Source: a virus
Length of the DNA: 44,528 nt
Virus record (IMG/VR): IMGVR_UViG_3300017706_000505
Location: 1 to 44,528 of that record
Reading direction: 5' to 3' (one strand)
Shown here: piece by piece, positions 1-44,528 of the stretch
Position numbering within the stretch: position 1 is the stretch's first letter
How the letters are laid out: each line of letters opens with the position of its first letter
Translations under genes and position numbers: made by a program
The notes under the pieces: generated by a model
Told to the model about the DNA's origin: nothing
Databases searched by the model: none
What the model saw: only the letters and a program-made list of their open reading frames with translations

Positions 1-485
1 CTTAGCCTACTACGGGCCAAGTGTAAAATGAGTTCTTGGCATAGAACAGCACCCACATTACCATAGTAAACCTAGTTTAACACCTAGGAAGGGCGGTTAC
101 GCTGTACCCTTATTACATACTGCTTTTCTAACGCAGAAACATCCGGAGCCATGGTATCGACTTTTGGACTATCCTCAAGTTACGAGCGTTCGTAGAGCTT
201 GATCATTTTGATTTGTCAAATCAGTGTATTGACATTATTAGGCACACCAGTATCCAGTCACGTGAATTCGTAACCTCAAGGTGAGTCGACCTTTGCCGAC
301 CAAACGGAGCCTTGCTGCCTTTATTAGTTTTTGTTAGCCTGAGTGTGTTTTAAACTTGCCGGTAATTGCTTGACTTTATGTCGATGTGAGTTTTTATATT
401 AGTAATTATCTGATGCTTTAATTATTCGCTTCAAATAAAGTTAAAACGCTAATTCTTGTTATAATAACAAAAAAGTTATACGTTG
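1..485. other. ORF-poor, dyad-rich region downstream of a leftward promoter; possible ncRNA
   Basis: No convincing coding sequence is visible on either strand; only very short ORFs of about 20 codons occur. The stretch is visibly richer in G+C than the flanking genes. It contains several perfect inverted repeats: CCTAG-N8-CTAGG (71-88), TACGA-gcgt-TCGTA (181-194), TGATTTG-t-CAAATCA (209-223) and AAGGT-N6-ACCTT (278-293). A strong sigma70-type promoter at 461-489 points leftward into it, and the first roughly 200 nt of the predicted transcript have no ORF longer than a few codons. This could be a structured untranslated RNA, a leader for a gene beyond the left edge, or a replication or packaging control region. 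No tRNA could be recognised. The functional assignment is inference. Confidence 0.4.
456..470. promoter_or_regulatory. 15-bp perfect palindrome over the -10 (operator candidate)
   Basis: The sequence reads TTGTTAT-a-ATAACAA, with arms of 7 bp and a single central base. It covers the -10 hexamer of the leftward promoter and reaches towards the predicted start site. Its position suits an operator that would block RNA polymerase. AT-rich palindromes also arise by chance, so the role is inference. Confidence 0.4.
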
Positions 486-489
486 TCAA
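461..489 (-). promoter_or_regulatory. Sigma70-type promoter, leftward
   Basis: Read on the minus strand this is TTGACA (489-484), a 17-bp spacer, then TATTAT (466-461), which is close to consensus. The predicted start is near 454. It lies at the 3' end of the GIY-YIG gene and fires into the ORF-poor region 1-450. The -10 is embedded in a perfect 15-bp palindrome (456-470), as expected for a repressor-controlled promoter. Assignment is by motif only. Confidence 0.65.
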
Positions 490-938
490 CCTTTTTTCAA
501 ATGTTCTGTAAGAATTTTTGAACTTCCTACTCTTACATTTATTATTCCGTTGTAGTACTCATCTGTTTCAAGTACTCTACGGTCAAATTGTTCTTTTGCT
601 TCCATATAACTTAGTACACCTCTACTAGGACAATAATGTAATATTTCTCTAGTAAAGTTTTCTGCACCAAATGTTAGTACATCTGCATTTAAATGATCCG
701 AAGAACCCCAATAGTCTTTCCAATCACTTTCTTTTGTTCCACGTCTTTTGTTTTTCTTACCTTTAAGAGGTGGCTTTGTAGTTTTGAATTTTGCTAGTTT
801 CTTACCAATATACTTTTTATTATTAGTAAGATTTGTAATTATATAAACAAATCCCTCGCAGTCAGCAGGAAGCTCGTTTACAACTTCTTTGTTGTAAGTC
901 CACGGGCATTTATCACTGCTCTTCTTTGATCCACTCAT
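486..938 (-). CDS. GIY-YIG domain protein (putative endonuclease)
   Basis: A 150-aa protein with the GIY-YIG core: GFVY at residues 29-32 and KYIGKK at 42-47. Glu113 in YMEAKE fits the metal-binding glutamate of the family. A basic stretch, residues 47-68, follows the core and is rich in Lys and Arg. GIY-YIG domains cut DNA as homing or repair-type nucleases, and small free-standing members are common in T4-like phages. The ATG lies inside the 3' end of the small upstream ORF (stop at 913), so translation is probably coupled. It is the last gene of the leftward gp55-gp47-gp46 operon. The substrate is unknown. It could be a homing nuclease or a resident DNA-processing enzyme; the sequence does not distinguish these. 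Confidence 0.7.
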   Translation of the reverse strand: MSGSKKSSDKCPWTYNKEVVNELPADCEGFVYIITNLTNNKKYIGKKLAKFKTTKPPLKGKKNKRRGTKESDWKDYWGSSDHLNADVLTFGAENFTREILHYCPSRGVLSYMEAKEQFDRRVLETDEYYNGIINVRVGSSKILTEHLKKG

Positions 939-1080
939 TTACTGCTTTCCTAATTAACTCTATTGTATCTATACCTAACTCTTGTTCGTTTATTGTTTCT
1001 GGTGCATGCAATAATACAATACTTGCATCTACTATTTCTAGTTCAGGTTGAAATTCTTCTTTGGCTATATGTTTATGCAT
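913..1080 (-). CDS. Small conserved-looking ORF (55 aa), unknown function
   Basis: A 55-aa ORF starting MHKHIAKEEF and ending in IKEEQ. Its ATG overlaps the end of the gp46 gene by 8 nt, and its own stop lies 26 nt inside the start of the GIY-YIG gene. Such interlocking is the normal packing of this operon and is the main reason to believe it. The protein is acidic and probably helical in its C-terminal half (residues about 37-55). No domain is recognised. The reading frame uses the same AT-rich codons as its neighbours. Function is unknown. Confidence 0.55.
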   Translation of the reverse strand: MHKHIAKEEFQPELEIVDASIVLLHAPETINEQELGIDTIELIRKAVNEWIKEEQ

Positions 1081-2848
1081 CAATAACTTCTATTTCAGTA
1101 TTAAATGTAGTGAAGCCATTTTCTTTAGTGACTTGCAACACACTTTGTACACGACCTACAAGTTCGTCACGGTGTGAAATAAGTAAAATATTCTTTTCTC
1201 TGTCACGTTCCATTTTCTTTAATACGCCTAATGCACTTTCAACACCAATTGTGTCCATACCACTATCAACTAATTCATCTATACAAACAAAGTTAATAGG
1301 ATGATTCATACTTTCAAATACATCACGGAAACTCCAACTTAGTCCAAGTATTAATCTATTACGTTCACCTCTTGACAAGTTATCAAAATCTAAGTCTTGT
1401 CCAAGTTGTGTAATTGTTACAGTTAAGTCACTTTGGAATTGTACTTCATGTGGTAAACCTAAACGTGTAATATAATATTCTAGTCGTGTGTTTAAGAACT
1501 GCAAGTTTTGTTCAATAATCTTTTTACGAATAAAACTATCTTTGTTTGTAAGTAGTTTCAATAAAAAGTCTTGATGCTCTCTTAGTTCTTCAAGTCTATT
1601 TACTTCTGCCCAATTTACTTCTTGTAGGCCAGTTTCTTTTAGACTGTCAATTTGTTCTATGTATGGATTAGTTTCTTCTTTAGCATTGCTTAACGCAGTT
1701 TGTAACTTATCCATTTTGCTTTGATGTTTGTATGCTTCTTGTAATGTGTTATACTCTGTGCGTGGTGCAACACCTAACTCTCCCAAGTCTGCAATTGCAG
1801 TATTGTATTCTGTAATCAATTGATTATCATCGTCAATGTGTTTTTGACTTTCGTCTACAAGTTCTGTTTTTTGTATTACAATTTTATCGTGTTGTTCGTC
1901 GTGTATTTCTTGTCCACATGCATAACATTTGTGTTCTAATGTTGAATCTAGATCAGTTTGTGCTTTAGTTAAACGTTTGTTCTCACGTTCAATGCTACTT
2001 GTTAGTCTGGCAATTTCAGCAGTTAATGTATCTATTTGATTCTTTTTTTCGTTAAATTTTGTAAATTCTTCGTGTGATTGTATCTCAACATCAATGTTAA
2101 TATGTTCTAGTGCAGCCAGTTCGCTAGTGCTTTCTTGTATGCGTTCTTGTAATTGTGTAGTCCAAGTTTTTTGTCTACGCTCTAAATCTTTGATGCTATT
2201 GCCAATACGTTCGTTAGCATCTTCTATGCCTTTGATTCTAAATGTTTCTTCTGTAATTCTGTCTTTGGTACCTTTAAGTAATTCTTTTAGTATGTCTGCC
2301 TTCTCACTAAGTTTAGTAATACCCAACAACTGCTCAATCATTTCACGCTGATCATTTGCTCGCATACTTAAAAATGGATCAGTGTAAGTGTTTAATGCAA
2401 CAATATGTTTAAACATTGTATGACTCATACCAAGTAGTTGTTCAATTACATGTTGACTTTGTCTACCTTCGCCTTGCATCTCATCTGTTATGCCTTCGTT
2501 GTTGTCTACATCATTAATTAAATATTTAAAAATGTTAGGCTTACGACCACGTTCAATTCTATACGCCTGTCCATTAACTTCAAAGTCAACAGTGACTAAC
2601 ATATTTTTATTATTAGTTTTGTTAACTAAATTATCTTTTTTAATGTTATACAATGCGTTACCATATAATGCATAACTAAGTGCGTTAACAATAGTAGTTT
2701 TACCTGTACCATTACGTGAGCCATCGCCACCCAAGTCCAAGTTGTTACCCAACACAAGTGTTAAGCCTGCGTTGTCAAAGTGAACTGCCTGTGTGACATT
2801 GCCCACACTCATAAAATTCTTTACGGTGATATTCTTAATTATTAGCAT
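1073..2848 (-). CDS. 46: Recombination nuclease ATPase subunit gp46 (SbcC/Rad50-like)
   Basis: A 591-aa SMC-type ATPase that pairs with gp47 to resect DNA ends for recombination-dependent replication and host DNA degradation. The Walker A motif (GSRNGTGKTT) is at residues 43-52. A long coiled-coil centre carries a zinc-hook CxxC (Cys308 and Cys311, in CYACG). The ABC signature LSRGE starts near residue 491, and the Walker B acidic pair is Asp524-Glu525. Length and motif order match phage gp46 proteins, which are shorter than bacterial SbcC. The start lies 2 nt after the gp47 stop, so the two subunits are made together. All key catalytic motifs are intact, so it should be functional. Confidence 0.95.
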   Translation of the reverse strand: MLIIKNITVKNFMSVGNVTQAVHFDNAGLTLVLGNNLDLGGDGSRNGTGKTTIVNALSYALYGNALYNIKKDNLVNKTNNKNMLVTVDFEVNGQAYRIERGRKPNIFKYLINDVDNNEGITDEMQGEGRQSQHVIEQLLGMSHTMFKHIVALNTYTDPFLSMRANDQREMIEQLLGITKLSEKADILKELLKGTKDRITEETFRIKGIEDANERIGNSIKDLERRQKTWTTQLQERIQESTSELAALEHINIDVEIQSHEEFTKFNEKKNQIDTLTAEIARLTSSIERENKRLTKAQTDLDSTLEHKCYACGQEIHDEQHDKIVIQKTELVDESQKHIDDDNQLITEYNTAIADLGELGVAPRTEYNTLQEAYKHQSKMDKLQTALSNAKEETNPYIEQIDSLKETGLQEVNWAEVNRLEELREHQDFLLKLLTNKDSFIRKKIIEQNLQFLNTRLEYYITRLGLPHEVQFQSDLTVTITQLGQDLDFDNLSRGERNRLILGLSWSFRDVFESMNHPINFVCIDELVDSGMDTIGVESALGVLKKMERDREKNILLISHRDELVGRVQSVLQVTKENGFTTFNTEIEVIDA

Positions 2849-2850
2849 GT

Positions 2851-3873
2851 TTACGTTGTTAATCCTGTATAAATGTCTACTAGTATTTGTTTTTTAATAG
2901 TATCGCTTTGTACTGATTCAAGTTGCGATAACACAATAGTATCAACATTCTCTACTTGAATGTCTACACCTTTGTTCCAGTCTTGTGTATGTTCTTCTTT
3001 TTTACTTGGCATAAGATTAATCTCACGCAAGTCATATTGTTTAGCAAATGTTTCTTTAATAAAGTTTGCTTCTTCGTATGTAATACCAACGTCTAAACTA
3101 ACACGAGCATGTGTTTTATTGCCCAAGTACTTGTCTGGATTATCAATTAATTTACTTAATGTAAGTGTGCGATACTTTGGTGCATCTGGCCATGCCAAAT
3201 ATTCAATAGTACCATCCCAATCTAAAAATGTACAACCTCTATCATCGTCCCATGCATCAGCATAGTTATGTGGGAAGCAGTTGCCTGGATAAATTACATT
3301 GCCACGTTTTTGTCTTTTGTGAAAGTGTCCACTAAACACCGTTTCGGGTTTTGCTAAGTCTTCTGCTTTTAATCCACCATGGTCTGGCATTTGTACAAGA
3401 GCATTCATATAAAATTGTGGTAGCTCAAAGTGACCAAACATAAATTTACATTCAACTTCTTTTAGTTTCTTCCACTCGTCATCACATAGCCAAGGAATAA
3501 ATGCAACACCATCTTCAATAAACATGTCTTTGTTTATCATACGCAATTTAGGAAAATCTTCAATCATTGATAAACTGTGTATCTCACGCTTTTCTCTATA
3601 ATAGAGATCGTGATTACCAGTAATCATAATAACTTCATCAAAGCTATCATTTAGTCTGCGTAAATTACTTGTGGTATAGTTTAGGGTACTAACATTAATA
3701 CTTGCACGATTGTGATGCCAATCACCTAAGAAGAAACATTTTTTAATGCCTCGCTTATGTGCTTCGTCAATCATCCATATAATAAAATCTTCACAATCCT
3801 GATTGTGATATCTACTGTTATTCTTCATGCCGAAGTGTATATCAGTAAAAATTACTGCTTTATCAAAAAACAT
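2851..3873 (-). CDS. 47: Recombination nuclease catalytic subunit gp47 (SbcD/Mre11-like)
   Basis: A 340-aa calcineurin-type phosphoesterase, the nuclease half of the gp46/gp47 complex. The five metal-binding motifs are visible in order: DIHFG (11-15), GDWHH (50-54), GNHD (86-89), GHFE (147-150) and GHFHKR (182-187). The C-terminal third probably forms the capping domain and the gp46 contact. It abuts the upstream sigma-factor gene with no gap (stop at 3874, start at 3873) and is followed at 2 nt by gp46, a standard T4-like arrangement. No key residue is missing. Confidence 0.95.
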   Translation of the reverse strand: MFFDKAVIFTDIHFGMKNNSRYHNQDCEDFIIWMIDEAHKRGIKKCFFLGDWHHNRASINVSTLNYTTSNLRRLNDSFDEVIMITGNHDLYYREKREIHSLSMIEDFPKLRMINKDMFIEDGVAFIPWLCDDEWKKLKEVECKFMFGHFELPQFYMNALVQMPDHGGLKAEDLAKPETVFSGHFHKRQKRGNVIYPGNCFPHNYADAWDDDRGCTFLDWDGTIEYLAWPDAPKYRTLTLSKLIDNPDKYLGNKTHARVSLDVGITYEEANFIKETFAKQYDLREINLMPSKKEEHTQDWNKGVDIQVENVDTIVLSQLESVQSDTIKKQILVDIYTGLTT

Positions 3874-4791
3874 TTATTCTCCAGTTTCTTCAGTATCTAA
3901 ATCTGATGTATCATAAGTCGTTACTTTTAATGTAGGGTTGTTTAATTTTTTCTGTGCTTCATTTCTAATATGAGCTTCCCACTCTGCATTAAATGTTCGT
4001 GTGCTACTTGGATTTAATCCTTCTTCTTCTAGTAAATCGTCTCTAATATTTTGACTACGTTTTTCTAAATTTAAAACTCTTGTAAAACTATTGTTAATTG
4101 CCGCAGTATAATATGCAAATGGATTCTGTGATTTAAGTTCATTAAACTGTAATCCAATTTGTGCTAGTTGCAATAATGCTTGTCCACGCATCTCGTCTAC
4201 ATATGTGTAACCTCTCCAGTTACCACGCATGCTATAACGTTCGCATAGTTTAATATACATTTTTGCTAACATGTCTGTTGTTTGTCCATGATGAACATTA
4301 AAATGTCCATTATCTTTACCACCGTCCCAATGACTACGTGCTACTTCTGTCCAATCACCTTCAATTACAGCATAGTGCTTAAAAGGAGGAAAGTTACATT
4401 TGGAATGTAAGTCAGCTTCTGTTTTTGGTTTGTTTTTTCTATTTTCTTCTGGAATATGGTCAAATGTCATTACCCTTACTACAATGTCATCATCTTTAAT
4501 AGTTTCAACATCAACGGCAAAATCAGCAGCTCTTGGCTTAGTTTTTTTACCTGTTAATCCTTGTTCCCATCGAGCTACTTCTGCCTGATGTGCTATTTTT
4601 TGTAGTCTTGTTGCACGGTTTTGTTTTGCCTCTGCAACTGCTTCAGGGGTAATCTCATCAAATCCAGTTACGATCAAATCGTAATGCGTATAGTTTTCGT
4701 CTCTAGTCCAACAATACGTCATTTTACTGTTATGTATTTCTCTTAACAAATCTTTGTTTGTTAAGTAAAAATTCTTTTTTGGTTTATTCAT
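3874..4791 (-). CDS. 55: gp55-like late-transcription sigma factor with long N-terminal extension
   Basis: A 305-aa protein whose C-terminal half (about 170-255) resembles the sigma region 2-like domain of T4 gp55. It has a helical run beginning TYVDEMRGQALLQLAQIG, then NPFAYYTAAINNSF, then a basic KRSQ segment. gp55 redirects host RNA polymerase to late promoters of TATAAATA type, and several such sites occur in this window. T4 gp55 is about 185 aa. Here an additional N-terminal 115 or so residues (with FYLTNKDLL near the start and a Tyr/Trp-rich patch at 25-37) have no assignment. The acidic C-terminus lacks an obvious hydrophobic clamp-binding end. It is the first gene of the leftward operon, with its own sigma70-type promoter, consistent with early expression. 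Confidence 0.75.
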   Translation of the reverse strand: MNKPKKNFYLTNKDLLREIHNSKMTYCWTRDENYTHYDLIVTGFDEITPEAVAEAKQNRATRLQKIAHQAEVARWEQGLTGKKTKPRAADFAVDVETIKDDDIVVRVMTFDHIPEENRKNKPKTEADLHSKCNFPPFKHYAVIEGDWTEVARSHWDGGKDNGHFNVHHGQTTDMLAKMYIKLCERYSMRGNWRGYTYVDEMRGQALLQLAQIGLQFNELKSQNPFAYYTAAINNSFTRVLNLEKRSQNIRDDLLEEEGLNPSSTRTFNAEWEAHIRNEAQKKLNNPTLKVTTYDTSDLDTEETGE

Positions 4792-4819
4792 ATTTGAGAT
4801 TTTCCTTTATGTAGTTAGT

Positions 4820-4849
4820 ATTATACAGCATAAGTTGTGTTAGTGTCAA
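4820..4849 (-). promoter_or_regulatory. Sigma70-type promoter of the gp55-gp47-gp46 operon
   Basis: On the minus strand: TTGACA (4849-4844), an 18-bp spacer, then TATAAT (4825-4820). Both hexamers are perfect consensus. The predicted start is near 4813, and an AAGGAAA ribosome-binding sequence precedes the ATG at 4791. The octamer AACCGGTT overlaps the upstream edge of the -35. A host-type promoter suits early expression of the sigma factor and recombination genes. Confidence 0.85.
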
Positions 4850-4855
4850 CCGGTT
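4848..4855. promoter_or_regulatory. AACCGGTT octamer at the -35 (operator candidate)
   Basis: A perfect 8-bp palindrome overlapping the -35 of the gp55 operon promoter. The same octamer recurs at 43974-43981 beside the -35 of another leftward sigma70-type promoter. At this base composition fewer than one copy is expected in the window. A shared regulator site is inference. Confidence 0.3.
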
Positions 4856-4865
4856 TTTTTAATTT

Positions 4866-4873
4866 GATAAATA
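4866..4873 (+). promoter_or_regulatory. Late-type promoter GATAAATA
   Basis: GATAAATA differs from the T4 late consensus TATAAATA at one position. The predicted start is near 4879, ahead of a GGAGAAG ribosome-binding site (4882-4888) and the ATG at 4894. It is divergent from the sigma70-type promoter of the gp55 operon, so the intergenic gap splits early-leftward from late-rightward transcription. Confidence 0.6.
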
Positions 4874-4893
4874 CTACGAACGGAGAAGTAATT

Positions 4894-5505
4894 ATGTTAA
4901 TTGAACATGTTTTAAAAGAGGGAGTTGACAACATAGCTGTATTTTACGGTGGTCGTTTTCAACCTATGCACCAAGGACATCACGATGTTTATAAACATCT
5001 AGTCCAAAAGTTTGGTGCTGATAATGTATTTATCGCCACAACATTTAGTCAAAAAGCAGTCAAGGCCCATTCGCAGGGCGACTACAGTAGCGATCCTTTT
5101 ACATTTGATGAAAAGGCAAGCATTATGAGTAAGATGTTTAATATACCAGGAGATAAAATTATCAAAACAAATCCATACAGACCAGATATGGATGCTGCTG
5201 GTAGAGACCCAAATACTACTGCACAGATACTTGTATACGGTGAAAAAGATGCAAATAGACTTGCTACAGGTGGTGAAGGGTTCTTACATAAGTTACCAAA
5301 TGATATGAATGAATTAATTCCAACTGCACAAGAAAGAGGTTATGTATACGTAGCACCTCTTATGCAAGGTGGAATGAGTGCAAGCGACTTTCGTGCAACT
5401 ATGTCAAGCGAAGGCGAAGAAGAAGCTAAAAAACAAGCATTTACTAAGTTTTTTGGCAAATACAATGAACAGATTTTTAAATTCATAGAAGAGAGGTTAA
5501 CATAA
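4894..5505 (+). CDS. NadM-like cytidylyltransferase-fold nucleotidyltransferase
   Basis: A 203-aa protein with the cytidylyltransferase-superfamily nucleotide-binding signature GRFQPMHQGH at residues 20-29. A second motif, MSASDFR, lies near residue 165 and resembles the ISxTxxR triphosphate-binding motif of NMN adenylyltransferases. The fold joins a nucleoside triphosphate to a phosphorylated substrate, for example NMN to NAD. The start at 4894 is chosen over the in-frame ATG at 4837 because it follows a good ribosome-binding site and a late-type promoter. The gene is the first of the late rightward set, with its stop overlapping the next ATG. This is odd for a metabolic enzyme and may point to a virion-assembly or late NAD-related role. 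The exact substrate is unknown. Confidence 0.75.
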   Translation: MLIEHVLKEGVDNIAVFYGGRFQPMHQGHHDVYKHLVQKFGADNVFIATTFSQKAVKAHSQGDYSSDPFTFDEKASIMSKMFNIPGDKIIKTNPYRPDMDAAGRDPNTTAQILVYGEKDANRLATGGEGFLHKLPNDMNELIPTAQERGYVYVAPLMQGGMSASDFRATMSSEGEEEAKKQAFTKFFGKYNEQIFKFIEERLT

Positions 5506-6119
5506 TGGGCGTAACAAACAAAGCAAAATTAGTATTAAAAGAAAAAGGTAAACCGTTTTTTACATTTGGGCTTCTACAACCACTATCACAAGCTGGCGGT
5601 GTAGAATTTCCATTAACTCCAACTATTCAAATGTCTCACAGTGCAAACTATGGAACATATGATGTAGCTGGTTCAATTTATCAACAAAATTACTATATGA
5701 ATACACCAAACCCTCCAATGTCAGTAACTGCATTATTTCCTGCTAACACAGAAGAAGAAGCAAGATATGCCGCTGCTGCTATACATTTTTTTAGAACTTG
5801 TACAAAATCAGACTTTGGATCACAAGCAGGAGCAACTGCAGGTACTCCACCACCAATACTAAAATTTAGTGCATATGGTAGTGTACATGCAACTAATGTT
5901 CCAGTTGTGATTAGAAACTTTACATACACATTACCAGAAGATACAGATTATGTTGAGTTTGACCTAGATGGCGAAAAGCACTCAGTACCTACACTATCAT
6001 TGTTATCGGTTGAATTAGTACCACAACTTCCGCCAAAAGCAGTTAAAGATAATTTTAACATTAGAACTTTTGCAAGTGGCATTGGGCTAAGAGGTGGCAA
6101 CTCAGGAGGATTTATTTAA
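5505..6119 (+). CDS. Baseplate tail-tube initiator/cap protein (gp48/gp54-like)
   Basis: A 204-aa protein that looks like the small tail-tube cap/initiator proteins of marine T4-like phages. It has an N-terminal PLTPTIQMSHSANYG stretch (about 38-52), a central YQQNYYMNT segment, and FPANTEEEARYAAAAIHFFR (about 79-98) followed by Gly/Pro-rich turns. Such proteins sit on the central baseplate hub and nucleate the tail tube. It is shorter than T4 gp48 (about 364 aa) and gp54 (about 320 aa), so which one it replaces is uncertain. It starts on the last base of the upstream stop and is followed directly by gene 53 (stop/start overlap at 6119), the expected tail-module context. Confidence 0.7.
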   Translation: MGVTNKAKLVLKEKGKPFFTFGLLQPLSQAGGVEFPLTPTIQMSHSANYGTYDVAGSIYQQNYYMNTPNPPMSVTALFPANTEEEARYAAAAIHFFRTCTKSDFGSQAGATAGTPPPILKFSAYGSVHATNVPVVIRNFTYTLPEDTDYVEFDLDGEKHSVPTLSLLSVELVPQLPPKAVKDNFNIRTFASGIGLRGGNSGGFI

Positions 6120-6403
6120 TGGCAACATACAGAACAGATAGTTTATATAGAGATACAAAAATTACTAACAATCAATATTTAGACGAGCTTACTATTGATA
6201 ATATTGATGTAAAGAATACAACAACTAAAACTATAACATTAAACGAAAGATATGATGAGAAGCCTGATTTGTTAGCATATGATTTATATGGTAACGCAAA
6301 ACTATGGTGGGTATTTGCATTATTCAATCAAGACGAATTAGCTGATCCAATTTTAGATTTTAAAGCAGGCTTAAAAATTAAAGTTCCTGCAAGGTTCTCA
6401 TAA
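6119..6403 (+). CDS. 53: Baseplate wedge subunit gp53
   Basis: A 94-aa protein with the gp53 pattern: an N-terminal part mentioning a Tyr/Arg-rich start, then YDLYGNAKLWWVFALFNQ (about 56-73), DPILDFKAG and a final hydrophobic IKVPARF. The C-terminal part resembles the LysM-like fold of gp53. It is a wedge component linking gp6/gp25 to the hub region. It is shorter than T4 gp53 (about 196 aa) but typical of marine relatives. It overlaps the previous gene by 1 nt and is followed 1 nt later by the next tail gene. Confidence 0.85.
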   Translation: MATYRTDSLYRDTKITNNQYLDELTIDNIDVKNTTTKTITLNERYDEKPDLLAYDLYGNAKLWWVFALFNQDELADPILDFKAGLKIKVPARFS

Positions 6404-6404
6404 C

Positions 6405-8804
6405 ATGTCAAAGAATTTGACTCTTTCGGATAGGAATAATAATCCATTAAACATTAGAGCGTCTAACAATAACTGGCAAGGCGCAGGCGAACCTAATAGT
6501 GGCTTTGAAACTTTTTCCAATCCCGAATACGGTGTAAGAGCCGGTGCAAAGAATTTATACACATACAACGAGCGTGATGGACTAACTTCAGTAAGCGACA
6601 TTATAACAAAGTGGGCACCGCCTAGTGAAAACAACACTGACAATTATATAGAGTTTGTAGCAAACAAAATGGGAGTAAACCCAAATGATGATTTAGGATC
6701 ATTACGAGATAACCCACAACTAACACAAGAATTAATAACTGCAATGGCAGAATTAGAAGGCGCTAGTCTTGGCCCCAATGGCAAATACACTGACGAAGTT
6801 ATTGCAAGTGGTATTGCTATGGCAAATGGCAAACCAGTTGGAGAAATTGAACTTGCAGAACAAGATACTGATTTTGATCCTACTGGATTTGGAAACGAAC
6901 AAGTAGATATAGATCAAGGATTTACTGCAGATCCAGAAGAGCCCGAAGCACAAGTATCAATAGATTTAGCTCAGATAGATAACACAGTTACACCAAACTG
7001 GTTAAGCACAGTTGATAGTCCAACATACAGATGGACATTGTATGTTGTAAACAATGAAATATTTAATAATCCAAATTTAATTGGCAATGATGATGCTGCA
7101 TTAAATAATTCTCAAGCATTTATTATTGCTAAACAAGGCGTTGAAAGTGAGTTCAGCGTAGATAACTTTTTATCTCTTGCAAGAGTCACGCCAGGTCAGC
7201 GACATGGTAATACTACGCCAGGTGTAATTCAATTTGATTTATTTGAAAGTTTAGGATTTTCATTTTTAGACAAAGTATTGACTGCTGGTAAACAGCTTGG
7301 CAAGCCTGCTAATCTATACTCACAAAACTTTATATTAAAATTAGAATTCTTAGGAAGAGATCCAGTTACTTCTGGAAGTGTTAAATTTCCTGGCACATTT
7401 TTATACCCAGTTAAATTTAATCAAATAAGAAGCAGTACTGGTCCAGAAGGAACACGATATAATATTATTGCATGGTCAAATATTAAACATGCACAAACAG
7501 AAGGCCAAACAGACGCACCTATAACAATAGAAAATATTACCACAATACAAAATTATGTTGACGGGTTTGAAGCATCATATAATAAATCAATAATAGATAA
7601 TATGGAACCATTTAGTATACAAAAAGGCATAACACCGCCGAGACAAATTGAAATAAAATTTCATAGATCTGCATTAGCTCAAGTAAGCGATGGTCTAAAA
7701 ATAAATGGCAACGAACTGAGAAGCTTTAATTTATCAACCAAAGCATGGGCAGGAACAACTGACGCTGCAAGTAGTAATAGATCTGGAGCTAGTACAGATA
7801 ATGCTGATACAAACATTCGTACTATTGAAAGAGAAACAAACATAGCTATGCAAATAGAAAAAGATATAAAAAACAATTGCCCAGGGTGGAATGAGTTTGT
7901 ACTAGAAGCAACAGAATATGGATACACTCCAAATATAGTAGTTGATCCAGATTGGGTATATCCTAATTTTGAGCCAGAACAAGAAATGTATGGTAACGTA
8001 GAACCAGTAGTAATTGTATACACTATTAAGATAAACATGAATAGAACAACAAGTCATCCTAGTATAGCAGAGGGAAATGAGAAGTTAACTAATTCTTCAT
8101 ATCAAGCAGATAGATTTAAAACATTAGCAATTGAAAAAAGTTATTCCTATATATACACAGGATTAAATACAGAAGTAATAAATTTTCAATTAGATGTACA
8201 AAATTTATTCTTTGCTATAGAACAACCAGGAGCAGGAACATTTATAGCAGGCAGAACATCAGACAATAAACAACAGTTTTCACCTGCTGAAATATCTGAT
8301 TCATTATTTTTGTCAGATATAAAACAATCATCAGTTGAACTAGGATATTTTAATCCAGTAGTTGGTGGTGTTGCAAAAGCAGATTCGGGACCAGAAGCAC
8401 AAGTAACAGAATATACATACAATACAAATTCAGCAGTAGCACGTAGATTACAAGATATGTCTAAGCGTGAGTTAGATGCAATAAACTTTAATATGGAAAT
8501 TAAAGGTGATCCACATTGGATGGGAGGCATGCAAGCAACAGTATTAGGCAAATTAGAATTACCAGATTTTTCAATACAAGAAGGACTAATAACATTCTTA
8601 CAATTTAATCCCAACGCAGACAAGTTATTACAAGAACAAATCAAGGGAGAAGTAGATCCAATAAGTACAGGAGTATATAAATTAACTACAATAGAAAGTA
8701 GATTTCAAAATGGAAGATTTACACAACAACTAGTTGGTATTAAAGATATTAATTCAAATACATCTTTATTGCTACCAAAAATACTAGAACTATCAGGAGA
8801 ATAA
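6405..8804 (+). CDS. Large baseplate/hub structural protein with N-terminal lysozyme-like domain
   Basis: A 799-aa protein. Residues about 10-120 match a phage domain with RNNNPLNIRA, WQGAGEPNSGFETF, YGVRAGAKNLYTY and IITKWAPPSENNT, found in virion-associated muralytic or structural proteins. The remaining 650 or so residues are beta-rich with no recognised fold. They contain a segment about viral hub-like proteins (TRYNIIAWSNIKHAQTE near 350) and end with a repeated WMGGMQATVLGKLELPDF-type strand. The position directly before the gp5-like spike gene suggests a hub component related to gp27 in role. That role is inferred from context. The N-terminal domain might help penetrate the cell wall. 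No signal peptide or membrane segment is visible. Confidence 0.6.
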   Translation: MSKNLTLSDRNNNPLNIRASNNNWQGAGEPNSGFETFSNPEYGVRAGAKNLYTYNERDGLTSVSDIITKWAPPSENNTDNYIEFVANKMGVNPNDDLGSLRDNPQLTQELITAMAELEGASLGPNGKYTDEVIASGIAMANGKPVGEIELAEQDTDFDPTGFGNEQVDIDQGFTADPEEPEAQVSIDLAQIDNTVTPNWLSTVDSPTYRWTLYVVNNEIFNNPNLIGNDDAALNNSQAFIIAKQGVESEFSVDNFLSLARVTPGQRHGNTTPGVIQFDLFESLGFSFLDKVLTAGKQLGKPANLYSQNFILKLEFLGRDPVTSGSVKFPGTFLYPVKFNQIRSSTGPEGTRYNIIAWSNIKHAQTEGQTDAPITIENITTIQNYVDGFEASYNKSIIDNMEPFSIQKGITPPRQIEIKFHRSALAQVSDGLKINGNELRSFNLSTKAWAGTTDAASSNRSGASTDNADTNIRTIERETNIAMQIEKDIKNNCPGWNEFVLEATEYGYTPNIVVDPDWVYPNFEPEQEMYGNVEPVVIVYTIKINMNRTTSHPSIAEGNEKLTNSSYQADRFKTLAIEKSYSYIYTGLNTEVINFQLDVQNLFFAIEQPGAGTFIAGRTSDNKQQFSPAEISDSLFLSDIKQSSVELGYFNPVVGGVAKADSGPEAQVTEYTYNTNSAVARRLQDMSKRELDAINFNMEIKGDPHWMGGMQATVLGKLELPDFSIQEGLITFLQFNPNADKLLQEQIKGEVDPISTGVYKLTTIESRFQNGRFTQQLVGIKDINSNTSLLLPKILELSGE

Positions 8805-8805
8805 T

Positions 8806-10011
8806 ATGGCATTAGTAAAACACGATGGTGTACACGTTTCAAAAAGAGGAACACAAGAAAACGAACTAGGTATCAACACACTTAGTGGAATATATGTTGG
8901 AGAAGTAATAGACAATACTGATAGTTTATACACAGGTAGAATAACTGTACGCATATCTGAATTTGGTTCAAAAGATTCAACAAGAGTATGTTTATTATCT
9001 ACACCTTATGGTGGACATACAAGAATACAAGACAGTGGTGACGATGAAACAAAAGAAGCACAGGCACCAGCAAGTTATGGACTATGGCCACAACCGCCAG
9101 AAGTAGGAACAAACGTTGTTATAGCATACACTGGTAGTGTTGAACAAGGTATTGTAATGGGATCGTTAATTGCAAAAGATAGAAATGCAATGATGGGTGG
9201 CAGAGCAAGTGGACAAGTTTATGCTGATGGAGAAAAAAGTTTAGGAGCAGCAGTAGAAAAAAATCCAAAAGATCAAAATGATGCAGACACCAAACCAGTA
9301 GATGAGTATTTTCAATCAATATTAAATAGACAAGGACTAAGTTTAGATTTTGTTAGAGGACACAGTCAAAGTAGTGCTAGAAGAGAATCGCCAAGTAAAG
9401 TATTTGGAATTACAACACGCCAAGGACATGTACTTACAATGGATGACGGCGACAGCAACAATGCTAGTAACAATATTAGATTACGAACAAAAAGCGGTGC
9501 TCAAATTTTAATGGACGACAGTAATGGTTTTGTTTTTATTACAAATCAATCAGGCGATGCTTGGGTTGAAATGGACTTTGCAGGTCATATAGATGTTTAT
9601 AGTAAAGCAGGCATCAGTATGCACACAGAAGGTGACTACAACGTACATGCTAAAGGCAGTATTAATATGCAAGCAGAAATAGGAGTGAACATAAAAAGCT
9701 CGGGCGGCGATGGAATAAAATTAGAAACAACACAAGGTGCTATTGATGTGTATAGTGCATTAGATATGAACTTGCAATCAGCTACTAATTATAATTTACT
9801 AGTAGCAGGTAACCAAATTATTAAAGGTACTAGAATAGACATGAATGGTGCTAAAGCACCAGAGCCAGCAACAAAAACTCCTATACAAAATCAAATATCA
9901 AACACTAGTGTAAAAACTAGTACTGCAAGTAGAGTACCAGAAAAACATCCATGGCAAGGAGTTAGTGCTGTAGAAGAAAAATTTACATCAGGTAAAGGAA
10001 ATATTTTATAA
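8806..10011 (+). CDS. 5: gp5-like baseplate hub spike (OB-fold plus beta-helix)
   Basis: A 401-aa protein with two parts seen in gp5/VgrG-type tail spikes. Residues about 25-120 form an OB-fold-like domain (LSGIYVGEVIDNTDSLYTGR, then a PPEVGTNVVIAYTG segment). Residues about 215-345 form a repetitive beta-rich needle (for example GAQILMDDSNGFVFITNQSG, then short repeats with Met/Asn/Ile strands). The lysozyme domain found between these parts in T4 gp5 is absent. A lysozyme-like protein is encoded separately just downstream. The spike would puncture the outer membrane at the tip of the tail tube. The start follows the upstream stop by 1 nt. Confidence 0.85.
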   Translation: MALVKHDGVHVSKRGTQENELGINTLSGIYVGEVIDNTDSLYTGRITVRISEFGSKDSTRVCLLSTPYGGHTRIQDSGDDETKEAQAPASYGLWPQPPEVGTNVVIAYTGSVEQGIVMGSLIAKDRNAMMGGRASGQVYADGEKSLGAAVEKNPKDQNDADTKPVDEYFQSILNRQGLSLDFVRGHSQSSARRESPSKVFGITTRQGHVLTMDDGDSNNASNNIRLRTKSGAQILMDDSNGFVFITNQSGDAWVEMDFAGHIDVYSKAGISMHTEGDYNVHAKGSINMQAEIGVNIKSSGGDGIKLETTQGAIDVYSALDMNLQSATNYNLLVAGNQIIKGTRIDMNGAKAPEPATKTPIQNQISNTSVKTSTASRVPEKHPWQGVSAVEEKFTSGKGNIL

Positions 10012-10718
10012 TGCCAAGTTTTAATTTACAATCAACAGTTGATAGTAAAAATCTTATAGATTATAGTTTGTTTACTGTAATCGATAGTGATGCTGTAAAT
10101 ACTCCTATATTATTATCTGAGTTAGAAGCAAGTGATAAATTAATTAATGCTAAACTCAGAAACATAAAATGGATAGGATACAATAAAAATTCAGTTATTG
10201 GTTACAAAGGAACTGTAGGATTAAACGGCGATGGCTTAACTGAAGGTGAAGCATATACAATCTGGATAGAAGATTTCAAAGACAAAGAAAGAGCTTTTAA
10301 AAAACAATTTCCATTAACTTCGTTGACACAAACACAATATGATGCTATGTTAAGTTTGTATGCAGACACAGGAACATTTTCACGTGTAGGTAAAGAAACA
10401 AGACAATTTGAAATATTTGATTTTGTCACAGATAGGAAATGGGATTATGTTGCTACTGCTTTGACCTTAGGTGGTGCAGACAGACTTAATAGACAATTAG
10501 AAGCAAAGATATTAATATTAGGAGACTATGGAGTATACAAAGACAGAAGCTACATCAAAGAAGAAGGTATACAAGCTCTTTTAAAAGAATACATTACTAA
10601 TCAAATGAATGACAAACAAAAAAGTCAAGCAGAATATGTTTATTATGCAGAAACAAAAAGATTTTTGCCAAATATGATTGAAAGTAGAAAAAGACTTTTA
10701 GCAAAACAACTCAGTTAA
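10011..10718 (+). CDS. GH24 lysozyme-like virion protein, probably degenerate
   Basis: A 235-aa protein with a phage-lysozyme-like (GH24) core: VIGYKGTVGL (62-71, aligned to TIGYGHT), LTEGEAY (76-82) and LTQTQYDAMLSLYADTGTF (105-123, aligned to LTxxQFDALVSFxxNxG). The catalytic Glu expected about 7-10 residues before the first aromatic of the N-terminal lobe is not evident (residues 45-60 have no suitable Glu), and the GYGHT histidine is replaced. It may therefore be an inactive structural relic or a diverged muramidase. It overlaps the gp5-like gene by 1 nt. Its neighbour lacks the internal lysozyme domain of T4 gp5, so the function may have been split off here. Confidence 0.55.
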   Translation: MPSFNLQSTVDSKNLIDYSLFTVIDSDAVNTPILLSELEASDKLINAKLRNIKWIGYNKNSVIGYKGTVGLNGDGLTEGEAYTIWIEDFKDKERAFKKQFPLTSLTQTQYDAMLSLYADTGTFSRVGKETRQFEIFDFVTDRKWDYVATALTLGGADRLNRQLEAKILILGDYGVYKDRSYIKEEGIQALLKEYITNQMNDKQKSQAEYVYYAETKRFLPNMIESRKRLLAKQLS

Positions 10719-10733
10719 CTCATCATAAAATAA

Positions 10734-10741
10734 TTTAAATA
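10734..10741 (+). promoter_or_regulatory. Late-type promoter TTTAAATA
   Basis: TTTAAATA lies in the 48-nt gap before the HNH gene. The predicted start is near 10747, ahead of a CAAGGAAAA ribosome-binding sequence and the TTG start at 10767. The match is weaker than at the other late-type sites. A sigma70 -10-like TATAAT also lies at 10746-10751 without a good -35. Confidence 0.35.
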
Positions 10742-10766
10742 CTACTATAATGCAAGGAAAATAAAC

Positions 10767-11321
10767 TTGAATAAAAGCGTTTTACTACTTAATGCTGATG
10801 GGCAACCATTATCACAAATGCCACTTAGCACAGTCAGTTGGCAAGATGCAATCAAGGCCATGTGGTCGGAAAAAGTACACGTAATTAAAAATTACGAAGA
10901 TGAGTTTCTCCGGTCACCAACAGTAACTATTCCATACCCAAGCATTATTATGCTTAACACTTATCACAAACAACCCTCCAAAGCAAAATTCACTCGTAGA
11001 AATTTATATGTCAGAGACAAATACTGTTGCCAATACTGTGGCGATAGGTTTGTTTACAATGACTTAACAATTGATCATGTTATTCCAAAGTCAAAAGGTG
11101 GAAGACTAACATGGGAAAACAGTGTTACTGCTTGTGGTCCATGCAACGTAAAGAAAGGTGATAGTTTATATCCTTTACCTATGCAACGACCAACACACCC
11201 TTCGTGGTACCAAATAAACTATGCTTACCAGCATCATACACTAATAATACCTGATGCAGCTTGGCAAAAGTACATACATTGGCAAGAAGATAAGCTAATT
11301 ATAGAACCATTATCTACTTAG
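10767..11321 (+). CDS. HNH endonuclease
   Basis: A 184-aa HNH nuclease. It has a zinc-binding CxxC (Cys88, Cys91), the catalytic stretch IDHVIPKSKGG (102-112, His104), Asn118, and a second CxxC followed by N and KK (Cys123, Cys126, CNVKKG). The N-terminal 80 residues (SVLLLNADGQPLS start) match the conserved helper part of this bacterial and phage HNH family. Such enzymes nick or cut DNA and are often mobile in T4-like phages. It is placed between tail genes with its own possible late promoter and a TTG start. The TTG is chosen because AAGGAAAA precedes it and no in-frame ATG comes before the conserved N-terminus. A free-standing homing role is likely but unproven. Confidence 0.85.
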   Translation: MNKSVLLLNADGQPLSQMPLSTVSWQDAIKAMWSEKVHVIKNYEDEFLRSPTVTIPYPSIIMLNTYHKQPSKAKFTRRNLYVRDKYCCQYCGDRFVYNDLTIDHVIPKSKGGRLTWENSVTACGPCNVKKGDSLYPLPMQRPTHPSWYQINYAYQHHTLIIPDAAWQKYIHWQEDKLIIEPLST

Positions 11322-11332
11322 TTAATCTTTTG

Positions 11333-11340
11333 CATAAATA
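11333..11340 (+). promoter_or_regulatory. Late-type promoter CATAAATA before gene 25
   Basis: CATAAATA, one mismatch to TATAAATA. With T4-like spacing transcription would start at about 11346, the first base of the gene 25 ATG, so the message may have almost no leader. No ribosome-binding site is visible between the motif and the ATG. Confidence 0.6.
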
Positions 11341-11345
11341 GTTGT

Positions 11346-11729
11346 ATGAGCAATATATTTGGATATACAACAATTAACGAATCTTATACAAGTAAAACCC
11401 TAAGTGGCTTAGAATTAGCCAAACAGGATTTAATAAACCATTTTCACATCCGAAAAGGTGAAAAATGGACTGATCCTACGTTTGGCTGTGATTTACCACT
11501 ATATGTGTTCGAACCACTAGATCAGTCAACACAAGATAGCATTAATGAAGAAGTTTATAATGTAGTAAGTTATGATCCTAGATTTGAAATAGTTGATACA
11601 AATATAAGAGTTGTGCAAGACGCACATTCAGTTACAGTTAGCGTAAAGCTAAATTACTTACCAACAACAACCGCAACAGAGTTGCAGGTCAAATTCGATA
11701 AAGAATTTATAGAAAACGCAGAGTTTTAA
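11346..11729 (+). CDS. 25: Baseplate wedge subunit gp25
   Basis: A 127-aa member of the gp25/TssE family, the small wedge protein at the start of the sheath. The typical pattern is present: LAKQDLINHFHIRKGEKW (about 25-42), PTFGCDLP, LPLYVFEPLDQ, and a C-terminal VSVKLNYLPT strand. It is followed 2 nt later by gene 6, the invariant gp25-gp6 neighbourhood of contractile tails. The length matches T4 gp25 (132 aa). Confidence 0.93.
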   Translation: MSNIFGYTTINESYTSKTLSGLELAKQDLINHFHIRKGEKWTDPTFGCDLPLYVFEPLDQSTQDSINEEVYNVVSYDPRFEIVDTNIRVVQDAHSVTVSVKLNYLPTTTATELQVKFDKEFIENAEF

Positions 11730-11731
11730 TT

Positions 11732-14700
11732 ATGGCACAAAAATCAAGACAAAATAAACTATTTGCGGCAGAGGACTTTACAGTAATCTATGAATCATAT
11801 ATCAATGCAAACTTTCAAGCATTTGATTTTGATACTATTAGAACTGCAATGGTTGACTATGTACGCAATAATTACCCAGAGAACTACAATGACTGGGTAG
11901 AATCAGCAGAATTTGTATCACTACTAGATGTAGTTGCACAGTTTGGACACAACTTAGCATATCGAGTAGATATGAATGCTAGAAATAATTTTTTAAGTAC
12001 CGCACAAAAACAAGAGAGTGTTTACAAGTTAGCAGAATTTTTAGGATATCAACCAAGACGTAACGTGCCAGCGTATGGTGAACTTAAAGTAGTAAGTATT
12101 AAGACTAATGAAAATATTATCGGAAGTGACGGAACATCGTTAGGTGGACGAGATATTAAATATGAAATTTCAAATAACGTAAGTAACTTGGACGACTTTA
12201 TTACTGTATTAAATTCTGTACTACAGAATAGTAATCATTATGGTAGTCCAAAAAAGTCAGTGGTAATTAATAATATAAAAACAGATTTTTACGATATTAA
12301 CAATACACCTAATCAAATTAAATTTGATGTGCAAGGATCAGTATTAGGAAAGTCTGCACCATTTGACATTATAAACAGTGACTATGACAATTTCACAAGA
12401 TCGTTTGCAGAAAAATATCCAGACCCAATAGGAAGTTTTGGAATGTACTTTAAGGATGATGGCAAAGGAATAAACAGTGTTAATACTGGATTTTTCTTTG
12501 GTATTAAACAAGGAAAATTACAATTTCAAGATTTCAACATAGACAATCCAGTTGATAGTATGTCATTAGATGTTAATGTAAAGAATGTAAATAATTCTGA
12601 TGTATGGGTACAAAACGTTAATAGCACAGGTAATGTTGTTAAGCAATGGACAAAAGTTAAAGATGTTAACAGCAATGTAATTTATAATAACTTAGAAACA
12701 GGTGAACGAGATATATTCAGCGTTAAAACAAATAAAGATAATCAAATATCAGTTTTATTTCCTGATAGCACATTTGGCAATCTTCCAAAAGATACTATTA
12801 GAGTATGGTATAGAACCAGTGTTAATAATACATACATTCTAAGACCAGATGATTTAGCAAGTAAAAAAATACAAATAAACTATACAGGCATTGATGGAAA
12901 TATCTACACTGCATCATTTGTTGTACAACTTAAACAATCAATAACAAGTGCGAGTACAAATGAAACTCTTGATGAGATAAGAGAAAATGCTCCAAAAAAT
13001 TACGCCAGTCAAGATAGAATGATTACTGCAACTGATTACAATACAATGCTAGGTAATACAAACGGCGGCATATTAAAAATTAAAAGTATTAATAGAACAT
13101 TTAGTGGACACAGTAGATATTCAAAATTTATTGATCCAACTGGAACATACACTAACTTATACTTGTCAGGCAACGATGCAGAGTTAGAGTGGAAAGAAAA
13201 TTTAGAACAATTTTCTACTTCATCTACTGAAAATGCAAAATTAATATATGACAAATATGTTAAAGATATATTAAACAATGACGAGTTAGTAAATTTATAT
13301 TACACTAGATATAGAAAACATTTTGTAGCACTAGCAGTTGCAGCCAATCATTTTGATGGAACTATTGTTAGCGATACAAATGATCCAAATTATGGATTTT
13401 CTACAGATACAACAGAAAGCGTTGAATCTTCATCTACTTACACATGGAACACTGATAATACTACTGCAAGTAACGTACTAAATGGTTACTTTGCAGATGC
13501 ATCAGCTAATAAAAAACGAGTAGGTCCTACAGTAGCAGATTATACAACATATATTACACCAGGAGCAATGATTAAATTTAAACACATTGATACAACAGTA
13601 TCTCCAAATGTAACTACATACAAATGGGCAAAGGTTGTTAATGTTGTTGGACATGGTCTTGGTATAGAAGGCACAGGAAGTAACGCAGGAGAACCAACTG
13701 GTAAAAAAGCAGATGGTACTGGTGCAATTGTATTAGATGCTGGAATATTAACAGGTAGTACAGTTGAAATTATATATCCTGCATTATCTAAGAAATTTTC
13801 TACTAGAGAAAAAGAATTACTTATTGATATGCTAGAAGCAAAAAGAGGATTTAGTTTAAAATATAAACCAGCAACAAAAGAATGGTTAGTTGACTTTCAA
13901 CCAGATTCAGATAGTATTGCAGCAAATGCCGTTTATCCTGAAAACTTTGATACAGAAAATACAAGCTGGCTGATTTATTTTGATTTTACAAGTATAGCAT
14001 ATGATATCTATTTAAGAAAATTAGGAATAGAATTTAAAAGTGATAAAGTATCATTGGGTAACATTACAAACGAATTAGAAATAGGAAACTATACTAAAAA
14101 AGCAAAAAGAGATATCATTACTATGTTAGGTGCAAGTGGTTCGTCAATAACAAACACAGGAACATTTTATGTTTATGGATATAACAATGACAACTACAGA
14201 CTAACACTAGTTGACACTAATGCAGATAGTAGACCAGATAACCCAGATGTGTTTAGAGATGTAGCCGGTACAACATCGGGCAACACTAACAGTTCGTTAA
14301 AAGCAACAGATGATATACCAGTAAACTTTCAATGGGAACATATTGCCTCTGATAACCAAGTAGTTGATCCTAGTTTTACTAATATTATTGATGTGTTTGC
14401 ATTATCAAAATCATATGATATAGAATATAAAAATTATTTAAATGATGTAACATTAACAGAACCTACACCACCAACTAGTTATCAGTTAGGTACACAATTT
14501 GCTGACATTGTTAGCAAAAAAGCAATAAGTGATACTATAGTATATAAACCAGTTAAGTATAAACCAATGTTTGGAACACATGCAGAATCACAACTCAGAG
14601 CAAGGTTTAGAATAATTAAATTATTTGGTTCTAATATTACTGACAGTGATTTAAAAACAAAAACAGTATCAGCTATAAACAGTTTCTTTGATTCAAGCAA

Positions 14701-14932
14701 TTGGGAATTTGGCGAAACATTTTACTTTACAGAGTTAGCGGCATACGTACATAAAGAGCTGGCTGGTGTATTAAGTAGTTTTGTTATTGTACCACAAGGA
14801 GCAGGTAGTATATTTGGCGACTTGTTTGAATATACACCAAGCAGTGATGAACTAATTATACCAGATGTTGATGTAGATGATATAGATATTATTACAAATA
14901 TTACAGACGCAAACATTAAAGCAGGAAGTTAA
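11732..14932 (+). CDS. 6: Baseplate wedge subunit gp6
   Basis: A 1,066-aa baseplate wedge protein (J-like family), forming the inner ring with gp25 and gp53. Its N-terminus has the gp6 signature: FDTIRTAMVDYVRNNYPE (about 35-52), EFVSLLDVVAQFGHNLAYR (about 62-80), then RNNFLSTAQKQESVYKLAEF and LGYQPRR. The central parts are Asn/Asp-rich beta sheets. The C-terminal third has a second J-like segment (LRARFRIIKLFGSNI, near 950) and a short acidic DVDVDDID tail. It is longer than T4 gp6 (660 aa), as in marine T4-like phages. The start is 2 nt after the gp25 stop. Confidence 0.9.
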   Translation: MAQKSRQNKLFAAEDFTVIYESYINANFQAFDFDTIRTAMVDYVRNNYPENYNDWVESAEFVSLLDVVAQFGHNLAYRVDMNARNNFLSTAQKQESVYKLAEFLGYQPRRNVPAYGELKVVSIKTNENIIGSDGTSLGGRDIKYEISNNVSNLDDFITVLNSVLQNSNHYGSPKKSVVINNIKTDFYDINNTPNQIKFDVQGSVLGKSAPFDIINSDYDNFTRSFAEKYPDPIGSFGMYFKDDGKGINSVNTGFFFGIKQGKLQFQDFNIDNPVDSMSLDVNVKNVNNSDVWVQNVNSTGNVVKQWTKVKDVNSNVIYNNLETGERDIFSVKTNKDNQISVLFPDSTFGNLPKDTIRVWYRTSVNNTYILRPDDLASKKIQINYTGIDGNIYTASFVVQLKQSITSASTNETLDEIRENAPKNYASQDRMITATDYNTMLGNTNGGILKIKSINRTFSGHSRYSKFIDPTGTYTNLYLSGNDAELEWKENLEQFSTSSTENAKLIYDKYVKDILNNDELVNLYYTRYRKHFVALAVAANHFDGTIVSDTNDPNYGFSTDTTESVESSSTYTWNTDNTTASNVLNGYFADASANKKRVGPTVADYTTYITPGAMIKFKHIDTTVSPNVTTYKWAKVVNVVGHGLGIEGTGSNAGEPTGKKADGTGAIVLDAGILTGSTVEIIYPALSKKFSTREKELLIDMLEAKRGFSLKYKPATKEWLVDFQPDSDSIAANAVYPENFDTENTSWLIYFDFTSIAYDIYLRKLGIEFKSDKVSLGNITNELEIGNYTKKAKRDIITMLGASGSSITNTGTFYVYGYNNDNYRLTLVDTNADSRPDNPDVFRDVAGTTSGNTNSSLKATDDIPVNFQWEHIASDNQVVDPSFTNIIDVFALSKSYDIEYKNYLNDVTLTEPTPPTSYQLGTQFADIVSKKAISDTIVYKPVKYKPMFGTHAESQLRARFRIIKLFGSNITDSDLKTKTVSAINSFFDSSNWEFGETFYFTELAAYVHKELAGVLSSFVIVPQGAGSIFGDLFEYTPSSDELIIPDVDVDDIDIITNITDANIKAGS

Positions 14933-14935
14933 TAA

Positions 14936-17900
14936 ATGGCTAAGAAAAAAGCAGGACCTCAAAACGTCAACAATGTAAAATCTAGTAATTTTTTACCTAG
15001 TGTTTTTCAAACAGAACTTAATAAGAGTTGGCTAGATAGCACATTAGATCAAATGGTTTCTAAAGGACCATTAGAAAATATACACGGCTATGTAGGAAGC
15101 AAACATGGAAAAGTATCAATAGCAAGCGACGAATACCTAGATACTAAAGAAACTAAAAATCAATTAAAGCCAGCAGTTGTTTCATATAATAAACAAAAAG
15201 AATTAACTAATGCAATTACATTTGATGATATTGCAAATTCTATTAATTCTAACTTTGCTACATATAATTACAATGCGGCATATTCATCTAATAGATATAC
15301 TTTTAATCCACCAATCGATATTGACAAGTTTGTTAATTATAACAATTACCACTGGGTACCAGAATTACCAGTATACGAAAGTATATGGACAGGTGCTAGT
15401 AAAAATCCAATAACAGATATACAAACTAACGGCAAGTCAACTCTAGTTGACGATAATAATACATTCAAAGTTGAAAACAATATGCTTATTAAATTCACTG
15501 GTTCCGGTTGGGATTCAAGTGTTTTAAATAAAACATATATAGTAGCGGGCTCGTCGGGCAAGCATAAGTTATATGAGTATATTGATGAAAACAATATTAG
15601 AGTTTATAACAATACAGTAAAACATTCAGAGAACAATGATGGTGTATGGTGGAATGGTATATTACACAATGCAGAATTAAACACAGGCTACAGTGGTTCT
15701 CCAGAGCAACTATTATCAACTTATAATACATCAAATCCAAGACTACCATACTTTGATGGATTTAACTTCCCACAACTGGAATCTAACAGCACACAACTTA
15801 TTAAAAACACTCTTGTAAAATTTACAGGAAGTTGGACACACACAGGTATAACAAATAGTACTGATATATTTTCACTAACAATTAATGAGACTACAGGTAA
15901 TGTATCTATTACGGCTGCAACCACTGACGAAATAGCATTAGCGAATACAAAACTATCACCAGACAATAATTTAATGTACGACGAAGGATACGCAGTAGAC
16001 CCACAAAAAGATTATATTGTAATTGCTAAAGATGATTCATTTCAAACAGCATGGAGTAGGGCTAATCATTGGGTTAATTCTAGTACAATTAAAAAATTAC
16101 AAGAACTAATACCTACATATGATTTTACTGAAATTAAAAATATTAAAAGAAAAGCACTGAGACCTATTATAGAATACAACTGTGGTATACATTTATGGAA
16201 CCATGCAGCATCTTATGTTGGGCAATATCTTGGAGCTGTATATGGATTAGCACAAGCAGATGCAAAACCAACAACAGTAGGAGACAAGTATCTATACGTA
16301 GACAATAGTGATGTAAATGATAGAATATACACAGTTGCAAGCGGTACAGACACATTTGAATCACTAACTGTAAACGATACGTTTTCTATTAAGTCTACTA
16401 CACAAACTAGTTGGGTAGAAGCAGATGGATACTATGATGGCACTAAAGTTATTTTAGCACAACAAAAAACAAAAATCAATCAATATCCGTTATATAAGTT
16501 TTTTAATACAGATGGTGTTCCTTTAGAAGGTGGATGTAATAAATCATTTACTGGTGATAAGATTTTTGGTTATAAAGAAGGAACAGGTGCTAACGACACT
16601 GAACTAGGATTTCCATTATGTTATAAAGACACAGGAAAACAATATGCTGAATATGAATTTGAAAACTTTATATTAACAAATAAGTATTATACTAATCATT
16701 CAAACGCAGAATATTCAAAAGCAACCTACTCAAAAGAACAAGTAGGATATAACTTCTTTAAACAAAAGAATGTGTTAAAAACTATTTACACACAAGCAGG
16801 TACTAATGCTGGTGCATTTAATACTGCACAATATAAAGTAGATACTATAGACACATCATTAGAAATTCCATACGGACACAGCAATTGGCGACAAGATTCA
16901 AAATATTTAATTCATAAAATAAACGATAACGTTTCTATTACAACTGCATATGGCGATGGAACTAATAACGTAATGCAAATAGGAAATGCAGAATTATATA
17001 CAGTAGGTAAAAGTCAAACAATTGTATTTGAAAATTTAACTGACTTATCATTAAAAGTATTCTCACATGGTGTAGATATTGAAATAACATCTATACCAGA
17101 AATTACATTTACAAGATCAGGTAATAAAATAACCCTAGAAACAAGTGCATCAAGTAACGATATTCATTTTGATATTATTGCATATGGAACAACAATTTTA
17201 CAATCTTTTATTATAACAGATGATTGGGATAGTTCACTTTATAAACTTACAATTAACGGTAAAAATATTAACCCAACAAAAGTAACAGTTAACGCAACAA
17301 CTATTTCAATTGACGAGAGTGAATTAGCAATAGATGATTTAGTTGACTTCAGTTGGAGAAGCAATGATTTAACAAACAAATCAACTAATATTAGTTTACC
17401 TGATACACACATACATAACTCAAGTAACTCGCTTGTTGAAACATTTACAATAAGTGAAACTATTAATCACTGGACAGATAAGATAAATGCAATGCCAGGA
17501 TTTGATGGTAGTTTATATGGTGAGAATAATTTTGCCAGCATACCACATACAACACAAAATGGCGGAACTATTTTTATACACGAAAACAATAGTATACTGC
17601 ATGACATTAATTACTCTAACAAACATTTAACTCTTTCTGGTGCATTAGTAGAGCAAGGAAAAGAGTTTGATGCATTTAGAACAAGAGTAGGAGCTCAGGC
17701 TAAAAGACAATACACAATTGGTGCAGAGAATATACAAGAGCTAACTGATAATGCAATAAATGAAATTGTTAGAAATAAACAAACAAATAGTTTATACAGT
17801 ACTTCAAATATGCTATATGGTGATCTCGATCATCAACAAACATTTACATTAGAAGGTCTTCCATCAACGTTTACTAAGATATTTAAAACAAGATTTATAT

Positions 17901-20900
17901 TTAACGGAGATGTTAACATAAGAGATCATGTATATGTTTACTTAACAGAACATGATGGAAATGATAAACAAGTTCGTAGACTTCTTCTAAAAGATAGAGA
18001 TTATAAATTTTTAGGAGACACAGTTATACTGACTCTTGATTATGAAAGTACACTAGATAGTGATAAGACACGACCTACAATAGAGATTTATCATATTAAA
18101 ATGGATGAAAATAGTTTTGTTCCTCCTAGTATGGTAAAACTTGGATTAGCATATGGTGTAGAGCCACAAGTTAACAACGGCATACTATACACACATGACG
18201 GTAAACAAATTAGTGTTACTAACGAATCTAGTTTAATAGATATAGATTCTACAACATTTGATCCTGTAAACGCAGTAATATACGAACTAGAAAAACGTAT
18301 ATATGCAGGATTAGTTAAAGAAGATTATATGTATAATGATGAGAATAAAGGAAGAGATAGATTTAATTCTCCAGTTGATTACTTGCCAACAGAACATGTA
18401 GATACATGGTTTGCATTAAATGATTTAAATAACTATGTAGAAAAATATTATTATAGATGGGCAACACAAAATAAAATTACAAGTCTAAACACAGACAACT
18501 ACTATGATGCTGCAGATCCTTTTACTTGGAATTACAGTACATTATCCCTTGGTAGCGAATCAATGCCAGGACATTGGAAAGGTGCATACACACATATATT
18601 TGGAACGTGTACACCACACCTTACTCCTTGGCACATGCTAGGACATGCATTTAAACCAACATGGTGGGACACACATTACAGTTGGACAGACGCAACTAAA
18701 CGTACTGCATTAATTAACGCACTAACAAACGGTATAGTTTCAAATCCAAGCATTAACGATATACAAGTTTTACGCAACGCAAGATACACATGGGATTGGA
18801 GAGATGTTCCAACAGGCAAGTGCCCAGTTAAAACTGACGGTACACTGGAAGACCCAGATACAGTTTTAGGAACTCCATCAAACGTTGATAAAGAACAAGA
18901 CTTTGTGTTTGGTGATTGGGGACCAGTTGAAGTACAATGGAGATTTAGTGCAGAAGGACAAGCAGTATTATTAGATGCAGTATTAAAATTAAATCCTGCA
19001 AGAGCATGGGCAGATTTTTTCCAACCAGGTATTATTGGAAAACATAATTCAGTTATTTCAAATATAAATTACTACACTGAAGTATTGCCTACTGCTAAAG
19101 ATTATAAGATTGCAGGAAAAATATATGAGAATTCTGTTCAGAGTTTAACACTTAAAAATACATCAGCAGACACATTAGAAGATACAGGATACTTTAAAGT
19201 ACTGGATGATAATCTAAGTACTATTGCTAAAGCAAGATATAGGTTTACAACAGACACTGCTACTGGATCAACTAACATACTTAGTTTAATAGATAGAGGA
19301 TTAAACTTTACTGGACATCCTATTGTTTCTTATCATGGATCAGATTCAGTAGTCAATACATTAAATGTTGATATACAACTTCAGCAAGTTCCGTTTACTG
19401 CAAATGGTATAGCACAAGCACAATATAATTATGTAATTAGAAATAATATTGATGTTAGTTTAGAAGATCTATATACAAAATTATCAACAAAATTACAAGC
19501 AAAAATAAATGGATTCACTAATAAACATCTACTAAATGTATATTCTGATACTAGTGCAAGTGGTGACTTTGAATTAGGAATAGAAGATTTTAATGTTAAT
19601 ATGTACGAAGGTGCAGTAAATAAATTAATTACTGCAAGTTCTGTAACTATTACAAAACAAGGACTAGGATATGAAATAAATGGTTTCAACAATAACACAA
19701 GAGAATTTAAATTTTATGAACCTAATTTAGTTAATGCTACAGACTACACAACACAAACAGTTGCAGGACAACAATCAATAAGACGATATAATAAGTTTGT
19801 TACAGTACCTAGTATTATTGAATACGGTTCTCAACTTTCAAAAATACAAGACACATATAATTTTATAAGAGGTTATTGGAATTGGTTAAGCACACAAGGT
19901 TATACAACATCACAAGACGGAGATAGCTCTGCAATAGAATTTGTTGAATGGTCATTAACAGCAGAAGTAAATGATACTATAACTTTACAAATAGGTAAGC
20001 AAGTTAAGTTTGCTCCAACAACAGGTCATGTATATGAATATAATCGCTTGTCATATAATACCAACGATATTTTAGCATTTGATTATAAAAAAATAGACAA
20101 CAGTAGTTTAGGTATTAAACGTACAGATGGCACAGCTACAATTGAAACAAAAGATAATACATACATAGCAAGTGTCACTAGTGCTGTATTAGATTACGAA
20201 CACATTGTTATATTTGAAAATAAAACAAAACTAGGAATAAACATATTTGATGATATTAAAAATAATATGCAAGAGAGACTTTTAATATCTGGACAACGAA
20301 CACAACAATGGACAGGTGAAAAGAAAGCACCAGGATATTTAATTGTTGATGATCATATTGTTCAAAACTTTGATAGTGCAGTTCAACAAGTAGATGACAT
20401 ATACAGAACCGACGTAGACGAATTTAATGAAAGTTTTTCAAAAGCAAAAGATTTAACAATAGGAAATACTGAAGGACAATTACTAGATAACTTGGGTATT
20501 AATAAAAATGTACTTACAAGATATCATCAAGGTTTAATAAAAGAAAAAGGTACACTAGGTGCAATAGAACACATAGGTAAAAGCGATATATTACATAACA
20601 GTGAAACAACTGTTTCAGCACACGAGCAATATATGTTTAGACAATCATATCTTGGTAATGATGATTTTGACAATGCATTAGAAATAGAAATCGTTTCAAG
20701 TGATGTTAATTCATCACCACAAGCATTAACACTTGATACAACATGGAATGAGTCTAATGTAATTGTAGCAACATCAGATAAGATTGTCAATGATAAATCT
20801 ATTACATTTAATGTAGTAAGTTACGACGACTCACCAAGTGACATACTTACTGGTGGTGAACCTAGACAAGCAGAAACAAAATACAGTATTTTAAATTCAA

Positions 20901-23900
20901 CTCAACTTAGTGATGTATTTGACAGTACAGCCGACTATGCAATAATTCCTACGTGGAATTCTACTACAAGTTATAAGAAAGGCGACAAGGTCCGTTATAG
21001 AGGCGAGCTATGGGAATGTATAGAAAACTTTACAGGATTAGATTTAGTATCTCCTACTATTGAAGAAACTTCTGCATTAGCTAGAACACAACAAGTAATT
21101 GAGTATGACACTGTAGCAAACATAGGTGGAACAACAGTAACTATCCAAAGACAAAATACAGTGTTCGATGATATTGTTGCTACTGGTTCTAGCTTTACTC
21201 CATTTTTAGAAAGCGAAACACTTAACATAGGATACTCAGGAAGTATGACTCCTATAACGTTTTCAAAACAAGATAGTGTTGCAACAGTAATTGGGCCAGC
21301 AGAAATAATTGCAAACGCAGGGCCACCAGTGTTTACAAATGTTACTGGTAAAAGTATTACTATTGCTATTAGAAACACAGTAGGTGGAGTAGTTACAGAT
21401 ACTGATTATATAGTTAACTTTGATACTACACCTGCAAACAAAACTGAAAACTTTACAGGTCAAGGACCTATGACAGATACATTTACAATAGCAGAAACAT
21501 TAAGTAGCAGTACATATGGAGTAGGCAGTGTAACCGTAAATGGAAGTTCAACTACTGCATTTACAGTTACAGGACAGTCATTAGTATTTGATTCAGCACC
21601 AGCATTAAATGATGCTATTGTAGTAACGCTAGTACATCAACCAGACCAGATGAGTGCATCACAAGTTGTTGATAGAATTAATTCACAAGTAACAGACACA
21701 AACTTTACAGCATCATTAGACACAAGTGCTGTGTATGATGCATTAAAATTATCATATGGTGGAACTAACGCAGACGATCCAAATAAGAGTTTAGTACTAA
21801 AAGCAGGTTCTACTAACAACGATTTAGGATTTATTACAAGTCCAATTAACCAACAGAAGCAAGCATTTCAAAATGTAACAGGTGTAATTACTCCAACTAA
21901 CTTAACTGTAGAAGAAGTAAGAGATCAAATTAATAATACATCTGCACTTTCATCTAGTATAACTGCTACAGTTAGCAGTGGGAATTTAGTACTTACAGAT
22001 ACAGATGGATCACAAGCATTATCGTTAACTGGATCAGCAGTAGCAAAATTAGGGTTAAATGCAAACTACCCAGTTAGCACAACACAAGTTAATCGTAAGG
22101 CTACATACACAGAAGCAGTAGCAGATATACAAGCGGCTCTTACTGCAGCAAGTATAACAGATATCAGTATTCTTGTAGTTGGAAATGCAATTAGAATAAC
22201 TTCCACAGCGGCAAGTTTAGAGTTAGGCGATACAACATTCAATTCGCAAATTGGATTAGCCACAGGAACTATATTTGCATTAGAAGGTGATGTTGAAAAC
22301 GATTGGGACACTGAACATAGAAATTATTTTACAGAGATAACAAACGATCCTGCATTATATAATATATTAATTGCAGACGATAGTGATTTTGAAGTTGAAA
22401 GTTCTGGATCAGTAGTTACAAAATTCTGGGGATGGAATGTACTTCAAGTAACACAAAGTAGTACTACACCATTATATAGTTTACCAAGTGCAGTTGCCAA
22501 TGCGGCAACCGTGCTAAATGGCGGCACACCAACCACATGTGGTATATGTGCTGGTACTTCAAGTAAAGATGGAAACGATGCAGAAATAACAACTAATGTT
22601 CCACATGGATTAGAAGTAGGAGATTGGGTACAATTATTAAATACAGATACTACTCCAACAATTGATGGTATACATAAAGTAACAAAAGTATCAGCAAACG
22701 ATAATCAAGTATTTTATATTGATGAGTATATTGAGAAGTGTGGTAACGCAGTATCAATTATGCCATTAGTGACTACTAGATTTGTAAATATAGATCAACG
22801 AGATGGAGATGGTACTTCAGCTTATAATAACATAACAGGTGCAGAAAACTTGTCACGTTGGAACATACCAACTGGTGCTCATACATTCCTTAACTATGTT
22901 GATGGTGTAAGAGGAACATATGTATATAAGAAAGGTACAACTTCTCCTATTAGAGTTAATACTACAAGACCTACTAACACAGATGTAGACAGTGTATTAA
23001 TTTACAATCACAAAGAAAACAAATCTAAAGTACAACTAGAAGCATGGGATCCAATGAGAAAGATTATTCCTGGAATTGCTCAACAAAATTTAGATTATAT
23101 TAATTTTTCTGATAACGCAATTTATAATACATCAACAGATGATAATTATGCAGAAGACTTAGACAACGCATGGGGTACAGAACAGATTGGTACTAGATGG
23201 TGGGATCTAAGTAAAGCAAGATATTACGATTACGATCAAGGACCAGACCTGGCTTACAAAACATCACAATGGGGAGCACTATACCCTGGTGCAGAAATTA
23301 TTGTATGGGAATGGATTAAATCAAATGTAGCACCAGATGACTATGCTGATGCAGTAACTGAATCAAAAGAAATATTTGGCACAGTTGCAACAGGTGAAGC
23401 ATACTCTATATATGATAGTGTTGCAAAAGAAACTTTATATTATTATACAACTGAAAAAGAATATAATAGTGGAACAGGAGCATACAATGATGTGTATTAT
23501 TACTGGGTCAAAAACAAAACAACAACATCAGATGAAAGAACATTATCTGCAACGGATGTTGCTAACATAATTAAAAGTCCATCAGTAAACGGTGTAAGTT
23601 GGTTTGCAGTTGCTGGCGAAAACGAAATTATTGTTGACAATATTAATTATTATGTTGAAGATAACAATACAGTATTACAAGTTAACAAAGCAGGCAATAA
23701 GTATAACTCACATAATGAATGGACTGTTATTGCAAAAGATTCAGATTTAATTCCAGAGTATTATATTAATGGAATGAAACGTAACTTTGCAGGAGTAGAT
23801 ATAAACGATGTTACACTACCATACTCGTCTTTGCATAGATTCAATAGATATGGTGATGATTTAAGTATTGGTCAAACATGGTTTAATAATTTACCAGAGG

Positions 23901-25336
23901 CTAGAAGAAATGCAATAGTAACACTTAACACTCAGTTAAAAAATATTAATCTAAATGATGAGTTTGAAGGCACTTGGGACAGAACACTTATAGCTAATGA
24001 CTTTCCTAAGTTGTTATGGAAGTGGATTGATTACACATTAAAATCTTATACAGGTACTTACAATCATACAATAACAATTAAAAAATATAGTGAATTAGAT
24101 AGTATTGATAAAAATTTACATTCAGTTGCTAAATTAAAAGTATTTGATGAAGTAGATGCTGTTGACAGAAGTGAGATATATGCATATAACAGTTTAGATA
24201 AAGTTTGGGAATTGGTTCTTAAAAAGAACAATACAATTAAATTTGACGAAGGCTTAATGTCAGCAGTTGGCGGATGGGATGTAAATGTTTGGGACTCAAC
24301 ACCTTGGGATTTTGCAAACATTGCCGATTATTGGGAAACATTAATTGATGCATTAAATAATGACATATTTGTTGATTATAATAAACATGAGATGAATAAA
24401 TTCTTCTTTAGTGTTGTACATTATATTTTAAGTTCTTTTGAACAAACAACTTGGATTAGAAAAACAACATATGTTAAATTAGAATTTACAGATCCAATTC
24501 AAACAAAAATTAAAAAATATTCAAAAAATAAAATTAATAACATAATAGGTTATGTACAGGAAGTTAAACCTTTCCATACTAAATCAAGCACGGTACTTAC
24601 TAGACATACTAATACAGAAACAGTAGGACTAACTGTTACAGAAACTCCACAAACAGTTATAACTATTAAACCACAATCATATGATGCAGTGTATGGCGGA
24701 GATCAATATGCCGGTGCACCAGATTGGGGTACAACATTTGAAGATTATATTACTGGAACTGGAACAGACGTTATTAGCGGACCAGACTTTATAAGTCCAG
24801 AAGAATTTAATTATACAACAGGCGGTGATAATAGAAACAGTTTAGTAGAAGTTAAGCCGTTAGAACTATTAAGAATTAACGTACAAACAAATGCGTCAGG
24901 TAGCACTCATGCTAATGATTCATTAACGTTTGCACATATACAAGATTACAGTGGACATGTTAATGCATATGCATTAACAGAAGCAAAAGAAACAACACTA
25001 ACATCACCACTTACGTTAACAGACACAACTATAAGTGTAGCAAGCACAACTGCATTTAGCAGTGTTGGTATCGCATACATAAAAGGTGAGTTAATAGAAT
25101 ATGTTGTAGCAGATGCTACAACACTAGGAATTACAAAACGTGAACTAGCTGGAACATTTAAAGTTCCTGCAAGCACTGGAGATTCAATAACAGATGTAAC
25201 TAATTCAAAACTTACATTTGCTAACGATGATCCAAGTCATTATCAGTATAACACGTTAAGTGATACAATTTTAAACAGCCCAGGCTCAACACAAGCACAA
25301 GAGTTGCAATCATTAGGCAAGGGTATAGAGTTATAA
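14936..25336 (+). CDS. Giant baseplate wedge protein at the gp7 position
   Basis: A 3,466-aa protein immediately after gp6, where gp7 normally lies. T4 gp7 is about 1,032 aa, so this is more than three times larger. The N-terminus (NFLPSVFQTELNKSWLDSTL at 18-37, and YTFNPPIDIDKFVNYNNYHW near 122) resembles large structural proteins of marine T4-like phages. Most of the chain is beta-rich with many Asn, Thr and Asp repeats and no membrane segment. A carbohydrate-binding-like module (WNSTTSYKKGDKVRYRGELW) starts near residue 2007, as in chitin-binding folds. A segment near 2555 (VPHGLEVGDWVQL) resembles a further beta-sandwich module. Near the C-terminus come helical segments (NKHEMNKFFFSVVHYILSSF) and RHTNTE repeats. 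It probably combines wedge and host-contact functions. The single frame is unbroken over 10.4 kb. Confidence 0.7.
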   Translation: MAKKKAGPQNVNNVKSSNFLPSVFQTELNKSWLDSTLDQMVSKGPLENIHGYVGSKHGKVSIASDEYLDTKETKNQLKPAVVSYNKQKELTNAITFDDIANSINSNFATYNYNAAYSSNRYTFNPPIDIDKFVNYNNYHWVPELPVYESIWTGASKNPITDIQTNGKSTLVDDNNTFKVENNMLIKFTGSGWDSSVLNKTYIVAGSSGKHKLYEYIDENNIRVYNNTVKHSENNDGVWWNGILHNAELNTGYSGSPEQLLSTYNTSNPRLPYFDGFNFPQLESNSTQLIKNTLVKFTGSWTHTGITNSTDIFSLTINETTGNVSITAATTDEIALANTKLSPDNNLMYDEGYAVDPQKDYIVIAKDDSFQTAWSRANHWVNSSTIKKLQELIPTYDFTEIKNIKRKALRPIIEYNCGIHLWNHAASYVGQYLGAVYGLAQADAKPTTVGDKYLYVDNSDVNDRIYTVASGTDTFESLTVNDTFSIKSTTQTSWVEADGYYDGTKVILAQQKTKINQYPLYKFFNTDGVPLEGGCNKSFTGDKIFGYKEGTGANDTELGFPLCYKDTGKQYAEYEFENFILTNKYYTNHSNAEYSKATYSKEQVGYNFFKQKNVLKTIYTQAGTNAGAFNTAQYKVDTIDTSLEIPYGHSNWRQDSKYLIHKINDNVSITTAYGDGTNNVMQIGNAELYTVGKSQTIVFENLTDLSLKVFSHGVDIEITSIPEITFTRSGNKITLETSASSNDIHFDIIAYGTTILQSFIITDDWDSSLYKLTINGKNINPTKVTVNATTISIDESELAIDDLVDFSWRSNDLTNKSTNISLPDTHIHNSSNSLVETFTISETINHWTDKINAMPGFDGSLYGENNFASIPHTTQNGGTIFIHENNSILHDINYSNKHLTLSGALVEQGKEFDAFRTRVGAQAKRQYTIGAENIQELTDNAINEIVRNKQTNSLYSTSNMLYGDLDHQQTFTLEGLPSTFTKIFKTRFIFNGDVNIRDHVYVYLTEHDGNDKQVRRLLLKDRDYKFLGDTVILTLDYESTLDSDKTRPTIEIYHIKMDENSFVPPSMVKLGLAYGVEPQVNNGILYTHDGKQISVTNESSLIDIDSTTFDPVNAVIYELEKRIYAGLVKEDYMYNDENKGRDRFNSPVDYLPTEHVDTWFALNDLNNYVEKYYYRWATQNKITSLNTDNYYDAADPFTWNYSTLSLGSESMPGHWKGAYTHIFGTCTPHLTPWHMLGHAFKPTWWDTHYSWTDATKRTALINALTNGIVSNPSINDIQVLRNARYTWDWRDVPTGKCPVKTDGTLEDPDTVLGTPSNVDKEQDFVFGDWGPVEVQWRFSAEGQAVLLDAVLKLNPARAWADFFQPGIIGKHNSVISNINYYTEVLPTAKDYKIAGKIYENSVQSLTLKNTSADTLEDTGYFKVLDDNLSTIAKARYRFTTDTATGSTNILSLIDRGLNFTGHPIVSYHGSDSVVNTLNVDIQLQQVPFTANGIAQAQYNYVIRNNIDVSLEDLYTKLSTKLQAKINGFTNKHLLNVYSDTSASGDFELGIEDFNVNMYEGAVNKLITASSVTITKQGLGYEINGFNNNTREFKFYEPNLVNATDYTTQTVAGQQSIRRYNKFVTVPSIIEYGSQLSKIQDTYNFIRGYWNWLSTQGYTTSQDGDSSAIEFVEWSLTAEVNDTITLQIGKQVKFAPTTGHVYEYNRLSYNTNDILAFDYKKIDNSSLGIKRTDGTATIETKDNTYIASVTSAVLDYEHIVIFENKTKLGINIFDDIKNNMQERLLISGQRTQQWTGEKKAPGYLIVDDHIVQNFDSAVQQVDDIYRTDVDEFNESFSKAKDLTIGNTEGQLLDNLGINKNVLTRYHQGLIKEKGTLGAIEHIGKSDILHNSETTVSAHEQYMFRQSYLGNDDFDNALEIEIVSSDVNSSPQALTLDTTWNESNVIVATSDKIVNDKSITFNVVSYDDSPSDILTGGEPRQAETKYSILNSTQLSDVFDSTADYAIIPTWNSTTSYKKGDKVRYRGELWECIENFTGLDLVSPTIEETSALARTQQVIEYDTVANIGGTTVTIQRQNTVFDDIVATGSSFTPFLESETLNIGYSGSMTPITFSKQDSVATVIGPAEIIANAGPPVFTNVTGKSITIAIRNTVGGVVTDTDYIVNFDTTPANKTENFTGQGPMTDTFTIAETLSSSTYGVGSVTVNGSSTTAFTVTGQSLVFDSAPALNDAIVVTLVHQPDQMSASQVVDRINSQVTDTNFTASLDTSAVYDALKLSYGGTNADDPNKSLVLKAGSTNNDLGFITSPINQQKQAFQNVTGVITPTNLTVEEVRDQINNTSALSSSITATVSSGNLVLTDTDGSQALSLTGSAVAKLGLNANYPVSTTQVNRKATYTEAVADIQAALTAASITDISILVVGNAIRITSTAASLELGDTTFNSQIGLATGTIFALEGDVENDWDTEHRNYFTEITNDPALYNILIADDSDFEVESSGSVVTKFWGWNVLQVTQSSTTPLYSLPSAVANAATVLNGGTPTTCGICAGTSSKDGNDAEITTNVPHGLEVGDWVQLLNTDTTPTIDGIHKVTKVSANDNQVFYIDEYIEKCGNAVSIMPLVTTRFVNIDQRDGDGTSAYNNITGAENLSRWNIPTGAHTFLNYVDGVRGTYVYKKGTTSPIRVNTTRPTNTDVDSVLIYNHKENKSKVQLEAWDPMRKIIPGIAQQNLDYINFSDNAIYNTSTDDNYAEDLDNAWGTEQIGTRWWDLSKARYYDYDQGPDLAYKTSQWGALYPGAEIIVWEWIKSNVAPDDYADAVTESKEIFGTVATGEAYSIYDSVAKETLYYYTTEKEYNSGTGAYNDVYYYWVKNKTTTSDERTLSATDVANIIKSPSVNGVSWFAVAGENEIIVDNINYYVEDNNTVLQVNKAGNKYNSHNEWTVIAKDSDLIPEYYINGMKRNFAGVDINDVTLPYSSLHRFNRYGDDLSIGQTWFNNLPEARRNAIVTLNTQLKNINLNDEFEGTWDRTLIANDFPKLLWKWIDYTLKSYTGTYNHTITIKKYSELDSIDKNLHSVAKLKVFDEVDAVDRSEIYAYNSLDKVWELVLKKNNTIKFDEGLMSAVGGWDVNVWDSTPWDFANIADYWETLIDALNNDIFVDYNKHEMNKFFFSVVHYILSSFEQTTWIRKTTYVKLEFTDPIQTKIKKYSKNKINNIIGYVQEVKPFHTKSSTVLTRHTNTETVGLTVTETPQTVITIKPQSYDAVYGGDQYAGAPDWGTTFEDYITGTGTDVISGPDFISPEEFNYTTGGDNRNSLVEVKPLELLRINVQTNASGSTHANDSLTFAHIQDYSGHVNAYALTEAKETTLTSPLTLTDTTISVASTTAFSSVGIAYIKGELIEYVVADATTLGITKRELAGTFKVPASTGDSITDVTNSKLTFANDDPSHYQYNTLSDTILNSPGSTQAQELQSLGKGIEL

Positions 25337-25353
25337 TACTATTTAACGAATTG

Positions 25354-25361
25354 CATAAATA
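25354..25361 (+). promoter_or_regulatory. Late-type promoter CATAAATA
   Basis: CATAAATA in the 44-nt gap after the giant wedge gene. The predicted start is near 25367, followed by AAGGAATAGG as ribosome-binding sequence and the ATG at 25381. It shares the octamer with the sites at 11333 and 38061, including the following AG or AC. Confidence 0.65.
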
Positions 25362-25380
25362 GTGTATAAGGAATAGGAAT

Positions 25381-25977
25381 ATGAAAACATTAAACGAAAA
25401 CTCAAATGTTAAAGTAGAAGGACACGTTGTAATCACAGATGCTGATTCAGGCGAAGTTTTACTTGACAAATATAACGCAATTAACTTTCAGAACTTTGCA
25501 TATGCGGTAGCACAAGCAATGTCTGGAGGAACTACTTATGCTATAAGCAAACTAGCGTTTGGCTTTGGCGGTACTACAATTGACGTTAACGGAAATATAA
25601 CATACAAAGATGCAAGAGTATCTGGAGAATCAGTAGACGGATTATATAGTCCAAGTCCTGCAACAATTGGTGCGGACCCAACAGTAAGCCCATTACAAAA
25701 AGCAGTAACTACGTTTACTGTTAATAATGCAGCGAATCAACCATACACAGATTTAGAATGTAAGGTTGTACTAGATTATAATGAACCAGATCCATCTGGA
25801 CCAACTACAGACAATGCATCAGATTTTGATGATGCTGATAGTTTTGTATTTGACGAAATTGCATTAATGTCTAGTGCAGATACTTACTTAACACATTTAA
25901 TATTCCATCCTATTCAAAAAAGTAATAACAGAAAATTAGAGATATTATATACTCTAAGAATTAGAGCAGGAGTATAA
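25381..25977 (+). CDS. Virion structural protein (tail/fibre-proximal), unknown
   Basis: A 198-aa protein of the tail module. It starts with a KVEGHVVITDADSGEVLLDK strand pair (about 11-30), then NFAYAVAQAMSGGTTYAISKLAFGFGGT (about 38-65). It ends with FVFDEIALMSSADTYLTHLIFHPIQKSNNRKLEI, a pattern found in marine T4-like structural proteins next to fibre genes. It is probably a baseplate-fibre connector. No catalytic motif is visible. It is followed directly by the next virion gene (1-nt gap) and preceded by a late-type promoter and good ribosome-binding site. Confidence 0.55.
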   Translation: MKTLNENSNVKVEGHVVITDADSGEVLLDKYNAINFQNFAYAVAQAMSGGTTYAISKLAFGFGGTTIDVNGNITYKDARVSGESVDGLYSPSPATIGADPTVSPLQKAVTTFTVNNAANQPYTDLECKVVLDYNEPDPSGPTTDNASDFDDADSFVFDEIALMSSADTYLTHLIFHPIQKSNNRKLEILYTLRIRAGV

Positions 25978-25978
25978 T

Positions 25979-26923
25979 ATGGCATCAGGATATACAATTA
26001 GCAAACACGGTGTAACAGGAACTAACAATGGCGGAAGTTTTAATATTGCTGATGAAACTGTAAATGTAACAGATACTAGTTTAAGTTTAGTGGGCAAGTA
26101 TCATGTTGGATACGGTGCCGACATTGCTCAAAACCAAGTTAGTTTATTAGAAAATTTTGCAAGCGACACTGCACCAAGTAATCCAATCGAAGGTCAACTT
26201 TGGTGGAAACCAGTAGACAAACAATTGTTTGTACGATGTAATGGTGCGTGGCTTGGCATAGATTCAGATTCAAAAGTAACTAGTGTATTAGATACATTAG
26301 GTGCTGCTCATACAGTTGTTGTATCTAAAGTAAACGGAGTACTTACATCGATTACAAGTTCAGACACTACTGATTGGGTTATTAATGTTTCCGAAACAGA
26401 CATTGAACCTCACTTTAGAGATTCAGGCGATATTAGTGTAGCCGGTCCGGCAACTATTAAAGCAGGTATTAATTTAAACACAGATAGTACAAAGTCAATG
26501 AAGTTTCACGGAACTGCAACTACGGCACAATACGCTGACGTGGCAGAGCTTTATACTTCAGATAAAGAATATGAACCAGGTACTGTTATGACAAATAATA
26601 CAGATGACGCACAGGAAGTTACGCAAACAGTTAACTCATTAGATAGTAAAGTAATTGGTGTAGTAACAACAGACCCTGCATTATTGATGAACAGTACACT
26701 AGATGGCACCACTGTTGGTGTAGCACTAATAGGTAGAACGCCATGTAAGGTTATAGGAACAATTAATAAAGGCGATAGAATTATTAGTAGCAGTGTTCCT
26801 GGACATGGCCAATCAGAAAAAAATGTAAGCGAATATACATACCAGCATGTTGTTGGAAGAGCGGTTGAGTCTAAGACATCTACAGGCGAAGGAACCGTTG
26901 AAGTAATAGTTGGAGTAAAGTAA
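25979..26923 (+). CDS. Tail fibre-like virion protein with G2-like C-terminal domain
   Basis: A 314-aa protein. The N-terminal part has repeated short beta elements (for example DTAPSNPIEGQLWWKPVDKQ near 63-80), a GQLWW-type motif typical of phage fibre and fibre-support proteins. The C-terminal part (about 180-314) contains YADVAELYTSDKEYEPGTVM and later VALIGRTPCKVIGTINKGDR and SSSVPGHGQ. This is the pattern of the autoproteolytic or intramolecular-chaperone-like C-terminal domains of phage fibres (peptidase G2-like). Self-cleavage is possible but catalytic residues were not assigned. It starts 1 nt after the previous stop and the next gene starts immediately at its stop. Confidence 0.6.
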   Translation: MASGYTISKHGVTGTNNGGSFNIADETVNVTDTSLSLVGKYHVGYGADIAQNQVSLLENFASDTAPSNPIEGQLWWKPVDKQLFVRCNGAWLGIDSDSKVTSVLDTLGAAHTVVVSKVNGVLTSITSSDTTDWVINVSETDIEPHFRDSGDISVAGPATIKAGINLNTDSTKSMKFHGTATTAQYADVAELYTSDKEYEPGTVMTNNTDDAQEVTQTVNSLDSKVIGVVTTDPALLMNSTLDGTTVGVALIGRTPCKVIGTINKGDRIISSSVPGHGQSEKNVSEYTYQHVVGRAVESKTSTGEGTVEVIVGVK

Positions 26924-28147
26924 ATGCTGTCTAAGCCTACTTCGGTCATAGCAAGTGATTTAATAGAAGCCAAAGACCTAAATGATCTCGTTGATTATTA
27001 TAACGAGCTTTGGAGCGACCCTAGTACTGGCCCGTTTACTTTTACAACACATAACGACACAACTGGAGATAATTTAGATAGAAGATATGGATGGGGGCAA
27101 ACTCCAGCAGCAATTGTTCCTACACCAGCAGCAACTGAAATAGTTACACTCAACGACATTAATCAAATTACTGCACAGATAAATGCAGGTGGATATCACA
27201 AAGAAGAAAATGTTATACTTGGAGGACTAATTCCTCTTACAGGTGTTGGTGCCGCTACAGTAGGTAGCAAAATTCCAACTTCGTTATACAACAATGTATG
27301 TACACTTACAGATAATTTATTTACAAATCAATATGAAACAGACTTTCTTAATTTAAGTTTATCAGAAGTTACATCAACTAATACTGTTAGTTGGTCAGAC
27401 GACTTAGAAGTAATTCATAAATTTACATTTACAGATTATAATGAGGCTAGACACTTTTTTAATAGTGGTGGCGAACTTACGTTTCAATTAAGTATGGAAA
27501 CAGGTGGTGGTTCATATAATCAATTTTGGCAAGAAATATTTGAACAATTTGATAGTATTAGAATTGGTGCTGAAACTTGTAGAGTTGTAACAGATGACGA
27601 TAATGGAGAAACACACTATGATGTGATATCTACTAGTGGAATCAACAAAGGATTCTATAATGGAATATTATATTCTCCTACTCCTGCATTTAATACTATA
27701 CTTGATGCGGGTGTCTTTAGGCATAGACCGGGTGGCGCATATGCTTATGCCTATGCTTATGTTTATGCATATAGTGAATACAACAGTAGAAGAATAAGAA
27801 TACAAATAAAAGCAGACGAAGTTAGTGGATTTAATATATATGTTAAGGTTATATTAGTTGAAGATGCTGATGATATATCTGCTATTACACAAGATGTTAC
27901 ATTAGAATCAGGATATGCACAACCTAGTACTGTACCTGTAACTACACCATCACCAGACTCTGGTGTACCATATGCTACTGTGGGATCAACTGTTTATCAA
28001 TTTATGGAAAGATCAGCTCCTACTGTAACAGAAGAACAAGCGTGGACATCAGTTGATGCACCAGCTGGCGTACAACTAGAAGACTTTATAGACGGCTCAA
28101 CAAACTGGACACAAGTTGACGGCAGTTTATTTGAAAAGAACTCTTAA
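26924..28147 (+). CDS. Virion protein with Tyr-Ala repeat (fibre or adhesin candidate)
   Basis: A 407-aa protein, the last of the rightward tail block. The N-terminal half has helical segments (KDLNDLVDYYNELWSDPS near 18-35) and beta-rich stretches. Residues 272-283 form an alternating Tyr-Ala/Val repeat (AYAYAYAYVYAY), encoded by near-tandem TATGCT/TATGCC hexamers at about 27737-27772. The C-terminus is Thr/Pro-rich (PSTVPVTTPSPDSGVP). Terminal placement after fibre-like genes fits a host-contact or distal tail protein. No family is recognised. The repeat is a likely hypervariable surface element by analogy with other repeat-bearing fibres. Confidence 0.5.
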   Translation: MLSKPTSVIASDLIEAKDLNDLVDYYNELWSDPSTGPFTFTTHNDTTGDNLDRRYGWGQTPAAIVPTPAATEIVTLNDINQITAQINAGGYHKEENVILGGLIPLTGVGAATVGSKIPTSLYNNVCTLTDNLFTNQYETDFLNLSLSEVTSTNTVSWSDDLEVIHKFTFTDYNEARHFFNSGGELTFQLSMETGGGSYNQFWQEIFEQFDSIRIGAETCRVVTDDDNGETHYDVISTSGINKGFYNGILYSPTPAFNTILDAGVFRHRPGGAYAYAYAYVYAYSEYNSRRIRIQIKADEVSGFNIYVKVILVEDADDISAITQDVTLESGYAQPSTVPVTTPSPDSGVPYATVGSTVYQFMERSAPTVTEEQAWTSVDAPAGVQLEDFIDGSTNWTQVDGSLFEKNS

Positions 28148-28155
28148 ATCCCCCA

Positions 28156-28184
28156 TTGACAATCAAGACTAAATAGTGTATTAT
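28156..28184 (+). promoter_or_regulatory. Sigma70-type promoter ahead of the cargo cluster
   Basis: TTGACA (28156-28161), a 17-bp spacer, then TATTAT (28179-28184). The predicted start is near 28191. AAAGGAG (about 28198-28204) precedes the ATG at 28211. The same -10 (TATTAT) and spacer length occur at the leftward promoter at 461-489. It separates the virion genes from the accessory genes. Confidence 0.7.
28168..28175 (+). promoter_or_regulatory. Weak late-type promoter ACTAAATA inside the sigma70 promoter spacer
   Basis: ACTAAATA matches the T4 late consensus at the last six positions and lies in the spacer of the sigma70-type promoter. If used it would start near 28181. It might add late transcription to the same genes. 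The match is weak. Confidence 0.25.
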
Positions 28185-28210
28185 ATACATATATAATAAA
28201 GGAGTATTCT

Positions 28211-28558
28211 ATGGACGAAAGACTCGAAAAGGCATTAGACTTTAGTAACTATGCTTTAACGATTAACAATCAAAAGAGAAACATTAGAAACAGAGTTGCA
28301 CAACTACAAATTGTACATCATGCAGGTGGGGTGTTTATTGCTAATCACGAAACAATTGCTTTTGTAAAAACATTAATAGATTTAAAACATAAAAGTTCTA
28401 TTGTTATTGATAGCAAAAATAATCCTATTACAGTAAAAAGTTTAAAAGAATTATTAGAAAAATTAGTAGATGCATATACAAGTGCTACTACTGAATTTGA
28501 TATTGAAAACGAAAAGCTAAAGAAGGCAAGAAACATTAAGAAAATAATGGACTGGTAA
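28211..28558 (+). CDS. Unknown 115-aa helical protein at the head of the cargo cluster
   Basis: A 115-aa protein predicted to be mostly helical. The C-terminal half (about 65-112) is rich in Lys, Glu and Leu with heptad-like spacing (LKELLEKLVDAYTSATTEFD), so a coiled coil is plausible. No family is recognised. It has a strong AAAGGAG ribosome-binding site and a promoter just upstream, and its TAA stop overlaps the next ATG (TAATG). It may be a small regulator, scaffold or chaperone for the following glycosyltransferases, but this is only positional inference. Confidence 0.6.
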   Translation: MDERLEKALDFSNYALTINNQKRNIRNRVAQLQIVHHAGGVFIANHETIAFVKTLIDLKHKSSIVIDSKNNPITVKSLKELLEKLVDAYTSATTEFDIENEKLKKARNIKKIMDW

Positions 28559-29460
28559 TGAGTGAAATTCTCGAACAAAGAGGTGTTTGCTTCTTTGCCT
28601 ACAACAATAATCAACTAGACTACGTTAAGATGGCAATCACTGCCGCTAAGTATGTTAAGAAAAATTTAAAACTTCCAGTGTGTTTAATCACTGATGAAGG
28701 TAGTGAGTCTTGGCTAGAAGAAAGTCAACCATCTGCACTTATTAAAGAAGTATTTGATTATATTGTTATTACCAATGATGAAATGAAAAAGAATCCTAGG
28801 CGACACTATGATAGCCCGTGGTCAGAGTTTGCTGCACAATTCAATAACAGTAACAAACATAAAATATATCAATACAGTCCATTTGAACAAACATTATTAT
28901 TAGATATTGATTACATAGTAAAAACTGATGTCTTACTAAAATATTTTAATAATGAAAAACCAGTGTGTATGTTTGATAGAGCAACAACACTTAGAAATGA
29001 ATTGCCTGCCCTACAAGAACGTTTTTTATATGACGCAGGAATTAAAATGTGGTGGAGTACAGTTGTGTATTTTGATCGCAGTGACTTTAGTAAAATGTTT
29101 TTTGATACATGGGCCCATGTAGCAGAGAACTATGAGTTTTATCAATACTTGTATAACTTTCCAAGTAAACTATTCCGTACAGACTATTGTGTAAGTATTG
29201 CAGTACATATATTAGCAGGCATGCAAGATACTCAATTATTATTAGGAAATTTTGACAACACAAAATTAGTAAACATGAGTCAGAAAGATGATATCATAGA
29301 AGTAAAAGACGATAACGAATGGATAATGCTTTCACATAGTCAGGAAGAAGAATGGAAGAATATTTTAGTTAACACAAGTAATCAAGATGTACACGTTATG
29401 AATAAGAGAGCACTCGACAGGGTGTTAGTAGACATAATGGAGGCGTTTAATGCAGATTAA
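28558..29460 (+). CDS. GT-A fold glycosyltransferase-like protein (GT8-like)
   Basis: A 300-aa protein with a GT-A nucleotide-sugar fold pattern. Residues 8-47 have a beta strand and helix with RGVCFFAYNN and VKKNLKLPVCLITD. The DxD metal-binding motif (Asp116, Asp118) sits in TLLLDIDYIV. Further acidic and aromatic residues follow, including WWSTVVYFDRSDFSKMFF (near 155), as in GT8 and related families. It would transfer a sugar from a nucleotide donor; donor and acceptor are unknown. It starts on the last base of the preceding stop. The next gene overlaps by 11 nt and is a diverged relative. Surface glycan modification is the likely theme. Confidence 0.65.
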   Translation: MSEILEQRGVCFFAYNNNQLDYVKMAITAAKYVKKNLKLPVCLITDEGSESWLEESQPSALIKEVFDYIVITNDEMKKNPRRHYDSPWSEFAAQFNNSNKHKIYQYSPFEQTLLLDIDYIVKTDVLLKYFNNEKPVCMFDRATTLRNELPALQERFLYDAGIKMWWSTVVYFDRSDFSKMFFDTWAHVAENYEFYQYLYNFPSKLFRTDYCVSIAVHILAGMQDTQLLLGNFDNTKLVNMSQKDDIIEVKDDNEWIMLSHSQEEEWKNILVNTSNQDVHVMNKRALDRVLVDIMEAFNAD

Positions 29461-30298
29461 AGAAAACAGAGGCTATGTAATATTAGCGTTGGAAGATTTT
29501 GAATACAAGCAAGCAACTGCACTTGCATATAGTATTAAGATACATAATAAAGATGCTAGTGTAACATTAGTAACTAATTATATTGATCGTGTACCAGAAC
29601 ATTTTAAAGAAGTATTTGATCATTTAATAGATTTACCTTATGGGTATAACCCTGGTACTAGAACAAACGACTGGCAACTATATTGGTGTACACCATACAC
29701 ACATAACATTGTTATTGATTGTGCAAGTCTTGTAAAAGAAAATCACGATAGCATATGGGAATACTTGGAAGACCAATGTGATATTTACTTAATTAACGAA
29801 TGCAATAATTTTAGATCAATGCCTGTATTAAATAAAACATTTAAAATATTAGAAGAATATAAATTTAATCCAGTATACTCTCATATGTTTTATTTCAAAC
29901 ACGACACTGATACATCGCTTGCATTTTTTAAATTAGCAGATGTGTTTATGCAAAACTGGAGAGGAGTGTTTAGTCATTACTTTTCTAAAGCACATGTTCC
30001 ATCTGCGTATGATAATGATATGATGTACAGTTTACTAAACACAATTATATTATACGAGCATCCTACTTTGAATAATATTATAGATACAACTAACATGCCA
30101 GTAACATTAACATCAGGTGAAATTGGCAAATGGAATAAATGGACAGATAGATTAAACATCTGGAATAGTGAAAATGCAAAAGTAAAAATTCAAAATTATG
30201 CAGTTGCTACTAATTTATATTATAGAGAACAAGAGTTTTTAACAGAAGATATTTTTAATGGACACAGAGACACTTACAAAGCCACATCAAAACGTTGA
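29450..30298 (+). CDS. Diverged GT-A glycosyltransferase-like protein lacking DxD
   Basis: A 282-aa protein similar in layout to the preceding one: RGYVILALEDFEYKQATALA (7-26), a beta strand ASVTLVTNY (36-44), and THNIVIDCASLVKEN (84-98) at the place of the DxD strand. Here the sequence is D-C-A, so the usual metal-binding pair is not intact. The second half keeps the PVYSHMFYFKHDTDTSLAFF segment. It may be a non-catalytic partner of the previous glycosyltransferase, or a metal-independent enzyme. It overlaps its predecessor by 11 nt and its successor by about 40 nt, so the three should be co-translated. Confidence 0.5.
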   Translation: MQIKENRGYVILALEDFEYKQATALAYSIKIHNKDASVTLVTNYIDRVPEHFKEVFDHLIDLPYGYNPGTRTNDWQLYWCTPYTHNIVIDCASLVKENHDSIWEYLEDQCDIYLINECNNFRSMPVLNKTFKILEEYKFNPVYSHMFYFKHDTDTSLAFFKLADVFMQNWRGVFSHYFSKAHVPSAYDNDMMYSLLNTIILYEHPTLNNIIDTTNMPVTLTSGEIGKWNKWTDRLNIWNSENAKVKIQNYAVATNLYYREQEFLTEDIFNGHRDTYKATSKR

Positions 30299-31235
30299 TA
30301 GAACTTATTATATAGTCTTTGACAAAAAAGGCAGAATATATAATATTAACAGCACTCCATTGGCAGAGCTAAAAAGTGGCTTGACTCAAATTCAAAGTAA
30401 TAATAAAATATGTAAAAAGATTATAAAAGGTCAAGCAAATCTAAAAAAATATGGAATTGTATGGGACCTTGTTAGTCAACAATGGAATATAAGTAAGCGT
30501 AGCACTAAGTTAATATTGGAATCAGAAGATAACAAACTGTTACCATACTTAACTAATACTAATAGAAAAAGCACAGAAATATTTATTAGTATATACTATA
30601 ATGATAACACCGCAGTAGTATATGCTAACACAACTAAAATTAAAAGTATTAAAAACCTAAGCGATATAACAGAAATATCAACAGAAGAAACGCAACTACT
30701 AGACGTATACATTACAAAAAAGAATGACCCAGATTATCTAGTTACTATACTTAAATTAGATCCATTACAACTTTTTACAACTGGAACACAAGTAATAGAT
30801 CTTGATACAGAACTTAATAGACATATTGATTGGGAAAATATAAGTATGTATGGCAAACCTGTATTTAAGAATTATGGATGGAATTTATTAAAAACACAAT
30901 ATTTTGCTCCATCAAGTTCAAATAATACAGTTGTACAAACGTCAACTAGTGATATTTTAACTAGCATAAATATTAACGTAGTAGATAACAAGTTAACAGT
31001 AGATAGTAATTTATCTGAAGAACAGGATTATTATTTTGAGGGATATAGCAAAATACGAATTGTTGTATGTGATAAGAGCCCAGATAACTTAGTAGGTGCA
31101 ATCGAAGTTCCAGTAAAAGAGTTATTAAAAGAAAAAACATATAATACTACAATAAATTTTAAATGGCCAAAGCAGCCATTGTTGTTATATAAAAGTAATT
31201 ATATAACAATCTCAACAGGAGAAGATAAATGTTAG
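30258..31235 (+). CDS. Unknown 325-aa cargo protein
   Basis: A 325-aa protein of no recognised family. The N-terminus (VDRTYYIVFDKKGRIYNINS, about 13-32) has beta strands. A middle part contains KKNDPDYLVTILKLDPLQLF (near 150-170), and the C-terminal part is again beta-rich and ends IEVPVKELLKEKTYNTTIN. The composition (high Asn, Thr, Ser, Ile) resembles virion or adhesin proteins more than enzymes. The chosen ATG overlaps the previous gene by 41 nt, unusually long for this region, so a later start is possible, although no other Met lies near the N-terminus. It overlaps the nitroreductase-like gene by 7 nt. It could be a structural partner or a glycan-binding protein. Confidence 0.5.
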   Translation: MDTETLTKPHQNVDRTYYIVFDKKGRIYNINSTPLAELKSGLTQIQSNNKICKKIIKGQANLKKYGIVWDLVSQQWNISKRSTKLILESEDNKLLPYLTNTNRKSTEIFISIYYNDNTAVVYANTTKIKSIKNLSDITEISTEETQLLDVYITKKNDPDYLVTILKLDPLQLFTTGTQVIDLDTELNRHIDWENISMYGKPVFKNYGWNLLKTQYFAPSSSNNTVVQTSTSDILTSININVVDNKLTVDSNLSEEQDYYFEGYSKIRIVVCDKSPDNLVGAIEVPVKELLKEKTYNTTINFKWPKQPLLLYKSNYITISTGEDKC

Positions 31236-31984
31236 ATAAAAGTATATGGGAAAATAGGCATACGGCTAGATTGTTTTCAACAGAAAATACAAACATACCG
31301 TTAGACGATTTGAAATATTTACAAACTGTAATAAACAATATACCTAGTCAGTGTAGTATTAAAACTCATTTTTGGGTATATCTAGGACAATCAAAAGAAG
31401 ATATAGAATTGCGTACTTGGTTAGCAGATAATGTATTTTGGGTAATGCAAGAAGAAGAAAAAGAAACAGAGTTCAAAGAACATATGTTGGGTATTATACA
31501 AGCACCAGCAATACTATTAAGTATAAGAACTAATAAGCCTTGGGCAAATATCACAGAGCCAGATAACTCAGATGAATATAACGAAGAGTTAGCAATTAGA
31601 AGTGAAGGCTTCCATGCTGGAGTACTATTGTCTACACTATTAAATATGAATTATAATGTTGCAACGTTTGGTTGCAATTCTGGGTATTATGATAAAGATT
31701 ATGATGAAAAGAGAGATCAGTTTCAAAAAATGATTAGAGAAAGATATGCTGAAGAACTACGTGACTTAGTTTCTAAGTACCCAGGTAAAAAAGGTAATTG
31801 GGATGATATTAAGTTTTATCCAGGATTATCTACTTGCTTTGGTCCAGAAGCAATAGATAAACAAGAAACAGGACAAATGGAAATATGGACTAGTCCTACA
31901 GGAAAGAAATACCATTTTGTTAATGGATCAAAACCAAGAACACCAGCAGAATCGTGTATTGGATTTAGGAGAAATTATGAGTAA
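31229..31984 (+). CDS. Nitroreductase-like flavoprotein (diverged)
   Basis: A 251-aa protein with a nitroreductase-family outline. The N-terminal FMN-binding Arg-rich start is IWENRHTARLF (6-16). A central strand is APAILLSIRTNKPW (92-105). The helix-plus-strand segment EGFHAGVLLSTLLNMNYNVA (126-145) is like the FMN-contacting AxxG helix of the family. Nitroreductase-fold enzymes catalyse FMN-dependent redox steps on quinones, nitro compounds, enones or flavin itself. Some act in natural-product oxidation. Identification is at fold level; sequence drift is strong and a different redox or non-redox role is possible. It overlaps the preceding gene by 7 nt and the following one by 8 nt (ATGAGTAA). 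Confidence 0.5.
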   Translation: MLDKSIWENRHTARLFSTENTNIPLDDLKYLQTVINNIPSQCSIKTHFWVYLGQSKEDIELRTWLADNVFWVMQEEEKETEFKEHMLGIIQAPAILLSIRTNKPWANITEPDNSDEYNEELAIRSEGFHAGVLLSTLLNMNYNVATFGCNSGYYDKDYDEKRDQFQKMIRERYAEELRDLVSKYPGKKGNWDDIKFYPGLSTCFGPEAIDKQETGQMEIWTSPTGKKYHFVNGSKPRTPAESCIGFRRNYE

Positions 31985-32963
31985 TATGCAAAGCATTAAT
32001 GAGTATGATATAGTGTTTATCAGTTATGATGAACCAAACGCAGACGAGAACTACAACGACTTAATTAATAAGGCACCCTGGGCTAAACGTAGCCATGGAG
32101 TATTTGGAAGTGATGCGGCACATAAGGCTGCTGCAGACTTAGCCGAAACAGATAGGTTTATTACTATTGATGCAGACAACATAGTTAGAGATGATTTCTT
32201 TGGCGTTGAAGTAGATATGAGTAGAGTTAGAAGCACAGAAGTTATTAGTTGGGCAGGCAAGAACACAGTAAATGGTTTAGTATATGGCAATGGTGGAATC
32301 AAGTGTTGGCCAAAAGAAGTAGTGTATGGAATGCAAACACATGAGAATGCACCCGCAGGAGATAAGCGAGCTCAAGTAGACTTCTGTTGGAATATTAATT
32401 ACGTACAAATGAATAATATATATTGTGATGTAATGAACAATGCTAGTCCACTACAAGCCTGGCGTGCAGGTTTCCGTGAAGGTGTTAAGATGGGATTAGT
32501 TGACGGCGATGTTATTGATCCTACACAACTGAAACAAAAAGTACACGACAAGAATTATAAAAGATTACTTACATGGATGAGCGTAGGTGATGATGTAGAA
32601 AATGGACTGTGGGCAATATACGGTGCAAGGCTTGGATGTCATATGACAAACATTACTAGAACTGATTGGGATTGGAAAAACGTTAGAGACTTTGATTGGC
32701 TTACAAAATATTATAAAGAAAATGTATTACCTAACTTTGAAGCCAACAGTGATCAATTATGTCCTCGCACTGGAATGAAATGGAATTATAGTACATTACA
32801 AGAAGAAAGCGATAGACTTGGATTTGAAATACGCAAAGAACTAGATTTAGAAATTGCTGACTTAGGCAAAGAAGGTTCACGATTCTTTAAAGAAGTGTAT
32901 ATTAACCCAAGCCGTATGGGCGCCCAAATTAGAGAAGACCAAGTAGAGGATACATTAGAGTAA
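31977..32963 (+). CDS. Glycosyltransferase-like protein
   Basis: A 328-aa protein taken from the ATG at 31977. This start is chosen because a TTTAGGAG ribosome-binding sequence lies just upstream and the overlap with the previous stop is short (8 nt). It has a GT-A-like beginning, YDIVFISYDEPNADENY (10-26), a conserved GVFGSDAAHKAAADLAETDR helix (41-60) and ITIDADNIV (62-70) with the DxD (Asp65, Asp67). The rest contains Trp/Asp-rich segments, including TDWDWKNVRDFDWLTKYY. A sugar-transfer role is likely; donor and acceptor are unknown. Third glycosyltransferase-like protein in a row. Confidence 0.6.
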   Translation: MSNMQSINEYDIVFISYDEPNADENYNDLINKAPWAKRSHGVFGSDAAHKAAADLAETDRFITIDADNIVRDDFFGVEVDMSRVRSTEVISWAGKNTVNGLVYGNGGIKCWPKEVVYGMQTHENAPAGDKRAQVDFCWNINYVQMNNIYCDVMNNASPLQAWRAGFREGVKMGLVDGDVIDPTQLKQKVHDKNYKRLLTWMSVGDDVENGLWAIYGARLGCHMTNITRTDWDWKNVRDFDWLTKYYKENVLPNFEANSDQLCPRTGMKWNYSTLQEESDRLGFEIRKELDLEIADLGKEGSRFFKEVYINPSRMGAQIREDQVEDTLE

Positions 32964-33272
32964 ATGAATATTGGTGTAGACATAGTTTCAATTAATAGAA
33001 TTAGAAAAATCTATAACAAGTATGGAACACGATTCACCGATCAATTTTTAACAGAACAAGAAAAACAAAAAGAACTTACTGCAGAATATATATCAAAATG
33101 TTGGGCAGTAAAAGAAGCATCAATTAAAGCAAGCGGCATAACAGATGCTAAACAATTTTCATATGGAAAGAACGGTAAGCAACCTATTGTGATTACTGAC
33201 GTAAAAGGTACATGGAACCTTAGTGTGTCAGATGAAAAAGACTATACAGTTGCTATGGTAATAAATGACTAA
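32964..33272 (+). CDS. acpS: Compact holo-[acyl carrier protein] synthase (AcpS type)
   Basis: A 102-aa phosphopantetheinyl transferase of the AcpS group. The two catalytic motifs are present: GVDIVSI (4-10, with Asp6) and WAVKEASIKASG (47-58, with Glu51). RFTDQFLTEQE (23-33) supplies the usual substrate-side helix, and a GKQP turn (71-74) precedes the last strands. The enzyme moves the 4'-phosphopantetheine arm from CoA to the serine of an ACP. E. coli AcpS is 126 aa, so this is a trimmed version. The LSxSH motif near the C-terminus is LSVSDEK. An ACP gene with an intact DSL motif lies at 40005, so enzyme and substrate may be a matched pair. The gene starts directly after the upstream stop and overlaps the next by 8 nt. 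Confidence 0.85.
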   Translation: MNIGVDIVSINRIRKIYNKYGTRFTDQFLTEQEKQKELTAEYISKCWAVKEASIKASGITDAKQFSYGKNGKQPIVITDVKGTWNLSVSDEKDYTVAMVIND

Positions 33273-34848
33273 AAAGAAACTAGATAATTTTGAATGGGAA
33301 GTTAACCCTGTTACAAAAAATACAGACCCAACAGATGCAAATAAAAATGCAATGACCAATATGCTTAACAGCACTGGTCCAGGATTTTGTTTAGCAAAGT
33401 GGACACAAGTAACTATGCATCTTGGATCTGGATTAACACATAGTTGTCATCACCCTACTGCACATAAAATTCCATTAGACGAACTTAAAAAGAATCCAAG
33501 TGCATTGCACAATACAAAATTTAAAAAAGAACAACGTAAAGATATGCTTAACGGCATACGTCCTAAAGAATGCGATTACTGTTGGCGAGTAGAAGACAAC
33601 GGTGAAACAAGTGATCGTGTACTTAAAAGTTTAGACTCATTTAGTTTTAAGCACCATGACAAAATAGCAGAACTAGTAGGAGACGAAGATATATTTCCTA
33701 CATATGTAGAAGTAAGTTTTGGACGCACATGCAATTTTAAATGTGCATACTGTGGTCCTGGCTTTAGTAGTCAGTGGGAACAGGAAATTAAAAAACATGG
33801 TGCATACTCGTTAGAGCAAATGGAATTTAATTTAGCAAAAGACTCTGAGAAGCATATACCATTACGTGAACACAATCCATACATTGAAGCATTTTGGGAA
33901 TGGTTCCCTGAAGCATATAAGCATATGAATACGTTTCGTATTACCGGCGGAGAGCCTTTGCTTATTAAAGATACAATGAAAGTTATTGACTTCCTATTAG
34001 ACAATCCAAATCCAAAACTATCATTTGCTATTAACAGTAACGGATGTCCACCAGGAGACTTGTGGGAAGAATTCACTGCAAAAATAAAACAATTAGAAGA
34101 AAGTAAATGTATCAAAGACTTTATATTATTTACTAGTGCAGAAGCAAGTGGAGATAGAAACGACTACGTAAGATATGGAATGGACTATAAACTATGGCAA
34201 GATAATATTGAATACTTTTTAAAGAATACACATGGAGCAGGTGTAACAATTATGAGTGCATTTAATATATTAAGTATTACATCTATTAAAGAAATGCTCG
34301 AATGGGTACTGGTACTAAAACAAGATTACAATTACACAGGTTGGGATAAATGGCTTATTGAAAAAGGATTTACTCGTCCTGCTATAAACGAAGATGCTAG
34401 GCCAATGAACGAAAGACAAAATGAAAAATATAATAAACGTAATCGTGTAATAGTAGATATTCCATATGTAAGGCATCCAGAGTTTTTAGATGCTAGTAAC
34501 ATTACTCCTGATTTAATAGACAAGTATCTTGTACCAGCAATAGACTTTATGTATGAAAATGTAACACACGGCGATTGGTTTGGTAACTTAGGGTTTGATG
34601 CATGGGAGGCAGGCAAGATGCGTAGAATTGTTTTAGATGTTATTAATAAGTCCACACAACACTTTCCAAATAGTTACTTAACAAAAAGTAATGAAGTAAG
34701 AAAAAATAGAACAAGGTTCTACAACTTTGTTGATGAATATGATAGAAGAAGAGATACAAACTTCTTAAAAACATTTCCAGAGTATATAGACTTTTACAAT
34801 TTATGTAAGGAAGAAGAGAAGATATATTATGAAAACACTACACGCTGA
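33265..34848 (+). CDS. Radical SAM protein with N-terminal twitch-type cysteines
   Basis: A 527-aa radical SAM enzyme. The CxxxCxxC that binds the SAM-linked [4Fe-4S] cluster is Cys156-Cys160-Cys163 in TCNFKCAYC. The GGEP motif follows near 228. N-terminal cysteines Cys42, Cys61, Cys103 and Cys106 (the last pair as ECDYC) resemble the auxiliary cluster region of twitch-domain radical SAM proteins. The C-terminal 200 residues are helical with no known domain. Radical SAM enzymes use 5'-deoxyadenosyl radicals for C-H chemistry such as methylation, thioether formation or epimerisation. The substrate is unknown; an ACP-bound, peptide or sugar substrate is plausible from the neighbours. It overlaps AcpS by 8 nt and the next gene by 20 nt. 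Confidence 0.85.
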   Translation: MTKKKLDNFEWEVNPVTKNTDPTDANKNAMTNMLNSTGPGFCLAKWTQVTMHLGSGLTHSCHHPTAHKIPLDELKKNPSALHNTKFKKEQRKDMLNGIRPKECDYCWRVEDNGETSDRVLKSLDSFSFKHHDKIAELVGDEDIFPTYVEVSFGRTCNFKCAYCGPGFSSQWEQEIKKHGAYSLEQMEFNLAKDSEKHIPLREHNPYIEAFWEWFPEAYKHMNTFRITGGEPLLIKDTMKVIDFLLDNPNPKLSFAINSNGCPPGDLWEEFTAKIKQLEESKCIKDFILFTSAEASGDRNDYVRYGMDYKLWQDNIEYFLKNTHGAGVTIMSAFNILSITSIKEMLEWVLVLKQDYNYTGWDKWLIEKGFTRPAINEDARPMNERQNEKYNKRNRVIVDIPYVRHPEFLDASNITPDLIDKYLVPAIDFMYENVTHGDWFGNLGFDAWEAGKMRRIVLDVINKSTQHFPNSYLTKSNEVRKNRTRFYNFVDEYDRRRDTNFLKTFPEYIDFYNLCKEEEKIYYENTTR

Positions 34849-35512
34849 TTTAGGATTACTTAACTTATTATTTTTGCAAGGAGCAGGAGGAAGCTTCCTA
34901 GCAAGTATGATATCTAGAGCAGTAACAGATCCATGGTGGACAGATTACACACCAGAGCCACCAAACAAGTTATTTAAAACAACAAACGAATTTATGAATC
35001 AGTACAATCATATTGTAATGACTCATCACCCATTAGACTTCAGTAAGCAAGATACTAGGTTTAATGTAACTAATACAAAATGGCTTAACTTAACACTTCT
35101 TCCTGAAGAACGTCATTTTACTAATGTAATGACTATGGTAAAGCTACAAGACTACACAGGAATAACAAGACAATACATAAGAGATATGTTGTACGCAACT
35201 AAGGATAGACATTATGAGAGAGCTCACGATTGGCAAGTAACAGTAGCAGATAAACTAAGAAAACAAAACAGCATGTTAGAAGTTAGGTGGAAGCATATAT
35301 TTGAAGATGGCAATCACGATGTAATACTATCAATACTAAATCATATGTTTGCAGGACAGTATAAAGCGGATGGCATAGTAGAAAACATAGCAGTCAAGTG
35401 TATGGCTAAACACGAAGCCGATAAGCATTTATACAATGAGATAAAAGATAATACAGAAGAAACACTAGATAAGATTTTTAAAATAATCGACGAAGAATCC
35501 ACTTCGTCTTAA
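34829..35512 (+). CDS. Sulfotransferase- or P-loop-like protein
   Basis: A 227-aa protein starting with a strand-loop-helix (LLFLQGAGGSFLASMISR, residues 13-30) like the phosphosulfate-binding P-loop of sulfotransferases, though without the classic GxxGxGKS/T kinase loop. A His-rich VMTHHPLDF segment follows (about 63-71). The C-terminus is Glu-rich. It might transfer sulfate from PAPS, or bind a different nucleotide. It overlaps the radical SAM gene by 20 nt and converges with the leftward gene at 35465 (3' overlap of 48 nt). It is the last gene of the first rightward arm. Identity is tentative. Confidence 0.4.
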   Translation: MKTLHADLGLLNLLFLQGAGGSFLASMISRAVTDPWWTDYTPEPPNKLFKTTNEFMNQYNHIVMTHHPLDFSKQDTRFNVTNTKWLNLTLLPEERHFTNVMTMVKLQDYTGITRQYIRDMLYATKDRHYERAHDWQVTVADKLRKQNSMLEVRWKHIFEDGNHDVILSILNHMFAGQYKADGIVENIAVKCMAKHEADKHLYNEIKDNTEETLDKIFKIIDEESTSS

Positions 35513-36436
35513 TTCTAAAGTTATATAATGATTACTATAAGTGTGTGGTGTTGTTTCTATTTCAATTTTTGTAATGTTTGTTACACTATCGTCAACTAAA
35601 TCTATATAAGGCTTAAAGCCAACATCGTCTACATGATGTACATACGTAAAGTCTGTGTCTGGCATTGTATTTGCTATACTATTTAATGTACATAAACTCT
35701 TTGGTATATTATTACAGAAAGAAATATTTCTCAGAGATAATTCAAATCCTATAAAAAAATATTCTTCTATATTATGTTTTTTATTATTTGTATAAAGTGG
35801 AATACATGTACTTGTTCCGCTTTGTATTAAAACGTTACTAGCATTTAATTCCTTAGCAAGCAAACAACTACTGTGACCGTTTTTACAATCAGATACTATA
35901 TTGTAATCAGTATTTGGTATAAGATTTTTAATATAGTTTGCTAATTTCTCTATACTATCAATGTTATCGTTTATCCCTTTGTATAAGCAACTATCAAACA
36001 ATACTGGATTACGTTGACTTCTTTTTACATCTTCAACAATGCTTATAATATTATAATCAGTGAACTCGTCAAACATCCAACTATACTGATGTTCTATTGC
36101 ATTTCTGGAAAGAGCAAGTAACCAACTACCGCCACTTATTGCTATGATAGTTTTTTCTTTGCCTCTATCAATATAAGCAACAGAGTTATTTTGATCTAAT
36201 GTTGCATTGTTTAATGATTCTTGTAAGTATAAGCTGTTTATATTTTTTATACTGCTAAAGTTATCTAAGCACATTTGTCGTTGTTCGTTTGTTACATAAG
36301 TCGACGACATGTACTTTATATGATATTGTTGTGCTAGGTTTGAAAACTCTATACTTTCTTTATTGTTAGCAAAGTTCCAATCCTTATTAACTATATGATC
36401 AGTTACATCACATATGTTATTTGATTCAAACCTCAT
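35465..36436 (-). CDS. Alpha/beta-hydrolase-like protein, unknown
   Basis: A 323-aa protein when started at the ATG at 36436 (TAATG overlap with the previous stop, AGAGG ribosome-binding sequence). The ATG at 36454 is also possible but has no such site. It has an alpha/beta strand pattern: KTIIAISGGSW (95-105), YNIISIVEDVKR (128-139), and YNIVSDCKNGHSSCLLAKEL (178-197). The GHSSC there resembles a nucleophile elbow (GxSxG-like, with the last Gly changed to Cys). A later FIGFELS and YVHHVDD could supply acid and His residues. An esterase or thioesterase is possible, which would make sense next to an ACP, but this is weakly supported. It is the last of three leftward genes within the cargo. Confidence 0.4.
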   Translation of the reverse strand: MRFESNNICDVTDHIVNKDWNFANNKESIEFSNLAQQYHIKYMSSTYVTNEQRQMCLDNFSSIKNINSLYLQESLNNATLDQNNSVAYIDRGKEKTIIAISGGSWLLALSRNAIEHQYSWMFDEFTDYNIISIVEDVKRSQRNPVLFDSCLYKGINDNIDSIEKLANYIKNLIPNTDYNIVSDCKNGHSSCLLAKELNASNVLIQSGTSTCIPLYTNNKKHNIEEYFFIGFELSLRNISFCNNIPKSLCTLNSIANTMPDTDFTYVHHVDDVGFKPYIDLVDDSVTNITKIEIETTPHTYSNHYITLELRRSGFFVDYFKNLI

Positions 36437-37479
36437 TAGTCGCCTCTTTCCCATTTAACTACCATAACATCATTGTAAAAATCTTCAAGCTCGTTATCTG
36501 ATAGTTCTGCTATGTTTGGAATTTTTCCTTTTTCCCAATATGATTCTCTAATAACCATCGGTGCGATCATTTGATAATATTTGTTGTGTTTTATATTTTC
36601 TAATGGAAATGCAACTGATCCATCTTTTGCTAATATAGGAAACATACTATGAGGTATATTCATTTTCTTTGTAATAGAACCCAGCATTTCATGTGTATCA
36701 ATGTGTGGGTACCCCGAACGGAATTGTCTAGGACTATAGTTACTTTGATACATACTAGGTATATGTTCAAGGGCATCATATGCCCAAACGTCTAATGCGT
36801 TTCCTATTCCTATTGCCCATAAGTCCTGACCGTTTGGATATCCAAATGTTCCATTGTATTTTCTAATAAACTCAATTGGTTGAAAAAATAATAAATTTTT
36901 ATCGCCGGTTGCTAGTGTGCTTCTATGTGATACATCTAGTCCTTGTAGTCTATGAAATATATTATTGAATGCAACACTGGGCCAAATAATTGTATCGTAT
37001 CGTTGCATAATAACCATGTCGTAAGTTATGTTGTGTTTGGCTTCGTGCTTTTGCTTTAACATAATCGAGTCTACCCAAGCTGCCAATACTTTAGAATGCA
37101 TAATAGATCCTTCAATATCTTTTAGTTGATTCTCTTTTTTAAGTGAATATATTTTAAATTGTTTTGGATTATAATGTTTTTTTATTTGGTTAGTTTGATG
37201 ATTTATCATATCTTTATTAAGAATATCTTGTTCCATTAGATCTTTATTATTCTCTTTGTTGTACTTGTGTCTTGTATACGTAGTTTCGTAAGGTTTCAAA
37301 CTGCAGAAATAATCTACATTAACGCCCGGAATGTCATAGAATCTTTTTATATATTCTAAACAAGCGTCTCCAGTTCTATATTGCCCATACATACATATAG
37401 CAATATTTTTAATGTCTATTCGACTATGATTTTGATTAGTGTTACTCCATGCTTTCATTCTTGTTTTACCCGTGTTCAT
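36436..37479 (-). CDS. Glycosyltransferase-like protein
   Basis: A 347-aa protein if started at 37479. An upstream in-frame extension to 37560 lies in the reading frame of the neighbour and is less likely. Pattern: NIAICMYGQYRTGDACLEYI (25-44), a mostly alpha/beta N-terminus, and YDMVIMQRYDTIIW (153-166), where the R-Y-D may replace the DxD. The C-terminal part has IDTHEMLGSITKKMNIPHSM and a CYQMIAP-like segment. Proteins of this outline occur in marine phage and bacterial glycan loci. A sugar transferase role is plausible, substrate unknown. It overlaps the 191-aa gene by 14 nt and precedes the hydrolase-like gene with a 1-nt overlap. Confidence 0.5.
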   Translation of the reverse strand: MNTGKTRMKAWSNTNQNHSRIDIKNIAICMYGQYRTGDACLEYIKRFYDIPGVNVDYFCSLKPYETTYTRHKYNKENNKDLMEQDILNKDMINHQTNQIKKHYNPKQFKIYSLKKENQLKDIEGSIMHSKVLAAWVDSIMLKQKHEAKHNITYDMVIMQRYDTIIWPSVAFNNIFHRLQGLDVSHRSTLATGDKNLLFFQPIEFIRKYNGTFGYPNGQDLWAIGIGNALDVWAYDALEHIPSMYQSNYSPRQFRSGYPHIDTHEMLGSITKKMNIPHSMFPILAKDGSVAFPLENIKHNKYYQMIAPMVIRESYWEKGKIPNIAELSDNELEDFYNDVMVVKWERGD

Positions 37480-38041
37480 CTGTAATAATTTTTTCCTCTG
37501 GCCAATTAAGTGCAGTGTATTGTAAATTTCTTTGCCACATAGTTCTTTGCATAATAGCAAAACATTTATCTTTGTCTAAAATATCTGGTTGATTTTTATG
37601 ACTATCTATCCATTTCCATAAACTAACTAATTTCATAAAACTACTGTAACTAGTAACAAACTCAGTAGGTATAGGACCTGGGTTATGTGATTCAGGAGTA
37701 TGCCATTGGGTACTGCCTGCTAATGCCCACTCGTTAAATACAACTGTATTTGGTGGAAGTGTTTTAAACTTTTCTAGTAATCTTTTAAAGTTAAAATTAC
37801 CTTTACTTGCACACACAATAGCATTGTTCATTGCTAGTTCATGATCTCCAAACTTAGTAAACATATCTACTCCATTTTTCCAGTGAGCTTTAAATTTACT
37901 ATATAAAAAATATTCATAGTGACCCCATGCATCCATGTCTGTTTCTTTTGCTTTAAATATTGGCCACGTGGGATCTATAGATGGTGTTTCTTTATCTTCA
38001 GTGCATAAACTTACTAAAATCAATGCCTTTGCTCCTATCAT
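37466..38041 (-). CDS. Unknown 191-aa protein, first gene of the leftward cargo arm
   Basis: A 191-aa protein starting MIGAKALILVSL, with a hydrophobic N-terminal strand (4-12) that may be the first strand of an alpha/beta fold. Aromatic-rich segments follow (MDAWGHYEYFLYSKFKAHW, near 36-54), then NTVVFNEWALAGSTQWHTPE (near 98-117) and FMKLVSLWKWIDSHK. No family is recognised. The ATG lies only about 7 nt downstream of the predicted start from a leftward late-type promoter (GATAAATA, 38054-38061), so the leader would be very short. The gene overlaps the next leftward gene by 14 nt. Confidence 0.5.
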   Translation of the reverse strand: MIGAKALILVSLCTEDKETPSIDPTWPIFKAKETDMDAWGHYEYFLYSKFKAHWKNGVDMFTKFGDHELAMNNAIVCASKGNFNFKRLLEKFKTLPPNTVVFNEWALAGSTQWHTPESHNPGPIPTEFVTSYSSFMKLVSLWKWIDSHKNQPDILDKDKCFAIMQRTMWQRNLQYTALNWPEEKIITDEHG

Positions 38042-38053
38042 TAAGTATGTATA

Positions 38054-38068
38054 TATTTATCATAAATA
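38054..38068. promoter_or_regulatory. Bidirectional late-type promoter, 15-bp palindrome
   Basis: The sequence is TATTTAT-c-ATAAATA, arms of 7 bp. On the plus strand it reads CATAAATA (38061-38068) with a start expected near 38074, the first base of the aminotransferase ATG. On the minus strand it reads GATAAATA (38061-38054) with a start near 38048, 7 nt before the ATG of the 191-aa gene. Thus two late-type promoters share one site and drive two divergent arms of the cargo. Prediction by motif only. Confidence 0.6.
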
Positions 38069-38073
38069 CTATT

Positions 38074-38883
38074 ATGATTACTAAGATGATAGATACTTTT
38101 ATCTTACCCGAAGTACAAGAAGAACTAAACAGTATACAACCAACACTTAACGGAAGACAACCATATAATACAAATATAGTAGAATGGTTATCACCTGTAA
38201 TAGACTTGTCTGACTTCTTTGTTTATCCAGTCAATGGAGTAACTGAAGCAATTAACTGGTGGCAGAATAAAGAGAAACGTAATATACAAAAAGTAATTGG
38301 CGACTACGAGTGGGTAGACACTGGAATACACAGCTTGTACAAAGATAACTATCTTGCACATTCTACACCTGAGTGGGGGCCAGTTCATTACGTATCGTGT
38401 CCTAGTTCAATTGATGGGAACTATACAGATATTCCAACTGATGTTCCTGTAGTGCTTGACATAGCGTATGTGGGAAGTGCTCCTATTAAAAAAATACCTA
38501 TGACACCTAATATAGAAAAAGTATTTTTTAGTTTAAGTAAAAGTTTTGGCATAGGTAATATACGTACAGGTTGGTATTTTACTAAAAGACCCGATGTTAA
38601 ATTACATGCATTACACAACGAAGCAATGTATTATAACTATTGTGCAACTCAGTACGCAGAACATTTAATAAATACATACAGTATTAATTATGTACATAGT
38701 AAACTAAAAGATATACAAACAAAAGTATGTAGCAATTATAATATTACTCCAAGCGATTGTATATGGCTTGCTACATCAACCGATGACAAGTATATTGATT
38801 ATCAGAGAAGCAATAACATTGCAAGACTTTGTATTACAAAATTATTAAAGGAAAAACATGACAAACAAACAAAAAAACATTAG
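38074..38883 (+). CDS. Minimal fold-type-I PLP aminotransferase-like protein
   Basis: A 269-aa protein from the ATG at 38074; the ATG at 38086 is an alternative. The aminotransferase class I core is visible. YPVNGVTEAINWW (51-63) corresponds to the GxxEA turn that holds PLP phosphate. VVLDIAYVGSAPI (126-138) carries Asp129 and Tyr132, which contact the PLP ring. SLSKSFGIGNIRTGW (153-167) contains the Schiff-base lysine Lys156. Typical enzymes have about 380-400 aa, so this one lacks part of the N- and C-terminal small domain. It would transfer an amino group to a keto acid, sugar or ACP-linked ketone; substrate unknown. The transcription start and ATG nearly coincide. It overlaps the next radical SAM gene by 26 nt. 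Confidence 0.7.
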   Translation: MITKMIDTFILPEVQEELNSIQPTLNGRQPYNTNIVEWLSPVIDLSDFFVYPVNGVTEAINWWQNKEKRNIQKVIGDYEWVDTGIHSLYKDNYLAHSTPEWGPVHYVSCPSSIDGNYTDIPTDVPVVLDIAYVGSAPIKKIPMTPNIEKVFFSLSKSFGIGNIRTGWYFTKRPDVKLHALHNEAMYYNYCATQYAEHLINTYSINYVHSKLKDIQTKVCSNYNITPSDCIWLATSTDDKYIDYQRSNNIARLCITKLLKEKHDKQTKKH

Positions 38884-39994
38884 TGCTTTAGATAGAGTAG
38901 ATGCTAAGTCATATGAAGAAATGAACTTGCCTATGACTGGTGATCCTACTAAGGATAATATTACTATCTTAGATGATAAGCCACCGTTGTTTCATAGCAT
39001 TCCCGAATATGATATTGAAAACAATCCTTTTAGCTTTTTGTACGTTGACATGACATACGATTGTAATATGGAATGTGAATTTTGTTATAACCCAGTTAGA
39101 ACATATAGTACACTGGACATTGAATGGTTTGAAGATGTGTGTGCTAAGTTACCACACCCAGTTAACTTTAGACTGTTAGGTGGAGAGCCAACACTATACA
39201 GAGACTTGGGTAGAGCCTTAGATGCATGTACAAAATACGGACACCAGGCAGCAGTAGTTACAAATGGTTTGCGTTTAGCAAGCATGAACTACGCAAAAAA
39301 ATTAAAAGTAATACTTGATAGAAACCCAACAGTGAATGTGTCATTGTCAATGAACGGCGGACTACATCACGATGATTGGTATATTGAAATTGATGGCGAG
39401 AGCAGACGAGAGAAAAAAGTTAAGGCACTAGAAAATATGATGGAGTTAGGATACAGACGTGTTTGTATTAATGCTATCATTGTTAAAGGCCTCAATGAAG
39501 GATTAGTAAAAGAATTTTATGATAAGGCATTACAACACCCAGGACAGATAACAAACATACGTTTCCGAACTGCGGCTAAACAAGGTCGTTGGGACGAAGA
39601 GATATTTGATGAAGGTGAACAAACAAGTTATACGGGTTTACAATTAGATGAGTATATTAAAAGTGTTATACCAGAAGCACGTAACCCTATTAAAACAATA
39701 CGTGATGGTTATCATCCTAGTACAGGTTCAGGTGTAAGACTTAATAACCCAGATTTAAAATGTAATCAATGTTGTTTTATGTATTACATACGACCACAAC
39801 TATGGGTTGCAACTGTTGAATTTGGATCACATAACAGTGCGTTATGTTGGAGACGTGGACAACTAGTACAAGGTAATCAAGTTATACAACCGTTCCATCA
39901 TTATATGGACGAGCTTAGTAGGTATATACAAACGTATAAACCAAGCGGAATCAAAGAGACTGCTAAAACAAAAAGTATACCAATACAAGAATAA
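38858..39994 (+). CDS. Radical SAM protein with C-terminal cysteine cluster
   Basis: A 378-aa radical SAM enzyme. The CxxxCxxC is Cys69-Cys73-Cys76 in CNMECEFC, followed by GGEP at 108-111. The core continues with VTNGLRL and SLSMNGG strands. The C-terminal part has extra cysteines: Cys302, Cys305, Cys306 (KCNQCC) and Cys330 (LCWRRG), which may bind a second Fe-S cluster as in SPASM or twitch proteins. The N-terminus, unlike the other two radical SAM proteins of the cluster, has no Cys-rich domain. Start at 38858 with AAGGAAAA upstream, overlapping the aminotransferase by 26 nt. It is followed by the ACP gene after 10 nt, suggesting a carrier-bound substrate. Confidence 0.85.
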   Translation: MTNKQKNISALDRVDAKSYEEMNLPMTGDPTKDNITILDDKPPLFHSIPEYDIENNPFSFLYVDMTYDCNMECEFCYNPVRTYSTLDIEWFEDVCAKLPHPVNFRLLGGEPTLYRDLGRALDACTKYGHQAAVVTNGLRLASMNYAKKLKVILDRNPTVNVSLSMNGGLHHDDWYIEIDGESRREKKVKALENMMELGYRRVCINAIIVKGLNEGLVKEFYDKALQHPGQITNIRFRTAAKQGRWDEEIFDEGEQTSYTGLQLDEYIKSVIPEARNPIKTIRDGYHPSTGSGVRLNNPDLKCNQCCFMYYIRPQLWVATVEFGSHNSALCWRRGQLVQGNQVIQPFHHYMDELSRYIQTYKPSGIKETAKTKSIPIQE

Positions 39995-40004
39995 GGAAAA
40001 TAAA

Positions 40005-40250
40005 ATGAATAAAGAAGAAGTAAGAGAAAAAATGTATTCATTGTTAACAGTGGGATTGTTTTTAGATGACGGTTCTAAGTTTGATATGGATACTACATTT
40101 GGTGAAGACTTGGGTTTGGATAGTTTAGATAAAGTAGAAATCAAACTAACAATCGAAGATGGCATGGGAATAATTTTACCAGAAGATAGTTTTGCGGGCG
40201 ATGTTATTACTGTAGAAGATGCAGTTAACTTAGTCATGGAACATGTATAA
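40005..40250 (+). CDS. acpP: Acyl carrier protein
   Basis: An 81-aa ACP-type four-helix protein. The phosphopantetheine attachment site is Ser40 in DLGLDSLDKVEI (35-46), the conserved DSL motif. The acidic composition and the VEIKLTIEDG helix II are typical. It carries acyl or other thioester groups on its 4'-phosphopantetheine arm once activated by AcpS, encoded 7 kb upstream. The gene has its own AAGGAAAA ribosome-binding sequence 10 nt after the radical SAM gene and overlaps the HAD gene by 8 nt. No fatty acid synthase or polyketide synthase genes are nearby, so the attached group and partner enzymes are uncertain. Confidence 0.9.
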   Translation: MNKEEVREKMYSLLTVGLFLDDGSKFDMDTTFGEDLGLDSLDKVEIKLTIEDGMGIILPEDSFAGDVITVEDAVNLVMEHV

Positions 40251-40839
40251 GTCTATAATATTTGACTTCGATGGTACACTAGCAGACTGTAAAGAGTTAC
40301 ATCAAACTGCATTTCGTAATGCAGTAGAAGAGCTTTGTCCTAGTGCAGAGTTTAACAATGAAGACATAGAGGGCAGACCAACACGTGAGAAGATACGTAT
40401 ACTACACACAATGGGTTACGACTTTAACGGAGATAAGTTAAACGATATTAAACAAGCATATACACAAGAACACTTACCAGAGTATATAAAGTACAACGAA
40501 GAATTACGTAATGAAATGCTAAGGCTACAAAAGAAATATAAATTATGTGTGGCAAGTAATGCCACAGAATTATTTGTACTCAGAAGTTTAAGTATTATGC
40601 AATTGTACAACGATTCAGGAGAACAAGTGTTTGAGAAAATTAATACTGCAACTGACTTTCCAGCTAAACCAGATACAACAACATTCTTTGATTGTATGAG
40701 ATGGACAGACAGCACACCAGACAATACTATTATATTTGAAGATAGTGTAGTTGGAATACAATGTGCATTAAGCACAGGTGCACAAGTTGTTAGAGTAATA
40801 GATGTGAATCACACTATAGAGGAAATGAAGAAACTATGA
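40243..40839 (+). CDS. HAD-superfamily phosphatase/phosphomutase-like protein
   Basis: A 198-aa HAD hydrolase of the beta-phosphoglucomutase/phosphoglycolate type. Motif I is DFDGT (8-12, Asp8 and Asp10). Motif II is around CVASNAT (near 104-110), and motif III/IV around FPAKPDTTTFF and IIFEDSVVGIQCA (acidic pair near Glu-Asp). The small cap domain lies between motif I and II. It would remove or move a phosphate on a small phosphorylated intermediate. It sits between ACP (8-nt overlap) and the nucleotidyltransferase (4-nt overlap, ATGA), so a sugar- or polyol-phosphate step that feeds the nucleotidyltransferase is plausible. Confidence 0.8.
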   Translation: MYKSIIFDFDGTLADCKELHQTAFRNAVEELCPSAEFNNEDIEGRPTREKIRILHTMGYDFNGDKLNDIKQAYTQEHLPEYIKYNEELRNEMLRLQKKYKLCVASNATELFVLRSLSIMQLYNDSGEQVFEKINTATDFPAKPDTTTFFDCMRWTDSTPDNTIIFEDSVVGIQCALSTGAQVVRVIDVNHTIEEMKKL

Positions 40840-41546
40840 AACTAATTATGCCAATGGCTGGACAAGGAAGTCGCTTTGACGAAGTGGGTTATGATTTACC
40901 CAAGCCAATGATACCTGTAAGAGATGTTCCTATGTTTGTACACGTAGAGCGTTGCATAGACTTAGAGTTTGATGAACGCATATTTATTGTACGCAAAGAA
41001 CATGATATACGATCAAGGGTCCTTGAATGGTATCCTGATGCACATGTGATTGAACTAGACTACTTAACAGAAGGTACTGCATGTACCATACTAACTGCAA
41101 GAGAGCATTATGAAGACGGTAGCAGTATCTTTATTAGTAACTGTGATCAACACATAGAATGGGATAGCGAGCATGCAGAAAGCATTATGAACAATCCCTA
41201 TAACAGTGGAATGATTCCAAACTTTTACTGCGACGATGGATCAAAGAAATGGAGTTACGCAATGGTAGACGATAGACAAAACATCAAACGTGTAGCTGAA
41301 AAAGATCCCATAAGCAATTGGGCAACTGTAGGTTACTATTGGTGGAGAGATGGTAATCAGTTTATACAAAGTGTAGATGCTATGATGAAAGCCAACGATA
41401 GAGTTAACAACGAGTTCTATACTTGTCCTACATTTAATTACACAATAGCACTAGAAGGAATTGGTAATATTAAACACATGGAAGTAGATGTTATGCAAGG
41501 ACTAGGAACTCCAGAAGACCTAGAACAGTACAAGGAATTATACTAA
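40836..41546 (+). CDS. Sugar-phosphate-type nucleotidyltransferase
   Basis: A 236-aa GT-A fold nucleotidyltransferase. Signature MPMAGQGSRFDEVGYDLPKP is at 5-24 (the GxGxRxxxxxxxxPKP nucleotide-binding loop, Lys23). LTEGTACTILTA (77-88) matches the base-binding segment, and SNCDQHIEWD (101-110, Asp104) the metal-binding motif. It would couple an NTP to a sugar, polyol or aminoalcohol phosphate and release pyrophosphate. Phage copies are known in glycan gene clusters. It follows the HAD gene by an ATGA overlap and its own TAATG stop/start junction begins the next radical SAM gene. Substrate specificity cannot be read from the sequence. Confidence 0.85.
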   Translation: MKLIMPMAGQGSRFDEVGYDLPKPMIPVRDVPMFVHVERCIDLEFDERIFIVRKEHDIRSRVLEWYPDAHVIELDYLTEGTACTILTAREHYEDGSSIFISNCDQHIEWDSEHAESIMNNPYNSGMIPNFYCDDGSKKWSYAMVDDRQNIKRVAEKDPISNWATVGYYWWRDGNQFIQSVDAMMKANDRVNNEFYTCPTFNYTIALEGIGNIKHMEVDVMQGLGTPEDLEQYKELY

Positions 41547-42682
41547 TGTCAGATAGTATCTGTGCGGCATTATGGTCACACGGACGAGTTGATGTAACTA
41601 TGAAAGTATATCCATGTTGTAGGTGGAGAGCAAACTTTACAGGCGAACGTGATACTTTACCACATATATCAGATGGCATAGAAGCTGCAATTAACAGTGA
41701 TTACTTTAATACTGTTAGAAAAAAGATGCAAGCCGGAGAAGTAATACCTCAATGTAAACAATGTACAAACGAAGAAGAAGTTGGTGTTACTAGTATGCGA
41801 AACAGAATGAATGAGTCATACGGCAAGTATATTAATACAACTCCAAAGATAAGAGATTTAGAACTAGCATTTAGTACGCATTGCAACTTGGCTTGTAGAA
41901 TGTGTAGTCCAGAAGCTAGTAGTAAGTGGAGTTTAATTGTTAATCCCAAAATGAAAGTAGATACAAGTGTTATCTCAAACGAACTAAGTAACTTTGATCA
42001 CGACTGGAGTGAACTAGATAATATAAAAATGGTAGGCGGTGAACCACTTCTTGCAAAGGATCATTACAAATATCTCGAATACTTTATTACACAAACAAAT
42101 CGTCCTGAAGAATTAACTCTTGTTTATCACACAAACGGAACTATATTTCCCAACAAAAACATTATAAACTATTGGAAAAAGATTAAAAAAGTTAGAATAA
42201 TATTAAGTGTTGATGCATATGGAAAACTAAACAACTATCTAAGACCAGGACAAAGCGATTGGGAAACAATTAATGCAAACCTTGATAAGTTTAAAAACAT
42301 ACCAGGTGTGAATACAGAGATAGGAACACATTCAGTTATATCAAGTATAGGTGCTTTGCAATTGGATAAACTTGTTGAATGGTTAAACAACACAGTTGAG
42401 TTTAATAATAGTTCGTTTGATATACTGCATCACCCACCTCACTTGTCAATCATGAACATAGTTGATCAAGAGAAACATAAGATTAGAGAACATATTAAAC
42501 TACTACAAGATAAGTTTGGTCATATAAATGGATTAGAGTCTAAGGTTATTTCAATAGTAGAACAAGCATTAAACGAAACTCCCAAACTACAATTCACAAT
42601 ACAAGATATTGCAGAACGAGAAAAACGATTAGATAAATATTTTAAACAGGACTTTTACAATGACACAATTCGTAGCACATAG
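41546..42682 (+). CDS. Radical SAM protein with N-terminal twitch-type cysteines
   Basis: A 378-aa radical SAM enzyme. The CxxxCxxC is Cys113-Cys117-Cys120 in HCNLACRMC, and GGEP is at 164-167. Cysteines before the core (Cys6, Cys24, Cys25 in YPCCRW, and Cys70, Cys73 in QCKQC) match the twitch-type auxiliary cluster pattern, as in the 527-aa protein at 33265, but here the protein is shorter at the C-terminus. The two are probably related paralogues. It begins on the last base of the nucleotidyltransferase stop (TAATG) and overlaps the GDPD-like gene by 23 nt. Confidence 0.85.
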   Translation: MSDSICAALWSHGRVDVTMKVYPCCRWRANFTGERDTLPHISDGIEAAINSDYFNTVRKKMQAGEVIPQCKQCTNEEEVGVTSMRNRMNESYGKYINTTPKIRDLELAFSTHCNLACRMCSPEASSKWSLIVNPKMKVDTSVISNELSNFDHDWSELDNIKMVGGEPLLAKDHYKYLEYFITQTNRPEELTLVYHTNGTIFPNKNIINYWKKIKKVRIILSVDAYGKLNNYLRPGQSDWETINANLDKFKNIPGVNTEIGTHSVISSIGALQLDKLVEWLNNTVEFNNSSFDILHHPPHLSIMNIVDQEKHKIREHIKLLQDKFGHINGLESKVISIVEQALNETPKLQFTIQDIAEREKRLDKYFKQDFYNDTIRST

Positions 42683-43139
42683 AGGAAACATAAACGGAGC
42701 TGAACCAACATTCGAGAACCGTATAGAATACCTATTGCATGCTTATGATGTATGTGGTGCAGTGGAAGTAGATATACAAACCCATAATGGGCAATTGTAT
42801 TTTGGACATGATGATCCACAACAACCGGTATCGCTTGAATTGATAATGCAAGACAATTGGTTTTGTCATGCAAAGGATCTACAGTCATTGGGTAAACTGT
42901 TAGACTTGGGTGCTCATACGTTTTGGCATCAACAGGATACAGTAACAATTACCAGCAGAGGATACATATGGTGTTACCCAGATGTATATCCCATTCACGA
43001 ACGTGCTATATGGTTAGACTTTGAAAACAAGTTTACTGACTTAGAACTAGTAGGTGGTTGGGGTTTATGCAGTGATAAGTATCCAATGATAAGACCTGTA
43101 CACAGTCCTAGACCTCCTGTTAGTCCGTATACTAATTAA
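42660..43139 (+). CDS. Glycerophosphodiester phosphodiesterase-like protein (short form)
   Basis: A 159-aa protein with the GDPD motif order: VAHRG (5-9, His7 and Arg8), PTFENRIE (16-23, Glu20), VEVDIQ (35-40, Glu36 and Asp38), and GHDDP (49-53, His50). These bind the catalytic metal and act as acid-base in glycerophosphodiesterases. Classical enzymes have about 250-350 aa, so this is a short form in which the C-terminal half of the barrel is reduced. It may hydrolyse a phosphodiester of the cluster's product or of host lipid head groups. It ends the second rightward arm, with a 23-nt overlap with the radical SAM gene. Confidence 0.7.
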   Translation: MTQFVAHRGNINGAEPTFENRIEYLLHAYDVCGAVEVDIQTHNGQLYFGHDDPQQPVSLELIMQDNWFCHAKDLQSLGKLLDLGAHTFWHQQDTVTITSRGYIWCYPDVYPIHERAIWLDFENKFTDLELVGGWGLCSDKYPMIRPVHSPRPPVSPYTN

Positions 43140-43233
43140 TTAGGTATATGTGTACCAATCCAATAACAATCAATGGGCTAGTTACTATAGCAAATAGCAA
43201 GAGCTCTTGAACTTCTCTTTTATAATACTTCAT
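43033..43233 (-). CDS. Small membrane ORF overlapping the GDPD-like gene (66 aa)
   Basis: A 66-aa ORF beginning MKYYKREVQELLLFAIVTSP. It has one clear membrane segment (about residues 11-32, LLLFAIVTSPLIVIGLVHIY) after a basic start. Its ATG overlaps the stop of the 54-aa gene as ATGA, which supports translation. The C-terminal 30 residues run antisense through the end of the GDPD-like gene and have no obvious character, so the real protein may be shorter or the 3' overlap a by-product. Function is unknown. Confidence 0.35.
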
Positions 43234-43394
43234 TTAAATGGTCTTCGCTTTTCAAACTTGTGTTGTTCATTCATACGCACCTCGTGTTTGTATACATAAC
43301 GCAACACGTATGCTCCTATGCCCAACGCAACTAGTGTGTATATAACTGGATAGTTGGCCCAAAGTTCGTCTCGGAACGCTATAATCCAACTCAT
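43230..43394 (-). CDS. Small membrane protein (54 aa)
   Basis: A 54-aa ORF starting MSWIIAFRDELWANYPVIYT. A membrane segment covers about residues 16-32 (PVIYTLVALGIGAYVLR), followed by a Lys/Arg/Glu-rich tail. Start and stop overlap neighbouring ORFs as ATGA on both sides. The pattern is a leftward chain of three tiny membrane proteins. No family is recognised. Confidence 0.5.
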   Translation of the reverse strand: MSWIIAFRDELWANYPVIYTLVALGIGAYVLRYVYKHEVRMNEQHKFEKRRPFK

Positions 43395-43600
43395 GACTTA
43401 TTCTTCAACCAACGCATGCCCTTTCCCCAGGCACGTTCATGTAAAAAATATACCACGAACTTTATAACTGCATCTATACTAGCGATGCTACCGGCGATAC
43501 TTATATTGCCTGTTAGTGCTAACGATATAACAAACGTTATTATAACGCTTAATATACGATAGCTGATGCTTTTGTACAAGTGTACATGTAATGCTCTCAT
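43391..43600 (-). CDS. DUF2061-like small membrane protein (69 aa)
   Basis: A 69-aa protein with two membrane segments (about 14-32 and 33-52) and the DUF2061 pattern SYRILSVIITFVISLALTGN (12-31), then IAGSIASIDAVIKFVVYFLHERAWGKG. The C-terminal His-Glu-Arg and Trp are characteristic. DUF2061 members are small inner-membrane proteins of unknown function in bacteria and some phages. An ACGGAGT ribosome-binding sequence precedes the ATG. It heads the three-gene leftward chain. A host-derived accessory gene is likely. Confidence 0.8.
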   Translation of the reverse strand: MRALHVHLYKSISYRILSVIITFVISLALTGNISIAGSIASIDAVIKFVVYFLHERAWGKGMRWLKNKS

Positions 43601-43958
43601 AATCTATACTCCGTTTAGTGTATAGTCTTTCCTGAGGATTCACATATACTTGATGTTTCTTATACTGTATTTAAGGTAAAAAGGGTGTGTATTAACACAT
43701 CATACTATGATTCAAAGCATCTTGGTGCTACAACCATACTTGTAGTGCAATATTGCTGAGGTAACTTCTCACTGTAATACACCTGTAAGCTCAGTGTACT
43801 GTTACGTGCTGATAATGATTATTACAGTAACCAGCTATACTGCTTTCACGTATCTGCCCAAGTTATACGGTGCTGCATATATATCTGGGCATGTGTGTGC
43901 TTACTTAGAGTAAAGGGTACGGAGTTTGCTATGCTCCTTTATTACAGCCCAGTAGTGT

Positions 43959-43987
43959 AATATATAACACTTGAACCGGTTTGTCAA
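43959..43987 (-). promoter_or_regulatory. Sigma70-type promoter, leftward (DUF2061 chain)
   Basis: On the minus strand TTGACA (43987-43982), a 17-bp spacer, then TATATT (43964-43959). The predicted start is near 43952, about 350 nt before the DUF2061-like ATG. AACCGGTT (43974-43981) lies in the spacer, next to the -35. The long ORF-free leader may hold a regulatory RNA. Confidence 0.6.
43974..43981. promoter_or_regulatory. AACCGGTT octamer, second copy (operator candidate)
   Basis: Same palindromic octamer as at 4848-4855 beside the gp55 operon -35. Here it directly follows the leftward -35 within the spacer. Two copies, both touching sigma70-type promoters, suggest a shared regulator. This is inference. 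Confidence 0.3.
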
Positions 43988-44000
43988 CCTCAAAATACAG

Positions 44001-44028
44001 TTGACGTATACTAGAGAACTGCTATAAT
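44001..44028 (+). promoter_or_regulatory. Sigma70-type promoter, rightward
   Basis: TTGACG (44001-44006), a 16-bp spacer, TATAAT (44023-44028). The predicted start is near 44035, right at the ATG of the 35-aa ORF, so the message would have almost no leader. It is divergent from the leftward promoter 14 bp away. Confidence 0.6.
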
Positions 44029-44033
44029 GTGGT

Positions 44034-44141
44034 ATGAAACATCTAAATCAAATAGAGAAAAACGTATACGGCGTATACAGCATCAGTGTGTTTGGATTCG
44101 TTCTAGTAGCAATACTAAATGCTTTACAGAATACACTGTAG
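44034..44141 (+). CDS. 35-aa membrane peptide
   Basis: A 35-aa ORF beginning MKHLNQIEKNVYGVYS and ending in LNALQNTL. Residues about 13-31 (GVYSISVFGFVLVAILNAL) form a single membrane-spanning segment after a charged N-terminus. A strong sigma70-type promoter sits directly upstream, so early expression is likely. There is no visible ribosome-binding site because the predicted start is at the ATG. Size and topology resemble small phage membrane peptides that affect host physiology, but no family is recognised. Confidence 0.5.
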   Translation: MKHLNQIEKNVYGVYSISVFGFVLVAILNALQNTL

Positions 44142-44351
44142 TAAAAAGAACTGCGTAGTGCGGCGTTGTGGTTTGAGTTGCGTGTGTACCAACCCTAGAC
44201 CCAGCGAAGCTCTGCGTTAAAAATTTTTTAGACCCCTACAACACACCCCTACAACACAATAACACATAGTAGGTGCCACAATGATTTATGGTACTAGCTG
44301 TAGTCTGGATAATGCGGTAAATGGTTCTTAAATGACTGTATATAGTGTTGA
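44142..44351. other. ORF-free stretch with tandem repeat and AT palindrome
   Basis: No ORF above about 16 codons was found. It has the AT palindrome TTAAAAATTTTTTA (about 44218-44231) and a 13-bp exact tandem repeat (44232-44257). G+C is higher than in the genes. It may include the 3' ends of the converging 35-aa transcript and the leftward partial gene. No clear hairpin terminator could be defined. Confidence 0.3.
44232..44257. repeat. Exact tandem repeat, 2 x 13 bp
   Basis: The unit ACCCCTACAACAC occurs twice without a gap. It follows the AT palindrome TTAAAAATTTTTTA. Short GC-containing direct repeats can bind initiators or regulators, but two copies are too few to claim an iteron array. 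Confidence 0.6.
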
Positions 44352-44528
44352 TTAACCTGGGCCTAGCCCACAGTGTAGTAAGTATTCTTCCCAACTAGCG
44401 TGAGAACTAAACAGTCTAGTGTATATTTGATGTTCTGTGCTACGTGAATCCAGTATCTCAGCTGCAACTGGATCTGAACTGTTACGCAATGAACGATTGT
44501 GTGCTACCCAATGAAATGATCCACACAC
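44352..44528 (-). CDS. Partial leftward gene, C-terminal end only
   Basis: The minus strand is open for 58 codons from the right edge to a TAA at 44354-44352. The translation contains FHWVAHNRSLRNSSDPVAAE (about residues 5-24 of the fragment) and ends ASWEEYLLHCGLGPG. The composition is protein-like, with a helical look and no frame breaks. The start lies beyond the window. The 5' part, the family and the function cannot be seen. A chance open frame is possible in a region of higher G+C. Confidence 0.4.
   Translation of the reverse strand: MCGSFHWVAHNRSLRNSSDPVAAEILDSRSTEHQIYTRLFSSHASWEEYLLHCGLGPG

Follow-up and report, generated by a model that had tools for sequence, protein, structure and literature searches.

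The window analysed here, a stretch of 44,528 nucleotides, represents part of the genome of a T4-like marine myophage of the jumbo type; gp6 and the capsid protein of a colinear relative group the phage with jumbo myophages. Its cargo genes sit downstream of the tail genes; the window ends before the downstream flank of this island, and no VrlC was assigned. Neither Rfam families nor tRNAs were found in the window. As the initial annotation had noted, the cargo genes are interlocked, with most ORFs abutting or overlapping by a few bases. They lie on the plus strand unless stated otherwise. The first encodes a small protein, g28211 (28211..28558), which is 69–95% identical in relatives. It is followed by two glycosyltransferase-like genes with conserved synteny (28558..29460 and 29450..30298), by the fast-evolving g30258 (30258..31235; 28–50% identity in relatives) and by gene 31229 (31229..31984). 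The next gene, g31977 (31977..32963), is GT-A-like with an ITIDADNIV (DxD) motif and shares 79–90% identity with its relatives and 31% with a homologue in the distant contig G014. The ORF list gives it a TTG start at 31917, and the relatives begin at the ATG equivalent to 31977. A PDB search with g31977 gave nothing above noise.

Four further genes lie in the middle of the island: a gene at 34829..35512, and, on the minus strand, g35465 (35465..36454), g36436 (36436..37560) and g37466 (37466..38041). The last keeps its synteny, g36436 is conserved (phrog_13607) and looks glycosyltransferase-like, and g35465 is a conserved gene with a DCK motif. Because the structure model of g35465 was too poor for use (pLDDT 41), its description as hydrolase-like, given by appearance, is unproven. 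Other labels of the initial annotation also lost ground. The glycosyltransferase-like genes and the P-loop or sulfotransferase-like gene at 34829 have no Pfam match over the cut-off, and their names reflect the look of the sequence; the sulfotransferase label is weak. Gene 31229 had been called nitroreductase-like. It matched no Pfam, NCBIfam or PDB entry and did not significantly resemble the nitroreductases annotated in phage Mosig, and we rejected the name. This gene is missing from all relatives, in which g30258 abuts g31977.

The proposed holo-ACP synthase at 32964..33272 (AcpS, 102 aa) was confirmed as a divergent, short member of the phosphopantetheinyl transferase family. It scored 42.2 bits against Pfam PF01648 (cut-off 25) and 47.8 bits against TIGR00556 (cut-off 45.35), and fell below the cut-off of TIGR00516 (46.9 versus 59.8 bits). 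The protein matched and could be aligned with PDB AcpS (E = 6.6e-11). D6, E51 and K55 are identical in all seven phage copies, and the motifs GVDIV and VKEAxIK are invariant across the seven phages; these hold the metal-binding Asp near the N-terminus and the KEAxxK motif. Seven genes separate AcpS from the predicted carrier protein (ACP, 81 aa, 40005..40250), which begins 10 bases past a radical SAM gene. The ACP passed PF00550 (23.7 bits, cut-off 20.8), and the attachment serine of its GLDSLD motif, the DSL serine claimed earlier, is kept in 4/4 copies. It missed the canonical equivalog TIGR00517 (44.5 versus 70.45 bits).

Three radical SAM proteins had been claimed, and all three passed the PF04055 cut-off. 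rSAM1 (33265..34848) and rSAM3 (41546..42682) are twitch-domain proteins, with 300.6 and 261.6 bits, respectively, against NF033640 "N_Twi_rSAM" (cut-off 170). That family was absent from the 25 best NCBIfam matches of rSAM2 (38858..39994), which reached no NCBIfam equivalog cut-off. rSAM2 carries a CxxxCxxC motif, with C69, C73 and C76 invariant, and an invariant C-terminal CxxCC...C motif. It was seen only in phages here: bacterial and archaeal genomes, scanned twice by short exact peptide patterns that distant relatives could escape, yielded none. The identity of rSAM1 in relatives is 68–70%, and 82% to a partial copy in contig L025. Among 50,697 phage records, neither rSAM1 nor AcpS had a match. 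A match in Stenotrophomonas phage TS-12 proved to be a gene of moaA type, surrounded by molybdopterin genes, and has no bearing on the cassette.

The short aminotransferase (AT, about 270 aa, 38074..38883) reached the cut-off of no Pfam aminotransferase family, yet its AlphaFold model is confident (pLDDT 88.8) and has the right fold, matching class-I aminotransferases and C-S lyases with a Z score of 18.5 over 254–259 residues. The NG-T-E, D130 and S156-K157 positions are conserved, and D130 and K157 are invariant among 20 sequences. AT is a compact, divergent branch of the fold-type-I PLP aminotransferases. As a single-sequence query it had no match in the viral contigs, and an alignment-based scan of these contigs found 33 loci. 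The aminotransferase of phage Mosig is 42% identical to it. Because AT is widespread in pelagiphage-type islands lacking ACP, it is not coupled to a carrier.

Behind the ACP lie a HAD phosphatase or phosphomutase-like gene (40243..40839), a sugar-nucleotidyltransferase-like gene (40836..41546) and, past rSAM3, a short GDPD-like phosphodiesterase (159 aa, 42660..43139). Pfam matches bear out the first two names. The third had no Pfam match and nothing above noise in the PDB; despite this, its catalytic HR-N, E-D and GHD-P residues are invariant among relatives, in keeping with the name it had been given. These three genes form a separate exchangeable module and are not part of the conserved core.

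The recurrence of this gene set in other phages was checked. The order of two glycosyltransferase-like genes, g30258, g31977, AcpS and rSAM1, and further on AT, rSAM2 and ACP, is kept in 5/5 other contigs that reach far enough; the contigs spanning AcpS to ACP (G001–G003, G004 and G007) amount to three distinguishable phages. Because the order recurs in other phages, the gene set stands above chance. The order is kept even though the baseplate and tail proteins of these contigs are only 33–51% identical to those of the window. Between the window and G001–G004, AcpS is 90–91% and rSAM2 86–87% identical, and both exceed gp46/gp47 (78–84%) and gp6 (51%), compared between the window and G002. The pairwise dN/dS was about 0.05–0.23 for the core enzymes and the carrier (0.06–0.17 for AcpS), and up to 0.31 for g35465. 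In related phages AcpS, ACP, rSAM2, AT, rSAM1 and g35465 occur together, complete and with intact motif residues. AcpS, rSAM2, AT and ACP are retained while their neighbours change: gene 31229 is found in the window only, HAD in the window and G007, and SGNH-like genes in G001/G004, and the genes behind the ACP are exchanged. The set originally described as a single unit is therefore too wide, since the HAD–nucleotidyltransferase–GDPD block, rSAM3 and gene 31229 lie outside the conserved core.

More distant phages contain parts of the core. In G014, homologues of rSAM2 (hhalign 99.8%) and g35465 (99.6%) and an ACP stand within a run of four genes; this ACP resembles that of the window weakly (hhalign 21.9%). 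G008 shares gene order with G014 and encodes an AcpS 80% identical to that of the window, together with a distant AT. No ACP was found in the G008 fragment (91 kb), and no AcpS in the G014 fragment (50 kb). A second phage group carries rSAM2, thiolase, AT and AMP-forming ligase in that order in five phages, none of which had a PF00550 or PF01648 match.

Because the set recurs in related phages, we believe that it is probably a real biosynthetic route for a glycan decoration or a small molecule. The genes are real and conserved, and from them we infer the pathway. Together with the distant phage that pairs a radical SAM protein with an ACP, the recurrence makes a carrier-based route the best reading, and we see about an even chance that this cassette of a marine jumbo-type myophage does chemistry on a phosphopantetheine-held group, with a CoA equivalent in the second group. 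The kept order, the gene contents of G014 and G008, and the thiolase and ligase of the second group suggest that rSAM2 and AT act on pantetheine-bound intermediates, held by ACP in the window and probably by CoA in the second group. In the proposed pathway, the predicted AcpS would arm the phage ACP with phosphopantetheine, and a small acyl or aminoacyl group would be loaded, either by an enzyme of the host or by one of the phage that escaped recognition. Acting on this group while it is tethered, or on its precursor, rSAM2 would contribute a radical reaction and AT a PLP-dependent transamination or elimination. The group might then be released or transferred by g35465, a candidate for this role, or by a flanking transferase, and the glycosyltransferase-like neighbours would use the product, most likely on a host surface glycan or virion fibres. 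The second group would carry out equivalent chemistry on CoA. The initial annotation had proposed a carrier-based assembly route without fatty acid or polyketide synthases. Recurrence and G014 favour the carrier; the assembly part fared less well, as no loading enzyme, AMP-binding domain or AMP-forming ligase was recognised in the window, and no acyltransferase, condensing enzyme or ketosynthase had a Pfam match in the cargo genes; neither search found a domain of a PKS or NRPS assembly line. The seven genes that separate AcpS from ACP, the unpaired AcpS of G008 and ACP of G014 (both on fragments), the weak likeness of the G014 and window ACPs and the spread of AT in islands lacking ACP also count against the carrier reading.

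These genes might share no pathway at all if a hypervariable host-recognition island had gathered unrelated auxiliary genes, with ACP and AcpS unconnected to the radical SAM proteins. In published pelagimyophages, the stretch from VrlC to the neck gene gp14 is a variable island that holds glycosyltransferases and cassettes of radical SAM genes (PMC7029224). The separate travel of the HAD module, the exchange of gene 31229 and of the genes behind the ACP, and the location of the G008 AcpS away from any ACP fit such an island. However, AcpS, rSAM2, AT and ACP persist in all sampled relatives despite changing neighbours, and the radical SAM protein, ACP and g35465 meet again in G014; we regard this reading as unlikely.

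It was also considered that the phage ACP and AcpS aid the Fe-S supply of the phage radical SAM enzymes. In E. coli, ACP binds IscS, acylated ACP raises IscS activity, and ACP depletion disrupts Fe-S biogenesis (PMC13343975). Some single phage contigs hold up to 20–22 radical SAM domains, and G008 encodes MetK and SufE, apparently feeding such enzymes. However, the available sequence of the window's relatives shows only two or three radical SAM genes, some contigs have 5–22 such domains and no ACP, and the ACP lies directly behind one specific radical SAM family in two lineages, which leaves this link very improbable. Equally improbable is that the phage ACP and AcpS raise fatty-acid or phospholipid synthesis in the host. 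Such a role has been proposed for the auxiliary ACP genes of Alteromonas phage R22Y and of Rhodobacteraceae prophages, of which some also carry fabF and fabG, and an ACP is annotated in Prochlorococcus phage P-HM1 too. Against this, the window ACP lies under the TIGR00517 cut-off, none of the cargo genes has a Pfam match to a fatty-acid synthesis enzyme, and the ACP has rSAM2 and AT as its linked genes.

Returning to the carrier-based route, phages are already known to carry auxiliary genes singly, ACP among them, and to have glycosyltransferase islands. Those phage ACPs have been explained by fatty-acid metabolism, whereas the window ACP comes with its own AcpS and a dedicated radical SAM/PLP pair. 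In bacterial routes of the butirosin BtrI type, PLP and other enzymes modify a group bound to a discrete ACP, near glycosyltransferases; unlike these, the window has no dedicated ligase, and its rSAM2 stays below every NCBIfam equivalog cut-off. The host-recognition cluster of pelagimyophages (HTVC008M group and Mosig EXVC030M; PMC7029224, PMC7892664) is likewise a variable tail-region island with glycosyltransferases and radical SAM cassettes. In contrast, the window phage groups with jumbo T4-like phages, not with pelagimyophages, and has both ACP and AcpS. The annotation of the Mosig island names neither gene, and ACP goes unmentioned in the published account of pelagimyophages (PMC7029224). 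The literature covered, mostly non-subscription papers, had nothing on phages that combine radical SAM genes with ACP or AcpS. We find it plausible, at somewhat less than even chances, that this is a system confined to phages: a dedicated ACP, armed by the AcpS of the phage, would present a substrate to a radical SAM family that only phages have and to a compact AT, and other phages would have rebuilt the system on CoA with a thiolase and a ligase. If so, the carrier protein, the enzyme arming it and the radical SAM and PLP enzymes dedicated to it would point to a complete viral pathway of unusual chemistry, a virus-borne carrier-protein route to a surface decoration or metabolite. rSAM2 would be a new radical SAM family with a defined partner, and what marine phages do with their many radical SAM genes would become a testable question.

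In the cyanophages S-CAM9 and S-PRM1, homologues of the HAD, nucleotidyltransferase and GDPD-like proteins of the window likewise cluster with glycosyltransferases. Their gene order differs and their nucleotidyltransferase is fused, and they match the accessory module only, not the carrier core.

AcpS (32964-33272) was scanned against 2.9 million viral contigs and found at eight loci, seven of which have the gene order of the window, namely tail protein, fibres, g28211, two glycosyltransferase-like genes, g30258, g31977 and AcpS (g-numbered cargo genes are named by their start). All five of these loci that extend beyond AcpS continue in window order through the radical SAM gene rSAM1 (33265), a sulfotransferase-like gene, g35465, g36436, g37466, the compact aminotransferase gene AT (38074), the radical SAM gene rSAM2 (38858) and the carrier gene ACP (40005-40250). 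Behind ACP, a HAD gene lies in the window and contig G007, and DUF6071 (SGNH-like) genes lie in G001 and G004. G001, G002 and G003 look like three samplings of a single phage, which G004 closely resembles; we therefore counted four phages, window included. The initial annotation had proposed a carrier-based route of ACP, AcpS and three radical SAM enzymes, to be supported by recurrence of the set in several phages. The set does recur, and its carrier and radical SAM core was borne out, but this core is narrower than proposed: it is AcpS, rSAM1, AT, rSAM2, ACP and g35465, with glycosyltransferase-like proteins flanking. The best explanation, to which we give about an even chance, is that the core genes produce a carrier-bound intermediate.

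Between the window and G002, a colinear relative, the identities of AcpS and rSAM2 were 91% and 87%, and those of baseplate protein gp6 and the long tail protein were 51% and 33%, respectively. Judged by these last two proteins, the AcpS-bearing loci are not copies of one genome. By the Nei-Gojobori count, restricted to pairs without saturated synonymous changes, the carrier and the core enzymes had dN/dS values of 0.05-0.23, and g35465 had values up to 0.31.

AcpS, ACP, the three radical SAM proteins (the third, rSAM3, at 41546), HAD (40243) and nucleotidyltransferase (40836) were all confirmed by Pfam and NCBIfam. No relative carries gene 31229, and its label as nitroreductase-like was supported by none of the tests applied. 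The short aminotransferase was missed by Pfam; its AlphaFold model (pLDDT 88.8, from 19 sequences) resembles fold-type-I aminotransferases and C-S lyases (Z of about 18 over about 255 residues). AT is about 100 residues shorter than these enzymes, and all of 20 sequences keep N55, G56, E59, D130, S156, K157 and R165. In rSAM2, an invariant C-terminal CxxCC...C suggests an additional metal cluster. Among solved structures, tetraether lipid synthase is closest to rSAM2 in sequence (E=1e-9), and since this match covers the core only, the rSAM2 reaction cannot be named.

The rSAM2 family was found at 12 viral loci, and two pattern-based scans found none in bacterial or archaeal genomes. Outside the window's group (L045/L046, L047, L078/L079, L080 and L084), rSAM2 has 59-63% identity; behind it come genes for a small protein, a thiolase, AT and an AMP-forming ligase, with a methyltransferase between thiolase and AT in some of them. 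L046 has Pfam matches for thiolase and AMP-binding. No PF00550 or PF01648 match was found in these loci, and among the records searched ligase and thiolase were never found together with ACP and AcpS. Most simply, rSAM2 and AT would share a single kind of chemistry that acts on pantetheine thioesters, held on CoA in the ligase-bearing group and on a dedicated ACP in the window's group. AT is also a hub in islands of pelagiphage type, where its neighbours are FA-desaturase-like, TauD-like, methylase, acetyltransferase and FMN-reductase genes, and no ACP was found in these islands. In L002 (Mosig) and L048-L072, the compact aminotransferase family lies in a conserved pelagiphage-type block together with these genes, next to tail fibres in the case of Mosig.

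Two distant contigs, G008 (91 kb; IMGVR_UViG_3300021085_002857) and G014 (50 kb), share a common gene order. G014 encodes an rSAM2 homologue of 305 aa (radical SAM; hhalign 99.8%), followed after nine bases by an ACP (PF00550, 25.4 bits), a cupin/hydroxylase-like protein and a g35465 homologue (99.6%). G008 carries a distant AT and an AcpS with 80% identity to that of the window. ACP was not found in the G008 fragment, nor AcpS in the G014 fragment. G008 (L028, L087-L090) has 20 radical SAM domain matches and its own S-adenosylmethionine synthetase and SufE; a MetK-like gene occurs in G014 in the same gene order. The 117-kb viral contig G017 (L047/L083, IMGVR_UViG_3300017914_002709) has 22 radical SAM domain matches.

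The block of HAD, nucleotidyltransferase and GDPD-like genes (40243-41546 and 42660-43139) turns up in several further phage contigs with neither ACP nor AcpS, and is therefore an accessory module outside the carrier system. It is present in cyanophages in a different gene order. Copies in otherwise different phages (L008, L010, L011, L015) reach 91% identity, some with an inserted radical SAM gene and others without, and the module looks like a recently exchanged cassette.

The window, a 44,528-base IMG/VR record, was treated as a fragment. It encodes gp46/gp47-type recombination genes, GIY-YIG and HNH endonucleases, the baseplate proteins gp53, gp5-like, gp25 and gp6, fibre-like proteins and a 3,466-aa tail protein (14936-25336), which has a marginal carbohydrate-binding module match (CBM_5_12, residues 2006-2030). 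The cargo follows the structural genes at 28.2-43.1 kb, and G+C is 33% in both. Window gp6 is closest to its counterparts in jumbo myophages, whose sizes are about 280-490 kb. For capsid gp23 of G002, identity is 70% with Sinorhizobium phage Phosso (469 kb) and 69% with Vibrio phage 2.275.O (349 kb). These likenesses make it very probable that the window comes from a jumbo myophage. The last 1.4 kb or so (43140-44528) has no ORF of at least 75 aa and no Rfam match, with G+C of 39% versus 33%.

Studies have shown that the host-recognition cluster of pelagimyophages is variable and includes glycosyltransferases as well as radical SAM cassettes (PMC7029224), and a phage-borne ACP gene is already known and was attributed to fatty-acid metabolism (PMC11705849, PMC8224337). 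Our literature search found no paper on phage AcpS or on the ACP/radical SAM combination in phages. In one region of the Stenotrophomonas phage TS-12 record (L095, MW302330), genes resembling moaA, moeA and moaE lie with a transporter gene and have the look of a bacterial chromosome, and this phage record may be contaminated.

Follow-up and report, generated by a model that had tools for sequence, protein, structure and literature searches.

Holo-ACP synthases (AcpS) of bacteria, such as those of E. coli (5xu7/5vcb), V. cholerae (3qmn), and B. anthracis (3hyk), are about 115–126 aa long and share a whole-chain fold with a catalytic Asp/Glu/Lys. In phages, acyl carrier proteins (ACPs) are usually read as fatty acid auxiliary genes (PMC8224337, PMC5463345, PMC11705849), and a literature search of incomplete coverage found no paper reporting a phage AcpS. 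Pelagimyophages have a hypervariable host-recognition island, with variable genes, glycosyltransferases, and radical SAM cassettes beside the tail, and an acyl carrier protein is not mentioned in the main text of its description (PMC7029224). The window, which is the whole 44,528-nt stretch of viral DNA analyzed here, shares these features of the island but derives from a large marine phage that is closer to jumbo myophages than to pelagimyophages, being related to Phosso, Atu_ph07, and SCTP-2. Its AcpS has the same fold and catalytic residues as the bacterial enzymes but is phage encoded and located inside a variable island. What is new is an AcpS–ACP pair in an exchangeable phage module that recurs across phages, a pairing that has been little described.

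The AcpS gene begins immediately behind the stop codon of the gene upstream and shares 8 nt with the gene that follows (table 1). Its product matches PF01648 (E=9.6e-11; 42.2 bits against a curated cut-off of 25) and the NCBIfam model TIGR00556 (47.8 bits; cut-off 45.35). The score against TIGR00516 (acpS; E=3e-12, 46.9 bits) is under the cut-off of 59.8, to which the short length of the protein contributes, and the best sequence match in the PDB is the AcpS 3hyk (E=1e-7, residues 2–100 aligned). Pfam, NCBIfam, and the PDB thus agree, at the level of sequence, on a real AcpS, a group I phosphopantetheinyl transferase, consistent with what a sequence-only reading had proposed. The phage AcpS occurs in eight IMG/VR contigs. 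Among phage relatives, dN/dS is ∼0.05–0.17. Such values reflect purifying selection, so the gene is not a chance ORF and its protein has been kept functional. It adds one more member to a known family, its mechanism is ordinary, and it is very probably an active enzyme. In a tree of AcpS sequences, the phage clade has no supported neighbor.

Table 1. Features of the AcpS–ACP region, with coordinates in the window
Feature	Coordinates	Strand	Remarks
Anchor gene just upstream of AcpS	31998..32963	+	Conserved; without a Pfam match; 106 IMG/VR stretches have confirmed relatives
AcpS (holo-ACP synthase)	32964..33272	+	102 aa; ATG start
Twitch-domain radical SAM protein	33265..34848	+	NF033640, E=1.8e-89; backbone
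Module gene	34829..35512	+	Only together with AcpS/ACP (anchored loci)
Module gene	35465..36454	-	Without informative family match; only with AcpS/ACP (anchored loci)
Module gene	36436..37560	-	Glycosyltransferase-like by eye, without database support
Module gene	37466..38041	-	Only together with AcpS/ACP (anchored loci)
Compact PLP aminotransferase-like protein	37981..38883	+	Likely true start downstream of 37981
Radical SAM protein	38858..39994	+	Best solved relative tetraether lipid synthase 7tol, E=1e-9
Acyl carrier protein	40005..40250	+	81 aa; phosphopantetheine expected on Ser40 of DSL
HAD-family phosphatase/mutase	40243..40839	+	Outside strict module
Nucleotidyltransferase, sugar-nucleotide type	40836..41546	+	PF00483
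Second twitch-domain radical SAM protein	41546..42682	+	NF033640, E=1.3e-77

Structure prediction returned an AcpS fold; as regards fold, the sequence-only reading thereby withstands the refutation it had named, a predicted fold that lacks the CoA pocket. With a 31-sequence alignment that included 24 diverse AcpS homologues, AlphaFold2 modeled the protein at a pLDDT of 95.5 and a pTM of 0.88; an alignment of seven near-identical phage AcpS alone gave a pLDDT of 37 and no usable fold. The top Foldseek matches of the model were all AcpS, and VIA-align superposed it on E. coli AcpS (5xu7) with a Z of 16.1 at 1.4 Å over 102 of 102 residues. The window protein is therefore predicted to have the single-domain AcpS fold. 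Relative to other AcpS, residues are absent from the loops that follow Glu33 and the long helix and from the β3–β4 segment, the last of which is nearly absent. A comparison of three AcpS structures found this segment to be variable, with a helix in Vibrio but a loop in Staphylococcus and Bacillus, and placed differences of this kind away from the parts needed for trimerization (PMC3447402). The enzyme had been described as trimmed, and it is indeed shorter than bacterial AcpS, but there is nothing strange in losing loops and a variable segment. The accompanying suggestion of a trimer interface changed by the shortening is not supported, as the missing segments lie outside the trimerization surface (PMC3447402) and the protein aligns with E. 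coli AcpS over its full length; it would most likely form the usual trimer.

Catalytic residues are conserved. D6, E51, K55, G71, and P74 are invariant in the 31-sequence alignment, and D6, E51, and K55, the counterparts of Asp8, Glu58, and Lys62 of B. anthracis, are kept in all phage relatives; the first two had been correctly picked out from the sequence. In V. cholerae AcpS, CoA is contacted by Asp8, Glu57, Lys61, Lys51, Ser111, and Asp112 (PMC3447402), which in our own alignment map to D6, E51, K55, K45, S89, and D90, with all six kept. Because S89-D90 correspond to Ser111/Asp112, the SD that replaces SH is of the Vibrio type. The motif LSVSDEK at residues 86–92 had been read correctly but its departure from SH is ordinary, as SDE or ADE is carried by V. 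cholerae- and E. coli-type AcpS. Two features are truly odd. The first is that Cys46-Trp47 takes the place of the Arg-Phe found in most AcpS. Cys46 aligns with Arg53 of the B. anthracis enzyme, which contacts the 3'-phosphate, and the H. pylori enzyme, which was solved with CoA, also lacks this arginine (the aligned residue is Phe). The invariance of Arg-Phe in the AcpS set that we fetched is not evidence, since the DNA pattern used for fetching required that pair. The second odd feature, also a difference from bacterial AcpS, is an extra glutamine, Gln73, inserted inside the GKP motif and conserved across all phage AcpS relatives.

The ACP that had been suspected 7 kb from AcpS is real. It matches PF00550 above the cut-off (23.7 bits vs. 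20.8), and a PDB profile search returned solved ACPs with E-values down to 2.8e-10. TIGR00517 matches with E=1e-11, but at 44.5 bits does not reach its cut-off of 70.45, so the protein is not filed as an AcpP of fatty acid synthesis. The serine of the DSL motif is invariant among its relatives, and in ACPs of the module, recognition helix II has lysine at positions 43 and 47 without exception (K43 and K47); the former is also found in the solved ACP 7arc. The ACP and HAD genes share 8 nt.

Presence of the ACP correlates with that of AcpS among related phages. In a sample of 80 related-phage loci anchored on the gene at 31998–32963, AcpS lies behind the anchor in seven. All five AcpS-bearing loci that extend 7.3 kb downstream have an ACP, as opposed to none of 53 AcpS-lacking loci of equal reach. 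Fisher's exact P of 2e-7 for this linkage is overstated because three of the five AcpS-bearing loci are near-identical; the sample holds about three independent AcpS-bearing lineages plus the window, with anchor DNA 78–93% alike. No PP-binding match was found in 48 whole records without AcpS at the anchor slot. One of these records (G048) carries an AcpS elsewhere, of a different type (121 aa), and no ACP was found there. A further exception is L009, whose AcpS is 80% identical and in which no ACP was found on a 91-kb fragment. The AcpS of L009 is in a nucleotide-metabolism region (L009:4133–14432), beside thymidylate synthase and several radical SAM genes.

Most genes between AcpS and ACP follow the same pattern. 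In anchored loci, the genes at 34829, 35465, 37466, and 37981, like the ACP gene, occur only alongside AcpS, and outside AcpS-bearing loci the relatives of those at 38858 and 36436 are all distant, and for the latter are in six of the 53 AcpS-lacking loci. The gene at 33265–34848 has a homologue in 50 of the 53 and thus belongs to the backbone. The HAD and nucleotidyltransferase genes of the window (82% and 97%) are shared with L087 and L088, both of which lack AcpS and ACP, placing the edges of the module at AcpS and ACP. AcpS, ACP, and most genes between them are gained or lost as one swappable module. The earlier pairing of a phage AcpS with a phage ACP is hence backed by co-occurrence in related loci as well as in other phages (see below).

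In this myophage, the module immediately follows the tail genes. Its radical SAM protein is highly conserved (86–93%), and the structure closest to it is of an archaeal enzyme. The gene at 37981–38883 is a candidate aminotransferase; matches around the lysine of an SLSK motif are weak but consistent, including one of an orthologue to PF00155 that is below the cut-off (E=0.002). We found no AMP-binding ligase in the window or in records of AcpS-bearing relatives, nor did we recognize another evident enzyme for loading or unloading the ACP, or any fab genes near the AcpS of the window. A scan for promoters performed no better than the level of chance. A terminator-like, bidirectional hairpin (35489–35508) lies between the convergent genes at 34829 and 35465. 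Upstream of the anchor, a 251-aa gene (31229–31984) is nitroreductase-like by eye, is without a family match, and is present in some relatives only (53–56% identity in L085–L088). The twitch-domain radical SAM family, with members at 33265–34848 and 41546–42682, adjoins tail genes in most relatives of this phage.

As a whole, these data are probably best explained by a working AcpS that activates the phage ACP for a phage-encoded, carrier-tethered pathway. AcpS would move 4'-phosphopantetheine from CoA to Ser40 of the phage ACP, and holo-ACP would then serve a pathway involving the PLP aminotransferase-like protein, the radical SAM protein, and other enzymes of the module, with which the neighboring HAD and nucleotidyltransferase may work together. 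We have good confidence that the AcpS is dedicated to this ACP, given their shared inheritance. Speaking against this explanation are the lack of a recognized loading enzyme, the AcpS of L009 with no ACP found on its fragment, and the Cys46 and Gln73 changes. The product would be an unusual acyl or amino-acyl group on a sugar of virion fibers or of the host surface; a glycan of either would be the site because the module is right behind tail genes, and the resemblance of this variable site to the pelagimyophage island likewise suggests a role in surface or glycan modification. As the destination rests on gene neighborhood, we give a product that is a surface or glycan building block somewhat less than an even chance. 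More tentatively, the phage's holo-ACP, served by a dedicated orthogonal AcpS, could hold a substrate on which the compact PLP enzyme acts along with a radical SAM enzyme that resembles a lipid synthase, to make a surface group that is swapped as a cassette. If true, this would be an undescribed system that makes a new chemical group to alter the surface of the virion or host. Because AcpS and ACP bracket most of a co-inherited gene set, the genes of the module are concrete candidates for the pathway.

Compatible with a dedicated AcpS, though rather unlikely, is an orthogonal pair in which the host enzyme fails to recognize the phage ACP. Joint inheritance of the two genes, the invariant K43 and K47 of recognition helix II, and the changes near CoA in AcpS (C46 and the Q73 insertion) are in line with such a pair, yet K43 is not peculiar to module ACPs, being present in 7arc, and AcpS enzymes are often promiscuous. 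It is improbable that the phage AcpS mainly converts the host ACP pool, as a boost to fatty acid or lipid synthesis, with the phage ACP as an extra copy. The usual interpretation of phage ACPs would fit, as would AcpS without a detected ACP on the L009 fragment and, with its different 121-aa type, in G048. However, AcpS lies among radical SAM, PLP-type, and nucleotidyltransferase genes rather than recognizable fab genes, the ACP is gained and lost along with AcpS and the module, and by its TIGR00517 score it is far from bacterial AcpP. Loss of phosphopantetheine transfer through decay or repurposing of an AcpS-like protein, which the shortness, Cys-Trp pair, and Q73 insertion might be taken to indicate, is very unlikely, given D6, E51, and K55 in all relatives, strong purifying selection, a full AcpS fold in the predicted model, and the H. 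pylori precedent for lacking the arginine.

Activation of a phage ACP by a phage AcpS may not be restricted to relatives of this phage. The phage AcpS had no match in a set of 50,697 phage records. Nine of these were matched by a Chlorobium AcpS, eight of which are unannotated Listeria, Enterococcus, and Staphylococcus records that are likely host DNA. Microcystis phage MaAM05 (L028, MW495066.1 115855–146238) was dropped as a precedent, as glyS, secDF, scpAB, and smc surround its acpS; record MW495066.1 may include bacterial sequence. The sole match in a scan of genome contigs was an ordinary Chlorobium AcpS of 119 aa. Of 56 stretches of IMG/VR retrieved with a DNA pattern, nearly all encode AcpS and many look bacterial. 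The pairing of AcpS with ACP nevertheless recurs in other phage backgrounds, at least four in number, in two of which the pair adjoins an AMP-binding ligase.

Five contigs with AcpS and an ACP-like gene (L032, L033, L053, L058, and L071; G074/G089/G060/G077/G061) represent a phage type with a PriCT-2 primase, an SNF2 helicase, and an Enc34-type ssDNA-binding protein, families that were checked on L058, with L032, L033, L053, and L071 assigned by gene resemblance. Their ACP-like genes are weak matches to PF00550. The AcpS of L058 and L033 is, at 107 aa, nearly as short as that of the window, to which it is about 40% identical, has the motif LSISDEKDY, and has the ACP-like gene a few kb away; these phages differ in type from that of the window, and the radical SAM module was not seen in them.

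In G070, AcpS adjoins two ACPs, and in G082 (L179), ACP, AcpS, and ligase are in this order inside a nucleotide-sugar cluster; both are taken as phages on the basis of IMG/VR and of their gene content, judged by eye. Like the window, G082 has a PLP aminotransferase and a nucleotidyltransferase near its phage ACP and AcpS, which are adjacent. Unlike the window, it has AMP-binding ligase, SDR, and nucleotide-sugar dehydratase genes, its aminotransferase is of the DegT type, and a radical SAM partner was not seen. The cluster (L179:6193–14819 of a 28.6-kb record) encodes an NTP transferase, the DegT aminotransferase, a hexapeptide transferase, ACP, AcpS, the AMP-binding ligase, the SDR, and the dehydratase-like protein, and looks like an acyl-sugar cluster. 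In G075, a 316-kb viral contig, an AMP-binding ligase, an ACP-like protein, and AcpS are consecutive (L054:32–2242). Phages often carry an ACP; its pairing with AcpS in several unrelated phages, in places together with a loading ligase, suggests that holo-ACP is under phage control and that such ACPs serve chemistry run by the phage rather than a simple boost of host fatty acid synthesis.

Genes of the window module also have relatives in a different setting. On viral contig L021 (581–6328), radical SAM, SET-domain, thiolase, compact aminotransferase, and AMP-binding ligase genes are clustered. Relatives of the proteins encoded at 38858 (61%) and 37981 (49%) there adjoin the thiolase and the AMP-binding ligase. 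Both of the latter are enzymes of thioester chemistry, which points to carrier- or CoA-bound chemistry in two gene settings, and L021:581–6328 is possibly a second form of the pathway of the window module.
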